DNA of 64,000 nucleotides from Terriglobales bacterium (GTDB taxonomy: Bacteria; Acidobacteriota; Terriglobia; Terriglobales; Acidobacteriaceae). A program made the translations under genes and the position numbers. Of this stretch, positions 1 to 64,000 are shown piece by piece; the stretch's first letter is position 1; each line of letters opens with the position of its first letter. The notes under the pieces were generated by a model. It was not told the DNA's origin and did no database searches. It saw only the letters and a program-made list of their open reading frames with translations. The stretch lies in assembly GCA_015655585.1 (NCBI GenBank), contig JAATEV010000120.1, positions 1 through 64,000 on the forward strand, written 5' to 3'.

Positions 1-972
1 GAAGGTGGCTTTTTGGGATGGGGTGGTGAGGGATTCTATGTTCTGGAAGCGGGCGCTGCCGGTGAAGGTGTGGGTGATGGCGGAGGGAAGGATGGGGTAG
101 GTGCGCAGGTGGTCTGACATGCCCATGTAGCCGGGCCATCCGTACATTCCGGCGTCTACGGACCATTGCAGGAAGTCTATGTTGGACTCGATGGGGCCTA
201 GAGACTGGACGGGCTGCCAGTTTGTGTCTGTGGAGTTGTACCAGTTGGCGGAGGCCTTTAGGGTGGAGCTCCATTGGTCGTTGCTGATGACCAGGGGAGG
301 CGCGTTGATTCCGAAGGTTGCGGGGACGATTTTTGCTACGAGGACTTCGCCGTAGGCCATCTGCTCGGTGGCTTTGGGCCCGGCTACGGTGACTACTCCT
401 TTGCCTCGGATGGCTTCTATGGCCAGGATGTTTTTGCCGGTGCGCAGGAGTTTTGTGGCGTCGGCGTGGAAGACGCGGAAGTTGATGGGTTCGTCGGTGT
501 TGGAGAAGAAGTCGGCTAGTCGGTGGCCGTTGAGGAAGACGTGGGCTTCTCTTGGTCCGGCGATGTAGAGGGTGGCTGCTTTGGGTAGAGTGCTAACGGT
601 GAAGCTGGTTTTGAAGAAGTGCGGTTCGGCTCGGAGGTCAGTCCGGTTCCAGGGGAATTTGTCGCGGTCAGGGCGTTGCGAGGTCACGTCGCCCGCGGTC
701 CAGATGTATTGCTCGGTGAGTTTTGTGTGTGGGGTGGAGGAGTAGGAGATGGTGCGGGTGGGGTCTAGCGGTGTGGTTTGGGCCTGTGCTGCGAGGGTGG
801 TTAGAAGGGGTAGGATAAGAGCGGTTTTGCAGAGGGTTTTTCTTCGTTTAAAGAGAGAACTGGCTATCACGGTGATTTTTTCCGTGATAGCCAGGATGGT
901 TGTTGCGCCAGCGGCTGAATGAGCAATCGTTGAGTCAATCGTAGAAGGTGTCCGGGACTGAAACCTAATCAT
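1..972 (-). CDS. exported glycoside hydrolase, alpha-L-rhamnosidase-like (partial)
   Basis: The reverse strand is open from 972 to the left edge, so the C-terminus lies outside the window. An ATG at 972 follows GAGG with six bases between. A GTG at 870, in the same frame, would give a cleaner signal peptide (FKRRKTLCKTALILPLLTT, then AQAQ). After it comes a jelly-roll-like region with FFKTSFTV, LYIAGPREAHVFLNG and FRVFHADATKLL, which resembles the N-terminal sugar-binding-like domains of GH78/GH106-type alpha-L-rhamnosidases. The catalytic domain is not in the window, so the family is inferred from this part only. A 12-bp inverted repeat lies between the two possible starts and overlaps the GTG. 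The glycosidase role fits the other plant-polysaccharide enzymes in the window. Confidence 0.6.
   Translation of the reverse strand, partial: MIRFQSRTPSTIDSTIAHSAAGATTILAITEKITVIASSLFKRRKTLCKTALILPLLTTLAAQAQTTPLDPTRTISYSSTPHTKLTEQYIWTAGDVTSQRPDRDKFPWNRTDLRAEPHFFKTSFTVSTLPKAATLYIAGPREAHVFLNGHRLADFFSNTDEPINFRVFHADATKLLRTGKNILAIEAIRGKGVVTVAGPKATEQMAYGEVLVAKIVPATFGINAPPLVISNDQWSSTLKASANWYNSTDTNWQPVQSLGPIESNIDFLQWSVDAGMYGWPGYMGMSDHLRTYPILPSAITHTFTGSARFQNIESLTTPSQKATF
861..893. repeat. 12-bp perfect inverted repeat at the start of the glycosidase gene
   Basis: TGGCTATCACGG (861-872) is repeated inverted as CCGTGATAGCCA (882-893) with a 9-base spacer TGATTTTTT. The GTG candidate start at 868-870 lies inside the left arm. 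If translation begins there, the repeat is a 5' UTR hairpin that could hide the start; if it begins at 972 the repeat is coding. Confidence 0.8.
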
Positions 973-1022
973 GGCTTGCCTCATAAATTGTTTGCTGGCT
1001 TTTTGGGGGTTGTGAGGACCTG

Positions 1023-3332
1023 CTATCGCGGCCCGGCTGGGACGTACTGCTCGAAGTAGCGCATGAGCAGGGCGTAGCGGTGGACGAGGGTTCCCTCGCC
1101 TTCGCTGAGGGCGTGGGTGCGGTTGGGGTAGTCCATGAAGTCGAACGGCTTGCCTAGCGCGATGAGGCGATTGACGAGCCGCTCGGTTCCCTGAAAGTGG
1201 ACGTTGTCGTCGCCGGAGCCGTGCATGACGAGGAGATGGCCTTGCAGACCTTCGGCGAAGCTGACGGGAGAGCCGTCGCGGTAGCCCTGCGGGTTGTCGG
1301 CGGGCAGGCCCATGTACTTCTCCTGATAGATGGAGTCGTAGAGCCGTTGGTCGGGGACCGGGGCCATGGAGACGCCTGCCTGATAGAGGCCGGGGTGGCG
1401 GAACATCATGTTGAGCGTGGCGGAACCGCCTCCGCTGTGGCCGAAGATGCCCATGCGCGTGGTGTCGACGAAGGGATGCTGACGGGCGAACTCGCGGATG
1501 GCCTCGTCCTGCTGCTTGGCGGAGAGGACGCCGACTGCGCCGTAGACGACCTTGCGCCACTCGCGGCCGAGCGGTGCGGGGGTGCCTTGATTATCGAAGC
1601 TGACTACGATGTAGCCTTCGCTGGCCATCGCTTTGTAGATCGTGTAGCCCCAGCGATCCTGCACGGTGGTGGAGGCGGGTTCGCTATAGATATAGACGAG
1701 GACAGGGTACTTCTTTGCGGGATCGAAGTTGGGCGGCTTGATCATGAAGGTGTTGAGCTTGACGCCGCCGCTGACGGTGGTCTGGAGGAACTCGACCGGC
1801 TGGGGGTTGATGGTCTTCTCTTTGGCTACGAGGGTGTCATTGTTGACGAGCGTGCGAGCGACCTTGTGCGAGGGAAGCTGCACGATGTCATAGGTGGGTG
1901 GATGTGCAGCGCTGGAGAAGGAGTGGATGGCGAAGGCGCCGTTGGGGGAGACGTCGTAGGTGTGGCGGCCGGTTTCGTCGGCGGGCGTCAGGCGCTCGGG
2001 GGCTTTGGAGCCGTCGAGCGGGGAGCGGTAGAGATAGGCCCGGATGGAGTCGGTGGGCGAGGCGAGGAAGTAGAAGAAGCCGTTGGCGCTGTCGATGGTG
2101 AGGGGGGTGATGATGTCGCCGGGGAAGTTGGTGATGAGGTGGAGCTGGCCGGTCTCGCGGGAGGCGAGGTAGGCGTGACGCCAGCCGTCGCGCTCGCTGA
2201 TCCAGAGCATCTCCTGACGGGGCTGGCCGGATTTGCCGGAGACCCACTCGAACTTATCCATGATGTCGACCCAGGCGCGGTCCTTGTCCTCGAAGAGCAT
2301 ACGGGACTGGCCGGTGGCGGCGTCGGCGAGATAGACCTGATTGGTGTTCTGGAGGCGGTTGAGGTACTGGAGGACGATCTGGTTGGAGTCGCCGACCCAG
2401 TCGAGGCGGGGAATGTAGTTGTTGCGAGGATCGCCGGGGAGCTTGATCCAGGTGGTAGAGCCGCCTTGCGTGGAGAGGATGCCTGCGCGGACGGAGGCGT
2501 TGATGCCGCCGGGCTGCGGGTATTTGTAACGGAAGACGACTGGATACTGCTCGTTGGTGTCGTTGATGAGGGAGAACTCGCCGACGCCGGACTGGTCGAA
2601 CTGCCAGTAGGCGATGTGGGTGGAGTCAGGCGACCAGCGGAAGGCGTTGCGAAGGCTGAGTTCTTCTTCGGTGACCCAGTCGGTGGTTCCGTTGATGATG
2701 TCGGCGGAGCCGTCGGTGGTGAGCTGGCGGATGCTCTGAGAGGCGAGGTCCTGCACGTAGATGTTGTTGTTGCGGACGTAGGCGATGGCGTTGGAGTCGG
2801 GAGAGAACTTGGCGAACATCATGGTTGCTGCCGGGCCGTCGCCGCCGAGTTTGGTGAGCTTGCCGCTGGCGAGCGAGAGCGTCCAGTAGTCGCCCTTGGT
2901 GCGGAGCCGCCAGACCTTTTGCGCGTTAGTGAAGATGAGGAGCGATTTGCCGTCGGGCGACCAGAAGTAGTCGTCGATGGCGAGCGGTTTGGATGAGCCT
3001 GAGGGCGTCAACTGCTTGGCGGAGACGAGAACGGCGCGCTTGCCGGTGTTGGTCTCGTAGGCGACGAGCTCGGATGCTCCGGAGGCAGAGGGCTCAAGCA
3101 CGGTGTAGCGGCTGCCGTTGTCGAGCCAGCGCGTGGCGGGCGCGGGTTTTGCCTCGAATTCCCGCTGGGTGAAGTTGGACTTCAGGAAATCGGCGAAGTG
3201 TGTGGAAGGGTACTGGCTGGCGGTGGGTGGTGCGGTTTGCGCGTGGAGGTGGAGCGGATGGAAGAGGAGGGCACAGGCAAAAGCAGTCGTGCGGAGTATC
3301 GCTGAAAGGGGGTGAGTATGGGATTGCTTCAT
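1023..3332 (-). CDS. dipeptidyl peptidase IV-type serine peptidase (S9 family), exported
   Basis: A 769-aa protein with a Sec signal peptide (about 1-31, ending LHAQ), a DPP IV-like beta-propeller (about 90-500) and a C-terminal alpha/beta-hydrolase domain. The triad is visible: Ser633 in GHSGGG, Asp709 in GSGDDNVH and His740 in NRTHAL. The nucleophile motif differs from GWSYGG, the usual S9B form. The glutamate pair of the propeller that binds the substrate N-terminus in DPP IV may be EEELS near residue 219. Such enzymes release dipeptides from peptides in the periplasm. The gene is monocistronic and divergent from the small Tat protein at 3474. The function as a prolyl dipeptidase is inferred from the family; specificity cannot be read from the sequence. 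Confidence 0.88.
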   Translation of the reverse strand: MKQSHTHPLSAILRTTAFACALLFHPLHLHAQTAPPTASQYPSTHFADFLKSNFTQREFEAKPAPATRWLDNGSRYTVLEPSASGASELVAYETNTGKRAVLVSAKQLTPSGSSKPLAIDDYFWSPDGKSLLIFTNAQKVWRLRTKGDYWTLSLASGKLTKLGGDGPAATMMFAKFSPDSNAIAYVRNNNIYVQDLASQSIRQLTTDGSADIINGTTDWVTEEELSLRNAFRWSPDSTHIAYWQFDQSGVGEFSLINDTNEQYPVVFRYKYPQPGGINASVRAGILSTQGGSTTWIKLPGDPRNNYIPRLDWVGDSNQIVLQYLNRLQNTNQVYLADAATGQSRMLFEDKDRAWVDIMDKFEWVSGKSGQPRQEMLWISERDGWRHAYLASRETGQLHLITNFPGDIITPLTIDSANGFFYFLASPTDSIRAYLYRSPLDGSKAPERLTPADETGRHTYDVSPNGAFAIHSFSSAAHPPTYDIVQLPSHKVARTLVNNDTLVAKEKTINPQPVEFLQTTVSGGVKLNTFMIKPPNFDPAKKYPVLVYIYSEPASTTVQDRWGYTIYKAMASEGYIVVSFDNQGTPAPLGREWRKVVYGAVGVLSAKQQDEAIREFARQHPFVDTTRMGIFGHSGGGSATLNMMFRHPGLYQAGVSMAPVPDQRLYDSIYQEKYMGLPADNPQGYRDGSPVSFAEGLQGHLLVMHGSGDDNVHFQGTERLVNRLIALGKPFDFMDYPNRTHALSEGEGTLVHRYALLMRYFEQYVPAGPR

Positions 3333-3473
3333 GGTGGGGTAAGTCTACTGCACTCGCACGGGTGAGTTGAAGCGATTTCGGGGAGGGAATAGTTTTCGCT
3401 TGTGTTGGAAACAGGATGGGGTATGCTTTCGCTATTACATACATTGTGTTCGTGAGGTAGCGAGAGATCTTCC

Positions 3474-3854
3474 ATGAGCGAAGTCAAAGATGAACTTTTA
3501 AAACAGAGAGAACGTATTGACCGGCGGCAGTTCGCTCGGCGGGCGGGATCGCTTGCGGCTGCAGCGTTGCTGCCATTGGCCGAGGAGGCGAAGAGCCAGG
3601 CGCAGACGGATGAGTTTAACGACTGGCCGGAGGACTTTACGCCCGTTGACAGGGGAGAGGTGCGGGCAAAGTATGCGAATCTGCTGCGTGTTTATGGCGA
3701 ACGCCTCTCGGACGACGAGAAGAAGCGGGCGCGGGAGACGCTGCTCCGCCACCAGAGGTCGCTGAAGACTGTGCGTGCGATCAAGACGGAGAATTGGGAC
3801 CCGATGTCTACGACGACGCGGATGGAGGAGTTGGGAGAGCAGACTCCGCGTTAG
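3474..3854 (+). CDS. small Tat-exported protein encoded before an amidase
   Basis: A 126-aa protein with a twin-arginine type N-terminus: DRRQFARRAG followed by the hydrophobic stretch SLAAAALLPLA. The mature part is polar and helical-looking, with conserved-looking blocks DWPEDFTPVDRGEVRAKYAN and DDEKKRARETL. I recognise no enzymatic motif. It ends 33 bases before the amidase start and is on the same strand, so the two are probably co-transcribed and the protein may be an accessory partner of the amidase. That partnership is inferred from position only. Confidence 0.7.
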   Translation: MSEVKDELLKQRERIDRRQFARRAGSLAAAALLPLAEEAKSQAQTDEFNDWPEDFTPVDRGEVRAKYANLLRVYGERLSDDEKKRARETLLRHQRSLKTVRAIKTENWDPMSTTTRMEELGEQTPR

Positions 3855-3887
3855 TACAAATCAAAATAAGTTGGTGAGTAGAAAGCT

Positions 3888-5336
3888 ATGTTGACGCAGG
3901 ATACGTTCTTTTTGTCGGTGCGCGAGCTGGGCGATGCGATTCGCACGCGCAAGATCTCTCCCGTTGAACTGACGGAGGGGTATTTGGAGCGCTGCCGCAC
4001 GATTGGCGCGAAGCTGAACGCGATTGCTGCTCTGACGCCGGAGCTGGCTCTGAGTCAGGCGAAACAGGCGGAGGCGGAGATCAAGGCCGGGCACTATCGT
4101 GGGCCGCTGCATGGCGTGCCGTATGCGGTGAAGGACCTTGTTGCGGTGAAGGGGTATCCCACGACGTGGGGAGCGCCGCCGTATGCGCACCAGCAGTTCG
4201 ACTATAATGCCACGCTGATCGAGCGGTTGAACGAGGCGGGCGCGGTGTTGCTGGCGAAGGCGGCGATGATCGAGCTGGCGGGCGGCTTGGGCTATAGCGG
4301 CGGCGAAGCTTCGCTTACCGGGCCTGCGCGGAATCCGTGGAATCCGGACTGCTGGACCTGTGGGTCGTCGAGCGGCTCGGGCGCGATGGTTTCGGCGGGA
4401 CTGGCTCCCTGGGCGTTGGGATCGGACACGCGTGGGTCGATTCTTTGTCCTTCGGCGTGGTGCAACGTTACGGGAATGCGGCCGAGTTTTGGCCGTGTGA
4501 GCCGCTATGGCTCGATGGCCATCTCGCAGAGCCTGGACAAGCTGGGGCCGATGGCGAGGTCAGCGGAGGATTGCGCTCTGGTGCTAAACGTGATCGGCGG
4601 ACATGATCCAAAAGATCATGATTCGGTGAGCGCGCATTCGAGGAAGTTTGTGTTTGCCGAGACCGATCCGAAGAACGGGAAGCCTTTGAGAATTGGCCGC
4701 CTGACCAACATGTTTGTCCACAGTGATGCGGATGGAGAGAAGGCCGTGGATGCGGCCTGCGAGGTGTACCAGAAGGCAGGCTGTACGGTGGAGCGGTGCG
4801 AGTTTCCGGATGGGCCTTATGAAGAGGTGCAGGGGCTGATTGGCGGGATGGAGTCGGCGAATGCATTTACCGAGTTGATTGATAGCGGACGCTGCAAAGA
4901 GCTGAAGGACCCAGTCGGGCGCATCAATGGATATATCAGCAAGCAGTATTCGTCGTCCGATTATCTGCACGCGCAACAGATACGGACGATGCTGATGCGT
5001 AGGGCCGATGCGCTATTCGATCGTTACGATGTGGTGGTTGCGTTGTCGCAACCGGGTGTGGCGACACCTTTGCCTACCGCTGCTACGAGAGATAGCTCGC
5101 GCCCTGCGGCCAGCCGTACTGCTGCTTCTCGGGGGAACCGCAGCAGTCACGAGCCTGACGGAGTTTCCAGCTTGTGCGGATGGCCAGCGGTCGGCGTTCC
5201 GTGCGGGTTCAATGCGAAGAAGCTGCCCTTTGGGATGCAGATCATGGGTCGTGGGCTGGATGATGCAGGTGTGTTGCGCGCCGCGCGGCTCTACCAGCAG
5301 CATACGGATTGGCATAAGCAGCATCCGGTTGTCTAA
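3888..5336 (+). CDS. amidase (amidase signature family)
   Basis: A 482-aa amidase-signature enzyme. The Ser-cisSer-Lys triad is recognisable: Lys82 in YAVKDLVAVKG, cis-Ser at about 162 in the run CGSSSGSGA, and nucleophile Ser184 in SDTRGSI. It resembles GatA-like amidases, but no gatB or gatC is near, and the C-terminal third contains a low-complexity stretch (TRDSSRPAASRTAASRG), so a catabolic amidase is more likely than the tRNA amidotransferase subunit. There is no signal peptide, although the gene before it encodes a Tat protein; export by association is possible but speculative. The substrate is unknown. Confidence 0.88.
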   Translation: MLTQDTFFLSVRELGDAIRTRKISPVELTEGYLERCRTIGAKLNAIAALTPELALSQAKQAEAEIKAGHYRGPLHGVPYAVKDLVAVKGYPTTWGAPPYAHQQFDYNATLIERLNEAGAVLLAKAAMIELAGGLGYSGGEASLTGPARNPWNPDCWTCGSSSGSGAMVSAGLAPWALGSDTRGSILCPSAWCNVTGMRPSFGRVSRYGSMAISQSLDKLGPMARSAEDCALVLNVIGGHDPKDHDSVSAHSRKFVFAETDPKNGKPLRIGRLTNMFVHSDADGEKAVDAACEVYQKAGCTVERCEFPDGPYEEVQGLIGGMESANAFTELIDSGRCKELKDPVGRINGYISKQYSSSDYLHAQQIRTMLMRRADALFDRYDVVVALSQPGVATPLPTAATRDSSRPAASRTAASRGNRSSHEPDGVSSLCGWPAVGVPCGFNAKKLPFGMQIMGRGLDDAGVLRAARLYQQHTDWHKQHPVV

Positions 5337-5538
5337 AGGAATGGCGTAGATAAAGACATCGGTGGTTTTTACCGATGGCCGATGGTGATATCCAGATGGA
5401 TGGCAGGGATTTCAGGGGGATGTCTCCCGTCAATGGGGGTCTGTTGATATTGAGGAAGACAAAATCCTGTTGCAGGACTACCCTGTTGTCATCCATGCCT
5501 CGTGATGAGGGGTGGAAATGCAACCGGAGAGAACTACC

Positions 5539-5895
5539 ATGATGAATATGGAGCGTATGCAGGAGATGCAGCGTTGTATGGACGACTGTTGTAGCTGTAT
5601 GGCGATGTGCGGCGAAACCATGATGATGTGCATGAAAGACGGCATGATGTCTGCCGAGATGATGTGCATGATGCAGGACTGCATGGATATGTGCGATATG
5701 GCGATGCGCTGCATGGCGCGCATGAGCCCGATGTGCCCCAAGATGTGCGGCATGTGCGCGGAGATGTGCATGAGCTGCGCGATGATGTGCGAAAAGATGG
5801 CGAACGGCAACGAGATGATGATGCGTTGCGCCGAAATGTGCAGGCGTTGCGCGGACTCCTGCATGATGATGTCCAAGATGTCGATGGCAGCCTAG
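5539..5895 (+). CDS. Met- and Cys-rich probable copper-binding four-helix-bundle protein
   Basis: A 118-aa protein in which I count 41 Met and 20 Cys, just over half of all residues. Cys occur in helical spacings such as CMDDCCSCMAMC, CPKMCGMCAEMCMSC and MCRRCADSC, as in DUF326 and Csp-type copper-storage four-helix bundles, where Cys line the bundle core. The Met surplus is far beyond that family's usual content. The start is the ATG at 5539, since GGAGAG lies seven bases upstream; a GTG at 5512 would add nine residues. No signal peptide is seen, so it would be cytosolic. Tight binding of Cu(I) is a family-based inference. It is a single gene followed by two overlapping hairpins. Confidence 0.82.
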   Translation: MMNMERMQEMQRCMDDCCSCMAMCGETMMMCMKDGMMSAEMMCMMQDCMDMCDMAMRCMARMSPMCPKMCGMCAEMCMSCAMMCEKMANGNEMMMRCAEMCRRCADSCMMMSKMSMAA

Positions 5896-5970
5896 GCCCA
5901 CTCGGGGAAACTGGACTGGCCATTCCGGCTCTCCTGCGGGCAGCAATCGCAGTCGATTAGCAGGATAACT

Positions 5971-6012
5971 CCCGTCTCCCATTTTGAGACGGGGCGGGTG
6001 TCGGCCCGCCCC
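5971..6012. terminator. two overlapping GC-rich hairpins after the Met/Cys-rich gene
   Basis: CCCGTCTC/GAGACGGG (5971-5978 with 5986-5993) and GGGGCGGG/CCCGCCCC (5991-5998 with 6005-6012) share three bases, so the outermost pairs cannot all form at once. No U-tract follows. A terminator or 3'-stability element is likely. Confidence 0.5.
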
Positions 6013-6098
6013 ATCCTCGCGAATCGGCTCTGCCTTTATAAGCCAACAGTTACCGATCGCCTTGCTGTCGCGCATGGCACGACATTTCGAAGAATTCG

Positions 6099-6389
6099 TT
6101 ATCCTGCCCGCATGGTCAGCACTTTGCCGGTCCGGTTTACGGCGGTGCGCTGTGCGTTATAGGCGCGCTTGTCCGCTCGGACCGCGGGGCGGGCAACGCC
6201 TCCGCGGATAAGCTGGAACTCCCGCATGACTTCACTTCCGCAGCGTTCGCAATGCGACCCCACGGTGGCGTCGATCCTGCTGCTGAGGCATATTCCGCAA
6301 TACAGCTCTCCAGTTGCCGGGGAGAGCCAGGCGCTTCGTTGAACTCCCGTTGAAGCTTTTCTCATTACAAAGTACGTCTGATCCTTCAC
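6099..6389 (-). CDS. small zinc-ribbon protein downstream of a Cys-rich leader
   Basis: A 96-aa protein from the GTG at 6389, chosen because GGAAGAGG lies six bases upstream; longer readings would begin inside a terminator-like hairpin. Residues around 31-50 hold CGIC followed 15 residues later by CERC, a typical zinc-ribbon knuckle pair, within YCGICLSSRID and GSHCERCGSEV. The rest is basic and unassigned. No signal peptide or membrane segment. The short Cys-rich ORF 6475-6567 and hairpin 6414-6443 lie just upstream on the same strand, so expression may depend on cysteine supply. The function is unknown. Confidence 0.5.
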   Translation of the reverse strand: MKDQTYFVMRKASTGVQRSAWLSPATGELYCGICLSSRIDATVGSHCERCGSEVMREFQLIRGGVARPAVRADKRAYNAQRTAVNRTGKVLTMRAG

Positions 6390-6413
6390 CTGATACCTCT
6401 TCCATAACGACAA

Positions 6414-6443
6414 ATGGCCCACGAGGGTAAGCTCGTGGGCCAT
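6414..6443 (-). terminator. terminator-like attenuator hairpin between Cys leader and zinc-ribbon gene
   Basis: ATGGCCCACGAG pairs perfectly with CTCGTGGGCCAT around a 6-base loop. Reading the reverse strand, the stem is followed by TTTGTCGTT, the same tail as behind the hairpin at 9440-9467. The U-tract is short, so termination may be partial. Confidence 0.6.
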
Positions 6444-6474
6444 TCAACTGATCTAAAAGAATTTTGAGGGTTGG

Positions 6475-6567
6475 CTAGAAAATATGCCGCTCGCTCACGC
6501 AGTCGTATGCCCACAATGTGTTGAAGCAACACATGCGACAAAGAGCGGCGGTGAAGCGAACCTTCAT
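6475..6567 (-). CDS. candidate Cys-rich leader peptide (30 aa)
   Basis: ATG at 6567 to TAG at 6475. The peptide begins MKVRFTAALCRMCC and has a fourth Cys at 23. The start lies six bases after TATGAT, which is preceded by TG-G (extended -10), so the transcript would begin at the ATG and be leaderless. It is followed by the hairpin 6414-6443 and then the zinc-ribbon gene. Its first residues resemble those of the leader at 9576 (M-x-[VI]-R-F-T). The layout suggests that ribosome stalling on Cys codons controls read-through; this is inferred from layout. Confidence 0.6.
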   Translation of the reverse strand: MKVRFTAALCRMCCFNTLWAYDCVSERHIF

Positions 6568-6573
6568 GAGTTA

Positions 6574-6582
6574 ATCATACCA
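6574..6582 (-). promoter_or_regulatory. extended -10 promoter of the Cys leader
   Basis: On the reverse strand the sequence is TGGTATGAT, an extended -10 element, ending six bases before the leader ATG at 6567. No good -35 is seen, as expected for extended -10 promoters. Confidence 0.5.
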
Positions 6583-6635
6583 TTCTGAGGCGAGATTGCC
6601 GCGTCGTATCTGTAAGTTACTGGAAATGCTATGCC

Positions 6636-7259
6636 TTATCGGCTAGCGTGGCTGGAGTTGCGGCTGTTGAGAATGCGTCCGCGTGGCTGCGGCGTAAGGT
6701 ACTCTTCTCTGGGGTCGTAGCAGGGTTTTACGGTGCAAACCTTCTCGTTCGTCTTCGTTGTGCCGAGATAATTATGTGTAAAGTCCGCATCGCCGGGAAC
6801 CAGATAAAAGATTGCTTCCTGTGAGTGGGTATGTTCGTCCGTCGTCGGTATCACTTTTGCAGGGGCCGCATGGTTCCAGCGCACTAAGTAGTCCTTGGCG
6901 TTGATGGCGCGATACATGGAGATATCTTCGAATCTTAGATCTGCTCCCGAGGCATCTTCCTGCTCCCGCATATCTCCGTGGTCCTTCTCTGCGTGATCCT
7001 TAGCCGGGTCTGCACTGGCGACAATGACTACCTTCAGGGTGGGATTCTTCTTCAAAGAGAGCGTCACCTCATTCAAGCAGGAAAGAGCGCCGTCTTCTAT
7101 GCGAGCCGGACGCTTTTCATCTTTATCGAAGGCGATCGAGCAAATCTTTGTCACTCCCGCAGGAAGCGGAGTTACAGCACCTGCCTGGGATACAAAGGTG
7201 AGTCCGGTAGTAAGACTTAGAAAAAATAAAGCTAATGCCAATCGTTGCTTATGAATCAT
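6636..7259 (-). CDS. exported protein with possible OmpA-C-like domain
   Basis: A 207-aa protein from the ATG at 7259, with a signal peptide (QRLALALFFLSLTTGLTFVSQAGA). The centre reads LKVVIVASADPAKD, later MYRAINAKDYLV and a short basic tail, recalling the OmpA C-terminal fold in which a beta-strand plus Asp is followed by an RA-x-x-V-x-x-Y-L helix. It has a His/Asp/Glu-rich insertion (AKDHAEKDHGDMREQ) and two Cys near the C-terminus (VCTVKPCYDP). It is the last gene of the reverse-strand series that starts at 9358, 92 bases after the preceding gene. The OmpA-like assignment is tentative. Confidence 0.6.
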   Translation of the reverse strand: MIHKQRLALALFFLSLTTGLTFVSQAGAVTPLPAGVTKICSIAFDKDEKRPARIEDGALSCLNEVTLSLKKNPTLKVVIVASADPAKDHAEKDHGDMREQEDASGADLRFEDISMYRAINAKDYLVRWNHAAPAKVIPTTDEHTHSQEAIFYLVPGDADFTHNYLGTTKTNEKVCTVKPCYDPREEYLTPQPRGRILNSRNSSHASR

Positions 7260-7351
7260 TTCTTCATTTCCTATCCGCAATTTTTCTGTAGTTATAAGTT
7301 CCTTCGTTATTGGCATCCGGAGATCAAAGAGAGAGCGCCGATGCGATTTCT

Positions 7352-7822
7352 CTAGATGTAGCCGATCGCTCGTCCTGCGAGTGCAACCCCTGTCCAGATC
7401 GTCAGCGAGATTCCAGCCGCTATCCTTCTCCACCATGTTGTATCGAACTCAGTTTTTGCAGCGATCTTATGAATTAAAAACTGAGCGGCTACGCCTAATA
7501 CAAACAATGCCATCTTTGCCCGGAACGCTTCGTTGTAGTAGTAGCGCATAGGGCCGGAGATGACCATCAAGACTCCAGTAATCGCCATCACAACCAGGCT
7601 TCCGAAGAGTTGCGGAGAAAGCTCGCGAACGACTCTGCTGGTGGGTTCGGAGTTGAGGCCGATGCGAAAAAAACGAAGGTCCACCAGTAGAACAGCTCCT
7701 CCGAATATTGCCAGAGCAAGCAGGTGAACTACCTCAATTGCGGCAAACGCCCACGTCGATTGACGTAGAACAACGCCAAGCGAGCTATGTCCAATCCATT
7801 GGAATAAATCAAGCATCGACAT
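7352..7822 (-). CDS. DUF6644-like integral membrane protein, copy 2
   Basis: A 156-aa protein with about four hydrophobic segments. Histidines sit within membrane segments: EVVHLLAL in the first and FLIHKIA in the third or fourth, matching EIIH/ETIHTLG and LIFHTTT in the adjacent paralogue 7854-8351. Paired membrane histidines would suit heme b ligation, but this is my inference. It lies 31 bases downstream of its paralogue in the same operon, with a DUF6152-like protein and a GlcG/HbpS-like protein. The family name is from memory of similar proteins; no function is established from sequence. Confidence 0.65.
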   Translation of the reverse strand: MSMLDLFQWIGHSSLGVVLRQSTWAFAAIEVVHLLALAIFGGAVLLVDLRFFRIGLNSEPTSRVVRELSPQLFGSLVVMAITGVLMVISGPMRYYYNEAFRAKMALFVLGVAAQFLIHKIAAKTEFDTTWWRRIAAGISLTIWTGVALAGRAIGYI

Positions 7823-7853
7823 GCTGAATTACCTTTGTAGAAATTTTTCGTGT

Positions 7854-8351
7854 CTAGTTGTGGGAGTATGCGATGATTCGTCCGGCAACAATAATTCCAC
7901 CCCATAGACAGAGCGAAAAGACCGCAGCAAGCCTGGCGCGTACTGGCGTGATCTTTGCGAGATCCCATGTATGCACCTCGCGGAAGGTTGTTGTATGAAA
8001 TATCAGTGGATTCAAGCCAACCAAAAAAAGCAGGATAAGCTTGATGCGAAAAGCGGGATTTCCGTAGTTATCTTTTGCCTCGGAGATAAATAGCAGGACT
8101 CCACTGATAAACATCACGACAAAACCTCCCCACGTCCAGGGAATGATCTGTCGATAGAGCTTGGAGACGGAGACATGCCTCAGTGTCAGGCCCAGCAAAC
8201 GTAAGTCAATCACCGAAATTGTGCCGACCAGGAGTGTGATTCCCAGAGTGTGGATCGTTTCAATAATCGGGAATGCATAATCCGACTCTCGAATCGCGGT
8301 TCCAAATGGAGTGCTATAGAGCCAGGTGCAAAAATGAAGTAGAGGTGACAC
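7854..8351 (-). CDS. DUF6644-like integral membrane protein, copy 1
   Basis: A 165-aa paralogue of the next gene, with the same architecture: an N-terminal amphipathic stretch (LLHFCTWLYSTPFGTAIRESDY), ETIHTLGITLLVGTISVIDLRLLG, FVVMFISGVLLFISEAKDNYGNPAFRIK, a segment containing LIFHTTTF and a last segment ending VAGRIIAYSHN. The RLLG/RFFRIG and NPAFR(I/A)K blocks are shared by both copies. It starts 26 bases after the GlcG/HbpS-like gene. Two different copies side by side suggest a heterodimeric membrane subunit, possibly electron-carrying; this is inference. Confidence 0.65.
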   Translation of the reverse strand: MSPLLHFCTWLYSTPFGTAIRESDYAFPIIETIHTLGITLLVGTISVIDLRLLGLTLRHVSVSKLYRQIIPWTWGGFVVMFISGVLLFISEAKDNYGNPAFRIKLILLFLVGLNPLIFHTTTFREVHTWDLAKITPVRARLAAVFSLCLWGGIIVAGRIIAYSHN

Positions 8352-8377
8352 CTTCTTGTTATCCTTCCCGCATTTGG

Positions 8378-8881
8378 TTATTTAGCCTTAAGTGCATCGA
8401 TACCGGCCTGCGCAAAGCGCTCGTCTTCCGATGAAGCTGATCCACCTACGCCGATTCCTCCGATTACTTTGCCATCCTTGATGATCGGAAGTCCGCCCTG
8501 ATTGACTGTGATCTCATGCCCGCCTCGTGCGGGAAGGGTGACGAGGGTTTGCACAGGTTTTCCTGCTACTGCCGCATCTCGAACCTGCTTGGTCGGGAGT
8601 CCGAAGAGCATGGCCGCCCGTGCCTTGCCCTCGGAACTGGCCAGGCCTTGCGAACTCGCTCCATCCAAACGAACCAGGGCGACCAGATCGCCGTTTGCAT
8701 CGACCACCGAGATTCCAACCTTCGCATTCGCGCTTTTTGCGGTCTGCTCCGCTGCAGCAACCATCTTGCGCGCCGTTGCAAGGTCAATGGATTGAGGTAC
8801 TGGCGCAGGTGCGCCTGCAATTTGAGCCAGCGCTATGCTGGACGAAAAAGAAACCAGAACAGGAACAATTCTCTTCAACAT
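8378..8881 (-). CDS. exported GlcG/HbpS-like heme-binding family protein
   Basis: A 167-aa protein with a signal peptide (LKRIVPVLVSFSSSIALAQ) and the GlcG/HbpS fold signatures: LATARKMVAAAEQTAKSANA, GISVVDANGDLVALVRLDGA, EGKARAAMLFGLPT, and GGLPIIKDGKVIGGIGVGG. HbpS-type members bind heme or iron; GlcG members have other roles, so binding here is unproven. It is the second gene of the operon that starts at 9358. A second family member lies at 11759-12274 in the facing operon. Confidence 0.8.
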   Translation of the reverse strand: MLKRIVPVLVSFSSSIALAQIAGAPAPVPQSIDLATARKMVAAAEQTAKSANAKVGISVVDANGDLVALVRLDGASSQGLASSEGKARAAMLFGLPTKQVRDAAVAGKPVQTLVTLPARGGHEITVNQGGLPIIKDGKVIGGIGVGGSASSEDERFAQAGIDALKAK

Positions 8882-8935
8882 TTTCTTTTCTTTACCTTTT
8901 CTTTTGGATTCGTTGATAGTTTCTATCGCAAATGA

Positions 8936-9358
8936 CTAGTTTGTTCCGTTGTCTCCCGGACCACCATCGCCTGTAGCACCAGCAAAGATCTTGCGGCCAT
9001 CGGAGAAGGTCACGTTTCGAGCGCCAACCAGCTTCGAGCCGTCCTTTGCCGCAAATCCATCGGCCACAATGTTGTCACCGATCTTCAAGGAATCGTGCTT
9101 CCATCCGCGGCGTGAAAGCTGACCCGGGCTCGCACTCTCGATGCCCCAGTTGGTTACTTTTCCCTTGTTATCTTTCACATCGACAAAGACATAAATATGG
9201 GGGTTCGACCACTCAAACTTTGTGACTACACCTTTCAGTGTTACCGGCTTGTTGATGTCAAACTCTGCCGCAAACGAATGATGTGCAAACGCAGGTATCG
9301 TGAGCGTCAGAGCAAAGGCGCCTACCAGCGCAAAAAAAGCTAAGGTATTTTTCTTCAT
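8936..9358 (-). CDS. DUF6152-like exported protein
   Basis: A 140-aa protein with a signal peptide (KKNTLAFFALVGAFALTLTIPAFA) followed directly by HHSFAAEFD, the mark of DUF6152-type proteins, then KGVVTKFEWSNPHIYVFVDV and GWKHDSLKIGD. The fold is probably a small OB-like beta-barrel. The double His next to the cleavage site could bind metal or heme, but that is inferred. GGAG stands seven bases before the ATG. It is the first structural gene after a Cys-rich leader and terminator, and is followed by HbpS-like, two DUF6644-like and an exported protein in one direction. Confidence 0.75.
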   Translation of the reverse strand: MKKNTLAFFALVGAFALTLTIPAFAHHSFAAEFDINKPVTLKGVVTKFEWSNPHIYVFVDVKDNKGKVTNWGIESASPGQLSRRGWKHDSLKIGDNIVADGFAAKDGSKLVGARNVTFSDGRKIFAGATGDGGPGDNGTN

Positions 9359-9439
9359 ATGTTTCTCCGTGAAAATGAGTTATTTCATGCGTCAATCACA
9401 TGGCGAAATTGCGATGCAAGGGCATTCGCAAACGACAAA

Positions 9440-9467
9440 AGGCCCGCTTCGGATAGGAAGCGGGCCT
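9440..9467 (-). terminator. intrinsic terminator (attenuator) between Cys leader and DUF6152-like gene
   Basis: AGGCCCGCTTC pairs perfectly with GAAGCGGGCCT around a 6-base loop. Reading the reverse strand the stem runs into TTTTGTCGTTT, a usable U-tract. It lies 23 bases after the leader stop and about 80 bases before the DUF6152-like start, so it can only act on transcripts starting upstream of this operon. Confidence 0.75.
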
Positions 9468-9489
9468 CGTAAATTACTTAGGAATAACG

Positions 9490-9576
9490 TTAGCTGGCTA
9501 GTAGCTGCTCACACGTATGCGCCGATTCCACATCATCGTTGATGGTCGCGCAACAACATGTAAAGCGGATATGCAT
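9490..9576 (-). CDS. candidate Cys-rich leader peptide (28 aa)
   Basis: ATG at 9576 to TAA at 9490. The peptide starts MHIRFTCCC, with three Cys codons in a row, and has a fourth Cys near its end. TTGACA (9610-9615) and TATACA (9587-9592) with a 17-base spacer place the start of transcription only a few bases before the ATG, and no ribosome binding site is seen. The terminator 9440-9467 follows, then the DUF6152-like operon. This is the clearest attenuator layout in the window. Confidence 0.72.
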   Translation of the reverse strand: MHIRFTCCCATINDDVESAHTCEQLLAS

Positions 9577-9586
9577 GTTGGAACAA

Positions 9587-9615
9587 TGTATAGAATAGAT
9601 TCCTATTCATGTCAA
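9587..9615 (-). promoter_or_regulatory. sigma70-type promoter of the DUF6152-operon Cys leader
   Basis: On the reverse strand TTGACA, a 17-base spacer and TATACA. It points away from the promoter at 9706-9734, giving a divergent pair with about 90 bases between the -35 boxes. Confidence 0.65.
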
Positions 9616-9705
9616 CCAGTAACTACAAATTCATTTTTCGAGCTTGTAGAGATTGTTCCAGTATTAGGTTGCTGGAAGTGAATAGAAAAACGAAAACGCA
9701 TTTGC

Positions 9706-9734
9706 TTGACACAAATTTTGTTTGCTGCTAATTC
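9706..9734 (+). promoter_or_regulatory. sigma70-type promoter of the PDGKPDLSGTW-gene Cys leader
   Basis: TTGACA (9706-9711), 17-base spacer, TAATTC (9729-9734). The leader ATG at 9742 follows seven bases later, which predicts a leaderless transcript. Confidence 0.6.
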
Positions 9735-9741
9735 TCAAAGC

Positions 9742-9810
9742 ATGGATCTCCTCTTCATCTCGAATTGTTGTTGCTCGCACATTTCTGTGCTGAGCACGCA
9801 GGAGATCTAG
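9742..9810 (+). CDS. candidate Cys-rich leader peptide (22 aa)
   Basis: ATG at 9742 to TAG at 9808-9810. The peptide contains SNCCCSH, with three consecutive Cys codons at positions 9-11. No ribosome binding site precedes it; a promoter ends seven bases upstream. The next gene starts at 9955. I see no strong terminator in the 144 bases between, only weak stems before a pyrimidine-rich stretch (9883-9895), so control could be Rho-dependent or translational. Confidence 0.65.
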   Translation: MDLLFISNCCCSHISVLSTQEI

Positions 9811-9954
9811 CTCTCTCGCCTTCAGGGCGGCTACCCAAAAGATTGTCGATCCCCCAAGCTACTCAGCATCCGCTCGAGTGGCATTTTCTTGTTTAACGCC
9901 TGTTCCGGGCGGATTACGACTCGTATCCATTGCACATCTCAAAAGGAAAACTGT

Positions 9955-10818
9955 ATGCAAAAACCTCGGATAATCCGACTCTTCTCGGTTACAGGATGGT
10001 TGGCGTTCGCTTCGTTATCATCGGTGACTGCGCTTCCGCAAACAACAGGTACGGCGGGACCCAGCGTCGCTCGTCATGAAAATGCGAAAGCAAATGTTGG
10101 CAAAGCCTCCGCTCTGGCTGTCGAAGTTGCCGGTCCTGTTCCTAGAACGCCGGATGGAAAACCAGATTTGTCAGGTACCTGGAGTGGAGGCGGTGGCTAT
10201 ATCAACAAGGATCTTCCGGGTAAAGAACTCCCCTATACAAATGCTGGAAAAGTTGCTTACCAATACAACATGACGAAGGCGCCAGATCCTCAATCCCTTT
10301 GCATTCTTGTTGGTGAGCCGCGCGCCACTCTCGATGGTTACCCGTTTGAGATATTGCAGAGCCCCAAGCGCCTCGCCTTTTTGTACGAGCGAGACTCCTC
10401 GTGGCGTCTTGTTCCTCTCGATAAAAGTACTCACGAGAAAGATCCTGATCCTACGTTTTTCGGCGACTCTGTCTCTCACTGGGAAGGCGATACTCTCGTT
10501 GTTGATGTAGTTGGAATCAAGGGAGAAAAGATCTGGACCGATAACGAAGGTCATCCGCAGAGCGATGCGCTCCACCTCGTCGAGCGATGGACAAGACTTG
10601 ATGAGAAGAATCTGCAGGTTGTGCTGACGATTGACGATCCCAAGTTTTATACGAAGCCATTTACCGTAACTCGCAGGCTCAAGCTTCAGAAATATGAGCC
10701 GGCAGAGTTCGCTTGCGATGAGTTCAATATCGACCGCGAACACCTCGGCCCTGGGTTGGGGACGAAGGATGGTACGCGTGGCTATGACAAAGATAAGGTG
10801 CCTGGAGGCGTAGACTAG
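9955..10818 (+). CDS. exported PDGKPDLSGTW-type protein of unknown function
   Basis: A 287-aa protein starting at ATG 9955, with AAAAGGAAAA before it and a signal peptide (RLFSVTGWLAFASLSSVTALPQ). It carries the signature PRTPDGKPDLSGTWSGGG at about 62-79, then WRLVPLDKSTHEKDPDPTFFG, SHWEGDTLVVDVVGIKGEKIW and HLVERW, blocks typical of a large acidobacterial family found in many copies per genome. No catalytic residues are known to me. A Cys-rich leader and its own promoter precede it, and a hairpin at 10857-10889 follows. Probably periplasmic. Confidence 0.75.
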   Translation: MQKPRIIRLFSVTGWLAFASLSSVTALPQTTGTAGPSVARHENAKANVGKASALAVEVAGPVPRTPDGKPDLSGTWSGGGGYINKDLPGKELPYTNAGKVAYQYNMTKAPDPQSLCILVGEPRATLDGYPFEILQSPKRLAFLYERDSSWRLVPLDKSTHEKDPDPTFFGDSVSHWEGDTLVVDVVGIKGEKIWTDNEGHPQSDALHLVERWTRLDEKNLQVVLTIDDPKFYTKPFTVTRRLKLQKYEPAEFACDEFNIDREHLGPGLGTKDGTRGYDKDKVPGGVD

Positions 10819-10856
10819 CGACCTTCATCGCAAAGTATTAAGCATCGCTAACACCG

Positions 10857-10889
10857 TAGCTCATCATAAGTAGTCTTTGTGATGAGCTA
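10857..10889 (+). terminator. hairpin after the PDGKPDLSGTW gene
   Basis: TAGCTCATCA pairs with TGATGAGCTA around a 13-base loop, 38 bases after the stop codon. No U-run follows immediately, so termination strength is uncertain. Confidence 0.5.
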
Positions 10890-10954
10890 TGGCTGCTTAA
10901 AGATTAATTTGTATTTTCACTTATAAATATAAAGAATAATTGGCTAAATATCTC

Positions 10955-10982
10955 TTGACACAGGTTGCATGATGGTTATACT
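10955..10982 (+). promoter_or_regulatory. strong sigma70-type promoter of the rhodanese-operon Cys leader
   Basis: TTGACA (10955-10960), 16-base spacer, TATACT (10977-10982). Six bases separate the -10 box from the leader ATG at 10989, so the first transcribed base should be at or next to that A. Confidence 0.72.
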
Positions 10983-10988
10983 TGCCAC

Positions 10989-11075
10989 ATGTCAAACTAT
11001 CCCAAAGTATATTGTTGTTCGTCGATGACATTCCTTGTCTGCGGCGATATGGGATTAGTGGGTATTCTTGTCTGA
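10989..11075 (+). CDS. candidate Cys-rich leader peptide (28 aa)
   Basis: ATG at 10989 to TGA at 11073-11075. The peptide has CC at positions 9-10 (KVYCCSSM) and a third Cys at 18 (LVCGD). It is predicted to be leaderless. A small stem CCAGA/TCTGG (11080-11093) and then a strong intrinsic terminator (11123-11158) follow before the rhodanese-like gene. Promoter, peptide, pause-like stem and terminator together form a textbook attenuator layout; only the amino acid sensed is inferred. Confidence 0.68.
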   Translation: MSNYPKVYCCSSMTFLVCGDMGLVGILV

Positions 11076-11122
11076 TTTCCAGAGATATCTGGAGATTCCG
11101 GACATAAAGATCTGCAAATTAT

Positions 11123-11158
11123 AAGGCCCACTCGCCAGTTATTGGAGTGGGCCTTTTT
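11123..11158 (+). terminator. intrinsic terminator (attenuator) upstream of the rhodanese-like gene
   Basis: AAGGCCCACTC pairs perfectly with GAGTGGGCCTT (11145-11155) around an 11-base loop and runs into TTTTT. It lies 48 bases after the leader stop and about 124 bases before the next gene, with no gene ending just upstream other than the leader. Confidence 0.82.
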
Positions 11159-11281
11159 ACGTTTGCATACCAGCTATTTCTCTTTCTGTAACCAGTCAGA
11201 GCATCGCCGGTATCAGCGTACAGCTCTCCCATAAACCAAACCATCATTTCAACTTACTTCTCTGAAAGGAAGTTCTACGCA

Positions 11282-11749
11282 ATGAAGAATCTACTCGCAG
11301 GTGCGCTTCTGACGCTCTCTATTCTCCCCACGGCAGTCTATGCACAGCAGGCAGAGGCAAACGGAACAGCACACCAGGCTCCAGCGTCAAAGGCAAAGAA
11401 GCTTACAAACGCTGAGTTTGACGCGCTCATCGCTCATCCGGATCGCGTTTTGTTGATCGATGTTCGTCGTCCTGACGAAGTTTCGACAAATGGAGGTTTT
11501 CCGGTGTATCTCAGCATTCAGATTGGAGATTTGAAGAACCATTTTTCTGAGATTCCGAAAAACAAACAGATCATCACTGTCTCGAACCATGCTTCTCGCG
11601 CCGCTGTAGCTGCGGATATCCTGGCCGCGGCTGGATTCAAAGTCGCTGGTGCAGTCGGAGCTCAAACCTATGAGACCGATGGCGGCAAGCTGCTCAAGAT
11701 CCCCGTTCCTCCGCCCCATGCGGCGAATACTGCTGCAAAGCCGAACTAA
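11282..11749 (+). CDS. exported rhodanese-like protein lacking the catalytic Cys
   Basis: A 155-aa protein with a signal peptide (KNLLAGALLTLSILPTAVYAQ) and a rhodanese homology domain (about 40-135): LTNAEFDALIAHPDRVLLIDVRRPDE and an active-site loop IITVSNHASRAAVAADIL. In active rhodaneses a Cys begins that loop (V-x-C-x-x-G-x-R); here the position is Ser101, and the mature part has no Cys, so sulfurtransferase activity by the usual persulfide is unlikely. GGAAG precedes the ATG. It is the first gene after the Cys leader and terminator and is followed after ten bases by an HbpS-like gene. Confidence 0.8.
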   Translation: MKNLLAGALLTLSILPTAVYAQQAEANGTAHQAPASKAKKLTNAEFDALIAHPDRVLLIDVRRPDEVSTNGGFPVYLSIQIGDLKNHFSEIPKNKQIITVSNHASRAAVAADILAAAGFKVAGAVGAQTYETDGGKLLKIPVPPPHAANTAAKPN

Positions 11750-11758
11750 CAGGTCGAT

Positions 11759-12274
11759 ATGAACTTCTTTACGCATATTCAGAATCGTTTCTTCAGAAGG
11801 GTTGCTGTCATCTCAGCAGCAACCTTCCTTGGAGCCGCTGTTGCAAACACGCAGGAGATCGTTACGCATCGAGATCTATCACTCGATGCTGCTCTTACTG
11901 TTGCACAGGGGGCATTGGCCAAGTGTCATGCGGATGGATACAACGTGAGCCTGACGATCCTCGATAGCAGCGGCCTTGTGAAGATACAGATACGTGGAGA
12001 CGGAACTGGTCCCCACACGTTGGAGCACAGCCGGCGCAAAGCCTACACGGCATTCACGTTCAAGCGAACATCCGCCGAGACGGCGAAGGCTTGGGCCGTG
12101 TCAACAACTCCTCCTCCTGTCATCGAAGGAACTGTCGGCGCTGCCGGGGGAGTGCCTATCAGGATTGGAGCCGAAGTTATTGGAGCAATCGGTGTCAGCG
12201 GCGCTCCTGGAGGTGAAAAAGATGAAGCATGTGCAGTGGCAGGCATCTCTAAAGTCTCCAGTTTTTTGAAGTAA
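11759..12274 (+). CDS. exported GlcG/HbpS-like heme-binding family protein
   Basis: A 171-aa protein with a signal-peptide-like N-terminus (RFFRRVAVISAATFLGAAVA). Family blocks are SLDAALTVAQGALAKCHADG, NVSLTILDSSGLVKIQIRGDG, HSRRKAYTAFTFKRTSAETA and GGVPIRIGAEVIGAIGVSG. It is the counterpart of 8378-8881 in the facing operon. Its start lies ten bases after the rhodanese-like stop, so translation is probably coupled. Heme or iron binding is known for HbpS but not provable here. Confidence 0.8.
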   Translation: MNFFTHIQNRFFRRVAVISAATFLGAAVANTQEIVTHRDLSLDAALTVAQGALAKCHADGYNVSLTILDSSGLVKIQIRGDGTGPHTLEHSRRKAYTAFTFKRTSAETAKAWAVSTTPPPVIEGTVGAAGGVPIRIGAEVIGAIGVSGAPGGEKDEACAVAGISKVSSFLK

Positions 12275-12435
12275 GTACGAAGCCACAAGCAGCAGGAACC
12301 GCAAACTCCATGGGGATGTGGAAATCCCTCATCAGGATATCTGCGCTTCAGGGCTGCTTGTGAGTACCGCGTTCCGCGGGCGCACTGTTTTGTCGGAAAC
12401 ATGTGCATAACTTTGTGTCTTGAAAGGAACAGGTC

Positions 12436-15400
12436 ATGATTAAGAAGTTATTTGTTGCATTTATTTTTCTGGTGGCCGCAAAAATTACATTCTCTCAGGT
12501 TGCTACTGGAGCAATTATTACTGGCACTGTTACAGACTCCTCCCAGGCAGTGATTCAGGGAGCTGTTGTAACGGTGACTCAGACGGCTACTGGAGTAACG
12601 GCCAAGACGACGACCAACAATAGCGGTATCTACCGAACTCCGCCTTTGGGGATCGGCGAATATACCGTCTCGGTTGAAAGTCCGAAGTTCAAAACTGTTG
12701 TGGAATCCGGAGTTCGTCTGGATATTGGCGCCATCGTGGAGGTCAATGTGGCGCTCCAGACTGGAGAGGCGTCGGAGTCCGTTCAGGTGACCGCGACGGC
12801 AGAGAGTCTTCTGCAAAAATCGGATTCGACCGTTGGTACGGTTATTACGAACCGTCAGATAGAAGAGCTGCCTCTGAATGGAGGCAACTCCGGCCGCGAC
12901 TACCTCCAACTGGCCAGTTTGTCGGCGGGCACGAGCACTGCTTCTCAGGGAGTAGTTATCGGAGGCCAAGCTGGTACCCAGGTAGCATTTCTACTCGATG
13001 GCGTCGACAACAATAATCAGCAGATCTCTACCGGACATAGCGGACAAAAAGAGATCATCAAGCCCTCCGTCGATGCCGTGAACGAGTTCAAGATTGTGAC
13101 GAACAGCTACTCCTCCGAATATGGGCGGTCCTCTTCCGGAGTTGTCAGCGTTGAGATCAAATCCGGTACGAATGCAATTCATGGAAGCGCTTACGAATTT
13201 ATTCGTAATGATGCCGTTGATGCGCGAAACTACTTTGCGACGCAGAACCTTCCGTTCAAATACAACGACTTCGGTGGAACCATCGGGGCTCCTATTCGCA
13301 AGGATCGCTTTTTTATCTTCGGTGATCTTGAATTCTTCCGCTTGCGTTCTCAGACCCCAACATACAGTCTTGTTCCTACCAGCGATCAAAGAGGCGGGCA
13401 GTTTTCCAGTGTGATTTATAACCCATACACTTACGATCCTGCTACGAAATCGAGAAAAACCTATGACAACAACAAAATCACAACTCCTTTAGATCCGATT
13501 GCTCTTAACATTCTGAAATACATTCCTCAACCGAACTTCACTCCTACCGCCACGGTGCCTAACAGCAACTATCTCTATAATTCGCCCTCCAATGCGAATA
13601 ACTATCGTTACGACATACGTGGCGACCAAGTGATTAGCGCCACGCAAACCCTCTTCGAGAGATACAGCTCGCAGCAGACACGCGATGGAGTGGCCTCCAG
13701 TCTGGCTCCCATCAATGGCCAATACGTCGGAGGCTCAGGCGCACAGAATACATACAGCCAGGGCTTTGTCGTTGGTTACAACAACGCTCTTTCGACAAGG
13801 TTTCTGCTTGCTGTTCGAGCCAGTTGGAACAATCTCTCCTGGTTCAATTTTTTCCCGAAGCAGGATCTGACCTCTGTCGGTATTCCGGGAGTTGAGACGA
13901 TCTATCCCGGTTTCTCTCAGATTGCGATCTCGAACTTTGCAACTCTCGGAGTTTCGAACGTTCCGAACAGCGACGACAGCCAAAACCGAGAACTCTCCGG
14001 CAGTCTCACCTGGAATCGTGGTCAACACACTATCAAGTTTGGAATCCAGGAGTTCTGGCTACAGACGAACTTTAACAGTTCACAGAAATCGAGCGGCATC
14101 TTCACCTTCAATGGTGAATACACCTCGAAGTCCGGATCATCCGGGTCAACCGACCAGGCATTTGCAGACTTTCTCTTAGGAACGGCCTCAAAGGAGCAGC
14201 TATCGAGCACCGCGCTGCTAAACTTCCGGACGCCCTATACGCATCTCTTCGTTCAGGACGATTGGAAGGTAAGTCGCAGCTTAACTCTCAATCTAGGGTT
14301 GCGCTACGAACTGAGCCCGCCTGCGGTCGATAAGTTCAACGGAATTGCCAACTACGACATGGATACTCATCCCGATGCGCCTGAGTTGATCCGCGCCGGT
14401 CAATACGGCAACGGCATCGCTCAACGCGCTCTTCAGGATGTCAGCTATACGGGCCTCGCTCCTCGAATCGGGTTTGCCTTTAGTCCTGCCAATAGCAAGA
14501 CTGTTATTCGTGGCGGTTACGGCATCTTCTACTCCAACTTCATTACGCTTGGGGGAATGTCTTCCCTGGAGCTTAATCCTCCTGCCAGTCTCCCACGTGT
14601 GACGATCTCCCCCAATGCAACCAATCCTACGGCTCTGCTGGCGACCGGATTTCCTGATGGAACTTTGTCCTTCACGAATGGCAAGAATGCCGAACTGGCT
14701 TCTTACGATCGTCATGCGCGCATTCCCACCGATCAGCAGTGGAACATCAACATTCAACGCGAACTACCTCAGGGAATACTCATCGAAGTTGGATATTACG
14801 GTAATAAATTCGATCATGCATGGTGGAGCCTGGATGGAAACCCTGCGCCTCCAACGCCTACATCGTTGCTGCCTGCCGGAGGCATTAACGCTAACCGCAG
14901 GTTTCAAAAAACTGCAATTCCCATTGCTGGCAATCCAACCATCACGCTGGCCGATGTCATCCGCATCCAGAAAGAGGGCTGGAGTCAGTACAACAGCTTT
15001 CAGGCGAAGGCCGAGAAGCGTTATGCGCGCGGGCTCACCTTCATTACTTCTTATGCTTACTCCAAGACTATCGGTGTCGGAGACACGAACGGCATTCAGG
15101 ATCAGAACAATATCTCCGCCGAGCGAGCAGTCTCCGGAACCGACCAGCGGCATCGCTTTGTAGGCAGTGTCGTCTACGAACTTCCCTTTGGCCGTGGCAA
15201 TCGATTTGGTGGTAACTGGAATCGCTGGCTCGATGGCTTTCTCGGGGGATGGAACATCAGCCCCATTCTTACCCTGGCCTCGGGTACGCCTCTCAACCTG
15301 ACGGAGGCGGCGAACCCATCGAATACTGGTGGCGCGGCCGATCGCCCAAACGTCACTGGAAGTTGGCAGCAATCTCATCAAACCGTGGCCCAGTGGTTCA

Positions 15401-15681
15401 AGACAAGCGCATTCTCTGTTCAACCCTCTGGCACCTACGGCAACGCGGGCAGAAACATCATCCTCTCGCCTGGAACCATCAACCTCGATGTGGGAATCCA
15501 CAAGACCATCAAATTCAACGAGAGGCTTCGAGCGCAGATTCGACTTGAATCCTTCAACGTCACCAATACACCGCACTTCGGAAATCCGGGGCTGGACATA
15601 GGATCTTCCAAATCCTTCGGCGTAATATCAAGCGCCGGAAATCCAAGGCAAAATCAGCTCGGAGTCAAACTATTATTCTAG
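12436..15681 (+). CDS. TonB-dependent receptor, Oar-like, with carboxypeptidase-regulatory-like domain
   Basis: A 1081-aa outer-membrane protein: signal peptide (KKLFVAFIFLVAAKITFS), a beta-sandwich carboxypeptidase-regulatory-like domain at about 25-110 (GTVTDSSQAVIQGAVVTVTQ), a plug with LLDGVDNNNQ and FKIVTNSYSSEYGRSSSGV, then a large beta-barrel ending in Phe (VKLLF), the usual signal for BAM insertion. Such receptors import large ligands using TonB energy; the ligand is unknown. It follows the rhodanese-like and HbpS-like genes with a 161-base gap without a terminator, so it may belong to the same Cys-leader-controlled unit. AAAGGAACAGG precedes the ATG. Confidence 0.9.
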   Translation: MIKKLFVAFIFLVAAKITFSQVATGAIITGTVTDSSQAVIQGAVVTVTQTATGVTAKTTTNNSGIYRTPPLGIGEYTVSVESPKFKTVVESGVRLDIGAIVEVNVALQTGEASESVQVTATAESLLQKSDSTVGTVITNRQIEELPLNGGNSGRDYLQLASLSAGTSTASQGVVIGGQAGTQVAFLLDGVDNNNQQISTGHSGQKEIIKPSVDAVNEFKIVTNSYSSEYGRSSSGVVSVEIKSGTNAIHGSAYEFIRNDAVDARNYFATQNLPFKYNDFGGTIGAPIRKDRFFIFGDLEFFRLRSQTPTYSLVPTSDQRGGQFSSVIYNPYTYDPATKSRKTYDNNKITTPLDPIALNILKYIPQPNFTPTATVPNSNYLYNSPSNANNYRYDIRGDQVISATQTLFERYSSQQTRDGVASSLAPINGQYVGGSGAQNTYSQGFVVGYNNALSTRFLLAVRASWNNLSWFNFFPKQDLTSVGIPGVETIYPGFSQIAISNFATLGVSNVPNSDDSQNRELSGSLTWNRGQHTIKFGIQEFWLQTNFNSSQKSSGIFTFNGEYTSKSGSSGSTDQAFADFLLGTASKEQLSSTALLNFRTPYTHLFVQDDWKVSRSLTLNLGLRYELSPPAVDKFNGIANYDMDTHPDAPELIRAGQYGNGIAQRALQDVSYTGLAPRIGFAFSPANSKTVIRGGYGIFYSNFITLGGMSSLELNPPASLPRVTISPNATNPTALLATGFPDGTLSFTNGKNAELASYDRHARIPTDQQWNINIQRELPQGILIEVGYYGNKFDHAWWSLDGNPAPPTPTSLLPAGGINANRRFQKTAIPIAGNPTITLADVIRIQKEGWSQYNSFQAKAEKRYARGLTFITSYAYSKTIGVGDTNGIQDQNNISAERAVSGTDQRHRFVGSVVYELPFGRGNRFGGNWNRWLDGFLGGWNISPILTLASGTPLNLTEAANPSNTGGAADRPNVTGSWQQSHQTVAQWFKTSAFSVQPSGTYGNAGRNIILSPGTINLDVGIHKTIKFNERLRAQIRLESFNVTNTPHFGNPGLDIGSSKSFGVISSAGNPRQNQLGVKLLF

Positions 15682-15739
15682 GTTCTCTCCGAAATGAAGT
15701 ATTCGCTAGACGAAGTTATTTGCTTCCTTGATAACGAAG

Positions 15740-15779
15740 CTTCTGCGGGGATGAGATTGCAATCTCATCCCCGCAGAAG
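15740..15779. terminator. 20-bp perfect palindromic terminator
   Basis: CTTCTGCGGGGATGAGATTG is followed without spacer by its exact reverse complement, then a T-rich stretch. It lies 58 bases after the receptor stop and about 90 bases before the GntR gene. Confidence 0.75.
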
Positions 15780-15872
15780 AGTATTTCTTCATCTTAGTCA
15801 GGTGGCTCCCTAAGGTCTTCGTCAGGTTAGAATAGGGGACGACATCAGAGACCTTTTGATAACAGGCGGCAG

Positions 15873-16538
15873 TTGAACAACGCAATGGAAAGACTAGCGG
15901 CTCCACGGAACCTGACGACTCTCGCTTATGAGAGCATCAAACGATATATTCTGGCGGGTAAGCCGGACCAAAACGTCCGGCTTACAGAAGAGGCGTTGTC
16001 GCAGCAGCTTGGAATCAGCAAGTCTCCAATCCGGGAGGCGCTGAACGCGCTGCAGAACGAGGGTCTGATACGGATTGAGCCGCGGCGAGGTGCGTACTTG
16101 CGGCAGTTCTCCGCAAAAGAGGTTGAGGACTTATACAACCTGCGCGAAGTGTTGGAGGCCTATGCCGTCTCGATTGTGAAGATTACGCCAGAGCTCGTGC
16201 GTGAATTGCAGGCGAGCATTAAACGCACGGCTAAGTTTTTGAAATCGGATGACAGGAACGGCCATATTGAAGAAGACATTCGCTTTCATGGGACGATTGC
16301 GAAGGCTACAGAGAATCAGGAGCTTTGTAGAGTTCTTGAAAATATCCAGAACCAGATATGGCTGTTTCGGTGTCGAAGCTATGATCTTTCTTCGAGCAGT
16401 GCGCCGAAAGCACATGCGGCGATCGCCAAGGCATTGGAAGATAAGAACCGCAAACAGGCACAGGCCGCGATGCGTGAGCACATTGGGCATGTGCGGGAGC
16501 GACTGGTGGAATCTCTAGAGAGTGCTCCTTCTGAATAA
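15873..16538 (+). CDS. GntR-family transcriptional regulator, FCD subfamily
   Basis: A 221-aa protein with a winged helix-turn-helix at about 14-78 (LTEEALSQQLGISKSPIREALNAL, then EPRRGAYLRQF) and an all-helical FCD ligand domain (about 85-215) with LREVLEAYAV, HGTIAKATENQEL and AMREHIGHVRERL. The TTG at 15873 has AGG six bases upstream; an ATG at 15885 is the alternative. FCD regulators usually bind small carboxylates, some with a metal. It immediately precedes the promoter of the Cys leader at 16632 and the receptor-peptidase operon, which it may control; a perfect TATC-T-GATA palindrome in that promoter is a possible site. Confidence 0.88.
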   Translation: MNNAMERLAAPRNLTTLAYESIKRYILAGKPDQNVRLTEEALSQQLGISKSPIREALNALQNEGLIRIEPRRGAYLRQFSAKEVEDLYNLREVLEAYAVSIVKITPELVRELQASIKRTAKFLKSDDRNGHIEEDIRFHGTIAKATENQELCRVLENIQNQIWLFRCRSYDLSSSSAPKAHAAIAKALEDKNRKQAQAAMREHIGHVRERLVESLESAPSE

Positions 16539-16597
16539 AGAGTTGCGCTGAAGCCAGGTGAAGAATGATCCGCCTGAAATAATCTTTATAAAAGTTG

Positions 16598-16625
16598 TTG
16601 ACACTCCTCTGGTATCTGATATATT
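16598..16625 (+). promoter_or_regulatory. sigma70-type promoter with internal palindrome
   Basis: TTGACA (16598-16603), 16-base spacer, TATATT (16620-16625). TATCTGATA (16613-16621), a perfect 9-base palindrome, overlaps the spacer and the first -10 base and is a candidate operator for the GntR protein encoded just upstream. The leader ATG follows six bases after the -10. Confidence 0.6.
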
Positions 16626-16631
16626 TCAGCA

Positions 16632-16712
16632 ATGCATTGGAATTGGTCTATGTCGGGCTTCTCAACCCCCACGGCGATTTGCGTGTGTACCATTCCGTGT
16701 CGATGTTGCTAA
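16632..16712 (+). CDS. candidate Cys-rich leader peptide (26 aa)
   Basis: ATG at 16632 to TAA at 16710-16712. All five Cys lie in the last 11 residues: ICVCTIPCRCC just before the stop. Predicted leaderless from the promoter 16598-16625. The 217 bases to the receptor start hold an imperfect stem (16784-16812) before CTTTGTC, plus repeated 9-mers at 16846-16905. A stall at the terminal Cys codons would place the ribosome at the stop. Confidence 0.6.
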   Translation: MHWNWSMSGFSTPTAICVCTIPCRCC

Positions 16713-16783
16713 ACGCAACACTCCAGTAAATTCCCCCTTATTTATGCGTCTTGCTTAGGAGCCTTTGTGCCAGTCCTTTGACT

Positions 16784-16812
16784 GAGCCGAGATCTCCTAT
16801 TCAATCGGCCTC
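16784..16812 (+). terminator. weak terminator-like stem between Cys leader and receptor
   Basis: GAGCCGA pairs with TCGGCCTC with one bulged base around a 14-base loop and is followed by TTTGTC. It is weaker than the hairpins at 9440 and 11123. Confidence 0.35.
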
Positions 16813-16845
16813 TTTGTCTATCTCTGCCCGGTCCTGTTGCCGCGT

Positions 16846-16905
16846 GATAGTGCATCGATGCGACGCACTCGTGTAACTGCGTGCAGATAGTGCACCTAAC
16901 TGCGT
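16846..16905 (+). repeat. interleaved direct 9-base repeats in the receptor leader
   Basis: GATAGTGCA occurs at 16846-16854 and 16886-16894, and TAACTGCGT at 16874-16882 and 16897-16905. They lie just before the receptor start at 16930. Confidence 0.6.
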
Positions 16906-16929
16906 TAAGTCCAGCGCGACAGGACTCCT

Positions 16930-19900
16930 ATGATCTCCTACAAGTTCCGCAAGCTTTTATTTGCATTGTTGCTTTTCTCTTTGCCAATACGCTACCTGAC
17001 AGGTCAGACGCTTACCAGTGCAACCGTGGTGGGAACTGTAACCGATAGCAGTGGGGCGATTGTGTCTGGCGCTTCGGTACGCATACGGCAGCCGGAGACG
17101 GATGCTGTCAGTACAACGACTACGGGCTCTGACGGCCAGTTTCGCTTTCCATTTCTCAAGCCGGGCCAGTATGAGATTACAGCCGAAGCAACAGGACTTA
17201 CGACGACTACATCGCGCTTTCAATTACAGGTAGGACGCGAGCAGGCCATCAACCTGACGCTGGGTGTAAAGTCCGTGCAGCAGACGGTAGAGGTAAACAC
17301 ATCGATCGGCCTGTTGCAGACTGAAAATGGAAACTCTGTTACTTCCTACGGTCAGCAATATATCGAGAACACCCCGGTGAACGGCGGCGATATCACCAAC
17401 ATTGCGTTTACAACGCCGGGTGTGCGCATCAATGTCGGCGGTGGAAACGCAAACTTCAACGTGAATGGCCTGCCTTTCAACTCGGTGCTGTTTACGATGA
17501 ACGGCGCGGATATTGTAGAGCCCTATAACAACAACAATAAGTCGGGCTCCAGCAACAATACGCTGGGCGCGAACGACATTGCCGAAGCGTCGGTCATCAC
17601 TAACGCTTACAGCGCGCAGTATGGACGCGAGGCTGGTGCGCAGGTGAACTACATCAGTAAGTCCGGTACGAACAAGTTTCATGGCAACCTGGTGGAGAAC
17701 TACAACGGAAGCTTCCTCAATGCCAACGATTACTTCAATAATGCAAATGGAACGCCGCGGGCGCGCGCTGTAGCGAATCAATATGCCGCATCAATCGGCG
17801 GACCCATTCTCAAGAACAAGGTCGCATTCTTTTTGAACACGGAAGGTTTGGACTACGCGCTGCCCTCCGCGGGTGTTGTCTCGCTTCCTTCTGCAGCTTT
17901 GCAGACATACGTGTTGGCGCATGTTCCTGCTTCGGCGTTGCCGTATTATCAGGCGATCTTCAATCTTTATAACTCGTCGCCCGGAGTAAGCCGTGCTGTA
18001 CCGGTAGTGAATGGAACAAGCGGCTCGTTTGTGGATACGACAGGGAACCAGGGCTGCGGTAAGAATGGATTCTCCGGCACATACGTCTCCGGCAACAGCG
18101 GACAACAGTTCGGCGGAGCAAATGGAGTTTCCTGCGCCGTTGCGTTTGGAACGACGGCCTCCAGTGTGAACACGGAATACACTGTGGTCGGGCGCGTTGA
18201 CTGGAACATCAATGCCCAGCAGAAGCTTTACTTCCGCATCAGCCGCGATTCGGGCGTGCAGGCAAGCAGCACGAATCCGGTGAACTCGCTCTTTAGCGGA
18301 AGAAGCCCGCAGCCGTGGGTCATTCCGCAGTTGAACTACACGTATGTCATCACTCCGCGGCTGGTAAACAACTTTATTCTGAATGGCAACTACTACTCGG
18401 TAGTGGGCGGAGCAGATACGCAGGGGCAGTTGAAGTTGATTCCGCTGGCTATCGGTATCTCCGATGGTGGAGCGAGCGGCGGCGGCTTTCCTACTCTAAG
18501 CCCCTCGCTGAATACTGGCCGAATCGGTCAGCAGCTTGGAATCATCGACGACCTCTCGTGGGAGCTTGGACGGCACACAATTCAGGTTGGAGTCAACAAT
18601 CGAGAGAATCGCATCAGCAGTACGGCGAATCTAAGCGGTTCGCTCCCGAGCTACTCATTTGGGAGCCTTGCAGATTATGCCACCGGAACAGTTACAGACA
18701 GTAAGAACTTCAACAGCTTTACCCAGGCATTTCCCTTGCAGCCGAGTGTGCATATCCGCGTTGACTCGCTTGGATTTTACGGACAGGATGAGTGGAAGAT
18801 TCGGAAGAATCTGAATCTGACCTTCGGTGCTCGATTTGAGTATCAGGGGAATCCCTGGTGCAAAGAAAACTGCTATTCACGAGCGAATACGGTGTTCCTT
18901 GGGAATGGATATCAGGCGGGATCGGCAGTGGCCTATAACGCGACGCTGCAAAGCGGGTTCAACAAGAACTTCAAGCAACTGGAAGGTATCGTCACCGAGC
19001 CGCGCTTTGGGTTTGCCTACTCTCCGTTTGGCGAAGGTAAGACGGTGGTCCGTGGTGGCATTGGACTCTTCGCCAATACCTTTACGGCCAGCATTACTTC
19101 GAGCATCTATGGCAACTCGCCGAACAAATTTACTCCCAAAGTGACGACTGGCGTTGTCGGGCTTGCGCCGACGCCGGGAACCTCGCAGGCAACTGCAATC
19201 GCTTCCAATACGGCCTTTCAAAAAGGCTTTGCCGGTGGCGATACACTTACTCAATTGCAGGCGGCGGTCGGCCCGGGAGTAACATTTTCGACGCCAACGC
19301 TCTACGTGAATCCAGACAAGTTCCACACCAACAAGGTGCTGGAGTGGAGCCTGGAGGTGGAGCAACCGCTAACCCCCAGGGATGTGTTCACGCTGTCGTA
19401 TGCGGGCAATCATAGCTACAACTATGCCCTCTCTACGGCAGCAGCGAATGCGGCTTCGAGCAAAGGCTTTGGAGGATTGCCGGCCTCTATTCCCGATCCA
19501 CGCTTCGCGAATGTGACCCAGGTCTATGACACGGGTTATGGAAACTATCATGGGCTTACTGTTGCGGAGCGTCACGCGTTTGCTCATGGATTTCAAGGAA
19601 GCGCGAGTTACACATGGAGTAAGTCCCTGGCGCTGACGACCATCTATAACCCGGCGATCTATTCGCTTGCACCATCGGCAGCCAGAGGGAAGCAGAGCGA
19701 TGGCTATGCTCCAACGGCCTTCGATACACGCCATAATTTTTCGGCCGACTTTCTCTACACGAGTCCTAAATTGGCAAAGGCGCTCTATAACTATGTCCTG
19801 GGCGAATGGAAGTTTGGCGGAAAGATCTACCTTTATAGCGGGCGGCCGTTCAGTGTAACGAACGGCGGAATCAACGGCGCCACCGCCGGCTTGTCGAGTA

Positions 19901-20328
19901 CCTTTAGCGGTTCCATTCTTGCGGATGTTGTTAACCCGAACGTTCTGGGCAGGCATTGCTCGAATGCGTCCGTCAATCTGCGCGGACATACGCCGTGCCT
20001 TTCCGTGTCCGACTTTGCCACGGCTGCGACACAGACCGATTGGGGCAACACGAAGCCGAATAGCTTCCGTGGGCCTGGATATTTTTCGATCGCGGCCCAG
20101 TTGAGCCGATCGATCCGGGTAACCGAGGGCACGCACTTCGAGATCGGAGCCGCTGCATATAACCTGTTCAACCATCCAAACTTCGGCTTGCCTTCTTCGG
20201 ACGTGAACAGCGGCAACTTCGGACTCATTACTTCTACACAAGCGTCTCCGACGAGCATTTATGGCACAGGCCAGGGCTCGGCGGTATCGGGAAGAGTTCT
20301 GGTCCCGTTCGGCAAGTTCGTCTTCTAG
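16930..20328 (+). CDS. TonB-dependent receptor, Oar-like
   Basis: A 1132-aa outer-membrane receptor with a signal peptide (KLLFALLLFSLPIRYLTG), a carboxypeptidase-regulatory-like domain (about 30-115: GTVTDSSGAIVSGASVRIRQ), plug (NGADIVEPYNNNN, SVITNAYSAQYGREAGAQ), a long barrel and a terminal Phe (GKFVF). Several Cys occur in predicted extracellular loops (NQGCGKNG, GVSCAV, HTPCLSV). AGGA precedes the ATG. An S9 peptidase gene starts 58 bases downstream, then an M28 peptidase, so this receptor probably imports peptides or a product released by them. The Cys leader at 16632 is directly upstream. Confidence 0.9.
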   Translation: MISYKFRKLLFALLLFSLPIRYLTGQTLTSATVVGTVTDSSGAIVSGASVRIRQPETDAVSTTTTGSDGQFRFPFLKPGQYEITAEATGLTTTTSRFQLQVGREQAINLTLGVKSVQQTVEVNTSIGLLQTENGNSVTSYGQQYIENTPVNGGDITNIAFTTPGVRINVGGGNANFNVNGLPFNSVLFTMNGADIVEPYNNNNKSGSSNNTLGANDIAEASVITNAYSAQYGREAGAQVNYISKSGTNKFHGNLVENYNGSFLNANDYFNNANGTPRARAVANQYAASIGGPILKNKVAFFLNTEGLDYALPSAGVVSLPSAALQTYVLAHVPASALPYYQAIFNLYNSSPGVSRAVPVVNGTSGSFVDTTGNQGCGKNGFSGTYVSGNSGQQFGGANGVSCAVAFGTTASSVNTEYTVVGRVDWNINAQQKLYFRISRDSGVQASSTNPVNSLFSGRSPQPWVIPQLNYTYVITPRLVNNFILNGNYYSVVGGADTQGQLKLIPLAIGISDGGASGGGFPTLSPSLNTGRIGQQLGIIDDLSWELGRHTIQVGVNNRENRISSTANLSGSLPSYSFGSLADYATGTVTDSKNFNSFTQAFPLQPSVHIRVDSLGFYGQDEWKIRKNLNLTFGARFEYQGNPWCKENCYSRANTVFLGNGYQAGSAVAYNATLQSGFNKNFKQLEGIVTEPRFGFAYSPFGEGKTVVRGGIGLFANTFTASITSSIYGNSPNKFTPKVTTGVVGLAPTPGTSQATAIASNTAFQKGFAGGDTLTQLQAAVGPGVTFSTPTLYVNPDKFHTNKVLEWSLEVEQPLTPRDVFTLSYAGNHSYNYALSTAAANAASSKGFGGLPASIPDPRFANVTQVYDTGYGNYHGLTVAERHAFAHGFQGSASYTWSKSLALTTIYNPAIYSLAPSAARGKQSDGYAPTAFDTRHNFSADFLYTSPKLAKALYNYVLGEWKFGGKIYLYSGRPFSVTNGGINGATAGLSSTFSGSILADVVNPNVLGRHCSNASVNLRGHTPCLSVSDFATAATQTDWGNTKPNSFRGPGYFSIAAQLSRSIRVTEGTHFEIGAAAYNLFNHPNFGLPSSDVNSGNFGLITSTQASPTSIYGTGQGSAVSGRVLVPFGKFVF

Positions 20329-20386
20329 CCCTCTCTGGCCGCTTGTTACGGAACAGGCGGCCAGACTCTTTTACGGAGGATTTACC

Positions 20387-22357
20387 ATGCGAAAGTATCT
20401 GGTCTTACCCGTATTCTTTTTGGCGACGCAGCTTATCGCTCAGACGGATCGCTTGACGCTTAACGACCTGCTGGAGGCAGGTGGCGGAGGGCGTGGACGA
20501 GTCGCCGCAGTGCAGACGACTCCCGATGGAAAGTTCACAATTACGCAGGAAGGCGGACAGATTGCTCTGAAACCGACGGACGGCGGTGCGGAGAAGGTAT
20601 TGACTTCCTCGCCGGAGCCGAAGTTGGAGCCGCAGTTATCCCCAGATGGCAAGCACATCGCATACCTGAGTCAGGGACATGTGTGGGTGGTATCCGTCGC
20701 TGGCGGCGAGCCTCTCCAGTTGACGAATCATCCGAAGGGCGCGGGCGATCCGCGTGGCGCAACCGACCAACATCCTCAATGGAATCCGAATGGCAAGTGG
20801 ATTCTGTATAGCACGGGGACGAAGGGATTTAACGAGCTCTATGTCGTCAGTGAAGATGGGAAGGTAGATCACTGGCTGGCTGCAACGGAGATCTACCACG
20901 GCAAAGATGTGATCGCCAATGTTGCTGCCGATCATGGCGATGCTGTAGCATCGGACCGCTTCGATGCGAGACCATCCTGGTCTCCTGATGGGACACGCAT
21001 CGCCTACACGGAGCGTTCGCGCGAGTTCTTCTCCGGCAAGCTGAAGGTGCTTCCATTCAACCAAAGCACTGGCGAGGCAAGTGGAGCGGCGCTCGATCTT
21101 TATGTTGCCAAGAATGATCCTGGTGGCGCGTGGGCCGTCAATACAGATGTATGGTCGCCCGACGGTAACACGCTTGCCGTGGTGCTGCAGGAGACCAACT
21201 GGGACAAGATATGGCTGATTCCAGCGAAGGGCGGCAAGGCAAAAGAGCTGACCTTCGGCACAGGTGAAGATGAGGAACCCGTGTACTCACCTGATGGACG
21301 GTGGATCGCCTTTGAGTCGAATCGCGGCGTTGCCGAGGAAAGACATATCTGGGTAGTTCCGGCTGCGGGTGGTGAGCCTCACCGGTTGACGAACTTCACT
21401 GGCCACGAGCTGGGACTGCGGTGGTCAGCAGACAGCAAGAGCATCCAGTTCACACACAGTACGGTTTTGGGTGCGTCTGGAGCTTATGTAGCGAGCATCG
21501 ACGGAAAGGCCGAGCCTCGTCTCATCGGGCAGATTCGTCCTTCACGGTTTGAGAAGCTGGGCATCGTGCCGGAGGTTATCCACTACAAGAGCAAGGACGG
21601 CCTGACAATCGCCGCAATTCTCTACAAACCCGTCAACTATCAGGCAGGCAAGCGTTACCCCACAGTGGTCCTCGCGCATGGTGGGCCTGAGGGGCAGACG
21701 GCCCTGAACGCCTCTGCCGCAGCGCTCTTTCTTGCAGGCCAGGGATATGTTGTTATTGATCCGAACTTCCGCGGAAGCACCGGTTATGGTGAGCGTTTTC
21801 GCAATGCCAATGTTGAGGATTCGGGTGGCGGCGAGATTGATGATGTCGTAGCGGGCGTGAAGTATCTGGTCGATACCGGCCTGACCGATCCGAAGCATGT
21901 TGGAATCTCAGGCGGTAGTCACGGTGGCACCGTCGTCGCAAATGCGGTGACGAAGTATCCTGACACGTTCGCCGTGGGCATCGAGAAATTCGGTGTTGTC
22001 GATCGCGCTATCTTCCTGCGCTACACCAATCGCAACTCCGCGATTCGCTGGGAGACGAAGATGGGTGGACCGCCGGAGCTGAAGCCTGCGGTCTATCGCA
22101 AGGCGAATGTGCTTCCCGATGTGGCCCAGATCAAGGCGCCTCTGCTGATTCTGCATGGTGAAGAAGACCCGCAGGTTCCTCCGCAGGAGTCGGTGGAGTT
22201 CGCCGCGGCGCTGAAGAAGGCCGGCAAGGTCTTCACCTATATCACGTACCCTGGCGAAGGGCATGGCTTTCAGCAACGAGCCCATCGTCAGGATGCAAAT
22301 GAACGTGAGATAGCATTCTTGAATAAGTATCTGAAGCCTGCTTCAACCCCACAGTAA
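20387..22357 (+). CDS. exported S9-family peptidase (acylaminoacyl/prolyl oligopeptidase type)
   Basis: A 656-aa protein from the ATG at 20387, which has GGAGG seven bases upstream; an in-frame ATG at 20261 lies inside the receptor gene and lacks such a site. Signal peptide (KYLVLPVFFLATQLIAQ), TolB-like propeller blades (LSPDGKHIAYLSQG, SWSPDGTRIAYTE, YSPDGRWIAFES), then an alpha/beta-hydrolase with Ser in SGGSHGGT, Asp in GEEDPQVP and His in GEGHGF. Probably degrades oligopeptides in the periplasm. Co-transcribed with the receptor before it and probably the M28 peptidase after it, although a hairpin (22370-22395) lies between. Confidence 0.88.
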   Translation: MRKYLVLPVFFLATQLIAQTDRLTLNDLLEAGGGGRGRVAAVQTTPDGKFTITQEGGQIALKPTDGGAEKVLTSSPEPKLEPQLSPDGKHIAYLSQGHVWVVSVAGGEPLQLTNHPKGAGDPRGATDQHPQWNPNGKWILYSTGTKGFNELYVVSEDGKVDHWLAATEIYHGKDVIANVAADHGDAVASDRFDARPSWSPDGTRIAYTERSREFFSGKLKVLPFNQSTGEASGAALDLYVAKNDPGGAWAVNTDVWSPDGNTLAVVLQETNWDKIWLIPAKGGKAKELTFGTGEDEEPVYSPDGRWIAFESNRGVAEERHIWVVPAAGGEPHRLTNFTGHELGLRWSADSKSIQFTHSTVLGASGAYVASIDGKAEPRLIGQIRPSRFEKLGIVPEVIHYKSKDGLTIAAILYKPVNYQAGKRYPTVVLAHGGPEGQTALNASAAALFLAGQGYVVIDPNFRGSTGYGERFRNANVEDSGGGEIDDVVAGVKYLVDTGLTDPKHVGISGGSHGGTVVANAVTKYPDTFAVGIEKFGVVDRAIFLRYTNRNSAIRWETKMGGPPELKPAVYRKANVLPDVAQIKAPLLILHGEEDPQVPPQESVEFAAALKKAGKVFTYITYPGEGHGFQQRAHRQDANEREIAFLNKYLKPASTPQ

Positions 22358-22414
22358 AAACGCCATACGGCGGCCCATCGAACGATGGGTCGCCCTTAAT
22401 TCAGGAGTGCTCTG

Positions 22415-24181
22415 ATGATGCAGCGCCGTACCTTTCATAGCTTCGCGATTGCCTTGTTCGCATTCGTGTCTGTGTCGTTGCCTATTGTGTTTGCGCAGCA
22501 GCAGTCAACGAACAGCGCTTACGATCCCGGAATTCGTCCGGTTACCCCTGCCTCTCTTCAGGCCGAAAAGCAGGCCGAACAAGCCTGGTTCGCGCATCTG
22601 CAGGTGCTTGCCGGTGATGAATTGAACGGCCGCCGCACCGGGACGCCGGATTTTATCCACGCGGTAGAGTACGTTGAATCGCAGTTCAAAGCGATTGGCC
22701 TGAAGCCAGCCGGAGTGAACGGCTACCGGCAACCGGTAGGATTTCGCACCGCCAGCGTCGAGGCGGAGCGCTCCAGTGTTGAACTGTTCTACGCAGATGG
22801 CAAGACGCAGAAGTTGAATATCGGCAGCGAAGTTACGATCAGCCCAGGTGTAGAGGGAGCTGTCTCCGTCTCAGCGCCAGCGGTCTTCGTGGGATATGGG
22901 TTGTCCGTTCCCAGCCTCGGCCTGAACGATCTGTCTGGAGTGGGTCTCCATGGAAAGGTCGCGGTGATCTTCGGTGGATCGCCGCAAGCGGTACACGGAC
23001 CACTGAAGGCTTACTTCAGAAGTCCGGCTGCGCGATGGAAGGCGCTGAAGGCTGCCGGTGCTGTCGGACTGGTCACAATCTCTGAGCCGCGCCAGCCTGC
23101 AAATGGTGCAAGCCGTGCAGGCGGTGGCGCGCGTGCTGGCCAATCGGGAGAGAATGTTCCTTCTGCAGCAGCGGCTGGAGCACAGCAAGCCGGTGCGGCA
23201 CGCGGAGTAGGAGGCGCACGTCCAGCCGGTCTTCAGCTTGCCGACCCCGAACTTAATCCGTTGCAGGGAGCGCAGTTGAATGCCACGGTACCAGTTGCAT
23301 CTGCAGGCGCATGGTTTACTGGGGTGCCGCACTCTCTCGATGAACTGGCGGCGCTGGCAAAGAATGGCGATGCACTGCCGGTATTTCCTCTGGCATTGAC
23401 GGTTCACGCATCCACAACAACAAAGGTCCTCTCCATCGTGGATGCGCCTAACGTGGTTGCGCTGCTGGAGGGTAGTGATCCTAAGCTAAAAAAAGAGTAT
23501 CTCGTTCTGAGCGCACATTTGGATCATCTAGGCTCAGGCCGGGCCATTGACGGCGATGCGATCTATAACGGAGCTATGGATAATGCGAGTGGTATCGCAT
23601 CTCTCATCGAGACCGCGAAGGCCCTCGCTGCGGGACCGCGCCCGAAACGCTCCATTATCTTCCTTGCTCTCACAGGGGAAGAGGAAGGCGAACTCGGCTC
23701 GCAGTTCTATGCGCGCTATCCCACAGTTCCGCGCTCCCAGATCATTGCAGACCTCAACATGGACATGTACCTTCCCCTCTTTCCGTTGCGTTTTCTTGAG
23801 GTCCAGGGACTAGGCGAGTCAACGTTGGGCAACGATGCGCGTGCAGCGGCACAGTTGAACGACATCGAGGTGCAGTTCGACAAGCAGCCGGACGAGAACC
23901 GATTCATCCGCTCCGACCAGGCAAGCTTCGTCAAATACGGCATCCCTGCCCTGGCATTTAAATTCGGCTGGCTTCCCGATAGCCCTGAGGAGAAGACCTT
24001 CAACGACTGGATCAAGAACCGCTACCATAAGCCCAGCGACGACCTGAATCAACCCATCGACCGCGGAGGCGCAGTCCACTTCGATCACGTCCTGCTCACA
24101 CTGGCCCTGAGAGTGGCAAACGCTCCATCGCGGCCTTCGTGGTATCCGGAAAGCTTCTTCAGCACGGTGCCAAGAACCTGA
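22415..24181 (+). CDS. exported M28-family metallopeptidase with PA-like insert
   Basis: A 588-aa protein with a signal peptide (SFAIALFAFVSVSLPIVFAQ), a PA-like domain at about 130-330 that contains an Ala/Gly-rich linker, and a C-terminal M28 zinc peptidase. Metal-site blocks are visible: SAHLDHLG, NGAMDNASGIA, LTGEEEGELGSQFY, LNMDMYLP and the late His in RYHKPSDDL. M28 enzymes are aminopeptidases or carboxypeptidases with two zinc ions. It follows the S9 peptidase on the same strand and completes a receptor-two peptidase unit. Confidence 0.88.
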   Translation: MMQRRTFHSFAIALFAFVSVSLPIVFAQQQSTNSAYDPGIRPVTPASLQAEKQAEQAWFAHLQVLAGDELNGRRTGTPDFIHAVEYVESQFKAIGLKPAGVNGYRQPVGFRTASVEAERSSVELFYADGKTQKLNIGSEVTISPGVEGAVSVSAPAVFVGYGLSVPSLGLNDLSGVGLHGKVAVIFGGSPQAVHGPLKAYFRSPAARWKALKAAGAVGLVTISEPRQPANGASRAGGGARAGQSGENVPSAAAAGAQQAGAARGVGGARPAGLQLADPELNPLQGAQLNATVPVASAGAWFTGVPHSLDELAALAKNGDALPVFPLALTVHASTTTKVLSIVDAPNVVALLEGSDPKLKKEYLVLSAHLDHLGSGRAIDGDAIYNGAMDNASGIASLIETAKALAAGPRPKRSIIFLALTGEEEGELGSQFYARYPTVPRSQIIADLNMDMYLPLFPLRFLEVQGLGESTLGNDARAAAQLNDIEVQFDKQPDENRFIRSDQASFVKYGIPALAFKFGWLPDSPEEKTFNDWIKNRYHKPSDDLNQPIDRGGAVHFDHVLLTLALRVANAPSRPSWYPESFFSTVPRT

Positions 24182-24204
24182 TCGGTGCGGAGGAGATGAG
24201 TTGA

Positions 24205-24237
24205 TGGCGGAACATTTCGGCATGAAGTGTTCCGCCA
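24205..24237. terminator. hairpin between convergent genes
   Basis: TGGCGGAACA pairs with TGTTCCGCCA around a 13-base loop in the gap between the M28 stop (24181) and the convergent gene end (24253). Probable bidirectional terminator. Confidence 0.55.
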
Positions 24238-24252
24238 AAGCTGAATACTTGT

Positions 24253-25221
24253 TTAGCAGTTGAGGTCAGCTTTTTTGAGTGCGTCCTTCAGCCCCTGCAT
24301 ACTGGTGCGTGTGCATTCTTCAGGTGTGCCGCCGCCACGCCAATGTGTTTCGAGGCTCACTGCGTAGCGATAGCCATCGCGCTGCATGGCACGGAACTGC
24401 CCTACCCAATCGATCTCACCTTGTCCGACTGCCTGCCAACCGGATTTTCCATCAGGGCCACGCTTCACATCTTTGCAATGGCAATGTCCAATGCGTTCTT
24501 TGGGGAGCAGGCTATAGCCATTGGGATACGGAACATTGCCGGCGATGGCTCCAGCGTTGCCGGGATCCCAGTTCAGCATGAAGTTTTTATTGGGGATTGC
24601 TTCGAGCAGTGCTGCTGCTTCGTCGCCTGTCGCTGTGTTGCAGGACATCTCGTTTTCGAGCAGAAGAATAATGTTGTCTTTGGCGCAACGCTCTGCGGCC
24701 TTGCGTAGCTTCTCATTCATGGCCGCACGGTATGGCTTCTGATCCTTCAAACGCCAGAAGTCGAAACAGCGTATGCGATCGGTATTGAAGGCCTTGGTCA
24801 ATTCAATGCAACGCTCCAGCAGCTCGTCCTGTTGTTTGAAGGTGACGTCGGCGTTGAACTGGTCGCGATGACGTGACTCGGTGGGAGCGTCAGGCCAACT
24901 GACCTTGAAAAGCGGACTTGCGATATCGGTGACGCGCAGTTGGTACTTCTGCAGAAGTCTGCGAGCTTCTGCGATCTCCTTTTCATCGAGGCTGATGATG
25001 TTCTTGTTCCACATCTCACGCAGCTCTATCCATTGCAGACCAAAGTCCTTGGATGCAATCTGGCAGGCGCGTTCGAAGTCCTGGGTAATCTCATCGTTGA
25101 TTACGGCCAGGTGAAAAGAGCAGCTTGTGGATTTTGCCTGCGCCAGGACCTGAGATGGAAGTGTTGCGCTTAGACCCGCTGCTGTCAGGCCCTTCAGAAA
25201 ATCACGACGTGATGCGGACAT
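24253..25221 (-). CDS. Tat-exported sugar phosphate isomerase/epimerase-like protein
   Basis: A 322-aa protein with a Tat signal (SASRRDFLKGLTAAGLSATLP) and a xylose-isomerase-like TIM barrel: WIELREMW, IRCFDFW, IILLLENEMSCN, NFMLNWDPGNAG and VSLETHWRG hold the Glu, Asp and His residues that bind metal in this superfamily. AGGAGGAG precedes the ATG. It lies 59 bases after a Gfo/Idh/MocA gene; the two families often occur together in inositol or modified-sugar catabolism. The substrate is unknown. Confidence 0.82.
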   Translation of the reverse strand: MSASRRDFLKGLTAAGLSATLPSQVLAQAKSTSCSFHLAVINDEITQDFERACQIASKDFGLQWIELREMWNKNIISLDEKEIAEARRLLQKYQLRVTDIASPLFKVSWPDAPTESRHRDQFNADVTFKQQDELLERCIELTKAFNTDRIRCFDFWRLKDQKPYRAAMNEKLRKAAERCAKDNIILLLENEMSCNTATGDEAAALLEAIPNKNFMLNWDPGNAGAIAGNVPYPNGYSLLPKERIGHCHCKDVKRGPDGKSGWQAVGQGEIDWVGQFRAMQRDGYRYAVSLETHWRGGGTPEECTRTSMQGLKDALKKADLNC

Positions 25222-25280
25222 CGACTCCTCCTGCTTGATACCAGTTGAAAAATCGCCTTATCGAAAACTGAAAGCAATGC

Positions 25281-26600
25281 TCAGATGCGAACTTCCCAGC
25301 CCTTCTCGTATTCGCGTCCCCAAAGTTTCATCGCGTCGGGGTCGCTTTTGATATGGGCAGTCTTTGGATCGAGCTTCAAATCGCGATTGACGATCCATGA
25401 GATGTTCGAGAGCAGAAGCATTGTCACCGAGATGTTCGCTACCTGAATCGGCGAGTTCAGCTTCTCGCCTGTGCGAATTGCATTGATCCAGTTTGTGAAG
25501 TGCCCATTCGTCATGGAGTCCTGACTAATCAGATCGCTGGTGGGACTCGCATGGCCCGATGAGAACTCGTCCGTCTTTCTTCCACGCCAGTCATACACTT
25601 CGTATCCCGCACGATCAATGATTACCGTTCCCTTGGTTCCGTGAATGGCCGATCCACGGTCACGGCCATAGACCCTCATTCCCTGACAGCTTCTTCCTTC
25701 CCAGGAGATCGTTTTATTGGGGTACCGGAAGTTCGTGATGAGGGTGTCGTAGAACTCCCAGTCATCTTTGTCCTGATAACGACCGCCGGTTGCTGTAACT
25801 GTATCCGGATAATCTGCTTGAAGCGCCCAGCGACAGATATCGAGCTCATGGGTTCCGTTATTGAGAGATTCTCCTGTTCCATATCGACGCAGCCAGTGCC
25901 AGTTATATGGATGGATGTTGTCCTTGTACTCGCTTCGAGGTGCAGGGCCCTGCCAGAGATTCCAGTCCAGTGTCGCAGGAACAGGTACTACCTTGCCGAT
26001 GCCCATGGGAGGGCGTCGATTTACATACCAGCTCTTTGCCAGATAGGTCTCTCCGATCAGACCATCGTGAATCTGCTGAATGATTTTGATGGTTGCAGGC
26101 CATGAACGCTGCTGATCACCAACCTGGACCAACTTTCCATATTTCTGTTGCGCAAGGACTAGAAGCTCGCCTTCACGTGGATTGTGGCTGGAGGGCTTTT
26201 CAACGTAGACGTGTTTGCCAGCCTTCAGGCCTAGAATTGCCATGGGCGTATGCCAATGATCCGGCATCGCAATCGTAATAGCGTCGACATCTTTCGCGTC
26301 AAGAATCTCATGAAAATTACCTGTCGCAGCGGGGGCATAGCCGAGACTCTTTTCGGCGTCGCTTGAGAACTTTTTCAAGATATTAGAATCGACATCGCAG
26401 ATATGCGAGACTCTGGCTGTAGATCCTATTGCCTGCAAGGCGGCAAGATGCGCGTGGCCGCGTCCATTCAATCCCAGAATCGCAAAGTTAAGCCGATCAT
26501 TGGAACCCATAATTTGCGCATAACTTTTAGCAGTCGATCCGATGGCTACGCTTGCTGCACCAACGGCAAGACCACCCAGGACGGTTCGTCGAGAGATCAC
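25281..26600 (-). CDS. Tat-exported Gfo/Idh/MocA-family oxidoreductase
   Basis: A 439-aa protein starting at GTG 26600 with GGAG five bases upstream. The N-terminus MISRRTVLGGLAVGAASVAIG is a Tat signal, followed by a Rossmann fold (LNFAILGLNGRGHAH) and the EKP motif (VYVEKPSSHN) of the family. GTHELDICRWAL in the second domain is also typical. The glycine pattern GLNGRGH is a variant of GxGxxG. Exported members carry their own NAD(P) cofactor when folded before export. Forms a pair with the isomerase-like gene downstream. Confidence 0.85.
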   Translation of the reverse strand: MISRRTVLGGLAVGAASVAIGSTAKSYAQIMGSNDRLNFAILGLNGRGHAHLAALQAIGSTARVSHICDVDSNILKKFSSDAEKSLGYAPAATGNFHEILDAKDVDAITIAMPDHWHTPMAILGLKAGKHVYVEKPSSHNPREGELLVLAQQKYGKLVQVGDQQRSWPATIKIIQQIHDGLIGETYLAKSWYVNRRPPMGIGKVVPVPATLDWNLWQGPAPRSEYKDNIHPYNWHWLRRYGTGESLNNGTHELDICRWALQADYPDTVTATGGRYQDKDDWEFYDTLITNFRYPNKTISWEGRSCQGMRVYGRDRGSAIHGTKGTVIIDRAGYEVYDWRGRKTDEFSSGHASPTSDLISQDSMTNGHFTNWINAIRTGEKLNSPIQVANISVTMLLLSNISWIVNRDLKLDPKTAHIKSDPDAMKLWGREYEKGWEVRI

Positions 26601-26674
26601 GGTTACTCCATTTTTTGAAAAGGCAAGTTAGATGAATGACAGAGGTTATCCGGTTCAGGGCCTGTCTGTTATTC

Positions 26675-28126
26675 CTAATAGTTCACATACACTGGGTTGC
26701 CTACCAGCATTGGATTCGATGAGGCATCACGCACAATAAACCGAATCCAATGTCTTCCACCATCGCTGGTCCAGTGAGTTTCGAGAGTCTGATCGTCGTT
26801 TTCTACCTGCAGCATGGACTCTGCCGGTTTTCCATCGATGATCGTCTGCACTTGTCCACGGGAGCATCCTGCGACATGCACTTGTAGCCGAACGTCGTCA
26901 TTGCGCTTCGCTTCCAGCAGGTCGCCCATGTGTGCCGTGCCGTGTGATGTACTGGCATCGACATCCAGCGACTTCGCCTTGGATGCCGTGAGATCGATAA
27001 ACACGTGTCCCGCACGAATGCCGTCGAGAATGCCGGAAACCGATAGCTCCTTTGCCTGGACGACGGTCGTCGGATGCGCCAGCGCGCCCCTTACATCCTC
27101 ACCCTTGGTCGCGTCGTGATTGTCGCTCCCACCAATCGCCGTAAGACGTATGCCGGTTGCAAGTTGCTTGTCCCAGAACTTATCCATTAGGCGTCCGCTA
27201 TTGACGACCTCAACGGCGGTGAACTTCGACAGATCTGTTGGCGTCGGCGGAGCCCATCCACATCCTCGGCACTGTTCCCCAGTGGGCGACTCCGGATGAT
27301 TGATGGAAACGATTCCTCCCAGAGCCCGTACATCGTGTACTACCTGGTCAACGGTTCGTCCATTTTTTTCGGCCACGCGATAATCGACGTACTGGGTTAT
27401 GCCGAATGCGTTGAAGTGTCCATAGAACGTGGTCATCTCACGTCCGGGGATCAGCAACATCTTGTCAAAGTAAGGTTGCAGCGCACGCATCTCCGCGTAG
27501 TGGGCCAGCGAGTTGTGGTCCGAGATAGCGATAAAGTCGAGTCCGCGAGAGGTCGCGGTCTGTGCAGTAAGAAAGAGCGGGCAGGGGACGTGTCGCCCAT
27601 TCTGGCTTGCGCAAAATCCGTCGCTATGACCGGTATGCATGTGCAGGTCGCCCCGATACCAGCGCAGATTCTTTTCAAGCGGCTCCAGGGTAAATCCAGA
27701 GTCCTCGATGGGAGAATTGAAGCGAATCTCCGCCCGATATTTTGAGGTAACTTCAGGTCGAATATTGGACACCGAGATCAGGAGGTTCCATTGACCGGCA
27801 GGTATTGAACCGGGGATATAGGAAGGTGTTGCGTCGGCAGGTCCGATGGTGAAGTGGTCTTTGTTGCTTCCGCTCTGTCCGCGAAATCCGGCCGGGTCAT
27901 GAATCCCGATGTTGAAGACGGTCTTTTCTTCGAGGCGGTGATCGTATGAAAAATCGACGGTAATCCTATGGACGCCGGTAGGTACCGTAAACGGCACCAT
28001 AAAGTGCGTATGGTTTTGCGCTACCGTGACTACGCCTTCCAGGACCAGATCTGCTTTGGGAAGCTCTGCCTTAGCGGAGAAGCAGGAGACGACTGAGAGC
28101 AGCAACAGGCAGCACCAATGTTTCAT
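26675..28126 (-). CDS. exported CehA/McbA-type PHP-domain metallohydrolase
   Basis: A 483-aa protein with a signal peptide (CCLLLLSVVSCFSAKA), a beta-rich N-terminal domain (about 25-155) and a PHP domain: DLHMHTGHSDG, FIAISDHNSL, GIVSINHPE and AIGGSDNHDA supply the His/Asp metal ligands. The C-terminal part (SGILDGIRAGHVFID) matches CehA/McbA proteins, which include carbaryl hydrolase but are mostly uncharacterised phosphoesterase-like hydrolases. It heads the reverse-strand group, 74 bases before the oxidoreductase gene. Confidence 0.82.
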   Translation of the reverse strand: MKHWCCLLLLSVVSCFSAKAELPKADLVLEGVVTVAQNHTHFMVPFTVPTGVHRITVDFSYDHRLEEKTVFNIGIHDPAGFRGQSGSNKDHFTIGPADATPSYIPGSIPAGQWNLLISVSNIRPEVTSKYRAEIRFNSPIEDSGFTLEPLEKNLRWYRGDLHMHTGHSDGFCASQNGRHVPCPLFLTAQTATSRGLDFIAISDHNSLAHYAEMRALQPYFDKMLLIPGREMTTFYGHFNAFGITQYVDYRVAEKNGRTVDQVVHDVRALGGIVSINHPESPTGEQCRGCGWAPPTPTDLSKFTAVEVVNSGRLMDKFWDKQLATGIRLTAIGGSDNHDATKGEDVRGALAHPTTVVQAKELSVSGILDGIRAGHVFIDLTASKAKSLDVDASTSHGTAHMGDLLEAKRNDDVRLQVHVAGCSRGQVQTIIDGKPAESMLQVENDDQTLETHWTSDGGRHWIRFIVRDASSNPMLVGNPVYVNY

Positions 28127-28563
28127 GACGAAGACCGTACCTCATTAATCAGAATTTGACAGTGTATGTTGATCGCATTCTTATGACGAGTTGCCGAACT
28201 AAGCTGGCGTCATAAAGCTATCGTCCCAACCGTCACACAGGATTGAAGTCTGTACGTTTTCGGTGCTCTGTTCAAGGGTATATGGCGTGAATACCCCTGC
28301 GTAAAAAGCGCATTTCACGACATTTGCCTGATTTGGGTGCCTTTGGGGGAATATTAAAATTCGTCTACAGCAGAGGGTATACACCTTGGCTGATGGTAGT
28401 TTTTAAAAGGTGGACCCAAGCGGAGAATCCGATCCACACCCTCGCAGAGATTCTCATCCTAAGGCAAATGTAGGTTGTATCTGCCGTTGGATGGAGTTGT
28501 TACAGTGTAGTTTCTAATTGCTAAAAATAACGATCGCCCTGTGCGGAATTTGTAGGGGCCGTC
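28127..28563. other. 437-bp divergent intergenic region
   Basis: It separates the PHP hydrolase gene (reverse) from the winged-helix-like protein (forward). A forward TTGACA lies at 28156-28161, but no well-spaced -10 is seen. A 61-codon reverse-strand ORF here is discussed as rejected. I see no other structure. Confidence 0.5.
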
Positions 28564-29856
28564 GTGTCAACCTCATTCATAGAAAGACCTAAACTAAGTG
28601 GTGAACATGAAGCCTTGGCTCATGTCTTGAACAGTAGACTGTTCGCTAATGCGCCACTCCTATCTTCTTTTCTTCTATATGTTTGTCGCCGAGCATCGGA
28701 AGAAGGAGCCACCCGTATCTCTGAACAGGAGATCGGAGTCAACGTATTTCATCGTGCGGCGGGATACGATGCTGCCGAAGATAACATCGTAAGAAACTAT
28801 GCGCGGCAGCTTCGTAAGCGGCTCGAGGAGTATTACGCGACCGATGGTCAATTCGATCCGCTCCGTGTCGAAATACCCAAAGGCGGGTATATTCCACGAT
28901 TTACCGCTCGAACGAGCACTATCGAGATCGTAGCTCCGGAAGAACCAGCGCCAGGTGTGATTCCGGAGCAGCGCCCTGAAGAGCCTTCTACGACAGAAAC
29001 AGCATCTCCGGTAGGGCGATACAGAGCTCTTGTCGTTACATTGCTTTGTTGCCTGCCAATACTGTGTTTTGTCACCTTTTATATTGCCAGGCACTACGAT
29101 GCAGTATTCGAAAATGGTTCCAGAAGGAACATCTTGTGGTCGCAATTATTTACGTCCAGTAAAGATACGCTTCTAGTGCCTGCTGATGCGGCGCTGGGGA
29201 CCATTGAGGAGATTACAGGCAGGACATTTTCGCTGGCTGAATATGAAAATGGGCTCGCAACAAATGAACCTGAACCGGCATATCTCACCTCGCTTAAAAC
29301 CAGAAGATTCACCAGCGTAGTGGATCTCGATATTATCGCTAAATTAGGACATCTTCCCGGTGTGGTATGGAACCGAGCGATCATTCGTGCTTCGCGAAAT
29401 CTGAGAATAGAAGATTTCAACAACAATAATGCTATTTTGATCGGATCTATTCATGCCATGCCATGGATAGAAGCATTTCAAAGCAATCTAAACTTTCGTT
29501 TCGAATATCGCCCCTTCGAACACCGCGCCTGGATAGATAATTTGAAGCCACGTGCTGGAGAAGCCACGGTTTATCAAAGTGATTGGAAGGGCTTTTCTAA
29601 AAAAACCTACGCAGTAATCGCTTTTGTTCCTAATTTGAATAAAACCGGTCACGTATTGTTAATACAAGGATTAGATGGCGCTGGTACAGAAGCCGCGGCC
29701 GGGGTGCTCTTCAACGGCGATGAGCTGAATGAGGTGTTGCATAAGGTTAGGCGTCCCGATGGAACTCTGGGTAACTTTGAGGTTCTTATCGAAGCGAATG
29801 CCATTGACAATCATGCAACATCGATTCATATTGCAGCATTGCGAACGCCGAATTAG
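28564..29856 (+). CDS. membrane-anchored protein with N-terminal winged-helix-like domain
   Basis: A 430-aa protein; GTG start at 28564. Residues about 15-120 (LLSSFLLYVCRRA, QEIGVNVFHRAAGYDAAEDNIVRNYARQLRKRLEEYY, VEIPKGGYIPRF) form the winged-helix-like domain that fuses in Acidobacteriota to varied sensor parts. A single membrane segment follows (about 160-180: LVVTLLCCLPILCFVTFYIA), then a ~240-aa periplasmic domain of unknown fold. It is probably a ToxR-like one-component regulator; DNA binding is inferred. It stands upstream of the receptor at 30325. Confidence 0.65.
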   Translation: MSTSFIERPKLSGEHEALAHVLNSRLFANAPLLSSFLLYVCRRASEEGATRISEQEIGVNVFHRAAGYDAAEDNIVRNYARQLRKRLEEYYATDGQFDPLRVEIPKGGYIPRFTARTSTIEIVAPEEPAPGVIPEQRPEEPSTTETASPVGRYRALVVTLLCCLPILCFVTFYIARHYDAVFENGSRRNILWSQLFTSSKDTLLVPADAALGTIEEITGRTFSLAEYENGLATNEPEPAYLTSLKTRRFTSVVDLDIIAKLGHLPGVVWNRAIIRASRNLRIEDFNNNNAILIGSIHAMPWIEAFQSNLNFRFEYRPFEHRAWIDNLKPRAGEATVYQSDWKGFSKKTYAVIAFVPNLNKTGHVLLIQGLDGAGTEAAAGVLFNGDELNEVLHKVRRPDGTLGNFEVLIEANAIDNHATSIHIAALRTPN

Positions 29857-30324
29857 GCCAGCGAATGTAATCCGCTATATCTTTCGGCCACGCATGATCG
29901 TATATCCCTATTACTTACATCTCGAATTGTGCGGTGGGACAGGCAGCATAACTGTCATGACCTATGTGTATACCCTTATCGTACGAGCGGATTTTAACAT
30001 TGCTTCCAAGGTGTTGGCCTTCCACGCGAACCTCTGAAAACACAAGCAAAAAACATTGTGTAGAGGCTTTGCACCCTTGAACATCTTCCTGAAGTTCTTC
30101 AACATTCAATACGTCTCATACATCCTTCCGTGTTCTCCCTGCTGATCTGTCCTTCCAGTTAGGAGGCCTACATGTCTCATGCCTGAGTCCTGTAGTTCAC
30201 GGCGGTTGTCGAGACCGCCGCGATGCAAGGTTCAACTAAAACTTTTACCCAGGCAAAGGTCCGGCGAAATGATTTCGTCATGTAACGGAAGGGAAATATG
30301 ACACAGATTTTTGGAGGATGGATG
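29857..30324. other. 468-bp intergenic leader of the receptor at 30325
   Basis: It contains a GGCGGT/ACCGCC stem (30197-30217) and a possible in-frame upstream start at 30298. I see no polycysteine ORF and no clear promoter hexamers. Confidence 0.4.
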
Positions 30325-33300
30325 ATGAGGAATCGTCTTAAACATCTTGCACTTTTGTTGTTGAGCGTGGGTGTCCTGGCATTGTTTGCGCCGATCGGGG
30401 CTCTGGCTCAAATCGACACCGGAGGAGTCACCGGAACCGTGCGCGACTCGGGAGGAGCAGTCGTTCCTGGCGCAACTGTTATCCTGACCGAGGTTCTTTC
30501 CGGTATCAAAGCGACAACTCAGTCAACGTCCGTTGGAAGTTATGCGTTCAACGCGGTAAAACCTGGCGGATACACGGTCTCTGTATCGGCAGCAGGATTT
30601 GAAAAGTACATTGCATCCGGAGTGCTGGTACACGTGCAGCAGACCTCGATCATTGATGTCTCGCTGGTTACGGGAAGTGTCCAGCAGGAGGTTAATGTTA
30701 CAGCCGCGGTTCCGCTTCTTCAGGCCGAAGATGCTGCACTGGGACAAACAATTGGTTTCAAGGCCATTAACGATCTTCCCTTGGAAGGCCGCAATTGGGG
30801 GTCGTTAGGACAGCTTGTTGCCGGTGTGGCCACTACGCCGGGCAGTAACCCAGAGAATGCTTTCTATTCCGTCAACGGCGTACAGATGTATCAGAATGAC
30901 TTCCGCTTGAACGGTATCAACAACAACATCGAATTCTTTGGCGGTAGTTCAGTAGGAACCGATGCAACGATCACACCTCCTCCTGACGCCGTGCAGGAAT
31001 TCAAACTGCAGAGCGGCGACTATAGCGCGGAATTCGGACACTCCACGGGCGGAGTCATCAATGCGGTTGTCCGCTCCGGAACCAATGAACTCCATGGAAA
31101 TATTTGGGAATACATTCGGAACGAAGCGTTCAATGCGAACGCATACTTCTCAAAGCATTCGGCTGTGATTGTGCCGCGAGCGGAGTATCGTCAGAATGAG
31201 TTCGGAGGAACGCTGGGAGGTCCGGTTCTTATACCGAAGCTCTACAACGGGAAAAATCGTACCTTCTTCTTCGTTGATTATCAGGGAACAAGAATTCTCA
31301 CTCCTTCCCAGGCCAGTGGGACCGTGCCCACTCCCAATATGACTAAGAGTGGATTTACTAATCTGCAGGATCTCATCGCATTCAATAGCGGAACGACGAC
31401 AGATGGGCTTGGTCGTAAATTTGCACACGGGACAATTCTCGATCCGACAACGACCAGGCAGGTGATGGCAGGTCAGGTCGACGCGATAACTGGTCTCCGT
31501 AATAGTTCAAAGAACGCCATCTATGTGCGTGATCCGTTTTATTCTGGTGGGAGCGTTGGTGGCATTACAGACTTCACGGGCATGACGGCTCATCTCAATC
31601 AGATTCCCGCTGCACGGCTTGATCCTAATGCAATCAAGCTTCTCAATCTGTATCCGACACCTACCTCCGCTGGTCTTCTCAATAACTTCCGCTCGAACAA
31701 TAAAGCAACCCAGAACCAGAACACCTATGACATAAGGATCGACGAAACAATTGGATCGCGAGATACATTGTTTGGGGTCTTTGATGAGAGCTATTTTGAT
31801 CAGTTTGCTCCAGGAGGACTGCCGGGACAAAACGATCAGAATAATCAGTTTCCAGCTTATGCAATCGCCATTGGGTACAACCATGTTTTTACGCCAACTT
31901 TGGCCAATGAGTTTCACTTTGGTTTTGGACATAGCGTAAAAAATCAAATTTTATCTACCGCAGATACCACAGGCATTCCGGAACAGTATGGTATTGGAGG
32001 TATACCCCAGGTCTCAGGAAATGGCGGACTGTCCTCCATCAATATCACTGGACTTACCTCGTTAGGGCCGACGGACGATCGTCCCACCATTGGATCAAGC
32101 TGGGATCTGGAAGCTGTAGACAACCTTACCAAGGTGCTCCACAGGCATACATTCAAAATGGGAGCCCAATGGGACTACATAGGGGGAAATCGTACTCAGC
32201 CAGCAGCTCCCAGGGGAGAGTTTACGTTCAGCGGTCAGTTCACCGATGTGCCCAATTTGAGCTCTAAACTTAACGGCATCACAGATATGTTGTTGAATCC
32301 TTCTAAATCAACCGTGAGTGGAGGCGTTGATAATGTGGGAGGAGTGACAACCTTTCTAGGATCAAACTTCGCGGCCACTCAATATCGCCGCTTTTATACC
32401 GGAGTTTATTTCCAGGATGACTGGAAAGTTTCTTCTGCTCTTATTTTCAATCTCGGCCTGCGGTGGGATTACTTCACACCATATCAGGAAGCGAGTGGGC
32501 GACAGGCTAACTTTATTCCGGTTGGAGGCAATGGGTCGTCGGCGACTTACTATATGCCTAATTCTGGATGCAGTGTTCCGCGGGCTGCTGCTTTTGATGC
32601 ACTGTTGGCTGCTAGCAACATTACGTTGAGCTGCATTTCGAATAAGACGCTCGGAGATGCACAGGCAAGTAATTTTGCTCCGAGGCTTGGATTTGCTTAT
32701 CGTATCCGTCCAAGCCTGGTAGTCCGCGGCGGATATGGAATTTCTTATGGTGCGCTAGGTAATCTTGGCACCCAGGGAACTCTTGGGACAAATTACCCGT
32801 TCATTTATTCGATTACTCAAACAGCTCCTAACTCTCAATCGCCGTTGCTCCTCTCCAACGGCCAGGTCGCAACCATGGAGAATACTTTCGTATCAGTCAA
32901 TCTTTCCGATCCGAAACAGGTAAACCCCACAGGGCTGAGTCTGTTCGGCCGTCAATGGAACTATCAAACCCCCTATGTTCAGGCTTTCAATCTGACAATC
33001 CAGGATCAGTTCACGAAGCATGATTCATTTCAGATTGGCTATGTCGGAACGCTGGGGCGTCATCTGGATAATATCCTGGTAGGTACAAACTCTCCTTCAG
33101 AAATTCTTCCAGTGGGAACGAACATCTCTCAAATTCCATCAGCAAGTAATAACAATCAAAGTTTCATTCCATTCCCCCGGTTTGCTCCTAATGCGACGTT
33201 CGAAACAACGAATGCCGCCAGTTCTTATAACTCCATGCAGGCTACGTATCAGCATGAACTCGCGCATGGATTATCGCTGTTGGCTAACTACACTTACAGC

Positions 33301-33975
33301 AAGTGTTTCAGCAATCAGAGAACGCAGGGAACGGGCTCCTCGGCATATCGAGCGCCTTGGCTGCCTGGGTTCGGTATTTCAAGGGATTATGGTCTTTGCG
33401 ATACAGACGCGACGAACATTATCCACGTCTCAGGAAGTTATGCTTTGCCAATTGGCCGCAATCGGACATTCTTCGGAGACATGAATAGACTTACCAATGC
33501 TTTTCTGGGAGGATGGGCGGTCAACTATATCTACACCTATCAAACTGGCAACCCTCTGACGGTTAGTTGCGCGACTGCAACGACCTCAGGCTTCGGTTGC
33601 TTTGCTCCTGTAGTGCCGGGACAAAATATCTATTCCGGATCACATAACGTATCGCAGTGGTTGAATCCTCATGCATTCGCGCAACCCGCAGTTGCGACTC
33701 AAATTGGTCAAACGGATTACTCCGTGCTCGGTGGAGACCCGCAACAGGCGCGTGGACCTAATTGGTACAACTTGGACTCTTCAGTCTTCAAGGAGTTCGA
33801 AATCACCGATACGGTGCGTGTGCAGTTTCGTGCTGAGGCGTTCAACACATTCAATAATCCTCAGTTTGCACAGCCTGGAAGCTTGAATTACTCCAATCCA
33901 TCTAACTTCGCTGTCATTACATCGACACGAAACAATCCGCGTCTTATGCAGTTTGCCTTAAAACTAGCCTTCTAG
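30325..33975 (+). CDS. TonB-dependent receptor, Oar-like, of the phosphoester region
   Basis: A 1216-aa receptor from ATG 30325 (GGAGG seven bases upstream; ATGs at 30298 and 30322 are alternatives). Signal peptide (HLALLLLSVGVLALFAPIGALAQ), carboxypeptidase-regulatory-like domain (GVTGTVRDSGGAVVPGATVI), plug (LNGINNNIEFFGG, LQSGDYSAEFGHSTGGV), barrel with FFFVDYQGTRI, terminal Phe (LKLAF). It is clearly paralogous to the receptor at 49349: shared GLCDTD, LNPHAFA-type and LNLYPTPTS-type blocks. Followed by a hairpin and then a phosphodiesterase and phytase on the same strand, so phosphorylated ligands are a plausible cargo. Confidence 0.9.
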   Translation: MRNRLKHLALLLLSVGVLALFAPIGALAQIDTGGVTGTVRDSGGAVVPGATVILTEVLSGIKATTQSTSVGSYAFNAVKPGGYTVSVSAAGFEKYIASGVLVHVQQTSIIDVSLVTGSVQQEVNVTAAVPLLQAEDAALGQTIGFKAINDLPLEGRNWGSLGQLVAGVATTPGSNPENAFYSVNGVQMYQNDFRLNGINNNIEFFGGSSVGTDATITPPPDAVQEFKLQSGDYSAEFGHSTGGVINAVVRSGTNELHGNIWEYIRNEAFNANAYFSKHSAVIVPRAEYRQNEFGGTLGGPVLIPKLYNGKNRTFFFVDYQGTRILTPSQASGTVPTPNMTKSGFTNLQDLIAFNSGTTTDGLGRKFAHGTILDPTTTRQVMAGQVDAITGLRNSSKNAIYVRDPFYSGGSVGGITDFTGMTAHLNQIPAARLDPNAIKLLNLYPTPTSAGLLNNFRSNNKATQNQNTYDIRIDETIGSRDTLFGVFDESYFDQFAPGGLPGQNDQNNQFPAYAIAIGYNHVFTPTLANEFHFGFGHSVKNQILSTADTTGIPEQYGIGGIPQVSGNGGLSSINITGLTSLGPTDDRPTIGSSWDLEAVDNLTKVLHRHTFKMGAQWDYIGGNRTQPAAPRGEFTFSGQFTDVPNLSSKLNGITDMLLNPSKSTVSGGVDNVGGVTTFLGSNFAATQYRRFYTGVYFQDDWKVSSALIFNLGLRWDYFTPYQEASGRQANFIPVGGNGSSATYYMPNSGCSVPRAAAFDALLAASNITLSCISNKTLGDAQASNFAPRLGFAYRIRPSLVVRGGYGISYGALGNLGTQGTLGTNYPFIYSITQTAPNSQSPLLLSNGQVATMENTFVSVNLSDPKQVNPTGLSLFGRQWNYQTPYVQAFNLTIQDQFTKHDSFQIGYVGTLGRHLDNILVGTNSPSEILPVGTNISQIPSASNNNQSFIPFPRFAPNATFETTNAASSYNSMQATYQHELAHGLSLLANYTYSKCFSNQRTQGTGSSAYRAPWLPGFGISRDYGLCDTDATNIIHVSGSYALPIGRNRTFFGDMNRLTNAFLGGWAVNYIYTYQTGNPLTVSCATATTSGFGCFAPVVPGQNIYSGSHNVSQWLNPHAFAQPAVATQIGQTDYSVLGGDPQQARGPNWYNLDSSVFKEFEITDTVRVQFRAEAFNTFNNPQFAQPGSLNYSNPSNFAVITSTRNNPRLMQFALKLAF

Positions 33976-33982
33976 AAGGATC

Positions 33983-34009
33983 GGTACCGCCCTGATTCAG
34001 GGCGGTACC
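33983..34009 (+). terminator. 13-bp hairpin after the receptor
   Basis: GGTACCGCCCTGA and TCAGGGCGGTACC are separated by one base and followed by a mixed pyrimidine stretch. It lies seven bases after the receptor stop. Confidence 0.6.
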
Positions 34010-34066
34010 TTCGCCCTTATATGAGTTTTATCAGCCGTTTTTCATAACTGCCAAAAAGGATTTGTA

Positions 34067-35134
34067 ATGTCTTCTATAAAATCTCTGGGCGTTTATTTAT
34101 TATCCATTGCTATGGCTGGCGCTGTCCCGCAATCGAATGCACAGAATATCAACCTTGATTTTCTTAATCACAATAAGCCTGTATTGGATGCGCATAATTG
34201 CTATCCCTACGAAGGTCATTATTCCGAAAGGGTGAAGCGGGCGCTGAACTCAGGCTTTCCGGTATCGATCGAGCAGGATCTTGCCTGGTACCAGTATCCG
34301 GCCACGGGGAAGGGCAGAGTCGTCGTCTCGCATACCCCAAGGACAACAGGGTCAGAACCTACCCTTCGCGACTATTTCTTCGAGCAGGTTCGTCCTACTA
34401 TCGAAAAAGCTCTTGCTGAAAAAAAGCGTAGTCAGTGGCCTTTGATTGTTCTCCACATCGACATCAAGGACAATCAGTCAGCTCTTCTGGAAGAAGTCTG
34501 GAGAGTCCTGGGCGAGTACGAGCCATGGCTCACAACCGCAGTGAAGACAGATCATCCTGAGAAGCTATCGTCTCTCGACCGCAAGCCTATTATGGTAATC
34601 ACGGAGAACTCCGACGCTCAGGCGAAGGTCTTCTTCGACAATGTTCCAGTTGGTGCGAAGCTGCGCGTCTTCGGAGCGGCTCACACACAACAACCTCCTT
34701 CGGAGATGTCCATGGAGCAGAAGGCGCACTGGGCAGTCACTGCGACCCCGGAGCAGATTGTGAGCGAAGCTCCTACAAACTATCGTCGCTGGTGGAATAA
34801 CCCCTGGTGGGTTGTAGAAGAGGGTGGACAGGGGCGCGCTGGAGACTGGACTGAGGCTGACAATCAGCGTCTTCGGTCACTGGTGAACTATGCCCATAAG
34901 CAAGGGTATTGGATTCGTTTCTATACTCTCGACGGCTTTTCTCCGGAGGCAGATCAGGGATGGGGACGTGCCTATAACTTTGGTTCCAAAGACGCAGTGA
35001 TTCCGCGTTGGAAGGCCTCTGTCGAAGCTGGTGTTAACTTTATTGCGACCGACCAGTATGAAGATCTGTCGACGTATTTGATGCAGAACTCGAAAGATCT
35101 GCGTCCAACTTCCTCCGCTCATGCAAATCGTTAG
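34067..35134 (+). CDS. exported PLC-like/GDPD-like phosphodiesterase
   Basis: A 355-aa protein with a signal peptide (KSLGVYLLSIAMAGAVPQSNAQ) and a TIM-barrel phosphodiesterase pattern: VLDAHNCYPYEG, FPVSIEQDLAWY, VVVSHTPR and IVLHIDIKDN match the His/Glu/Asp metal and acid-base positions of GDPD and PI-PLC-type enzymes. It probably cleaves a phosphodiester outside the cytoplasm. It lies between a TonB receptor and a phytase-type phosphatase on one strand, suggesting stepwise release of phosphate. The precise substrate cannot be told. Confidence 0.72.
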   Translation: MSSIKSLGVYLLSIAMAGAVPQSNAQNINLDFLNHNKPVLDAHNCYPYEGHYSERVKRALNSGFPVSIEQDLAWYQYPATGKGRVVVSHTPRTTGSEPTLRDYFFEQVRPTIEKALAEKKRSQWPLIVLHIDIKDNQSALLEEVWRVLGEYEPWLTTAVKTDHPEKLSSLDRKPIMVITENSDAQAKVFFDNVPVGAKLRVFGAAHTQQPPSEMSMEQKAHWAVTATPEQIVSEAPTNYRRWWNNPWWVVEEGGQGRAGDWTEADNQRLRSLVNYAHKQGYWIRFYTLDGFSPEADQGWGRAYNFGSKDAVIPRWKASVEAGVNFIATDQYEDLSTYLMQNSKDLRPTSSAHANR

Positions 35135-35160
35135 AGTGTTTTCTATACATAACCACAGAA

Positions 35161-35186
35161 GAGGGCACTGCCAATGCAGTGCCCTC
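35161..35186 (+). terminator. hairpin between phosphodiesterase and phosphatase genes
   Basis: GAGGGCACTGC pairs with GCAGTGCCCTC around CAAT, followed by CTATTTC. The weak U-tract would allow partial read-through into the phosphatase gene. Confidence 0.6.
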
Positions 35187-35209
35187 CTATTTCAAGCAGG
35201 TAGCTCATC

Positions 35210-36523
35210 ATGTCGAAGTTATCCTTTTCATCTCGCTGCATGATATTTCTTCTTGGTGCTTTTTCCATGATTGCGATGGGGCAGGGCACGCAGCCAATAG
35301 TAGACAGCAAAGACGATCAGATTATCTCGGTGATCGTTCTGGCAAGACATGGAGTACGTACGCCGATCGAAAGTGAAACGAGGTCCGGAGCATATAACGC
35401 GCAGCCATGGCCAGCATGGCCTGCTTCTCCTGGAGTGCTGACCGAGCACGGAGTAAAGGCGCTAACCCTGTTGAGCGAATATTATCGTTCGCGGTATCCA
35501 TCTTTGCTTCAGCACGTCTCCTGCGAGGTCCCGGGCATTTACGTCGAGGCGAATAGTACGCAAAGAACCATTGCCTCGGCGAATACCATGCTGGGGGCAT
35601 TGGCGCAGGGATGTCCGCTCAAAGCACACTTCTACCCGGAAGGGCAGAGAAACCCTCTCTTCTCTCCGTCTATAAACAGTTCTGTCGATCGTCAGCGGTT
35701 GACAGATGCCGTACTCGGACGAATGGCGAATCACCCGGATTGGTTTACGAATGCCTTTACTGCGCCGCTCTCCAGGATGCATCAGATTCTCTCTGATTGT
35801 CATGGCAAAGACTGTGATCAAACGAAGCCTGACTTCCGAGTGACATTCGCGGGCAATGCAACGAATGAATCAGCTTCTAAAGGATTGGAAAATCCAGTAA
35901 CTGTCGGTGCGGATTTTGCAGAAAACTTTCTGCTCGAATACACCGAAGGTATGCCGATGAATCAAGTTGGCTGGGGCCGTGTCTCCCGCAGCGATCTGGA
36001 CCAGTTGATGGAGATGAATACCCGTTATCACGAGTTCATGCTGACGACTCCCTACGCAGCGCAAATGACCGCGTCCAATCTGGCTGTGCATATACGGGAT
36101 ACCATCATAAGCGCTGCTTCAGGTCGAGCGTTGCCGGGCAGGTTAGGTGGACTGCGAGATCAGTTTGTCCTGCTTGTAGCACACGATGGAACGATCACTT
36201 CGCTCGGTGGCTTGCTTCGCCTCGATTGGATTCTGAAGGATCAATCATTCAATGCAACTCCTCCTGGTGGGGCTCTCGTCTTCGAGGTGCATAGAAACGG
36301 AAAGACCGATGCCAGGACCGTTCAAGCCGTGTTCATCAGTCAGACCCTGGATCAAATACGAAACCTGCTCCCTCTTGCGGGAACGGAACAACCTACTATT
36401 GCGCCCATCTTCATTCCAGGTTGCAGCGGACAGGCTCCTGCTTTCGCTTGCTCCATCGAAGATTTCGATAAAGTTGTTACTTCTGCGATTGATCCTGGTC
36501 TGGTTGTGCCGGAAGCTAAATAA
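35210..36523 (+). CDS. histidine-type acid phosphatase / phytase, exported
   Basis: A 437-aa protein with a signal peptide (about 1-24) and the two hallmarks of branch-2 histidine acid phosphatases: RHGVRTP at about 47-53, with the phospho-accepting His, and AHDGTI at about 324-329, with the proton donor. Members such as AppA and Agp hydrolyse phytate or glucose-1-phosphate. It contains several Cys (SCEVPG, DCHGKDCD, GCSGQAPAFACS) that could form disulfides, as in AppA. It sits in a run of phosphoesterases and receptors. Confidence 0.88.
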   Translation: MSKLSFSSRCMIFLLGAFSMIAMGQGTQPIVDSKDDQIISVIVLARHGVRTPIESETRSGAYNAQPWPAWPASPGVLTEHGVKALTLLSEYYRSRYPSLLQHVSCEVPGIYVEANSTQRTIASANTMLGALAQGCPLKAHFYPEGQRNPLFSPSINSSVDRQRLTDAVLGRMANHPDWFTNAFTAPLSRMHQILSDCHGKDCDQTKPDFRVTFAGNATNESASKGLENPVTVGADFAENFLLEYTEGMPMNQVGWGRVSRSDLDQLMEMNTRYHEFMLTTPYAAQMTASNLAVHIRDTIISAASGRALPGRLGGLRDQFVLLVAHDGTITSLGGLLRLDWILKDQSFNATPPGGALVFEVHRNGKTDARTVQAVFISQTLDQIRNLLPLAGTEQPTIAPIFIPGCSGQAPAFACSIEDFDKVVTSAIDPGLVVPEAK

Positions 36524-36554
36524 TGTGCGGGAAGTGCATAGGATTTTTTCACGG

Positions 36555-36583
36555 AACCTCTCGTTATAGAGGGTTCATTTTTG
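36555..36583. terminator. hairpin with U-run between convergent genes
   Basis: GAACCTCT pairs with AGAGGGTTC with one bulge around CGTTAT and is followed by ATTTTT. It lies 32 bases after the phosphatase stop and overlaps the end region of the convergent phosphodiesterase gene. Confidence 0.6.
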
Positions 36584-37948
36584 AGCAGCCGGCTTCGAGT
36601 TATCGGGCTGGAAATTCTTGCGATCTGCGGATAACAGGTTAGTCCCTTCCACGTTTGTCATCCGCAGCCCAAGCAGTGCTGCGACAGTAGGAGCCACGTC
36701 CACAATATGGGCCCGGGGTAAACGGACATGCGAAATCCCGGCTCCTATTGCAGCAAATGCTGCGTCCATATCTTTTGCGCCGGGCGGATAACCATGAGCG
36801 CCTCGACCCTGTGCGGGCGTTACCCAAGGCCCATCGTCGCCGCCATCAGCGGAGAATCCTGGCTTCATGCCGACTGCAAGGAACGAAGTGGCATAGCCTT
36901 TCGCTGCTTTCAGTTGCTTGCGATCAAAGATCTGCTCGATTCCGCAACAGTCTTGCTCCTTCAGCTTCTGAAATGTTTTTGTAACCATATCGATTGCTTG
37001 ACGATCTTTTGGATCGTGGACCACCAGGCCGAAGGACCCGCCGCCACCAAAAGAGGTGACTCTCCATTGCTCCGGGTGGCCCTTGGGGCCTAATAAATTC
37101 ATCTTCGCCAGTACCGCGTTGGGATGGAATGACTGGCTCATCGGCAAAAATCCATGGTCGCTTACGATCACGATATCTGTCTGGCTTTCCAATCCCAACG
37201 CGGCAATCGCTTTCCGCAGTACTCCGATGTCGGCATCAATGCTTTTGATTGCCTTGATCGCTTCAGGGCTATCCGGGCCATACTTATGCTCGGCATGGTC
37301 AAAGTCCTGAAAATAGACGAGAAGAAAATCGGGCTTCCGTGATTGCAGCAAGAGGAGAGCCATCTGTGTGACCACATGGTCATCGAAGGCGTTGGAGCCG
37401 ACAGGCAGGTTGCCATACTTCTTTTCGTATTCGGCGACGAGTCCCGGAGTGCTGATCGCCCGATACGTCATCCGGTCCCGTTCATTCTTCATGGGGGCGT
37501 GGTTAGGGAAATCTGCATCGATTGGCGCCCCGATCGTGGTCGGCCAATACGCGCTGGCGGTTCGAAGACCTGCTGCATGAGCAAGCGTCCACAGCGTGGG
37601 GACGCGGATAAGCTCCGCGAACTCATTTCCACTGTCGCTGGTGGTCATCGTGTGTTCCGGATCGAAGAGAAAGTTGGTCGGGATCCCATGAACGGAAGGC
37701 GACACCCCCGTAACAAGCGACGCAGTGCTGGGAGCTGTCACTGTCGGCAGGACGCCGATCGTTCCTTCTGAAATAGCGCCGTGGGTAACGATCTCAGACA
37801 GATTGGTAAGGCCCCAACCCAGGGTCGGTGCGGAGGCCAGTTCGACTCCCCGAAGCCCATCGATGGAGATCATGACAACCTTGCGACGCTGTGCCTGCAA
37901 GGGAGGCAAAGAAAAGACCGCAATCAATACAAGTGCTACTAGCCTCAT
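36575..37948 (-). CDS. exported nucleotide pyrophosphatase/phosphodiesterase-type enzyme
   Basis: A 457-aa protein with a signal peptide (RLVALVLIAVFSLPPLQA) and alkaline phosphatase-superfamily metal motifs: MISIDGLRG, the nucleophile region PTVTAPSTASLVTGVSPSVHGIP, YFQDFDHAEHKYG, IVSDHGF and GAHGYPPG. This is the NPP/autotaxin-like type, which cleaves phosphodiester or pyrophosphate bonds with a Thr nucleophile. The C-terminus lists APTVAALLGL, typical of the family. Convergent with the phytase gene and next to two receptors. Confidence 0.85.
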   Translation of the reverse strand: MRLVALVLIAVFSLPPLQAQRRKVVMISIDGLRGVELASAPTLGWGLTNLSEIVTHGAISEGTIGVLPTVTAPSTASLVTGVSPSVHGIPTNFLFDPEHTMTTSDSGNEFAELIRVPTLWTLAHAAGLRTASAYWPTTIGAPIDADFPNHAPMKNERDRMTYRAISTPGLVAEYEKKYGNLPVGSNAFDDHVVTQMALLLLQSRKPDFLLVYFQDFDHAEHKYGPDSPEAIKAIKSIDADIGVLRKAIAALGLESQTDIVIVSDHGFLPMSQSFHPNAVLAKMNLLGPKGHPEQWRVTSFGGGGSFGLVVHDPKDRQAIDMVTKTFQKLKEQDCCGIEQIFDRKQLKAAKGYATSFLAVGMKPGFSADGGDDGPWVTPAQGRGAHGYPPGAKDMDAAFAAIGAGISHVRLPRAHIVDVAPTVAALLGLRMTNVEGTNLLSADRKNFQPDNSKPAAQK

Positions 37949-38511
37949 TGCCGACTCGCTTTCTCATGTCCTGATTTTTAGATCTGAACAGACATAAGGT
38001 AACGGAACTCGAGAGAACGTAAAGAAGCTCACGAGTTGACGAATAGAACAAACCCGGAACTACAACTCACGCTCTAAGAGGCACAGACTGCGGGTGTCGC
38101 AACGGATACACCAGATGATGAATTCAAGTTTAGCCAGACTTTGTAAAGAACTGATGGATGAGAGCGAGGTTAGGGTAAGTCGTTCCTCAGTATTCTCGCC
38201 GTTACGGGCATTTCATCGTAATTGCTTCGGAAAAGGGGCAGTACGACTCCCTTTGTATCCCATTGATACGGTCGAAACCGCCAGCCGGTCGCGTATACAG
38301 GGGACATAGAAGAACACCTGCAAGCTTGCCTGCCAGATATGTAGCCCGGATCGTAGGTCACATTTGGGGATTGGAATCTCAAGAAGCAATTTGCTTCCCC
38401 CATCTTTGACACTGGCAGGTTACCTGACGACATTTGCTCAGACTGACACCGGTCCGATTGCAGGAAACTTTCACACGCAGACTGCAAGACAACCTTTGGA
38501 GTGAAAAATTA
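37949..38511. other. 563-bp intergenic region before the receptor at 38512
   Basis: It holds the promoter regions of the divergent phosphodiesterase and receptor genes. TTGACA occurs at about 38404-38409 without a convincing -10. Short ORFs here lack ribosome binding sites. I see no repeats or polycysteine ORF. Confidence 0.45.
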
Positions 38512-41500
38512 ATGAGAGGCAAATCGCTACTATTTTTGGCCATAACGGTCCTTCTCTGGTTTCAGGGAACCCTCGGCTTTGCCCAGTTTGAAACCTCCGC
38601 CGTGCTCGGCTTCGTTCGGGATACGGCCGGCGCACCGGTTATTAACAGCACAGTCACACTGACCAATGTCGCAACTGCCGGTGTCGTGACCAAGCAGACA
38701 GATGACCAGGGCCATTTCCAGTTTCCCGACGTGCATGTAGGCCGCTATAAGATCTCGGTCTCGGCCAAGGGTTTCAACGATTCCGTCACAGATCCGTTCG
38801 CTGTCGACGTCAGCACCCGTCAGCGTGTAGACGTGACCCTCAAAGTGGGCAGCGTCTCGGAGACGGTGACCGTCTCAGGCGCAGCCACGCAGCTTGAGAC
38901 CGAAACCAGCAGCACCGGCACCACGATCTCCCAGACCCAGGTACAGGACCTGCCGCTCAATGGACGCGCTTATGGCGACCTCATGGCGCTGGCTCCGGGT
39001 GTGCGTCGTAACAATCTTGAAAACCAATCCGTCACCAGCCGCGATGCATCGTTCAACGTCAATGGTCAGCGCTCCGAGTTCAACAACTTTCTCCTCGACG
39101 GTCTGGACAACAATGCTTACGGCACCTCGAACCAGGGCTTTTCCAACCAGGCAATTCCTCCTTCGCCCGATGCCATCAACGAGTTTCGTGTAGAGACAAA
39201 CAACTACAGCGCCGAGTATGGTCGTGCTTCGGGCGCTGTCGTCAACGTATCCATCAATAGCGGCACGAACCAGATTCACGGCAAGGTCTGGGAGTATCAC
39301 CGCAACACGATCTTCAACGCCATCGGACCGTTCGCGGCGCCCACCAATGCTCTCACCGGTCAGGCCCAAAAGCCCATGCTCATCCGTAACCAGTTCGGTG
39401 GAGCCATCGGCGGACCAATCCTGAAAGACAAGCTCTTTTACTTTGTCGATTACGAAGGCAACCGTCAGGTACAGGCTACCTATACTACTGCAACCATTCC
39501 GAATGCCTTGCAGCATCAGGGCATCTTCAAAACAACGACCGGTGCCGCTGTTCCTTTGCGCAACCCCATCACCGGAAAGGTATATGCGGACGGTGTTGTT
39601 CCTCGGGCCGACTGGACACCGTTGGCCAAACTCGTTATCGACGCTCTCCCTGCGTCCCAGTTTCAGACCTTTTCCAACAACTATTCTTCCTTTCCGCGTG
39701 CAACTCTCACGGACGATAAAGGCGACGGTCGTATTGACTACATCATGAACAGCAAGACGACGATCTTCGGCCGCTATAGCCAGCACGCCGGGAACATCGT
39801 CGATGCCACCAACGTCCCCGGTGATGCGGGAGACGGAGGCAATGGCACCATTCACGCCTCCAACAAGCAGATTGCTGCTGGCGTCACTCACTCCTTCACC
39901 CCCACGCAGACACTGGACGCCCGTATCGGTTTTGGCTGGACGCAGGGTGGCAAAACTCCGTATCTCGGTGGACAGGAGAGTCTGAACACGGAAGCGGGCA
40001 TCCCCGGCCTGCCGACCGACACGGCCGTCGTCCGTCGTCTCAGCTCTGAGAGCGTCAAGAGTTTCAATGCATGGGGCGCACAAACCTCGAACCCGCAGTT
40101 CCAGAATCCATTCACAATCAATCCCAAGCTCAACTATTCATGGCTCAAGAATCGTCACAGCTTGAAGTTCGGGTGGGAGTTCCTGTCGATCAATACCCAG
40201 ATCGATGACTTCAACCCGGTCTACGGCGGTGAGACCTTCAATCAGGGATTCAGCCAATACGGCGGCGGAACCAGCGATACCGGCGCAGCGCAGGCCGCTT
40301 ACCTGACTGACTTCCTTACCGGTGCGCGTGACAGCTATCAGCTCAACAACTATCGCATCGTCAACTATCACCAGCTCATGGATTACTTCTACATTCAGGA
40401 CGACTGGAAGTTGCTGCCGAACCTCACTGTGAACATGGGCTTGCGTTATGAGCTCGTCACTCCGCAATGGGTTGATGGCAACCATCTGGCCAACTTCGAT
40501 CCGAGCACGAATCAGCTTATCCAGGCCAAGGACGGCTCGCTCTATAACAAGGCTCTGGTCCATACTCCAAAGCTGGATTTTGCGCCTCGCATTGGTATCG
40601 CTTATCAGGTGAATCCAAAGACGGTGATTCGCTCCGCCTTTGGTATCAGCTTCGATCAGTTCAACCGCGAGGGTGGCGAAAACCTGCTGGCCTACAACGG
40701 TCCCTACATCATCAACTCCGCAGTCAACCAGGTTGCGCCTTACGCCTTCACCGGCACTACGCAGCCGCTTTGCACGGGCGACGCCTACAGCAACTGCTTC
40801 CGCACCGTGGCGCAGGGCTACCCCAGCAACTTTGTGGATGCCAGCAACTTCAGCACTCTGTTGGCGCAAAGCCGTTACATCCCCAAGGACATTCCTACCG
40901 GATACGTACAGGCATGGCATCTTGACGTACAACGAGAGTTCACGAAGAACACCGTACTCACCGTCTCGTACATCGGTGAGCACGCCGTGCACATCTGGGT
41001 GCTTGCCGATTACAACCAGGCAGTGGCCAACGCGGCTGGCGGCACGCTTAGCGTGCAGGCTCGTCGTCCCATCTCCAACTTCACCACCATTGAAGAATCG
41101 ATCCCGGCAGGCTTCCTCAGCTACAACGCGCTGCAGGCCAAGTTCGAGCATCGTTTCTCCGGTGGCCTCTACGTGTTGAACTCCTTCACGTGGTCGAATG
41201 CGATTGACAATGCATCGGGCCATCTCGACACTCCCAATAACGACACCTCGCGTGTGAACCTCGCAAACCTCGCAGGCGAACGCGGTCAGTCTGCTTACAA
41301 TCAGCCAATCAACGAGACCCTCAGCGTAGTATGGGATCTTCCGTTTGGTACTGGTCGCCAGTTCGGCAACCATATGTCTCGTGGTCTCGACGCTGTAATC
41401 GGAGGCTGGCAGCTTACCGCCATCAACACTGCAACCAGCGGCCAGCCGTTGAACCTGATTTACAGTCCTTCCGCGGCCTACCAGCTTAGCCCGTTGCTCA

Positions 41501-41871
41501 ATCAGCGTCCCAACGTCTCGGGTAATCCTGTCAACCCCTCCAGTAAGTGGACCAAAACCGCTACAGCGCTGAATGGTTATCTCAGCTCTGCCGCTGTTAC
41601 GGTCCCGACCAGCGTCAATCAGGCTTATGGAAATGCAGGACGCAACTCGCTCCGCAGCATGACCTTCAACCAGCTTGACCTCGGCTTGCACAAGAGCTTC
41701 CGCCTGTGGAACGATCGCTCGTCCTTCGAGATTCGCGGCGAGGCCTTCAACCTCCTGAACCATGTCAACTACATGGCTCCAAACTCCAACGTCAGCAACA
41801 GCAATTTCGGCTCCATCACCAGTTCCTTTCCGCCACGTCAGTTGCAGGTGGCCGGTAAGATCAACTTTTAG
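38512..41871 (+). CDS. TonB-dependent receptor, Oar-like, paired with a metallophosphoesterase
   Basis: A 1119-aa receptor from ATG 38512, which has GGAG upstream and begins a good signal peptide (SLLFLAITVLLWFQGTLGFAQ); a reading from 38434 would put 26 unlikely residues before it. Carboxypeptidase-regulatory-like domain (VLGFVRDTAGAPVINSTVTL), plug (LLDGLDNNAYG, VETNNYSAEYGRASGAVV), barrel, terminal Phe (AGKINF). Its stop is 15 bases before the phosphoesterase start, so the two form an operon. Cargo is probably an organic phosphate, inferred from that partner. Confidence 0.9.
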   Translation: MRGKSLLFLAITVLLWFQGTLGFAQFETSAVLGFVRDTAGAPVINSTVTLTNVATAGVVTKQTDDQGHFQFPDVHVGRYKISVSAKGFNDSVTDPFAVDVSTRQRVDVTLKVGSVSETVTVSGAATQLETETSSTGTTISQTQVQDLPLNGRAYGDLMALAPGVRRNNLENQSVTSRDASFNVNGQRSEFNNFLLDGLDNNAYGTSNQGFSNQAIPPSPDAINEFRVETNNYSAEYGRASGAVVNVSINSGTNQIHGKVWEYHRNTIFNAIGPFAAPTNALTGQAQKPMLIRNQFGGAIGGPILKDKLFYFVDYEGNRQVQATYTTATIPNALQHQGIFKTTTGAAVPLRNPITGKVYADGVVPRADWTPLAKLVIDALPASQFQTFSNNYSSFPRATLTDDKGDGRIDYIMNSKTTIFGRYSQHAGNIVDATNVPGDAGDGGNGTIHASNKQIAAGVTHSFTPTQTLDARIGFGWTQGGKTPYLGGQESLNTEAGIPGLPTDTAVVRRLSSESVKSFNAWGAQTSNPQFQNPFTINPKLNYSWLKNRHSLKFGWEFLSINTQIDDFNPVYGGETFNQGFSQYGGGTSDTGAAQAAYLTDFLTGARDSYQLNNYRIVNYHQLMDYFYIQDDWKLLPNLTVNMGLRYELVTPQWVDGNHLANFDPSTNQLIQAKDGSLYNKALVHTPKLDFAPRIGIAYQVNPKTVIRSAFGISFDQFNREGGENLLAYNGPYIINSAVNQVAPYAFTGTTQPLCTGDAYSNCFRTVAQGYPSNFVDASNFSTLLAQSRYIPKDIPTGYVQAWHLDVQREFTKNTVLTVSYIGEHAVHIWVLADYNQAVANAAGGTLSVQARRPISNFTTIEESIPAGFLSYNALQAKFEHRFSGGLYVLNSFTWSNAIDNASGHLDTPNNDTSRVNLANLAGERGQSAYNQPINETLSVVWDLPFGTGRQFGNHMSRGLDAVIGGWQLTAINTATSGQPLNLIYSPSAAYQLSPLLNQRPNVSGNPVNPSSKWTKTATALNGYLSSAAVTVPTSVNQAYGNAGRNSLRSMTFNQLDLGLHKSFRLWNDRSSFEIRGEAFNLLNHVNYMAPNSNVSNSNFGSITSSFPPRQLQVAGKINF

Positions 41872-41886
41872 GAAGGGTATCTACCT

Positions 41887-42852
41887 ATGACGCCGATCTC
41901 ACGACGCCAGTTCGGGTCGCTTACCGCCGCTGCTGTCACTGCGAACCTCACGCGCTCTTTATGGGCGCGTGAGGTAGCAACTCATGCTGGCGGACGCCGC
42001 TTCTACATCGCGCTCATCGCCGATACCCACATCATCGACAATTTCTACGTCAAAGGCAGTGAAAACGGTGTCGAGGACAACGAGAGCATTCTCGTCACCA
42101 CGCCGCGCCTTACCTCTGCTCGCGACCTCATTAACTCACTTTCGCCCGCCATTGAGCAGGTCTTCCTCATCGGGGACTACTTCCACAATTACCCATCCAC
42201 GGACTACGACTTCTACTTCAAGAACACCACGCGGCTCGACAATGCCAAGGTCATTACCGATGGCTTCCACATGCCTGTTCACTTAGGCTTCGGAAATCAC
42301 GACTATGATGTGCATCGAGTGCCGCGTGAGATGAGCCACCGTCTTTTCAAGGCCAAGTTCAACGCCGAGCCCTATTCGGTCGTCGACCATAAAGGCTATA
42401 AGTTCATCCATCTGAACAATTTTCTCGGCAGCACCCAGGATCGCTCTGCCACAGACTTCAACCCCGGTATAGGCTCGTTAGGCGAAGAACAGTTGCACTG
42501 GTTCGAAGAGCAGCTCCGTCAACACAAACCCACCTTCGTCTTCATTCACTATCCGCTTCTCTCCGTCCAGGCCACGGAGTTTCATGACTATGGCCTGCAT
42601 CCTCTTCTACGTCGTTACAAAGATACGATTCAGGTTGTGGTGAGCGGTCACGTGCACAAGTGGATCGACTTCGCACACACGTATGGGCCGCAGCATTACA
42701 TCATGGCCGCAACTCGCTACGATCCCAACGCCTACATGCTTCTCGAAATCGATCCCGATCGCGGAACATGGCGCTTCCTGAACTCGAATCTCGTGGAATG
42801 GTCCACGCACTATAGCAAGCCCTTTAGCAGTCCCACAGTCCACACTCTATGA
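41887..42852 (+). CDS. Tat-exported calcineurin-like metallophosphoesterase
   Basis: A 321-aa protein with a Tat signal (ISRRQFGSLTAAAVTANLT) and all calcineurin-like metal blocks: LIADTHI, LIGDYFHN, GFGNHDYD, FIHYPLL and VSGHVHKW. GD-x-x-H is slightly varied. The enzyme would hydrolyse phosphomonoesters or diesters in the periplasm with two metal ions. It is translated right after the receptor gene, and a hairpin follows. Confidence 0.87.
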   Translation: MTPISRRQFGSLTAAAVTANLTRSLWAREVATHAGGRRFYIALIADTHIIDNFYVKGSENGVEDNESILVTTPRLTSARDLINSLSPAIEQVFLIGDYFHNYPSTDYDFYFKNTTRLDNAKVITDGFHMPVHLGFGNHDYDVHRVPREMSHRLFKAKFNAEPYSVVDHKGYKFIHLNNFLGSTQDRSATDFNPGIGSLGEEQLHWFEEQLRQHKPTFVFIHYPLLSVQATEFHDYGLHPLLRRYKDTIQVVVSGHVHKWIDFAHTYGPQHYIMAATRYDPNAYMLLEIDPDRGTWRFLNSNLVEWSTHYSKPFSSPTVHTL

Positions 42853-42863
42853 GAATACCGGGC

Positions 42864-42891
42864 CCGAATGCGAAATCATGTATTCGGGCTC
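42864..42891. terminator. hairpin between convergent genes
   Basis: GCCCGAAT pairs with ATTCGGGC around a 12-base loop, 11 bases after the phosphoesterase stop, before a T-rich stretch. Probably acts for both sides. Confidence 0.6.
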
Positions 42892-42916
42892 GGCAATCTT
42901 CTTTTGTTTAGGGGAG

Positions 42917-43675
42917 CTACAGGCGAGGCTCGGCAAAGATCGCGACAGACTCAGGACTGCCGTGTGTCGTTACAGCCTTTGGCGTTGTAAGCGAAGGTGT
43001 CTCCTCCAGAGCCTGGCGACTCATCGGAAGCTGTTCCCCCGTATTCGAAGTTCCGGAGCTGGTGTCCGAATGATTGGGAGTCAAGGAAAGCCCTTCAAGG
43101 GGTCCGATGGCCTGTATGCCCTCATGAATGCGATCGTATGATAGAACCAGAGCGCCGGAGCTCATCAAGAGGAAGATCAGAAAACCCAACGTTGCAGGTC
43201 GGAACCAACTGCTTTCTTTGATGAAAGGAAGTGGCGCCTCGGCAGGAACGTTCTGGCCCGGGATAAGTGCCATATCCACAATGGACAAAGGTTCCAGGCT
43301 GGTCGATTTTTCTTCGCTTGGAGGCTCCGTTGCAACGGCCTGGTTCGACCGGGAATGAAATCTGGGAACGTATGTGCCTTTGGGAAGGACGATATGAATC
43401 CCGTGGTTTTCCCCTTCATTTGCGTAGAAGAGATCCAGCTTGGCTCGCAAGCGACGTGCAGTCACCCGGACAATGGGGTCCAGTTTCGTATCGTATCCGG
43501 GAGAGCGTCCGAAGCAGAAAACGCCGATAGTCGTTTCCTTCAGGGATTCCTCTTCGCCCGCCAACGCCGCATTCACACAAAAGGTGAGCAGTTTCGTTAC
43601 GCTCCGGGAAGTGACAAACTGCTCGGAGTCGAGCAAATGGGTTACATGCTCGATGATTTTCTGCTCACTAGGCAT
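42917..43675 (-). CDS. membrane-anchored protein with winged-helix-like domain, short form
   Basis: A 252-aa relative of the protein at 28564. It shares the N-terminal domain (SVTKLLTFCVNAALA, TTIGVFCFGRSPGYDTKLDPIVRVTARRLRAKL, IVLPKGTYVPRF) and a membrane segment at about 160-180 (ATLGFLIFLLMSSGALVLSY), but its periplasmic part is only about 70 polar residues with no domain. It might be a natural short regulator or a truncated copy. It is convergent with the receptor-phosphoesterase operon. DNA binding is inferred from the domain type. Confidence 0.6.
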   Translation of the reverse strand: MPSEQKIIEHVTHLLDSEQFVTSRSVTKLLTFCVNAALAGEEESLKETTIGVFCFGRSPGYDTKLDPIVRVTARRLRAKLDLFYANEGENHGIHIVLPKGTYVPRFHSRSNQAVATEPPSEEKSTSLEPLSIVDMALIPGQNVPAEAPLPFIKESSWFRPATLGFLIFLLMSSGALVLSYDRIHEGIQAIGPLEGLSLTPNHSDTSSGTSNTGEQLPMSRQALEETPSLTTPKAVTTHGSPESVAIFAEPRL

Positions 43676-43798
43676 AGTCCGAGCGTATCAGCCACGTGTA
43701 AAGGATTCATGAAGGCCGCTGGATACCGCCCGAAGATCAAGGTCTTCTCCTTTACCTTCAGAGCGATACCCGAAACGCCAGAGCTTAGGTCTATTCCC

Positions 43799-44848
43799 TC
43801 AATTCGTCCTGGCCACGCGGAGCTTCACCAGATCGTCGTAGAGGGCCTTCGGAACCGCAACACCCTCTTCCGTACTCTTCCTGCGCGCGGCATATCTCCG
43901 TTGCGAAGGAAGACGCGCCCCCTGGCCAAGAATCTCCTCGAAGATAGCCTCAGCCTTCGCAAGATTTTCCGGCGCACTCTTACCGAGGAATCCAGCGGGA
44001 TCGATCGCCAGAATGAGTTCGCCCCCAAGCGGCGAGCCGCCCGCGCCCCCGTCTGCGGCGATTGATTCGCGGCTTGTGAGGTCGCCAATCAGCGGTCCCG
44101 CAATCAGCTCCACCATCAGCGACAGCGCCGAGCCCTTGTGACCTCCGAAAGGCAGCATGGCGCCTCCGTCCAGAACAGCAGCCGCGTCGGTAGCCGGGTG
44201 TCCCTCCGCATCGATCCCCCATGTCTCCGGAATAGCTTTGCCTGTGCGGCGATGCAGTTCAATTTCACCTCTGGCTACAGCACTCGTCGCAAAATCAAAT
44301 ACAAAAGGCTCCTGCCCTTCGCGAGGCCAGCCAAACGCAATGGGGTTCGTGCCCAGCAGCGGTCTCGTGCCGCCGGCCGGTGCTACCCACGCATGGTTCG
44401 CGGTGAACGCGAACGCCACCAGGCCCTCACTGGCAATGGCTTCCACTTCCGGCCACAGCGCCGCGAAGTGCACGCAGTTATTCACGGCGAGCGCCGCAAT
44501 TCCATTCCTGCGGGCTTTCTCGATCAACAGCGGTCGTCCCATCTCAAACGCCAACTGGGCAAATCCGCCGTCGCCATCCACCCGAACCAACGCCGGAGCA
44601 GGCTCGCTCACGGTCGGCACAGCGTCTTTCTTCACGCGTCCTGTCTTCACACTACGTGCCGCCACAAGCAGGCGATAGACTCCATGCGAAGTACATCCGT
44701 CACGCTCTCCGGCCACCAGCGTCTCTGCAACCGCCGCAGTATGGGCATCGGACAGGCCATAACCCGCCAGAACTTCCCGCGCCAGTGTACGCACCTCATC
44801 CAGCGATAGCCGAACGGTCTCCGGACTCGCTTCCATCTGTTTCGACAT
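43799..44848 (-). CDS. Ldh-family (malate/L-lactate/ureidoglycolate type) NAD(P)H oxidoreductase
   Basis: A 349-aa protein from ATG 44848 with GGAAGG upstream. Family signatures: RDGCTSHGVYRL near 50-61, with the catalytic His, VNNCVHFAALWPEVE, LGTNPIAFGWP, DFATSAVARGEIEL and LPFGGHKGSALSLMVE. The family includes sulfolactate, malate and delta1-piperideine-2-carboxylate reductases. An aminotransferase lies just upstream beyond a tRNA gene, so amino/keto acid metabolism is plausible. The substrate is undetermined. Confidence 0.83.
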   Translation of the reverse strand: MSKQMEASPETVRLSLDEVRTLAREVLAGYGLSDAHTAAVAETLVAGERDGCTSHGVYRLLVAARSVKTGRVKKDAVPTVSEPAPALVRVDGDGGFAQLAFEMGRPLLIEKARRNGIAALAVNNCVHFAALWPEVEAIASEGLVAFAFTANHAWVAPAGGTRPLLGTNPIAFGWPREGQEPFVFDFATSAVARGEIELHRRTGKAIPETWGIDAEGHPATDAAAVLDGGAMLPFGGHKGSALSLMVELIAGPLIGDLTSRESIAADGGAGGSPLGGELILAIDPAGFLGKSAPENLAKAEAIFEEILGQGARLPSQRRYAARRKSTEEGVAVPKALYDDLVKLRVARTN

Positions 44849-44906
44849 CAATACCTTCCAGGATTCACCATCATCTCGCCATCTATTCGGGAGAGGAAAG
44901 GCTATA

Positions 44907-44996
44907 TGGCGGAGGGAGAGGGATTCGAACCCCCGTAGCCCTTTCAGGCTAAGCGGTTTTCAAGACCGCCTGTTTCAACCGCTCACACATCCCTCC
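44907..44996 (-). tRNA. tRNA-Ser (anticodon TGA)
   Basis: On the reverse strand GGAGGGA...TCCCTCC forms the acceptor stem, followed by discriminator G and an encoded CCA. GGCGGT-CTTGAAA-ACCGC is the anticodon arm with TGA, a long variable arm (TAGCCTGAAAGGGCTA) marks a class II tRNA, and GGGGGTTCGAATCCC is the T arm. Length 90 fits serine. Confidence 0.95.
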
Positions 44997-45115
44997 GCGT
45001 GAGAGTACCGATAGTTTATCAGTTCGTCTTAAATCCATCGGACAAGCACGCATCGGACAGGATCGCCACGCAGGCAACTCCTGCCATACAGCAGCGAAAT
45101 GGTTTCTATCGCGAA

Positions 45116-46327
45116 TTAATGCGATAGAAACCGGGCAAGTCGCTCTATCCCCTGCTCGATCTTTGGCCACTTTGCGGCGTAGCACCATCGCAGCCACCCC
45201 TCGCCCTCGGGGCCGAACGCTCTCCCCGGTGCGAGACCAAGCCCAACCTCGTTCACAATTCTCTTCGCCAGTGCGAACGAGTCCGTCTGCCCCGCGAGAC
45301 GCAGAAAAACATACATCGCTCCATCGGCCTCCGGAACCTCAATGCCGGGCAACTCGCGTAGCGCATTCGTCAAACGGTTCTTCGTCTCCATCAACTCTGA
45401 ACGCACCTGGAGAATATGCGATTCCCCATCTTCAATCGCCCGCGCCGCGCCGCGCTGTACAAACTCCGCAACGCACGACGTGTTGTACTCAATCAGCGGA
45501 GCCAGATCCTGCACGACAGCACCCGGAGTCACCATCCACCCAACGCGCCAGCCCGTCATCGTCCATGCCTTCGAGAAGCTGTTCACCACAATCAAGCGAT
45601 CGTCTTCCTCTGCAAAACTGAGAAAAGACGGTGCCGACCGAACCCCCTGCGTGTAAACCAGCCGCTCATAAACATCGTCCGCAAGAATCCATATCCCCAG
45701 GCGGCGACAGTGTTCCAGCAGAACCCGCTGCTCTTCTCGGCTTATCGTCCACCCGGTAGGATTGTTCGGCGAATTCACAATCAACATCGCAGTCTGTGGA
45801 GTAAGCGCACGCAGCAGCTTCTCCATCGGCAACGACCATCGCCCCTCATGCACCTCCAGCGAGACGCATTCGACGCACGCGCCAACGATCTTCGGAATCT
45901 CCACCGCGTTCGGCCACAGCGGAGTGACAATCACAACACGGTCGCCCGGCTTGATGAGTAATTGGCTACTAAGCATCAGCGCCGAGTCGCCCGAGGTCGT
46001 CACCGCCACCCGCTCCATGCCGATCTCGCGTCCGTGCAGTTCCGTAAGATACGCCGCAATGGCGCGTCGAAGATAAGGCCGCCCCAGGTTCTCCGAGTAG
46101 AAAGTCTCTCCCTTTTGCAGCGAATCAATCGCCGCCTCACGAATAAACAACGGGGTAGGCCGGTCCGACTCGCCAAACCAGAAGGGAAGCAGGTCCTCGC
46201 GCCCCGCCGCATAATCCGCCACATCGCGAATCAGGGATCGGGAGAACCTCGTTGCAGGGCTCACGGTTTCAACCGCTGCAAGTGCTTCAGCAGAATCATC
46301 AGGGATCAGTTTGTCAGTGCTGCTCAT
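45116..46327 (-). CDS. class I/II PLP-dependent aminotransferase
   Basis: A 403-aa fold-type I aminotransferase. NSPNNPTGWTIS binds the cofactor, DDVYERLVY carries the Asp that pairs with the pyridine N, NSFSKAWTMTGWRVGWMV carries the Schiff-base Lys, and the Arg of WLRWCYA binds the substrate carboxylate. Cytosolic. It may work with the Ldh-family enzyme 270 bases downstream. Aspartate or aromatic aminotransferase activity is the likely class; specificity is open. Confidence 0.88.
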   Translation of the reverse strand: MSSTDKLIPDDSAEALAAVETVSPATRFSRSLIRDVADYAAGREDLLPFWFGESDRPTPLFIREAAIDSLQKGETFYSENLGRPYLRRAIAAYLTELHGREIGMERVAVTTSGDSALMLSSQLLIKPGDRVVIVTPLWPNAVEIPKIVGACVECVSLEVHEGRWSLPMEKLLRALTPQTAMLIVNSPNNPTGWTISREEQRVLLEHCRRLGIWILADDVYERLVYTQGVRSAPSFLSFAEEDDRLIVVNSFSKAWTMTGWRVGWMVTPGAVVQDLAPLIEYNTSCVAEFVQRGAARAIEDGESHILQVRSELMETKNRLTNALRELPGIEVPEADGAMYVFLRLAGQTDSFALAKRIVNEVGLGLAPGRAFGPEGEGWLRWCYAAKWPKIEQGIERLARFLSH

Positions 46328-46364
46328 GGAAGCAGTCTAGCCTGTCCCTCTTGTGAATGTCTGT

Positions 46365-48905
46365 TCAGGAGACCTGCACCTTCATCTTTCGTTTCCCTTG
46401 CAGCAGGCTCTGCTCCAGCACCACAACTCCTCCATCCACGCGCCCCACAGAAGTCCTTCGAATCGCCGAGCGGTCATCCGGGTGAATATGGATATGCAGG
46501 TCCCCGGTAAAGTCGTTCTCAAAGGAGAGCTCGACCTCGTACTTGTTTCCCGCCAGCGAGTCGGTACGCCAGCTCACATGGCCAAACCGCGTCGGGCACC
46601 TCCCCACCGAGATATGTTTTCCCGCCTTGAACCAATGCTTCGGGGCCGCCTTCTGCAAGTGGCATACGCTCAGGTCGCTCTCCTCATAGCACAGCAGCCA
46701 GCGCAGAGCCATCGTCGGTTGCAGCGTTGAGTTCACGCTCGACGCCCACCAGAATCGGAAGCCTTCTCCCGCATAGCCGCCCGGAATCAGAGCATCCTCC
46801 GGAGCATACCGATTGCCCGAGTCCGCCGCGAAACACGCCAGTCCATACAGCGTCAGAAGAAACGGTCGATAGTCCTTCTGCCGGATGCGGACCGCCAGCG
46901 TCCCATGGTCCATAAAGTTCGAGGTGCGCATCTCGTTGTCGTCAATATGCAGGCCAATCAACTGCATCCCGGCGACCTCTCTATGTTTCAAATGGCCAAG
47001 ATCGAGCGCCGGGTCGCCCCAGTCCGAGAGGAACCAGTCCTGCATAAAACGATGCGTCTCATAGCTCGCCAGCCGCGTCGGCTTTCGGTCGATGTCGTCT
47101 GGATAGAACGGTACGATCCCCGCTGCCTTCATCTCGTCGTTCATCTTCGCCATCGTCGTCTTCAACGAGCGTTCAATGTTGGCGCGCATCTCGTTCGCCA
47201 CCGCCTGCACCTGCTCCGCCTCCGCCGCCAGGCTCGGATCGGTCTTGCCCGCCAACCGCAAAGACGCCGCATGGTCTTTCAAGCCACGCCACACCCCGGT
47301 CGAATTCTCGTAGTAATAAGGATGATCTGAAGGAGCATCGTGCCCCGGCCTCCCCAGGTCTGCCTCCGGCGAGCCATAGATCAGCCCATGGTGCGGATCG
47401 CTCTCCGGGTAAGTCTTCTTGCTGTACTCATAGCGATTCAGAATATACGCAATCATCCGTCGCAGAACCGGAAGCCGTTTCTGCAAAGCCCCCAGATTGC
47501 GCTCATAGAAGTAGCTGCGTGCAGAGTTGCACAGCACCATCCCGACATCGAACGGAGCCTCGATCTGGTCCTGCGTATTGCGAACGTAGTTCCCATCCGC
47601 AGCAATATATTTGTCCAGATAGTACTGCTGATAAGCATCCGTCGAGTCCGTCAGGTTCCACAACTGGTTCGCCCAGATGAACTCATACTGCGCCACCGGC
47701 CCCAGCGCATGGCTGCTCTCCGGAATCACCGTATACGCGCCCTCGCCGATCTGGTACGAGGGCTCAAGTCCGCGATAGCTGCACCGGCTCAACGTAATCC
47801 CGGCGCGCGCCGCCGTCAGAATCCACTCATCCGGAATGTCCACCGGCATTGTGCTCTCGAAGAGCGTGTTCCATCTCTTCCAGATCACAAACAGCTCGCG
47901 GAAGAACGCCTCTGCGCTGGCTCCGGTGCCCGTATATCTCTCAATAAAGGCGCGGCCATGCTCATCCCGATAGATCTTCATCCGCTGCGTAATCTGGTCC
48001 TCGGGAACCATCATGCGGACCCGTCCCATCGGCTCGGCGTTCACTCCCTCCGGCAGAAGCACCGTAATCTGGTATCCGCACTTATATTGCGGATTCCAAA
48101 CGCCAATATCGGCCACCGGCAGATATCCCGCAAGCAAAGTCCTCTTGCTGTAGCCCTTCTCGTACTCCCAGTTTTGCGAGTTGAAGGTAGGGAAGTAGGC
48201 GGAGGGATCAAACGCCGGCCCCCGCTCATCAGGAGCCCACGCCGCGTGTCCGCTCTTGTTATTGAACTCCCGCGAAGTTCCCTCTGCCTGCAAATACAGC
48301 GAGCGCTCCGGCCCTCCCTGCTCGTTCCCCACCAGCGTCCAGCCGATATACTCCGGCCCCAGCGCCGCAACATTCTCATAACAGGGGTCGTCGCTCGAAT
48401 GGAGAATGTAGTCCCCCGGCACGTCCGGCCCCGGCACATGCCGCGACAGGCGTTTTGCCTGGAACTCCGGTGGCGCGGCAATCTGCCGAGGGCGAATCGT
48501 GGCAATATCGCCGATCCAGCTCGGAATCACCCCAATCGTTCCCGACTCCGCCACAAAGGCGATCGCGCTGCGATACGTGGCGCGTTTCTCCAGCACAGCC
48601 GCCGGCTTGCCCTCAATCGTCGTAATCGCCACCAGCCGCCAGCCATCCACCACCTCGCCCACAGCCGCGTTTAACTGTTTGCCACCCACAACAAAAACCG
48701 TGGACTTCTCCTCCAGCTTCGTCGCCTTGGGAACATTGGCCAGAGCGGCCTCTTCGCCCGGCAGAAACGCCGTATATTCGTTCAGAATCTGCGCCGCAGG
48801 CCCCGCCTCGGCCACGCCCAGCGCCGCCGCCACGCCTTCCAGGGAAAAAGTTCCGCCCAAAGCTCCAAGCAACTTGAGAAACTCACGCCGTTTCAGCTCG
48901 AACAT
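46365..48905 (-). CDS. Tat-exported ~850-aa protein, possible six-hairpin glycosidase
   Basis: An 846-aa protein from ATG 48905 (GAGG eight bases upstream), with a Tat-like signal ELKRREFLKLLGALGGTFSL. It has a long beta-rich N-terminal part, a middle helical part with many aromatic residues (RRMIAYILNRYEYSKK, YYENSTGVWRGLKD) and a C-terminal block KAAPKHWFKAGKHISVGRCPTRFGHVSW that also occurs in the protein at 55893. The central repeats of helices with W/Y suggest an (alpha/alpha)6 barrel glycoside hydrolase, but I cannot name the family. Divergent from the receptor-sulfatase operon, so its target may be a sulfated glycan. Confidence 0.65.
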   Translation of the reverse strand: MFELKRREFLKLLGALGGTFSLEGVAAALGVAEAGPAAQILNEYTAFLPGEEAALANVPKATKLEEKSTVFVVGGKQLNAAVGEVVDGWRLVAITTIEGKPAAVLEKRATYRSAIAFVAESGTIGVIPSWIGDIATIRPRQIAAPPEFQAKRLSRHVPGPDVPGDYILHSSDDPCYENVAALGPEYIGWTLVGNEQGGPERSLYLQAEGTSREFNNKSGHAAWAPDERGPAFDPSAYFPTFNSQNWEYEKGYSKRTLLAGYLPVADIGVWNPQYKCGYQITVLLPEGVNAEPMGRVRMMVPEDQITQRMKIYRDEHGRAFIERYTGTGASAEAFFRELFVIWKRWNTLFESTMPVDIPDEWILTAARAGITLSRCSYRGLEPSYQIGEGAYTVIPESSHALGPVAQYEFIWANQLWNLTDSTDAYQQYYLDKYIAADGNYVRNTQDQIEAPFDVGMVLCNSARSYFYERNLGALQKRLPVLRRMIAYILNRYEYSKKTYPESDPHHGLIYGSPEADLGRPGHDAPSDHPYYYENSTGVWRGLKDHAASLRLAGKTDPSLAAEAEQVQAVANEMRANIERSLKTTMAKMNDEMKAAGIVPFYPDDIDRKPTRLASYETHRFMQDWFLSDWGDPALDLGHLKHREVAGMQLIGLHIDDNEMRTSNFMDHGTLAVRIRQKDYRPFLLTLYGLACFAADSGNRYAPEDALIPGGYAGEGFRFWWASSVNSTLQPTMALRWLLCYEESDLSVCHLQKAAPKHWFKAGKHISVGRCPTRFGHVSWRTDSLAGNKYEVELSFENDFTGDLHIHIHPDDRSAIRRTSVGRVDGGVVVLEQSLLQGKRKMKVQVS

Positions 48906-49071
48906 TCCACGATCCTCGTTTGTTATGCGAATCCTAACAGCTAAACTGCTGGGAAAGAAAGAGTTATCTAATGCAGCCAGGCCCGTGCTGCAAAGCAAGC
49001 GCACACCCGCAAGAAGCCCGACCGTCAGACCAATCGCCCCGTGTTCCCCCTGGTAAAACGGGGTACCCGAA

Positions 49072-49102
49072 TTTGACTTTTAGTCAAAAATTTTCATATC
49101 CT
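49072..49102 (+). promoter_or_regulatory. promoter overlapped by TTTGACT-TTT-AGTCAAA palindrome
   Basis: TTGACT (49073-49078), 18-base spacer, TATCCT (49097-49102) form a promoter ahead of the polycysteine ORF. The -35 is embedded in a 7-bp inverted repeat (49072-49078 with 49082-49088), a candidate operator. Confidence 0.5.
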
Positions 49103-49122
49103 GAAATGACGTAACAGGCAAG

Positions 49123-49215
49123 ATGATGAATATTCTTCAACAATCGATGGCCCTCTTTGGCCTCCTCCCGGATGCTCCCCGCACCGGCTGTTGTTGTTGT
49201 CCCTGTTGTCGCTAG
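49123..49215 (+). CDS. candidate polycysteine leader peptide (30 aa)
   Basis: ATG at 49123 (a second ATG at 49126) to TAG at 49213-49215. Residues 23-29 read CCCCPCC, six Cys in seven positions, just before the final Arg and stop. AGGCAAG precedes the start, so this one may use a ribosome site. The 133 bases to the receptor start are U-rich without a clear intrinsic terminator, which favours Rho-dependent or translational control. The downstream receptor-sulfatase pair makes a sulfur-responsive role credible. Confidence 0.72.
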   Translation: MMNILQQSMALFGLLPDAPRTGCCCCPCCR

Positions 49216-49348
49216 TCTTCCTGTCTAGCTTTTAGTTTTTCGATCTTCTCCCATTTCAAAAAATAATTTGAACGACAAGCGTTTCGTGTCTGCTTTTTTC
49301 TTGCTCAGCGCAAGCTTGTCTTCAGCTTGAACAACATTTGGAGGCACC

Positions 49349-52300
49349 GTGTCTTTCCGTCATATAGTTTGGATCTTGTTGCTCCTGGGAGTCTCTTCCT
49401 CTTCCTTCGCCCAGGTAGATACCGGAGCCATCGTCGGCACCGTCAACGACAGTCAGCAGCAGCGCATCGCCGACGCCAGCATCGTCCTCCGCCAGGAGTC
49501 CACCGGCATCGAGCGCACCGCGAAGTCCGGCCATGACGGCACCTTCAACTTCTCGCCTCTCTCCATCGGCACCTATACCCTCACTATCCGGCACGAGGGC
49601 TTCGATCGCGCCGTTCGCAACAACCTCGTGATCTCCGCTCAGTCCGTCCTTCGCGAAGACGTGTCCCTTCAGGTAGGTTCCGTCAACCAGACCGTCGAAG
49701 TCACCGCGGCGGCTCCCTTGCTGGAGACCCAGACCTCCGCCTTGCAGCATCTCGTAAGCGAGCGCGCTATCAACGACCTCCCGCTCAACGGTCGTAACGT
49801 CACCTTCCTCGCCCAGACCGCTCCCGGCGTCACCATCGCCCAGGCGGACTCGCGCGGACTCGCCGCCAGCGGTTCCTTCAGCGCCAACGGCGCACGTCGC
49901 GGCCAGAACGACTACCTCCTCGACGGCATCGACAACAACGCCGCCATCGCCGACTACGTCAACCAGACCCAGTACGTCATCATGCCTCCGCCCGACGCCC
50001 TGCAGGAGTTCGTCGTCCAGACCAACAGCTACTCCGCCGAGTTCGGCCATTCCGCCGGAGCCGTCCTGAACGTCTCCACCAAGTCCGGAGCCGACTCCTT
50101 CCACGGCGACGTCTGGGAGTTCCTCCGTAACGACGTGCTCGACGCGCGCAACTACTTCGCCACCGCCCCCATCAAGCCCGCCTATCGCCAGAACCAGTTC
50201 GGCCTCGCCCTCAGCGGCCCGGTCGTCATCCCCAAGGTCTACAACGGCAAGGGCAAGACCTTCTTCTTCGTCGATTATCAGGGCACCCGCATCGCACAGG
50301 GAAGCAGCAAGGTCGTCAACGTGCCGACCGCCTTCGAAAGAAACTCGGGCTTCAGCAACTTCGCCGATCTCATCTCCCTGCAGAGCGGCACCAAGACCGA
50401 CGCGCTCGGCCGCGTCTTTCCCGTTGGAACTATCTTTGATCCCGCAACCAGCCGTGCCGTCACGGCCAACGTCAAGGACCCCGTCACAGGCCTGACCCCC
50501 ACCGCCTCCGGTTCCGTGCGCGACCCCTTCTACAACGGCGTGCTCGGCAACCAGACCAGCTTCACCAGCAGCACCCAGAGAGTGCTCCTGAATCAGCTCC
50601 CCGTAGGACGGCTCAACCCATCGGCCATCGCGCTGCTGAATCTCTTCCCCTCACCGACCTCCGGTGGAATCATCAGCAACTTCGCCTCCTTCCCCACCAC
50701 TACCAATAACAGCGACGGCTTCGACGTCCGCATCGACCAGCACTTCAGCGAGCGCGATTCTGCCTTCGCACGCTACAGCTATCTCGACACCGATCAGTTG
50801 AACCCCGGTCCCTTCCAGGGCATCGCCGACGGACAGTCCAGCCGTCCCGGCAACGGCGCCACGCAGGCCCAGAACGCCGCCCTCAGCGAGACCCACATCT
50901 TCAGCCCCAGCATCGTCAACGAGGCTCGCGCCGGATACAGCCGCGTCTCCGATATCCGCCGCCAGCCCTTCGCCAATCAGCTCGGCATCCCCGAGCAGTA
51001 CGGCATCGGCGGCATCCCGCAGTTCGTTGGCAACGGCGGCCTTCCGTCGTTGTCCTTCGGCAATCTCGCCGGTCTCGGCCAGTCTGGCTCTCTGCCCAGC
51101 AACAAGGCCAGCGACATCACCCAGCTCTCCGATAACGTCACCATCTCGCGCAGCCATCACGTCATTCGTACCGGCCTGCTCTACCAGAACATCTCCTACC
51201 CCACCTCCACGCCCTCGTCCGCGCGTGGCTCCTTCGGCTTCAGCGGTATCTACACCTCCGTCGTCAACCAGACCGACGCCTCCACCGATCGAGCCCAATT
51301 CCTGCTGAACCCGATCGCCTCGACAGTCCCCGGCGGCATCAACAACGTCGGCGGTGCCAACAGCGTCAGCGCATCCAGCTTCCCGCCCATCAGTAATCTC
51401 CATCGCTGGTACATCGGCGCCTACGTGCAGGACGACTGGCGTCTCACCCCGAAGCTGACCCTGAACCTTGGTCTGCGCTGGGAGTACTATGGCGTTCCCA
51501 CCGAGTCCGACGGACGCCAGGCCAACTTCATCCTCGGTCCTGAGGCCACCCCCAACGTCGGGGCAAAGTTCATCATCCCCACCTCGCAGGCCGCCGGCGT
51601 GCCGCAAGGGTTTCTCAACCTGCTGGCCAAGGACAACATCGCCTTCGTCACCACCGACGACAAGCGGCTGGGCACAGCGCAGACCGAGAATTTCGCGCCT
51701 CGCGTAGGCCTCGCCTACCAGCTCGATCCCCGCACCGTCATCCACGCGGGCTTCGGAATCTTCTACGGCGGGTATGAGAACTACGGCCTCAGCGCCAGCC
51801 CCGCAGCCAACTTCCCCTTCAATATCGCCACCAGCTACTCGGCGGCCAACGCCGTCACGCCGCTGACCCCGAATAACTCCATCGGCACCCTGGCCAACGG
51901 CCTCACCAACGTGCCGCTCTCCGCCTCCAACGCGAATCTCTCCAGCATCTCCCTGCTAGGCCGGGCCTACAACTGGAAGAGTGCCTACGAAGAGGCATAC
52001 AACCTCCAGTTGCAGTATCAGGTCACGCCCACCACGGTCCTCAAGATCGCCTATGCAGGCTCCGTCTCCCGGCACTTGCAGACTCCCATCAACACCAATA
52101 CGCTCAACAAGATTCTCCCGGCCTCCGCCAACGCCCAGACCAACAGCTTCTTCCCCGACTTCGCTCGCGGCGGCACCTTCATCACGCCCTCCGGCTCCAC
52201 GAACTACAACGGTCTTCAGTTCGATCTCACCCGCCGCTGGGGACAGAACCTTATGTTCGATGCCAACTACACCTGGTCCAAGTGCCTCGGCGACGCGCAT

Positions 52301-52939
52301 GACCAGCTCGACAACAACATCGGCGGCTATCGCGCCCCCTACGTCCCCGGTGCAGGCATCGGCTACGACAAGGGTCTCTGCGACACCGACGTCCGCAACA
52401 TCTTCCACGCCAGCGGCACCTGGGAGCTTCCCTTCGGCCACAGCCGCGCCTACCTCACCCACGGTGTAGGCTCCGTAATCGCTGGTGGTTGGTCCCTGCA
52501 AGGCATCGCGACCGTACAGGGAGGCCAGCCCTTCACCGTCGGTTGCACCACTACCACCACTGCCGGTCTCGGTTGCAACGCGCTCAAGGTGGCCGGGCAG
52601 AATCCCTACGCAGGTGCGCACAACGTCACGCAGTACCTGAACCCGAACGCATTCGCCAACCCCGCGGCCAACGCCACCGGCTTCGACGCCCTCGGCGGAT
52701 CGCCCACCCAGGTCAGCGGCCCCGGATATCACAAGCTCGATGTCTCGCTCTTCCGCCAGATTCCCCTGGTCGCGCAGACTCACCTTGAGGTCCGCGCCGA
52801 GGCGTTCAACATCACCAACACGCCGAACTTCTCCGCTCCGGGCAACCTCGCCTTCACATCGCCGTCCACCTTCGCTACCATCACAAGCACGCGCGACAAC
52901 TCAAGACAACTGCAGTTCGCTGCAAAACTTTACTGGTAG
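49349..52939 (+). CDS. TonB-dependent receptor, Oar-like, paired with a sulfatase
   Basis: A 1196-aa receptor starting at GTG 49349 with GGAGG four bases upstream. Signal peptide (IVWILLLLGVSSSSFAQ), carboxypeptidase-regulatory-like domain (GAIVGTVNDSQQQRIADASIVL), plug (LLDGIDNNAAIADYV, VVQTNSYSAEFGHSAGAVL), barrel and terminal Trp (AAKLYW). Codon use is strongly C-ending compared with the receptor at 30325, to which it is paralogous. The sulfatase start is nine bases after its stop, so they are co-translated. Import of a sulfated compound is the likely role. Confidence 0.92.
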   Translation: MSFRHIVWILLLLGVSSSSFAQVDTGAIVGTVNDSQQQRIADASIVLRQESTGIERTAKSGHDGTFNFSPLSIGTYTLTIRHEGFDRAVRNNLVISAQSVLREDVSLQVGSVNQTVEVTAAAPLLETQTSALQHLVSERAINDLPLNGRNVTFLAQTAPGVTIAQADSRGLAASGSFSANGARRGQNDYLLDGIDNNAAIADYVNQTQYVIMPPPDALQEFVVQTNSYSAEFGHSAGAVLNVSTKSGADSFHGDVWEFLRNDVLDARNYFATAPIKPAYRQNQFGLALSGPVVIPKVYNGKGKTFFFVDYQGTRIAQGSSKVVNVPTAFERNSGFSNFADLISLQSGTKTDALGRVFPVGTIFDPATSRAVTANVKDPVTGLTPTASGSVRDPFYNGVLGNQTSFTSSTQRVLLNQLPVGRLNPSAIALLNLFPSPTSGGIISNFASFPTTTNNSDGFDVRIDQHFSERDSAFARYSYLDTDQLNPGPFQGIADGQSSRPGNGATQAQNAALSETHIFSPSIVNEARAGYSRVSDIRRQPFANQLGIPEQYGIGGIPQFVGNGGLPSLSFGNLAGLGQSGSLPSNKASDITQLSDNVTISRSHHVIRTGLLYQNISYPTSTPSSARGSFGFSGIYTSVVNQTDASTDRAQFLLNPIASTVPGGINNVGGANSVSASSFPPISNLHRWYIGAYVQDDWRLTPKLTLNLGLRWEYYGVPTESDGRQANFILGPEATPNVGAKFIIPTSQAAGVPQGFLNLLAKDNIAFVTTDDKRLGTAQTENFAPRVGLAYQLDPRTVIHAGFGIFYGGYENYGLSASPAANFPFNIATSYSAANAVTPLTPNNSIGTLANGLTNVPLSASNANLSSISLLGRAYNWKSAYEEAYNLQLQYQVTPTTVLKIAYAGSVSRHLQTPINTNTLNKILPASANAQTNSFFPDFARGGTFITPSGSTNYNGLQFDLTRRWGQNLMFDANYTWSKCLGDAHDQLDNNIGGYRAPYVPGAGIGYDKGLCDTDVRNIFHASGTWELPFGHSRAYLTHGVGSVIAGGWSLQGIATVQGGQPFTVGCTTTTTAGLGCNALKVAGQNPYAGAHNVTQYLNPNAFANPAANATGFDALGGSPTQVSGPGYHKLDVSLFRQIPLVAQTHLEVRAEAFNITNTPNFSAPGNLAFTSPSTFATITSTRDNSRQLQFAAKLYW

Positions 52940-52947
52940 GAGCCTCA

Positions 52948-54396
52948 ATGTCTGACAACATGGAAAGCCGCAGATCGTTTCTCAAGGCCTCGGTAGCGGC
53001 AGCAGTCGCCGCTGCCGTCCCGGCAACCGCTGAAGCGCAGGCGAAGCCGGGAGCGCCGCGCACCAAGCCGAATATCATCGTCTATCTCTCCGATCAGTTC
53101 CGCTGGGACTTCGTCGGCGCGAACGGCCGTAACAACTCCACGCACACGCCGAACATCGACGCGCTCGCATCACGCGGCAAAAACTTCACCCACACCGTCA
53201 CCAACCAGCCCGTCTGCGCCCCTGCCCGCTCCGTGCTCTTCACCAGCCGCTACGCCACGGAGACCGGCGTCTGGCACAACGGCCCTGCGCTGGATAAATC
53301 GCTCCCCACGCTCGCCACGGAGCTCCGCAAATCCGGCTACACCTCCAACTACATCGGCAAATGGCACCTCGCCCTCGGAGACCCGAAGCAGGGTGGCAGC
53401 ACCGGCCCCGTCAAAGCCGAAGACCGTGGCGGCTTCCTCGACCTCTGGGAAGGCTCCAACGCGCTCGAACACTCCACTCATCCCTACGAGGGAACCATCT
53501 GGGACCGCGACAACAATCCCATCAACTTCAAGGATCAGTACCGCGTCGACTTCCTCACCGACCGCGCCGAGCGTTTCCTCCGCCAGAAGCAGGAGAAGCC
53601 CTTCTTCCTCTTCATCTCGCAGCTTGAGCCGCACCAGCAGAACGATCTGCACCGGCCCATCGCTCCCAAGGGAGCCGCCGCCCGCTTCGTCAACTGCACC
53701 GCGCCTGAAGACCTCCGTGCCCTTCCCGGCACCTGGCAGGATCAGCTCCCCGACTACTATGGCTGCATCGAGGCCATCGACGCCTCCGTAGGCCGCGTCC
53801 GCCGCGTCCTCGAAGAGGAGCACCTCGCCGAGAACACCATCTTCGTCTTCATCAGCGACCACGGCTGCCACTTCATGACCCGCAACACGGAGTACAAGCG
53901 CAGCACCCACAACAGCTCCATCCGCGTTCCGCTCATCATCGACGGCCCCGGCTTCCGCGGAGCCCAGCAGATCCCCGAACTCGTCGGCCTCATCGACGTG
54001 GCTCCCACCCTGCTCGAAGCCGCCGGAGTCCCCGTCCCGCCCACCTGGAAGGGTCGCAGCGCATTCCCGCTCGTCAACAGCTACGAGGCTCGCGAGAAGT
54101 GGGAAAATCAGCAGCTCATCCAGATCAGCGAATCCATGACCGGACGCGCCATCCGCACCAAGGACTGGACCTACTGTGTCGCCGATCTCTCCGGCGATAC
54201 CAAGAAGCCCGCCGCGGCCAGCTATCACGAGTACCAGTTCTACGATCAGCGAGCCGATCCCAACGAGCTGGTCAACCTCGCCGGACGCGCCGAATACCGC
54301 GCCAAGGCCGACGAGCTACAGGCGCAATTGAAGAAGCTGATGGTAGCCGCCGGGGAACCCGAGCCGGAGATCGTCCCAGCCAAGCTCTACCCATAA
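52948..54396 (+). CDS. Tat-exported Cys-type sulfatase
   Basis: A 482-aa sulfatase with a Tat signal (ESRRSFLKASVAAAVAAAVP). Cys90 in VCAPARS is the C-x-P-x-R site converted to formylglycine by the maturation enzyme. SDQFRWD near 49 and FISDHGCHF supply calcium ligands; SDQ rather than DD is usual in choline-sulfatase-like members. Such enzymes free sulfate from aryl or alkyl esters or glycans in the periplasm. TAGGAG precedes the ATG, and the receptor gene ends nine bases before. Tat export implies modification of Cys90 before transport. Confidence 0.9.
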   Translation: MSDNMESRRSFLKASVAAAVAAAVPATAEAQAKPGAPRTKPNIIVYLSDQFRWDFVGANGRNNSTHTPNIDALASRGKNFTHTVTNQPVCAPARSVLFTSRYATETGVWHNGPALDKSLPTLATELRKSGYTSNYIGKWHLALGDPKQGGSTGPVKAEDRGGFLDLWEGSNALEHSTHPYEGTIWDRDNNPINFKDQYRVDFLTDRAERFLRQKQEKPFFLFISQLEPHQQNDLHRPIAPKGAAARFVNCTAPEDLRALPGTWQDQLPDYYGCIEAIDASVGRVRRVLEEEHLAENTIFVFISDHGCHFMTRNTEYKRSTHNSSIRVPLIIDGPGFRGAQQIPELVGLIDVAPTLLEAAGVPVPPTWKGRSAFPLVNSYEAREKWENQQLIQISESMTGRAIRTKDWTYCVADLSGDTKKPAAASYHEYQFYDQRADPNELVNLAGRAEYRAKADELQAQLKKLMVAAGEPEPEIVPAKLYP

Positions 54397-54403
54397 CCTG
54401 AAG

Positions 54404-54475
54404 CGCTTCGTGGGCCTCTCGTTGGTTGTCTGGCAGATTCATCCGCCGACCAACGGGAGGCCCACGCGAAGCGAT
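54404..54475 (+). terminator. long hairpin after the sulfatase
   Basis: GCTTCGTGGGCCTC...CGTTGGT pairs with ACCAACG...GAGGCCCACGCGAAGC with a few mismatches around a ~22-base loop, followed by ATAAAAA. It ends the receptor-sulfatase unit and may also serve the convergent gene. Confidence 0.6.
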
Positions 54476-54526
54476 AAAAAGGCGTGAAATGCCCGCCCCA
54501 CGCGCAGTGGGCCCGTCCGGCAGGAC

Positions 54527-55807
54527 TTAAACCCCGAACGGATGCTCCAGCGAAGGACTCTGCGGCTCAAACCACTCCGCGCCGTTCTCCGTAATCACCA
54601 TATCGTCCTCCAGCCGCAGCCCGAACTCTCCCTGAATAAACAGCGCAGGCTCATCCGAGAACGTCATATTCGCCTGGATCTTCGTCTTGTTGCCGCGCAC
54701 CAGGTAAGTCCACTCGTGTACGTCCATGCCGATGCCATGCCCCACGCGATGCACAAACGTATCGTAGTCCGGCCCGAACCCGGCCTTGTGGATCACCTCA
54801 CGAGCCGCAGCATCCACCGCCTGGCACTCTACCCCCGGCTTCGCCGCCTCCCGCGCCGCTGCCTGTGCCCGATACACAATATCGAAGTACCGCTTCATCT
54901 TGTCCGAAGGCTTGCCATACACCCACGCCCGCGAGATGTCCGACTGATACCCCTCCACCGAGCATCCATCGTCGATCAGCACCATCTCGTTCTCGCGAAT
55001 CACCTGCGGAAACAGCGACCCATGCGGCAGCGCGCTCGAAGGCCCCGTCTGGCAGCTCGTATCTCCCGTCACGCCCATGTGCTGGTAAGACCGCGAGCAA
55101 AGGCTGGAGAACGCCGCCGTAGTAATCCCCGGCTGTACCGACTTCCACACCGCCTCATACACCTGCATCGTAATGCTGTTCGCCAGCCGCATCAGCGCAA
55201 TCTCCGCCGGGCTCTTAATCATCCTGCATCCTGCCACCACCGGCGTCGCGTCCACAATATGCAGATTCGGGCAGGCCTTCATCACCTCATTGGCAAACGT
55301 AAACGGCGTCTTCTCCTCAATCCCCAGAGTCCCCGTCAACACCCCCGCATCGGCCAGCCCCTTCCGCACCAGCGCCGACGGGCTCTCATCCTCCTGCCAA
55401 AGATAAATCGCGGCGCTCTTCCCCTCCGGCACCGAGTCCATCCGCTCATCCAGCCGACCCTTCTCAAAGTGCGGACACACAAAGAACGGCTTCCCCTTCG
55501 CCGGCAGCACAAAGCACATCAGCCTCTCGGAGTTCGTCCACCGCATCCCCGTGTAGTACGTCAGCGAAGTGTCGCCCGCCACCAGGATCGCGTCCTGATG
55601 GTTCTCCACCATCAACTGCCGAGCCCTCTGCAACCGGGCCTCCCGCTCCTCCAGCGTAATCGGCTTCGCCTCGCCCCTCCGGTTCTTAAGCGCAAGCACT
55701 GCGGGCGGCAGCGGAGCCGCTCCCTCTGGTGCTGCTGCGCGTTGTGCCGCGGCAAGGGCTGGAACCGAGAGAATTGCACCGGACTGAAGAAAGCGACGAC
55801 GATTCAT
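54527..55807 (-). CDS. exported M24-family metallopeptidase (Xaa-Pro dipeptidase/aminopeptidase-like)
   Basis: A 426-aa protein with a Tat-like signal (NRRRFLQSGAILSVPALAAA), a creatinase-like N-terminal domain (about 50-195) and a pita-bread domain with metal ligands: Asp in VLIDDGCSV, Asp in SDISRAW, His in HRVGHGIGMDVHE, Glu in SDEPALF and Glu in LRLEDDM. All five ligands are present. Probably cleaves Xaa-Pro peptides in the periplasm. Convergent with the sulfatase gene. Confidence 0.87.
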   Translation of the reverse strand: MNRRRFLQSGAILSVPALAAAQRAAAPEGAAPLPPAVLALKNRRGEAKPITLEEREARLQRARQLMVENHQDAILVAGDTSLTYYTGMRWTNSERLMCFVLPAKGKPFFVCPHFEKGRLDERMDSVPEGKSAAIYLWQEDESPSALVRKGLADAGVLTGTLGIEEKTPFTFANEVMKACPNLHIVDATPVVAGCRMIKSPAEIALMRLANSITMQVYEAVWKSVQPGITTAAFSSLCSRSYQHMGVTGDTSCQTGPSSALPHGSLFPQVIRENEMVLIDDGCSVEGYQSDISRAWVYGKPSDKMKRYFDIVYRAQAAAREAAKPGVECQAVDAAAREVIHKAGFGPDYDTFVHRVGHGIGMDVHEWTYLVRGNKTKIQANMTFSDEPALFIQGEFGLRLEDDMVITENGAEWFEPQSPSLEHPFGV

Positions 55808-55892
55808 AAACGTTAGCTCCTGGTTGTTAGCTCATAGCTGGATTGAAAGGAAGGCTTCATTATAGACACAACACAAACGGCGACACGCAAAC

Positions 55893-58235
55893 TCACTGGT
55901 ACGCCACCGCAACATGAATCGTTCTGGCAACCGCACTGGCCGGTAGAGTGATCGTCTCGCTCTCGCTCGAAAAATCCTTCCACGCCGCACCATCCACCGT
56001 CACTGCCCGAATCGCCCGATGCCCCGGAGTACGCAGCCGCAGCTTCACCCGCACCTTGCCCGCAGGCATCCGCACCGTGGCCTTCACCGAGCCACGGTCC
56101 ACATCCGACTCCGCCTCATAGCCCACCGTCCCAAACCGCGTAGGCGCACCCGTAATCGCAATATGCTTGCCCCCGGCCAGCCACTCCCGCGGAGCGGCCT
56201 TCCCCAGCCACAACACCGGCTCGTCCGGCTCTTCGAACACCAGCATCCACTTCGTTAGAATCGGAATCGTATCCTGCGCGGGCGTGCAGTAGGGCCCGCC
56301 CAGCGTCCCATCCAGCTTCGCGCTCTCCACCGAGGTCCACGTCCCACGCGAGTAGATATGTGCCATGTGCGCATAAAAACTCAGCAGAAACTCCCGGGGA
56401 TGATCGAACTGCATACTCGCATACGCCGGTCCAAAGTCCAGAAACCCGGTAATGTGGTTGCCCGAGCGCGGCAGCCCGAACAGCAAACTCCCCCGCGCCG
56501 ATAAGCTATCCCAAAGCTCCGCTTCCTCCCCCGCCGTCAGCTCGCCCGACTCCAGCATCTCCATGTAGGCTCTCTGCTTGCCATAGGTAGCCGTGTCCCC
56601 CGCCACCGCAGGCACATAAGCCGGGCTCTGGCTCCGGTCAATCGAGCGCTTCAAAGCGTTCTCCATGTCCGTCTTCAGCAGAGCCGATCGCTCCATCAAC
56701 CCCCGAGCCTTAGCCTCCAGCACCCGGTCATGCGTCTTAGCCGCAATCGCCAGCCATGCCTCGCCAAGATCATGGAACCCACGTGCCGCCTCGGCATTGT
56801 TCGCAAAGTGAGGCTGCATGAACCGATAAGGATTCAGCTTCAGGCTACTGTCATGCTCCGACCACCCACGAATCACCCCATACGTTACGTCCTGTTCCGG
56901 CAGATTGCGCGAGTCATCATGCAGCTTCTCCAGCAGCTCCGCAATCGCAAACAGCTTCCCCTTGTACTTCAGCAGCGTGGCCGAATCACCCGTATACGCG
57001 TAGTACTTCGCCACCGCGGCCAGCATCTTGCCATACTGCCCAATCTCCGGCCCTCGCGTATCAATCGAGCCGTCCGCCCGCACCGACTGCGTAAAGTAAT
57101 CGTCAATATAGCGTTTGGCCACGTCAAACGATCCCCACTCCACCAGCGCCATCACGTCGCTGTTGAACGTGTCCTGAAACGTATCGACGTTGTTATACCC
57201 ATACCCGCCAAAGACGTTGATCCCTCCCAGCGGCGGATACCCATACTTCGGATGATCGTTCACCCGCGTCAGCTCCTGCAACGAAAGCGCCCGCCGGTTG
57301 AAGTCCGCCAACCGGGTATCCGGCACATCGATCTGCATCCCGGTCTTCAGATTCGTCTTCCACCACGCATGGGCCCGCAGCAAAGCCCGATAGAACTCCG
57401 CCGCCGCCGGTTCGCCCCGCGGAGGAAACGGCAGGTGGTGATAGTAGTAGTGCGCCTCCTTCACCTCGCCATGATCCACCAGCACCGCGCGAAACCAGGT
57501 CGGCTGCGTCCAGAAGTGTCCCGGCTCCACATCCGCAAACAGCGACTCCTCCCAGTACCTCTGCTCCCCGGCGGCAAACACAAAGTGCAGCACCGGCAAC
57601 CACCCGCCAATTAGCCCTTCCTTCACCTCGTGCTTCTGTCGGGCCTGTTGCATCTCCGGAAACAGCTTCCCCAGGTCAACATAGATCTCATCGCTGAACG
57701 CCCCATAGTCCCACGTAGGCTTGTCGTCGCCATACGGAGTCCCCACAAACGAGGGCACGCGCAGCGGCGGCAGCGTAGCCGCCACCTTGTCGTACTCCGG
57801 GTCGCCGTCGCCCTGCAACAAAGTCGGAGCCAGCAGGTCCGTCTTCGACTCGCTGACCTCCTTCAGAGTATGCCCCGCATACAACGTTCTCTCTGGAGCG
57901 GTCGTAGGCTCAGCCGTCTTCGGCAGCGTAAGCGCCACCCCCTGCCGCCCCAGGTACACAATGCTGCCGTTCTCCTTCGTATTGTCTTCCAGCACCGCCA
58001 ACGGCCCCGCAGGCTCCGTCAACACAGCCATCAGAGTCCATGACCCCACCGTATGCCCCACCGCCACCGTGCTGGCCTTAGCCTTCTCCGTGATGGTAGC
58101 CGTCCCAGCCTTGCTATCAATGCCCGTAAGCCGAAGCCCCGTCAAATCGCCGCTCTGAGCCCGCCCTACTCCACCAGCCCCGGAAGCCACCGCCACCAGC
58201 ACCGCACCCATCGCAATTCGCCAGTTTCTCGTCAT
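55893..58235 (-). CDS. exported ~780-aa protein, paralogue of 46365-48905
   Basis: A 780-aa protein from ATG 58235, where GGAG precedes and a signal peptide begins (NWRIAMGAVLVAVASGAGGVGRAQ). It shares with the protein at 46365 the C-terminal block GKAAPREWLAGGKHIAITGAPTRFG and an aromatic helical middle (NVFGGYGYNNVDTFQDTF, YGVIRGWSEHDSSLKLNPYRF), so a six-hairpin glycosidase fold is likely. Unlike the paralogue it has a Sec rather than Tat signal. The C-terminus is a beta-sandwich (GHRAIRAVTVDGAAW). Substrate unknown; position next to alpha-galactosidase and sulfatase loci suggests a glycan. Confidence 0.65.
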   Translation of the reverse strand: MTRNWRIAMGAVLVAVASGAGGVGRAQSGDLTGLRLTGIDSKAGTATITEKAKASTVAVGHTVGSWTLMAVLTEPAGPLAVLEDNTKENGSIVYLGRQGVALTLPKTAEPTTAPERTLYAGHTLKEVSESKTDLLAPTLLQGDGDPEYDKVAATLPPLRVPSFVGTPYGDDKPTWDYGAFSDEIYVDLGKLFPEMQQARQKHEVKEGLIGGWLPVLHFVFAAGEQRYWEESLFADVEPGHFWTQPTWFRAVLVDHGEVKEAHYYYHHLPFPPRGEPAAAEFYRALLRAHAWWKTNLKTGMQIDVPDTRLADFNRRALSLQELTRVNDHPKYGYPPLGGINVFGGYGYNNVDTFQDTFNSDVMALVEWGSFDVAKRYIDDYFTQSVRADGSIDTRGPEIGQYGKMLAAVAKYYAYTGDSATLLKYKGKLFAIAELLEKLHDDSRNLPEQDVTYGVIRGWSEHDSSLKLNPYRFMQPHFANNAEAARGFHDLGEAWLAIAAKTHDRVLEAKARGLMERSALLKTDMENALKRSIDRSQSPAYVPAVAGDTATYGKQRAYMEMLESGELTAGEEAELWDSLSARGSLLFGLPRSGNHITGFLDFGPAYASMQFDHPREFLLSFYAHMAHIYSRGTWTSVESAKLDGTLGGPYCTPAQDTIPILTKWMLVFEEPDEPVLWLGKAAPREWLAGGKHIAITGAPTRFGTVGYEAESDVDRGSVKATVRMPAGKVRVKLRLRTPGHRAIRAVTVDGAAWKDFSSESETITLPASAVARTIHVAVAYQ

Positions 58236-58382
58236 CTCTCTCCTGTAAGGCAAAGGCACAGCCAGGCCCGAACCCGTCCGGTCTGGCATTACGGCCTCGG
58301 CTATTCCGCGTTCTCCATGAGTACCCTCCCCACAAGCCGGAAAGCAAGAAGTTTTTACAAAGCGCACTGGCTTAAATAAAAA

Positions 58383-58414
58383 ATCGGCCGCCGGTCCAAA
58401 CTCCGGCGGCCGAT
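58383..58414 (-). terminator. strong terminator of the alpha-galactosidase gene
   Basis: ATCGGCCGCCGG pairs perfectly with CCGGCGGCCGAT around an 8-base loop; on the reverse strand it runs into TTTTTTATTT. Confidence 0.85.
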
Positions 58415-58429
58415 CTCATTTGATACGCG

Positions 58430-60022
58430 TTACTTGGCGCTGACCTTCAGCAGAACGACGCCATGCGTCGGAACCGTCGTCTTGAACGAGTCTCCGCTCA
58501 CCGCAACCGCCTCATGCTTCCACAGGTCGCGCGCCTTCACGCCCTTGCCGTTGAAGCCCGCTGGCAGGCTGCTCCACGCAAAGCCCGTGTCCGCCGGAGC
58601 GTCGCCGCGGTTGAAGATCGCAACCGCGATCGTGCCGTCATGCAGCGGACGCCACAGCGTTACGATCTTGTCATTGGTCGAGAGCGTCTGCACCGGCTTG
58701 TAGTTCGGGTCCTGGTCAATCGCGATCACCTCGGCGTTCATCAGGATCGACTTCGTCTCATCCGTCATGTCCCGCAGATCGTTACCCGCAATCAGAGGAG
58801 CCGCCAGCAGCGACCACAGGCTCATGTGCGTGCGATACTCATCGCCCGTCATCCCTCCATTGCCGATCTCCAGCATGTCCGGATCGTTCCAGTGTCCCGG
58901 CTTGGCATACTCCGCCAGCTTCAACTGGCTGAACCCGATTTTGTCCATCGAGTTCCACTTGTCGGTGATGTCGCCCGTCGTGCGCCACAGGTTGCCGCCG
59001 CTCTTCGTGCCCCATCCCGTCCACACCGCGGCGCGTCCATACTCGCAGAGGCTATAGACAATCGGACGACCCGTAGCCTGCAACGCCTCGCCCATCTTCT
59101 GGTACAGAGCCTGCAACGTAGGCGCGTCGTCCTTGTAGATGTCCAGTCCGCTGCAAAGGTCGTACTTCAGGTAGTCGATGCCCCACGCCGCGTAGGTCTT
59201 CGCATCCTGAATCTCATGGCCAAAGCTGCCCTCGTATCCAGCGCAGGTCTTCGGTCCGGGGCCAGAATAGATACCGATCTTCAGACCCTTCGAGTGAACA
59301 TAGTCCGCCAGGGCCTTCATGTCCGGAAACTTCTTGTTCGGTACGATATTTCCCTGGGCGTCGCGGCCCAGCTCCCACGTGTCGTCAATGTTGATGTAGA
59401 CATAGCCAGCCTTGCTCATGCCGCTGGACACCATCGCGTCCGCCATGCCGCGCACTGAAGCGTCGTCCACGCGTCCGGCAAACTTGTTCCAGCTATTCCA
59501 GCCCATCGGCGGCGTCTTCGCCAGCCCATTGTCCGGCAGGTCCTTCAGTGCAGGCAGCGGAAGCGGAGCCGGAGGCAGCGTCGCCTCCTTCGTCACCTTG
59601 TCTCCCTCGGACTCTACCGAAGCGCCATTCCGTCCCGCCGTATGCAGCACCAGCTTGCCGCCCTGGAACGTGCCGTCATACACCACAGGCCGCTGCGGAG
59701 GCCGTACCGGTGCCGTCGAGCCAGCCGGAGGCGGAGGAGGCGTAGGAGGAACCGTCGCAAAGTGGATCGCGCCGTCCTTGAACGTGCCGTTGATCGGAAT
59801 CCCATTCTTGCCCCGGATCAGGCTTCCGCTAATCGTCTCGCCGCTCTGCTGAATCTCGAAGAAGGTCTCGCGAAACGTGCCATCGCCGTTCGCATTCGGG
59901 GTACGCAGACGCCAATAGCCATTCAGGTCCGTCTGCGCCAGCATAGGCGAGAGGTGAAAGCAGAGGGCATAACCAAGAAACAAAGCAAACGACCAGCACA
60001 AAGCCTTAACTGCACGATGCAT
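58430..60022 (-). CDS. exported alpha-galactosidase, GH27
   Basis: A 530-aa protein with a signal peptide (ALCWSFALFLGYALCF) and an N-terminal beta domain of about 150 residues with a proline-rich linker (PPTPPPPPAGS). The GH27 barrel follows: PPMGWNSWNKF, NIDDTWELGR, KIGIYSGPG with TCAGYEGS, nucleophile Asp in YLKYDLC and acid/base Asp in GHWNDPDML. It removes terminal alpha-galactose from galactomannans or galacto-oligosaccharides. The extra N-terminal domain resembles none I can name. It is followed by a strong terminator. Confidence 0.9.
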   Translation of the reverse strand: MHRAVKALCWSFALFLGYALCFHLSPMLAQTDLNGYWRLRTPNANGDGTFRETFFEIQQSGETISGSLIRGKNGIPINGTFKDGAIHFATVPPTPPPPPAGSTAPVRPPQRPVVYDGTFQGGKLVLHTAGRNGASVESEGDKVTKEATLPPAPLPLPALKDLPDNGLAKTPPMGWNSWNKFAGRVDDASVRGMADAMVSSGMSKAGYVYINIDDTWELGRDAQGNIVPNKKFPDMKALADYVHSKGLKIGIYSGPGPKTCAGYEGSFGHEIQDAKTYAAWGIDYLKYDLCSGLDIYKDDAPTLQALYQKMGEALQATGRPIVYSLCEYGRAAVWTGWGTKSGGNLWRTTGDITDKWNSMDKIGFSQLKLAEYAKPGHWNDPDMLEIGNGGMTGDEYRTHMSLWSLLAAPLIAGNDLRDMTDETKSILMNAEVIAIDQDPNYKPVQTLSTNDKIVTLWRPLHDGTIAVAIFNRGDAPADTGFAWSSLPAGFNGKGVKARDLWKHEAVAVSGDSFKTTVPTHGVVLLKVSAK

Positions 60023-60190
60023 TCTCTATCTCCAAATAAATCGACTGAACAGAACCGGGGGAACTGGCCTCCTCATGGAGGAAGCCAGGCACACTCACTC
60101 TACTCGACGCACTACATTTCGGTAAACGTTTATTTTTACATCATCCGCAGCAAAACCAGCCGCATCATCCACAAAAAACAACCAGCATTC

Positions 60191-62110
60191 TCACTTCGCC
60201 TCTATCTCCAGCACTTGCACCGAGTACGCCGGAACCGTATGCGAGAACTTCGCTCCCACTCCACTCAGCGTAGTCCGCACCGGAACAACCCGTTTCGGCG
60301 CAACAAGCGTATTCGTCTCCGCCAGGTTCGTCCCCGTCAGCGACACCACCTCCGCGCTCCCGCCCACATTGGCCCCGTTCAAGCCAATATCCACCGCTTG
60401 CGGCGTGGAAGAAGCGTTCACCAGCTTCAAATAAACCTTCCCCTTGGCCGCGTCCTTAGTCACCGAATAGAAAAATCGATCCCCGCCCCCCGCAACCGAA
60501 GAAGCCGGAACCTCCGTCCCCAGGTACTCCGCAAACATAGCCTGCGCGTAGTAGCTGGGCGATCCATAGCTCGAAATCGCGTCATACCCAATCAAATCCG
60601 ACTCCCACTGCATCCCGCCCGGATTCACATTCACAAACAGCGGAGCATACGAGGCCATCACGATCAGGTCGCTGTTCCGCTCCATGCTCGTCATCCACGC
60701 CGCATCTCCCAGCGCCGCGCCCATGTTCGTCGTCGGCGACCCCTCCCGCGTGGCCCACTCTCCCACAAAAATCTTCGGCCCGTTCCTGTCCACCGAGTCA
60801 TAGTGGTTCACCATCGCAAAGAACTCATCCGCGCGCCTGTAGTAGTGGTCGTCCACCACATCCGGCTTGATCTTCTTCACCGGCATCGTAGCAATCAACT
60901 GCAACTGCGGATACTTCGCTTTGATCGCCTTATAGAACTGCGTATACCGCCCCTCATAGCTGCCCGAGCGGTCGAACCAGTCCTCATTCCCAATCTCCAC
61001 ATACTTCACCGGGAAGGGAGCTGGATGCCCCAGCTTCGCCCGCACCGCGCCCCACTTCGTCGAAGTGGCCCCCGTCGCAAACTCGATCTCATCCAGCGCA
61101 TCGTCCACAAACGGATTCAGCGCAGGCCCCGGTGCAATATAGTCGCCCTTCAGCGAGTAGCCCGCATACACCGCCAGCACCGTGTCGATCTTCAGGTCTT
61201 CGCTCCACTCCAGAAACTCCAGCAGCCCCAGCCCGTCCGAAGACTGATAGTCCCACGGGCTCCGATGCGTAGGGCGGTCCACCAGCGGCCCCAGCGTATT
61301 CTTCCAGTCGAACCGTTCATCGATCTGGTCGCCCTCCAGATAATTCCCACCCGGCAGCCTCAGAAACGTCGGATGCATCGCCGCCATCATCTCCATCAGG
61401 TCCGGCCGATTTCCATTCACGCGGTTCTTATAAGTAGGCGGAAACAGCGACACAATGCTCAACCACATCTTGCCCGCATGTCCCACCGTCACCACCAGGT
61501 GGTTCTCTGCGGAGGTCTCCACCTCGCCGGTCTTCAGCGTGAACGCCAGCTGCTTCCACTCCGTCGCAAGCCCCTGCACCGTCGTCGTAGCCAGCGTCTT
61601 GCCGGAGTTGTTGCTTACCAGCGAGACCGTCAGCGGCCCCATCCCCGCCGAATCCGCCTTCGCATACAGCGAGCCCGTGTACGTCGTATTCGGACGCACC
61701 GCCATGCCCCAGTAGCCTTCGTTCCGAACGCCCGCCTGGTTCGCGCTGTCTGCCTTTGTAATCGTCACGGCAAGGCTGTGCTGCTGCGCCGCGCTCGGCC
61801 CCTCATCCGTGTCGATCACCATCGAGGCCATCGAATTGCCAAAGTGTTCAATGTTCCAGTGATTCATCCCGCCCGGCCCATGCCCGCCAAACGGACGATC
61901 CTGAAACGTGCGGTTCCGCACCATCTCCGCATACAGGCCGCCGTCGTAGGAGTAATTAATCTCCTCCGTCATCAGTCCATACAGCGAAGGACTCACGCCA
62001 TGCAGCGGCTTATCCAGTTGAATCGAGAGGGTCGCGGTCTGCGCCACGCAGGCAACAGAAAAGGCGCTCAAGGCAAGGGCCGCGGCCCCTGTTTTGAATC
62101 GGTTCAGCAT
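60191..62110 (-). CDS. exported alpha-L-arabinofuranosidase, GH51
   Basis: A 639-aa GH51 enzyme with a signal peptide (KTGAAALALSAFSVACVAQ). YGLMTEEINYSYDGGLYAEMVRNR is a family start; the acid/base Glu is in EIGNEDWFDR and the nucleophile Glu in FVGEWATREG. A carbohydrate-binding-like insert (about 80-190) precedes the barrel and a beta-sandwich closes the protein. It frees arabinose from arabinan or arabinoxylan. It lies 126 bases after araA on the same strand, so arabinose release and isomerisation are likely co-expressed, though a hairpin lies between. Confidence 0.9.
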   Translation of the reverse strand: MLNRFKTGAAALALSAFSVACVAQTATLSIQLDKPLHGVSPSLYGLMTEEINYSYDGGLYAEMVRNRTFQDRPFGGHGPGGMNHWNIEHFGNSMASMVIDTDEGPSAAQQHSLAVTITKADSANQAGVRNEGYWGMAVRPNTTYTGSLYAKADSAGMGPLTVSLVSNNSGKTLATTTVQGLATEWKQLAFTLKTGEVETSAENHLVVTVGHAGKMWLSIVSLFPPTYKNRVNGNRPDLMEMMAAMHPTFLRLPGGNYLEGDQIDERFDWKNTLGPLVDRPTHRSPWDYQSSDGLGLLEFLEWSEDLKIDTVLAVYAGYSLKGDYIAPGPALNPFVDDALDEIEFATGATSTKWGAVRAKLGHPAPFPVKYVEIGNEDWFDRSGSYEGRYTQFYKAIKAKYPQLQLIATMPVKKIKPDVVDDHYYRRADEFFAMVNHYDSVDRNGPKIFVGEWATREGSPTTNMGAALGDAAWMTSMERNSDLIVMASYAPLFVNVNPGGMQWESDLIGYDAISSYGSPSYYAQAMFAEYLGTEVPASSVAGGGDRFFYSVTKDAAKGKVYLKLVNASSTPQAVDIGLNGANVGGSAEVVSLTGTNLAETNTLVAPKRVVPVRTTLSGVGAKFSHTVPAYSVQVLEIEAK

Positions 62111-62138
62111 CTCTTTCGCTCCGGTCGGCTGCGAAGCA

Positions 62139-62169
62139 GCCGGGAATCAAACTTGGTCTGATTCCCGGC
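62139..62169 (-). terminator. hairpin between araA and arabinofuranosidase genes
   Basis: GCCGGGAATCA pairs with TGATTCCCGGC around a 9-base loop. No U-run follows in the reverse direction, so it may be an mRNA processing or partial termination site. Confidence 0.5.
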
Positions 62170-62236
62170 CGTTCACAACGCTCAGTAGATATGTCCGTGC
62201 AGCGAAAGAAGCATACTTCAAACGTCCCGTACTGCG

Positions 62237-63724
62237 CTACGGAATCCGCAGCGAGTACGTCGTCTCTTCCCAGCGAAGCTGTCGCCGGAACTCATGCAGC
62301 TTCGTATCTGCGTCAATCCGGATCAGCTCAATCCCGGCGATCTCCGCAAAGTCCGCCAGATGCTCCGTCGTCAGCGCCTGGCTGAAGCCCGTATGGTGAG
62401 CCCCGCCCGCATAGATCCACGCCGCCGCCGCCGTCTTCAAATCAGGCTTCGCCAGCCACACCGCCCGGGCTACAGGCAGCTTCGGCAGCTCATGCTCCGG
62501 TTCGATCACATCAATCTCGTTCACGATCATCCGGAACCGGTTGCCCATGTCCACCAGCGAGGCCACTACCGCCGGTCCCTTGGGAGCCGTAAACACCAGA
62601 CGCGCCGGGTCGGCCTTGCCGCCAATCCCCAGCGGATGAACCTCAAGCGTCGGCTTGTCCTTGGCAATCGTCGGGCAGATCTCCAGCATGTGCGAACCCA
62701 GCACCTTCGCCGTCCCGCCAAAGTCGTAGGTATAGTCCTCCATAAAAGAAGTGCCGCCCTCCATACCGTCCGCCATCACCTTCATAATGCGGACCAGCGC
62801 CGCCGTCTTCCAGTCGCCTTCGCCGCCAAAGCCGTAGCCATCGGCCATCAGGCGCTGCGTCGCGATTCCCGGCAACTGCCCCATGCCGTGCAGGTCTTCA
62901 AACGTATCCGTGAACGCGCCAAATCCGCCCTCTTCCAGAAACGCCCGCAGCCCCAGCTCGATCTTCGCCGCAACCTTCAGCGAGTCGGCGCGGTCATGAT
63001 CCTTCGTAATGGTGTAGGTATCGTGGTACTCCTTCACCAGCTTGTCCACCTCGGCGTCCGAGAACTGGTTGATCCGGTCCACCAGGTCGCCGATGCCATA
63101 CCCATTCACGCGATACCCAAACTGCGCCTGCGCCGAAACCTTGTTGCCCTCGGTCACGGCCACTTCGCGCATATTGTCGCCAAACCGCGCCACCTTCAGG
63201 TTCTGCGACTCATGCCAGCCCGCCGCCGCGCGCGTCCACGTGGCAATATCCTTTACCGTCTCGGGGTCCTGCCAGAAGCCGACCACCACCTTGCGCGGAA
63301 GCCGCAGCCTCGCCGTAATGAAGCCGAACTCGCGGTCGCCATGCGCCGCCTGGTTCAGGTTCATAAAGTCCATGTCGATCGTAGACCACGGCAGATCGCG
63401 GTTGAACTGCGTGTGCAGATGAAGAAACGGCTTGTTCAGCAGTTGCAGCCCGGCAATCCACATCTTCGCCGGAGAGAACGTGTGCATCCACAGCACCAGT
63501 CCAATGCAGCTCTCCGAGTTGTTCGCCTCACGGCAAAGCCCGCGGACCTCCTCCGGTGTCGTGACCACCTGCTTGAACACAATAGGGAAGGGAACCGACT
63601 TCTCCCCAGCCAGGGACGCAACCACCTTCTTCGAGTTCTCCGCGACCTTGGCGAGAGCCTCTTGTCCGTAAAGATGTTGACTCCCGGTAACGAACCAGAT
63701 CTCCAGGTTTCCAGTTTTCTTCAT
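62237..63724 (-). CDS. araA: L-arabinose isomerase
   Basis: A 495-aa protein close to the usual ~500 aa of AraA, cytosolic, with [11 protein letters not shown] at the start, as in all AraA. Metal ligands are in [35 protein letters not shown] and [10 protein letters not shown]. It converts L-arabinose to L-ribulose. It is the first gene of the arabinose unit in this window, ahead of a GH51 gene; araB and araD are not in view. Confidence 0.95.
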
Positions 63725-64000
63725 AGCTTCGACTATTTCCTGAACTGCTTTTTTATAAGATTTCCAATTACCAGGCGACGTATCACCGGATAAAAAGCTG
63801 TGGGGCGAGTATAACCTGTGCTATTTCCCATCAACCAGAGCCGCACCGCCGCAATCCTTTCACGCCCATCGAACCAGAAGATTTCCCCCATCGACTATCG
63901 CCAGTCTTTACGCACCCTTACACCATTCCCACCAGCAAAACCCACCATCCAGCCCGCCACCGCCTTATGGCCGATTATCGCAACAGCAAAACTCCCGGTC
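63725..64000. other. region upstream of araA, right edge
   Basis: Probable araA promoter region. On the reverse strand one frame is open from the edge to a TAG at 63895 (34 residues, GHKAVAGWMVGFAGGNG), possibly the end of an upstream gene. Another frame reads EFCCCDNRP then TAA at 63965. Neither can be settled without the sequence to the right. Confidence 0.3.

Follow-up and report, generated by a model that had tools for sequence, protein, structure and literature searches.

Candidate cysteine-specific attenuation leaders upstream of sulfur-acquisition genes in Acidobacteriota

A characteristic of the 64,000-nucleotide stretch of Terriglobales DNA analysed here (the window) is the presence of several very short ORFs with clustered Cys codons. 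This raises the question as to whether these are chance clusters of TGT and TGC in intergenic DNA, or leaders that allow the genes behind them to respond to cysteine. The first-pass annotation had listed six such ORFs, considered repeated chance clusters unlikely and proposed cysteine-responsive attenuation. All six (A–F, Table 1) are present in the sequence. An unfiltered six-frame search of the window yields many short Cys-rich ORFs (38 entries), a point in favour of chance, and the case therefore rests on promoter geometry and conservation, not on Cys clusters alone. The starts of B, C, D and E lie 6–10 nt downstream of a TTGACA/-10 promoter, so that leaderless mRNAs are expected; for these four and most of their homologues the leaderless start is inferred from promoter geometry only, without transcription start data. 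The best promoter match of F is ~20 nt upstream of the ORF, making F not leaderless, and no good -35 was found upstream of the TATGAT -10 of A. The window holds five short ORFs that are leaderless behind TTGAC/-10 promoters, of which four (B, C, D and E) contain CC, vs. means of 1.26 and 0.02, respectively, in near-dinucleotide-preserving shuffles (n = 100, 2-kb blocks), none of which had more than one with CC.

Each ORF had also been placed between a promoter and a downstream gene or operon. This fails for A, behind which no recognisable gene was found. The strong hairpins noted behind three of the ORFs are those of A, B and D; the hairpin of C is weaker. The first-pass annotation had not described the leaderless geometry of the promoters, the antiterminator or the full extent of the set. 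Rfam matched only a tRNA in the window, and no riboswitch or known RNA family; on nine relatives' loci it returned only four sub-threshold snoRNA matches. NCBIfam leader-peptide families gave no HMM match at E<=1 for the five leaders queried.

Table 1 Leader ORFs, putative control elements and downstream genes in the window.
Feature	Position	Strand	Details
Leader ORF A	6475..6567	-	MKVRFTAALCRMCC.. = MKVRFTAALCRMCCFNTLWAYDCVSERHIF; CRMCC shared with sulfite reductase leaders
-10-like element of A	6579-6574	-	TATGAT, 6 nt before ATG
Candidate antiterminator strand of A	6508..6517	-	ATTGTGGGCA; pairs with terminator 5' arm, RNAduplex -14.6 kcal/mol, no shuffle control
Terminator-like hairpin of A	6416..6441	-	-19.8 kcal/mol, z -4.7; then ATTTGTCG, imperfect U tract
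Leader ORF B	9490..9576	-	MHIRFTCCCATIN.. = MHIRFTCCCATINDDVESAHTCEQLLAS
Promoter of B	9587..9615	-	TTGACA, 17 nt, TATACA
Intrinsic terminator of B	9439..9468	-	-23.1 kcal/mol
Operon behind B	6636..9358	-	five genes, listed singly below
B operon, DUF6152	9358-8936	-	
B operon, HbpS-like	8881-8378	-	
B operon, two DUF6644 membrane proteins	8351-7854, 7822-7352	-	
B operon, last gene	to 6636	-	213-266 aa protein
Leader ORF C	9742..9810	+	MDLLFISNCCCS.. = MDLLFISNCCCSHISVLSTQEI
Promoter of C	9706..9735	+	TTGACA, 17-18 nt, TAATTC/AATTCT; divergent from B
Weaker terminator-like hairpin of C	9858..9882	+	-12.9 kcal/mol
Gene behind C	9955..10818	+	287-aa exported-looking protein
Leader ORF D	10989..11075	+	MSNYPKVYCCSS.. 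= MSNYPKVYCCSSMTFLVCGDMGLVGILV; ATG 6 nt past -10
Promoter of D	10955..10982	+	TTGACA, 16 nt, TATACT; 11/12 matches
Antiterminator strand of D	11056..11064	+	TAGTGGGTA; -12.0 kcal/mol, z -1.2
Intrinsic terminator of D	11123..11155	+	-20.4 kcal/mol
Operon behind D	11282..15681	+	rhodanese 11282-11749, HbpS-like 11759-12274, TonB-type receptor 12436-15681
Leader ORF E	16632..16712	+	MHWNWSMSGFSTPTAICVCTIPCRCC, end ..ICVCTIPCRCC
Promoter of E	16598..16625	+	TTGACA, 16 nt, TATATT
Genes behind E	16930..24181	+	TonB-type receptor, S9 peptidase, M28 peptidase
Leader ORF F	49123..49215	+	MMNILQQSMALFGLLPDAPRTGCCCCPCCR, end ..TGCCCCPCCR
Genes behind F	49349..54396	+	TonB-type receptor 49349-52939, sulfatase 52948-54396

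Relatives show this layout upstream of orthologous genes, and the original observation is both real and larger than described. A Cys-run leader is found before close orthologues of the genes that B, D, E and F precede, passing the test of Cys-codon conservation that the first-pass annotation had itself proposed; in these leaders the Cys run is retained and the remaining peptide has changed. For E, the leader of the 64%-identical orthologue ends in GTRCCCCRA, and the C-terminal Cys run of F is kept in 3/3 close orthologues. The 287-aa protein behind C belongs to no Pfam or NCBIfam family, and five of its homologues lie behind Cys leaders in relatives. Leaders are 12–34 codons long, with the Cys run at codons 8–11 in many and at the extreme end of the ORF in E and F.

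Sulfite reductase and cysH loci provide the broadest evidence. The leader layout is found upstream of 27 of 30 sulfite reductase genes, a sample including two loci (L179 and L186) already known from the leader model, and of 29 when GTG starts are allowed, which gains two of the remaining three; as a control, nitrite-reductase-like paralogues have a leader in 0/15 cases. Same-order sulfite reductase loci have a CC ORF in 5/5 and a promoter in four. Across phyla, leaders precede 40 of 44 Acidobacteriota sulfite reductase loci vs. 0 of 31 elsewhere, and a leaderless promoter for the listed ORF is missing in four of the 40. For cysH, a leader was predicted first and then found before 22 of 23 close orthologues, own genome included (MRISTANTVCRLCCSTCCCCPACPCGCACCR); one of the 23 (L343) is the query itself, and six of the 22 leaders lack a leaderless promoter for the listed ORF. 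None of seven distant cysH genes had a leader within 300 nt. A function-blind leader search picked out sulfite reductase, PAPS reductase, sulfatases, rhodanese and a YeiH-type (Cons_hypoth698) protein; redoxins, peroxiredoxins and TonB-type receptors are also among the targets. The leader-model matches are to some extent circular with respect to promoter and Cys pattern, and not all weak ones were inspected. Fifteen were judged non-members on reading (L101, L102, L105-L109, L113, L115, L139, L145, L150-L152 and L155), L113 despite an E of 0.009. With the first leader model, ten same-class genomes gave only two weak matches, both judged non-members, and DUF6152 loci from such genomes had a leader in 0/21 cases.

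At 24 promoter+ATG sites (from loci retrieved by protein, the window and one stretch chosen by its location), TGYTGY falls 23/2/0 in frames 0/1/2, and CC occurs at 16 sites vs. SS at 3, LL at 3, RR at 2 and AA at 1. Without the window (n = 18) the frame counts are 20/2/0, with CC at 14 and LL at 3. Given this frame bias, the shuffles, and the conservation before cysH and sulfite reductase genes, chance clusters have a negligible claim. UGU exceeds UGC in the tabulated leaders (160/71) and in sulfite reductase leaders (104/69), vs. 14/41 in 16 Pfam-supported window genes; a first background of 24 long ORFs contained eight without Pfam support, and the count was repeated on the 16. This preference points to decoding and not to the peptide, which argues against a leader peptide that senses metal or redox state via the Cys thiols of the nascent chain. 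Copper-responsive upstream ORFs are a precedent for such metal sensing, Cys-rich peptides bind metals, and the redoxins, peroxiredoxins and TonB-type receptors among the targets would fit. However, Cys number and spacing vary freely among leaders, and cysH, sulfite reductase and sulfatases are targets as well, so that we consider metal or redox sensing quite improbable.

An intrinsic terminator follows 30 of the 60 tabulated leaders vs. 3.2 expected, mostly starting at +100 to +157, and none was found behind the other 30; for cysH leaders the count is 9/22 vs. 0.6 expected. The 60 rows include related loci from different species and are not independent. They hold B, C and D and not A, E and F, whose Cys runs or promoters fall outside the filter; L140, which overlaps an apparent coding sequence, was kept in the table and terminator counts and excluded only from the codon count. 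At group level, pairing tends to be favoured between the terminator 5' arm and the stretch that follows the Cys codons (mean z -1.29, p = 3e-4, n = 26), vs. a mean z of +0.33 for the 3' arm (paired p = 6e-5). Four of the 30 terminator rows (L135+, L064+, L063+, L154-), with irregular-looking hairpins, were dropped beforehand. An antiterminator is unsupported for B (z +1.0) and the DUF6152 homologues L062 and L063 (z +1.1 and +1.5), z is near zero at several other loci, and folding of redoxin-group leaders gave no convincing common switch structure. In one family, sulfite reductase, the antiterminator covaries, with 13 double-changed cells vs. 4.1 shuffled (0/500). Three of five covariation measures exceed shuffles; pairs with double changes (4 vs. 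3.1) and pair types (10 vs. 11.2) do not. Choice and testing of the pairs relied on one and the same alignment, which comprised 24 of 29 leaders after L179, L186, L187, L194 and L202 had been excluded beforehand as divergent.

With terminator and antiterminator found, about half of the leaders may work as classical transcription attenuators, in contrast to those of mycobacteria. Alternatively, the same cysteine sensor could have a translational output throughout, as has been described for mycobacteria, the leader ribosome exposing or hiding the next gene's ribosome site and the hairpins being incidental. Half of the leaders have no terminator, and mycobacterial cys leaders reportedly lack conserved terminators and resemble E and F in having the Cys run at the ORF end (Seliverstov et al., PMC1262725). 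Against this stand the excess and position of the terminators, and a 5'-arm-specific complementarity with covariation in one family; a purely translational output seems unlikely to us, though still possible.

We consider it very probable that the leaders form a cis-acting, cysteine-specific attenuation regulon of Acidobacteriota, in which leaders with a terminator act by transcription attenuation. Put simply, soil Acidobacteria appear to carry a Cys-codon mini-gene before sulfur-acquisition genes that are turned on at cysteine shortage. The cysteine-attenuation reading of the first-pass annotation is supported by these sequence comparisons; there are no expression data, and the response to sulfur supply is inferred. 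In the attenuator as we picture it, the promoter would fire at or beside the leader start codon, yielding a leaderless mRNA with the first ribosome loading on its 5' end. With sufficient Cys-tRNA, the ribosome would pass the Cys codons and cover the segment behind them, the GC-rich terminator would form and transcription would stop. With Cys-tRNA scarce, it would stall on the Cys codons, and the free segment just downstream would pair with the terminator 5' arm as an antiterminator, letting RNA polymerase read on into the sulfur genes. Genes switched in this way would be sulfite reductase, cysH, sulfatases, TonB-type receptors, rhodanese/DUF6152/HbpS operons and redoxins. Stalling, the cysteine response and the direction of the switch are, like the leaderless start, inferences. 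Since half of the 60 rows lack a terminator, one mechanism does not cover all leaders; those without (E, F, the redoxin group and part of the cysH group) probably couple this sensor to a different output (Rho or the next gene's ribosome site).

With less confidence, we lean towards a broader view in which much of Acidobacteriota carries copies of one cysteine-sensing ribosome switch, set before several and perhaps as many as a dozen unlinked operons in each genome. Such a global sulfur-starvation regulon would need no protein regulator, would link assimilation via cysH and sulfite reductase with scavenging via sulfatases and TonB-type receptors, and would enrol the uncharacterised families DUF6152, DUF6644, HbpS-like and the 287-aa protein as sulfur-acquisition genes. 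The leader would be a sequence tag predicting a sulfur-acquisition role for unknown genes (DUF6152, DUF6644, some TonB-type receptors), and a phylum abundant in soil would have a named, testable transcription attenuator that is specific for cysteine and includes both a terminator and an antiterminator.

The trp and his leaders are the classical amino acid attenuators, consisting of a leader peptide, a terminator and a competing antiterminator. The Acidobacteriota leaders likewise have codons of the relevant amino acid, with a terminator in about half and a competing antiterminator supported at group level. Leaderless leaders are shared with Streptomyces lividans, where they are known for Leu, Trp and Ilv (PMC8079986); unlike those and the trp and his leaders, the present ones concern cysteine, and each genome has several unlinked targets for them, among which are uptake and exported proteins. 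Attenuators have been predicted in Acidobacteria, reportedly almost all without an assigned function (PMC2965389), and we found no publication on cysteine leader peptides in Acidobacteria in the open-access library searched. In Actinobacteria, the candidate cys leader peptides encoded before cys operons and cbs are likewise short ORFs containing Cys-codon runs (Seliverstov et al. 2005, PMC1262725); they reportedly have no conserved terminator hairpins and carry the Cys runs near the stop codon, whereas terminators are conserved in many Acidobacteriota leaders. Also close are the polycysteine leaderless short ORFs of mycobacteria, for which cysteine-responsive attenuation has been shown (Canestrari et al. 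2020). In both systems, cysteine or sulfur genes are preceded by a leaderless short ORF in which Cys codons are contiguous, with cysteine as the signal shown in mycobacteria and inferred in Acidobacteriota. The Acidobacteriota leaders differ in belonging to another phylum, in having an intrinsic terminator and antiterminator signal in approximately half of cases and the Cys run at codons 8–11 in many, and in targets that extend beyond the mycobacterial ones to TonB-type receptors, sulfatases, DUF6152/rhodanese operons and redoxins.

All six short Cys-rich ORFs (leaders A-F) named by the first-pass annotation are present in the window, which belongs to a 3.12 Mb assembly of 122 contigs from an organism that we infer from protein matches to lie near Edaphobacter and Granulicella (Acidobacteriota). 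In a promoter scan of the window, leaders D and E were the top two promoter-ATG arrangements, with 11/12 matches and the ATG 6 nt past the -10 element; C also fits this arrangement, and B has TTGACA-17-TATACA with an ATG 10 nt on. With this spacing the mRNA would have a very short 5' leader or none, so that ribosomes should start on these ORFs at the mRNA 5' end, although no transcript data support this inference from promoter spacing. ORFs with adjacent Cys codons (CC) placed in this way occur 4 times in the real window vs. 0.02 times in shuffled windows. No gene could be identified behind A, which has a leader, hairpin and antiterminator and may be an orphan switch, its target perhaps lost. 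B and C form a divergent pair with back-to-back promoters, each with its own Cys leader, as is also seen at six loci in relatives (L062, L063, L064, L065, L067 and L111). A palindrome occupies the spacer between the -35 and -10 elements of the B promoter, and another (GGAAAC-AA-GTTTCC) lies in the promoter of L121, a relative's locus; both are possibly operators for a repressor. Across the window (1-64000), a strongly positive GC skew up to ~6 kb gives way to values near zero as far as ~38 kb and to strongly negative ones beyond, and GC is lowered to 0.47-0.58 from 6 to 44 kb, a stretch containing five of the six leaders.

Positions in the window of leader-associated features
Feature	Coordinates	Sequence	Remark
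Leader A, hairpin and antiterminator	6416-6567
Candidate antiterminator strand of A	6517-6508	ATTGTGGGCA	good case, -14.6 kcal/mol
Divergent leader pair B/C	9490-9810
Palindrome in promoter B spacer	9593-9608	GAATAG-GAAT-CTATTC
Antiterminator strand of D	11056-11064	TAGTGGGTA	good case

The annotation had proposed that these ORFs sense cysteine, and their Cys codons are indeed kept in relatives, with little peptide conservation beyond them. The common layout is TTGAC, 17 nt, TAnnnT, 6-9 nt, ATG and Cys codons (often codons 8-11), commonly followed by a hairpin and T run, and it precedes homologues of the genes behind B and D. At 18 promoter-ATG sites outside the window (loci fetched by protein match plus one stretch fetched by place), TGYTGY occurs 20 times in frame vs. 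2 out of frame, and CC is found at 14 sites vs. 3 for the next doubled residue; with the window included (24 sites), the frame ratio is 23:2 and CC is found at 16. Six of eight same-genus DUF6152 genes have a leader directly upstream, and the other two (L069, L080) lie downstream of a TonB-type receptor gene with its own leader (L128, L031); no leader was found at 21 DUF6152 loci from other families. DUF6152 is expanded in two class-level relatives, G054 and G060 (45 and 67 matches), with no Cys leader at the loci inspected there. Same-genus rhodanese genes have a direct leader in 3/5 cases (L033, L034 with CC at its end, and L058); L035 lies inside an operon with a leader further upstream, and L036 has no direct leader. 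No comparable leader precedes the HbpS homologues found at other places in the genomes. A Cys run closes the leader of all three orthologues of the receptor behind F (56-57% identity), as ..SRCC, ..RCCCCR and ..LRCCCR, and two of these leaders have a leaderless promoter. The E orthologue (64% identity) has ..GTRCCCCRA; more distant receptors have a CC ORF in 2/15 (F) and 2/13 (E) cases, all without a promoter.

The leaders also precede core sulfur genes. Of 30 same-genus sulfite reductase loci, each from a different species and two of them already known, 27 have a leaderless ATG leader, typically CRxCCCDxVRRxLCP; the locus from the genome of the window (L191) is among them. The three exceptions are L187 and L201, where the leader starts with GTG, and L180, which directly follows another gene. 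A CC ORF is present at all five same-order loci, behind a leaderless promoter at four, and none of 15 nitrite-reductase-like paralogues has a leader. Within the best 80 of at least 570 sulfite reductase loci from named genomes, a CC leader precedes 40/44 in Acidobacteriota (36 with a leaderless promoter; three loci with under 200 nt of upstream sequence were excluded), 0/12 in Rokubacteriota/Methylomirabilota and 0/19 in Actinobacteria. Two MAGs labelled Verrucomicrobia and Opitutia (L232, L236) carry an Acidobacteria-like sulfite reductase with a Cys leader, and are either mislabelled bins or cases of gene transfer. For cysH a leader was predicted before the test, and 22/23 orthologues at ≥66% identity have one (the query itself included; L353 is the miss), 16 of the 22 with a recognisable leaderless promoter for the listed ORF; Cys makes up 145 of their 555 residues. 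None of seven distant cysH homologues has a leader within 300 nt.

A search blind to function gave a wide target set. Sequence models without information on sulfur, R1 (from 11 leaders) and R2 (from 28), were run over 61 and 40 genomes, respectively, and together with a DNA scan yielded 60 candidates, one of them false (L140). Clustering the genes behind them, with Pfam run on 20 representatives, gave TonB-type receptors (9), redoxin-domain proteins (9), DUF6152 (6), homologues of the protein behind C (6, C itself included), NIR_SIR sulfite reductases (5), a 148-residue group without a family (4), sulfatases (3), rhodaneses (3) and 1-Cys peroxiredoxins (2, and a third, L170, by reading), plus single cases of PAPS reductase, Cons_hypoth698 (which we take to be the YeiH family), MFS, CHRD, LysR and methyltransferase. 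Ten same-class genomes (G051-G060) gave only two weak R1 matches, both non-members; we therefore describe the system as one of Acidobacteriota that was not seen in these ten genomes, and do not claim that it is class-wide.

How could such leaders act? Terminators follow 30/60 candidates vs. 3.2 expected from shuffles, starting at +100 to +157 in 29 and at +182 in one (L168); a looser scan without a control placed one properly in 22/29 sulfite reductase leaders. For 26 of the 30, we measured how well the 5' arm of the terminator pairs with the region between +46 (our choice for a ribosome's reach) and the terminator, taking shuffled stretches as the reference. Pairing is stronger than in shuffles (mean z -1.29, p = 3e-4) vs. 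+0.33 for the 3' arm control (paired difference p = 6e-5, n = 26). In most cases the best-pairing segment is found at +46 to +76, immediately after the Cys codons, which is where it should be if ribosome stalling would leave it exposed and a moving ribosome would cover it. L031, L121, L159, L164 and L166 are good cases among relatives; an antiterminator is not supported for B (z +1.0), L062 or L063. In the alignment of 24 sulfite reductase leaders (A6), GTGCGC..CTTTGC in the ORF pairs with GCAAAG..GCGCCCAC. Its antiterminator cells exceed shuffles (0/500 each) in pairing (85.5% vs. 81.8), changes on both sides (13 vs. 4.1) and covariation score (0.189 vs. 0.133), with no excess in pairs with double changes (4 vs. 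3.1) or pair types (10 vs. 11.2). Slid versions of the stem drop to 20-52% pairing; the terminator is 92.8% paired, with 10 double changes vs. 3.2. Such counts are inflated by relatedness among the sequences, and the pairs were chosen on this same alignment. Many sulfite reductase leaders (L141, L146, L181-L208) conserve a VR pair behind the Cys run, which may be because its codons, GTGCGC, form part of the antiterminator. Leaders without a terminator (E, F, the redoxin group, for which folding gave nothing clear, and 13/22 cysH leaders) share the sensor, and a terminator does not explain their output.

Codon choice in the leaders also differs from that of ordinary genes. UGU:UGC is 160:71 in tabulated leaders and 104:69 in sulfite reductase leaders found by protein search vs. 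14:41 in 16 Pfam-supported window genes (odds ratios 6.6 and 4.4). Taken together, and without transcript, ribosome or physiology data, we think it very probable that the leaders are cysteine-specific attenuators of Acidobacteriota.

Sensors of this kind are therefore not new: leaderless, cysteine-responsive polycysteine ORFs have already been described in mycobacteria, and a 2005 study predicted terminator-less cys leader peptides in Actinobacteria (PMC1262725). The leaderless metL leader before metNIQ of Streptomyces lividans, a methionine/threonine leader according to its authors (PMC8079986), has three Cys in its final residues (..ARCMCRRMCAF) and may instead be a cysteine leader. Because the mycobacterial type is reported without a terminator, whereas half of the 60 candidate Acidobacteriota leaders have one, with a proposed terminator/antiterminator output, we do not class the leaders with that type. 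As far as the open-access literature searched shows, the phylum, this output and the wide target set are new.
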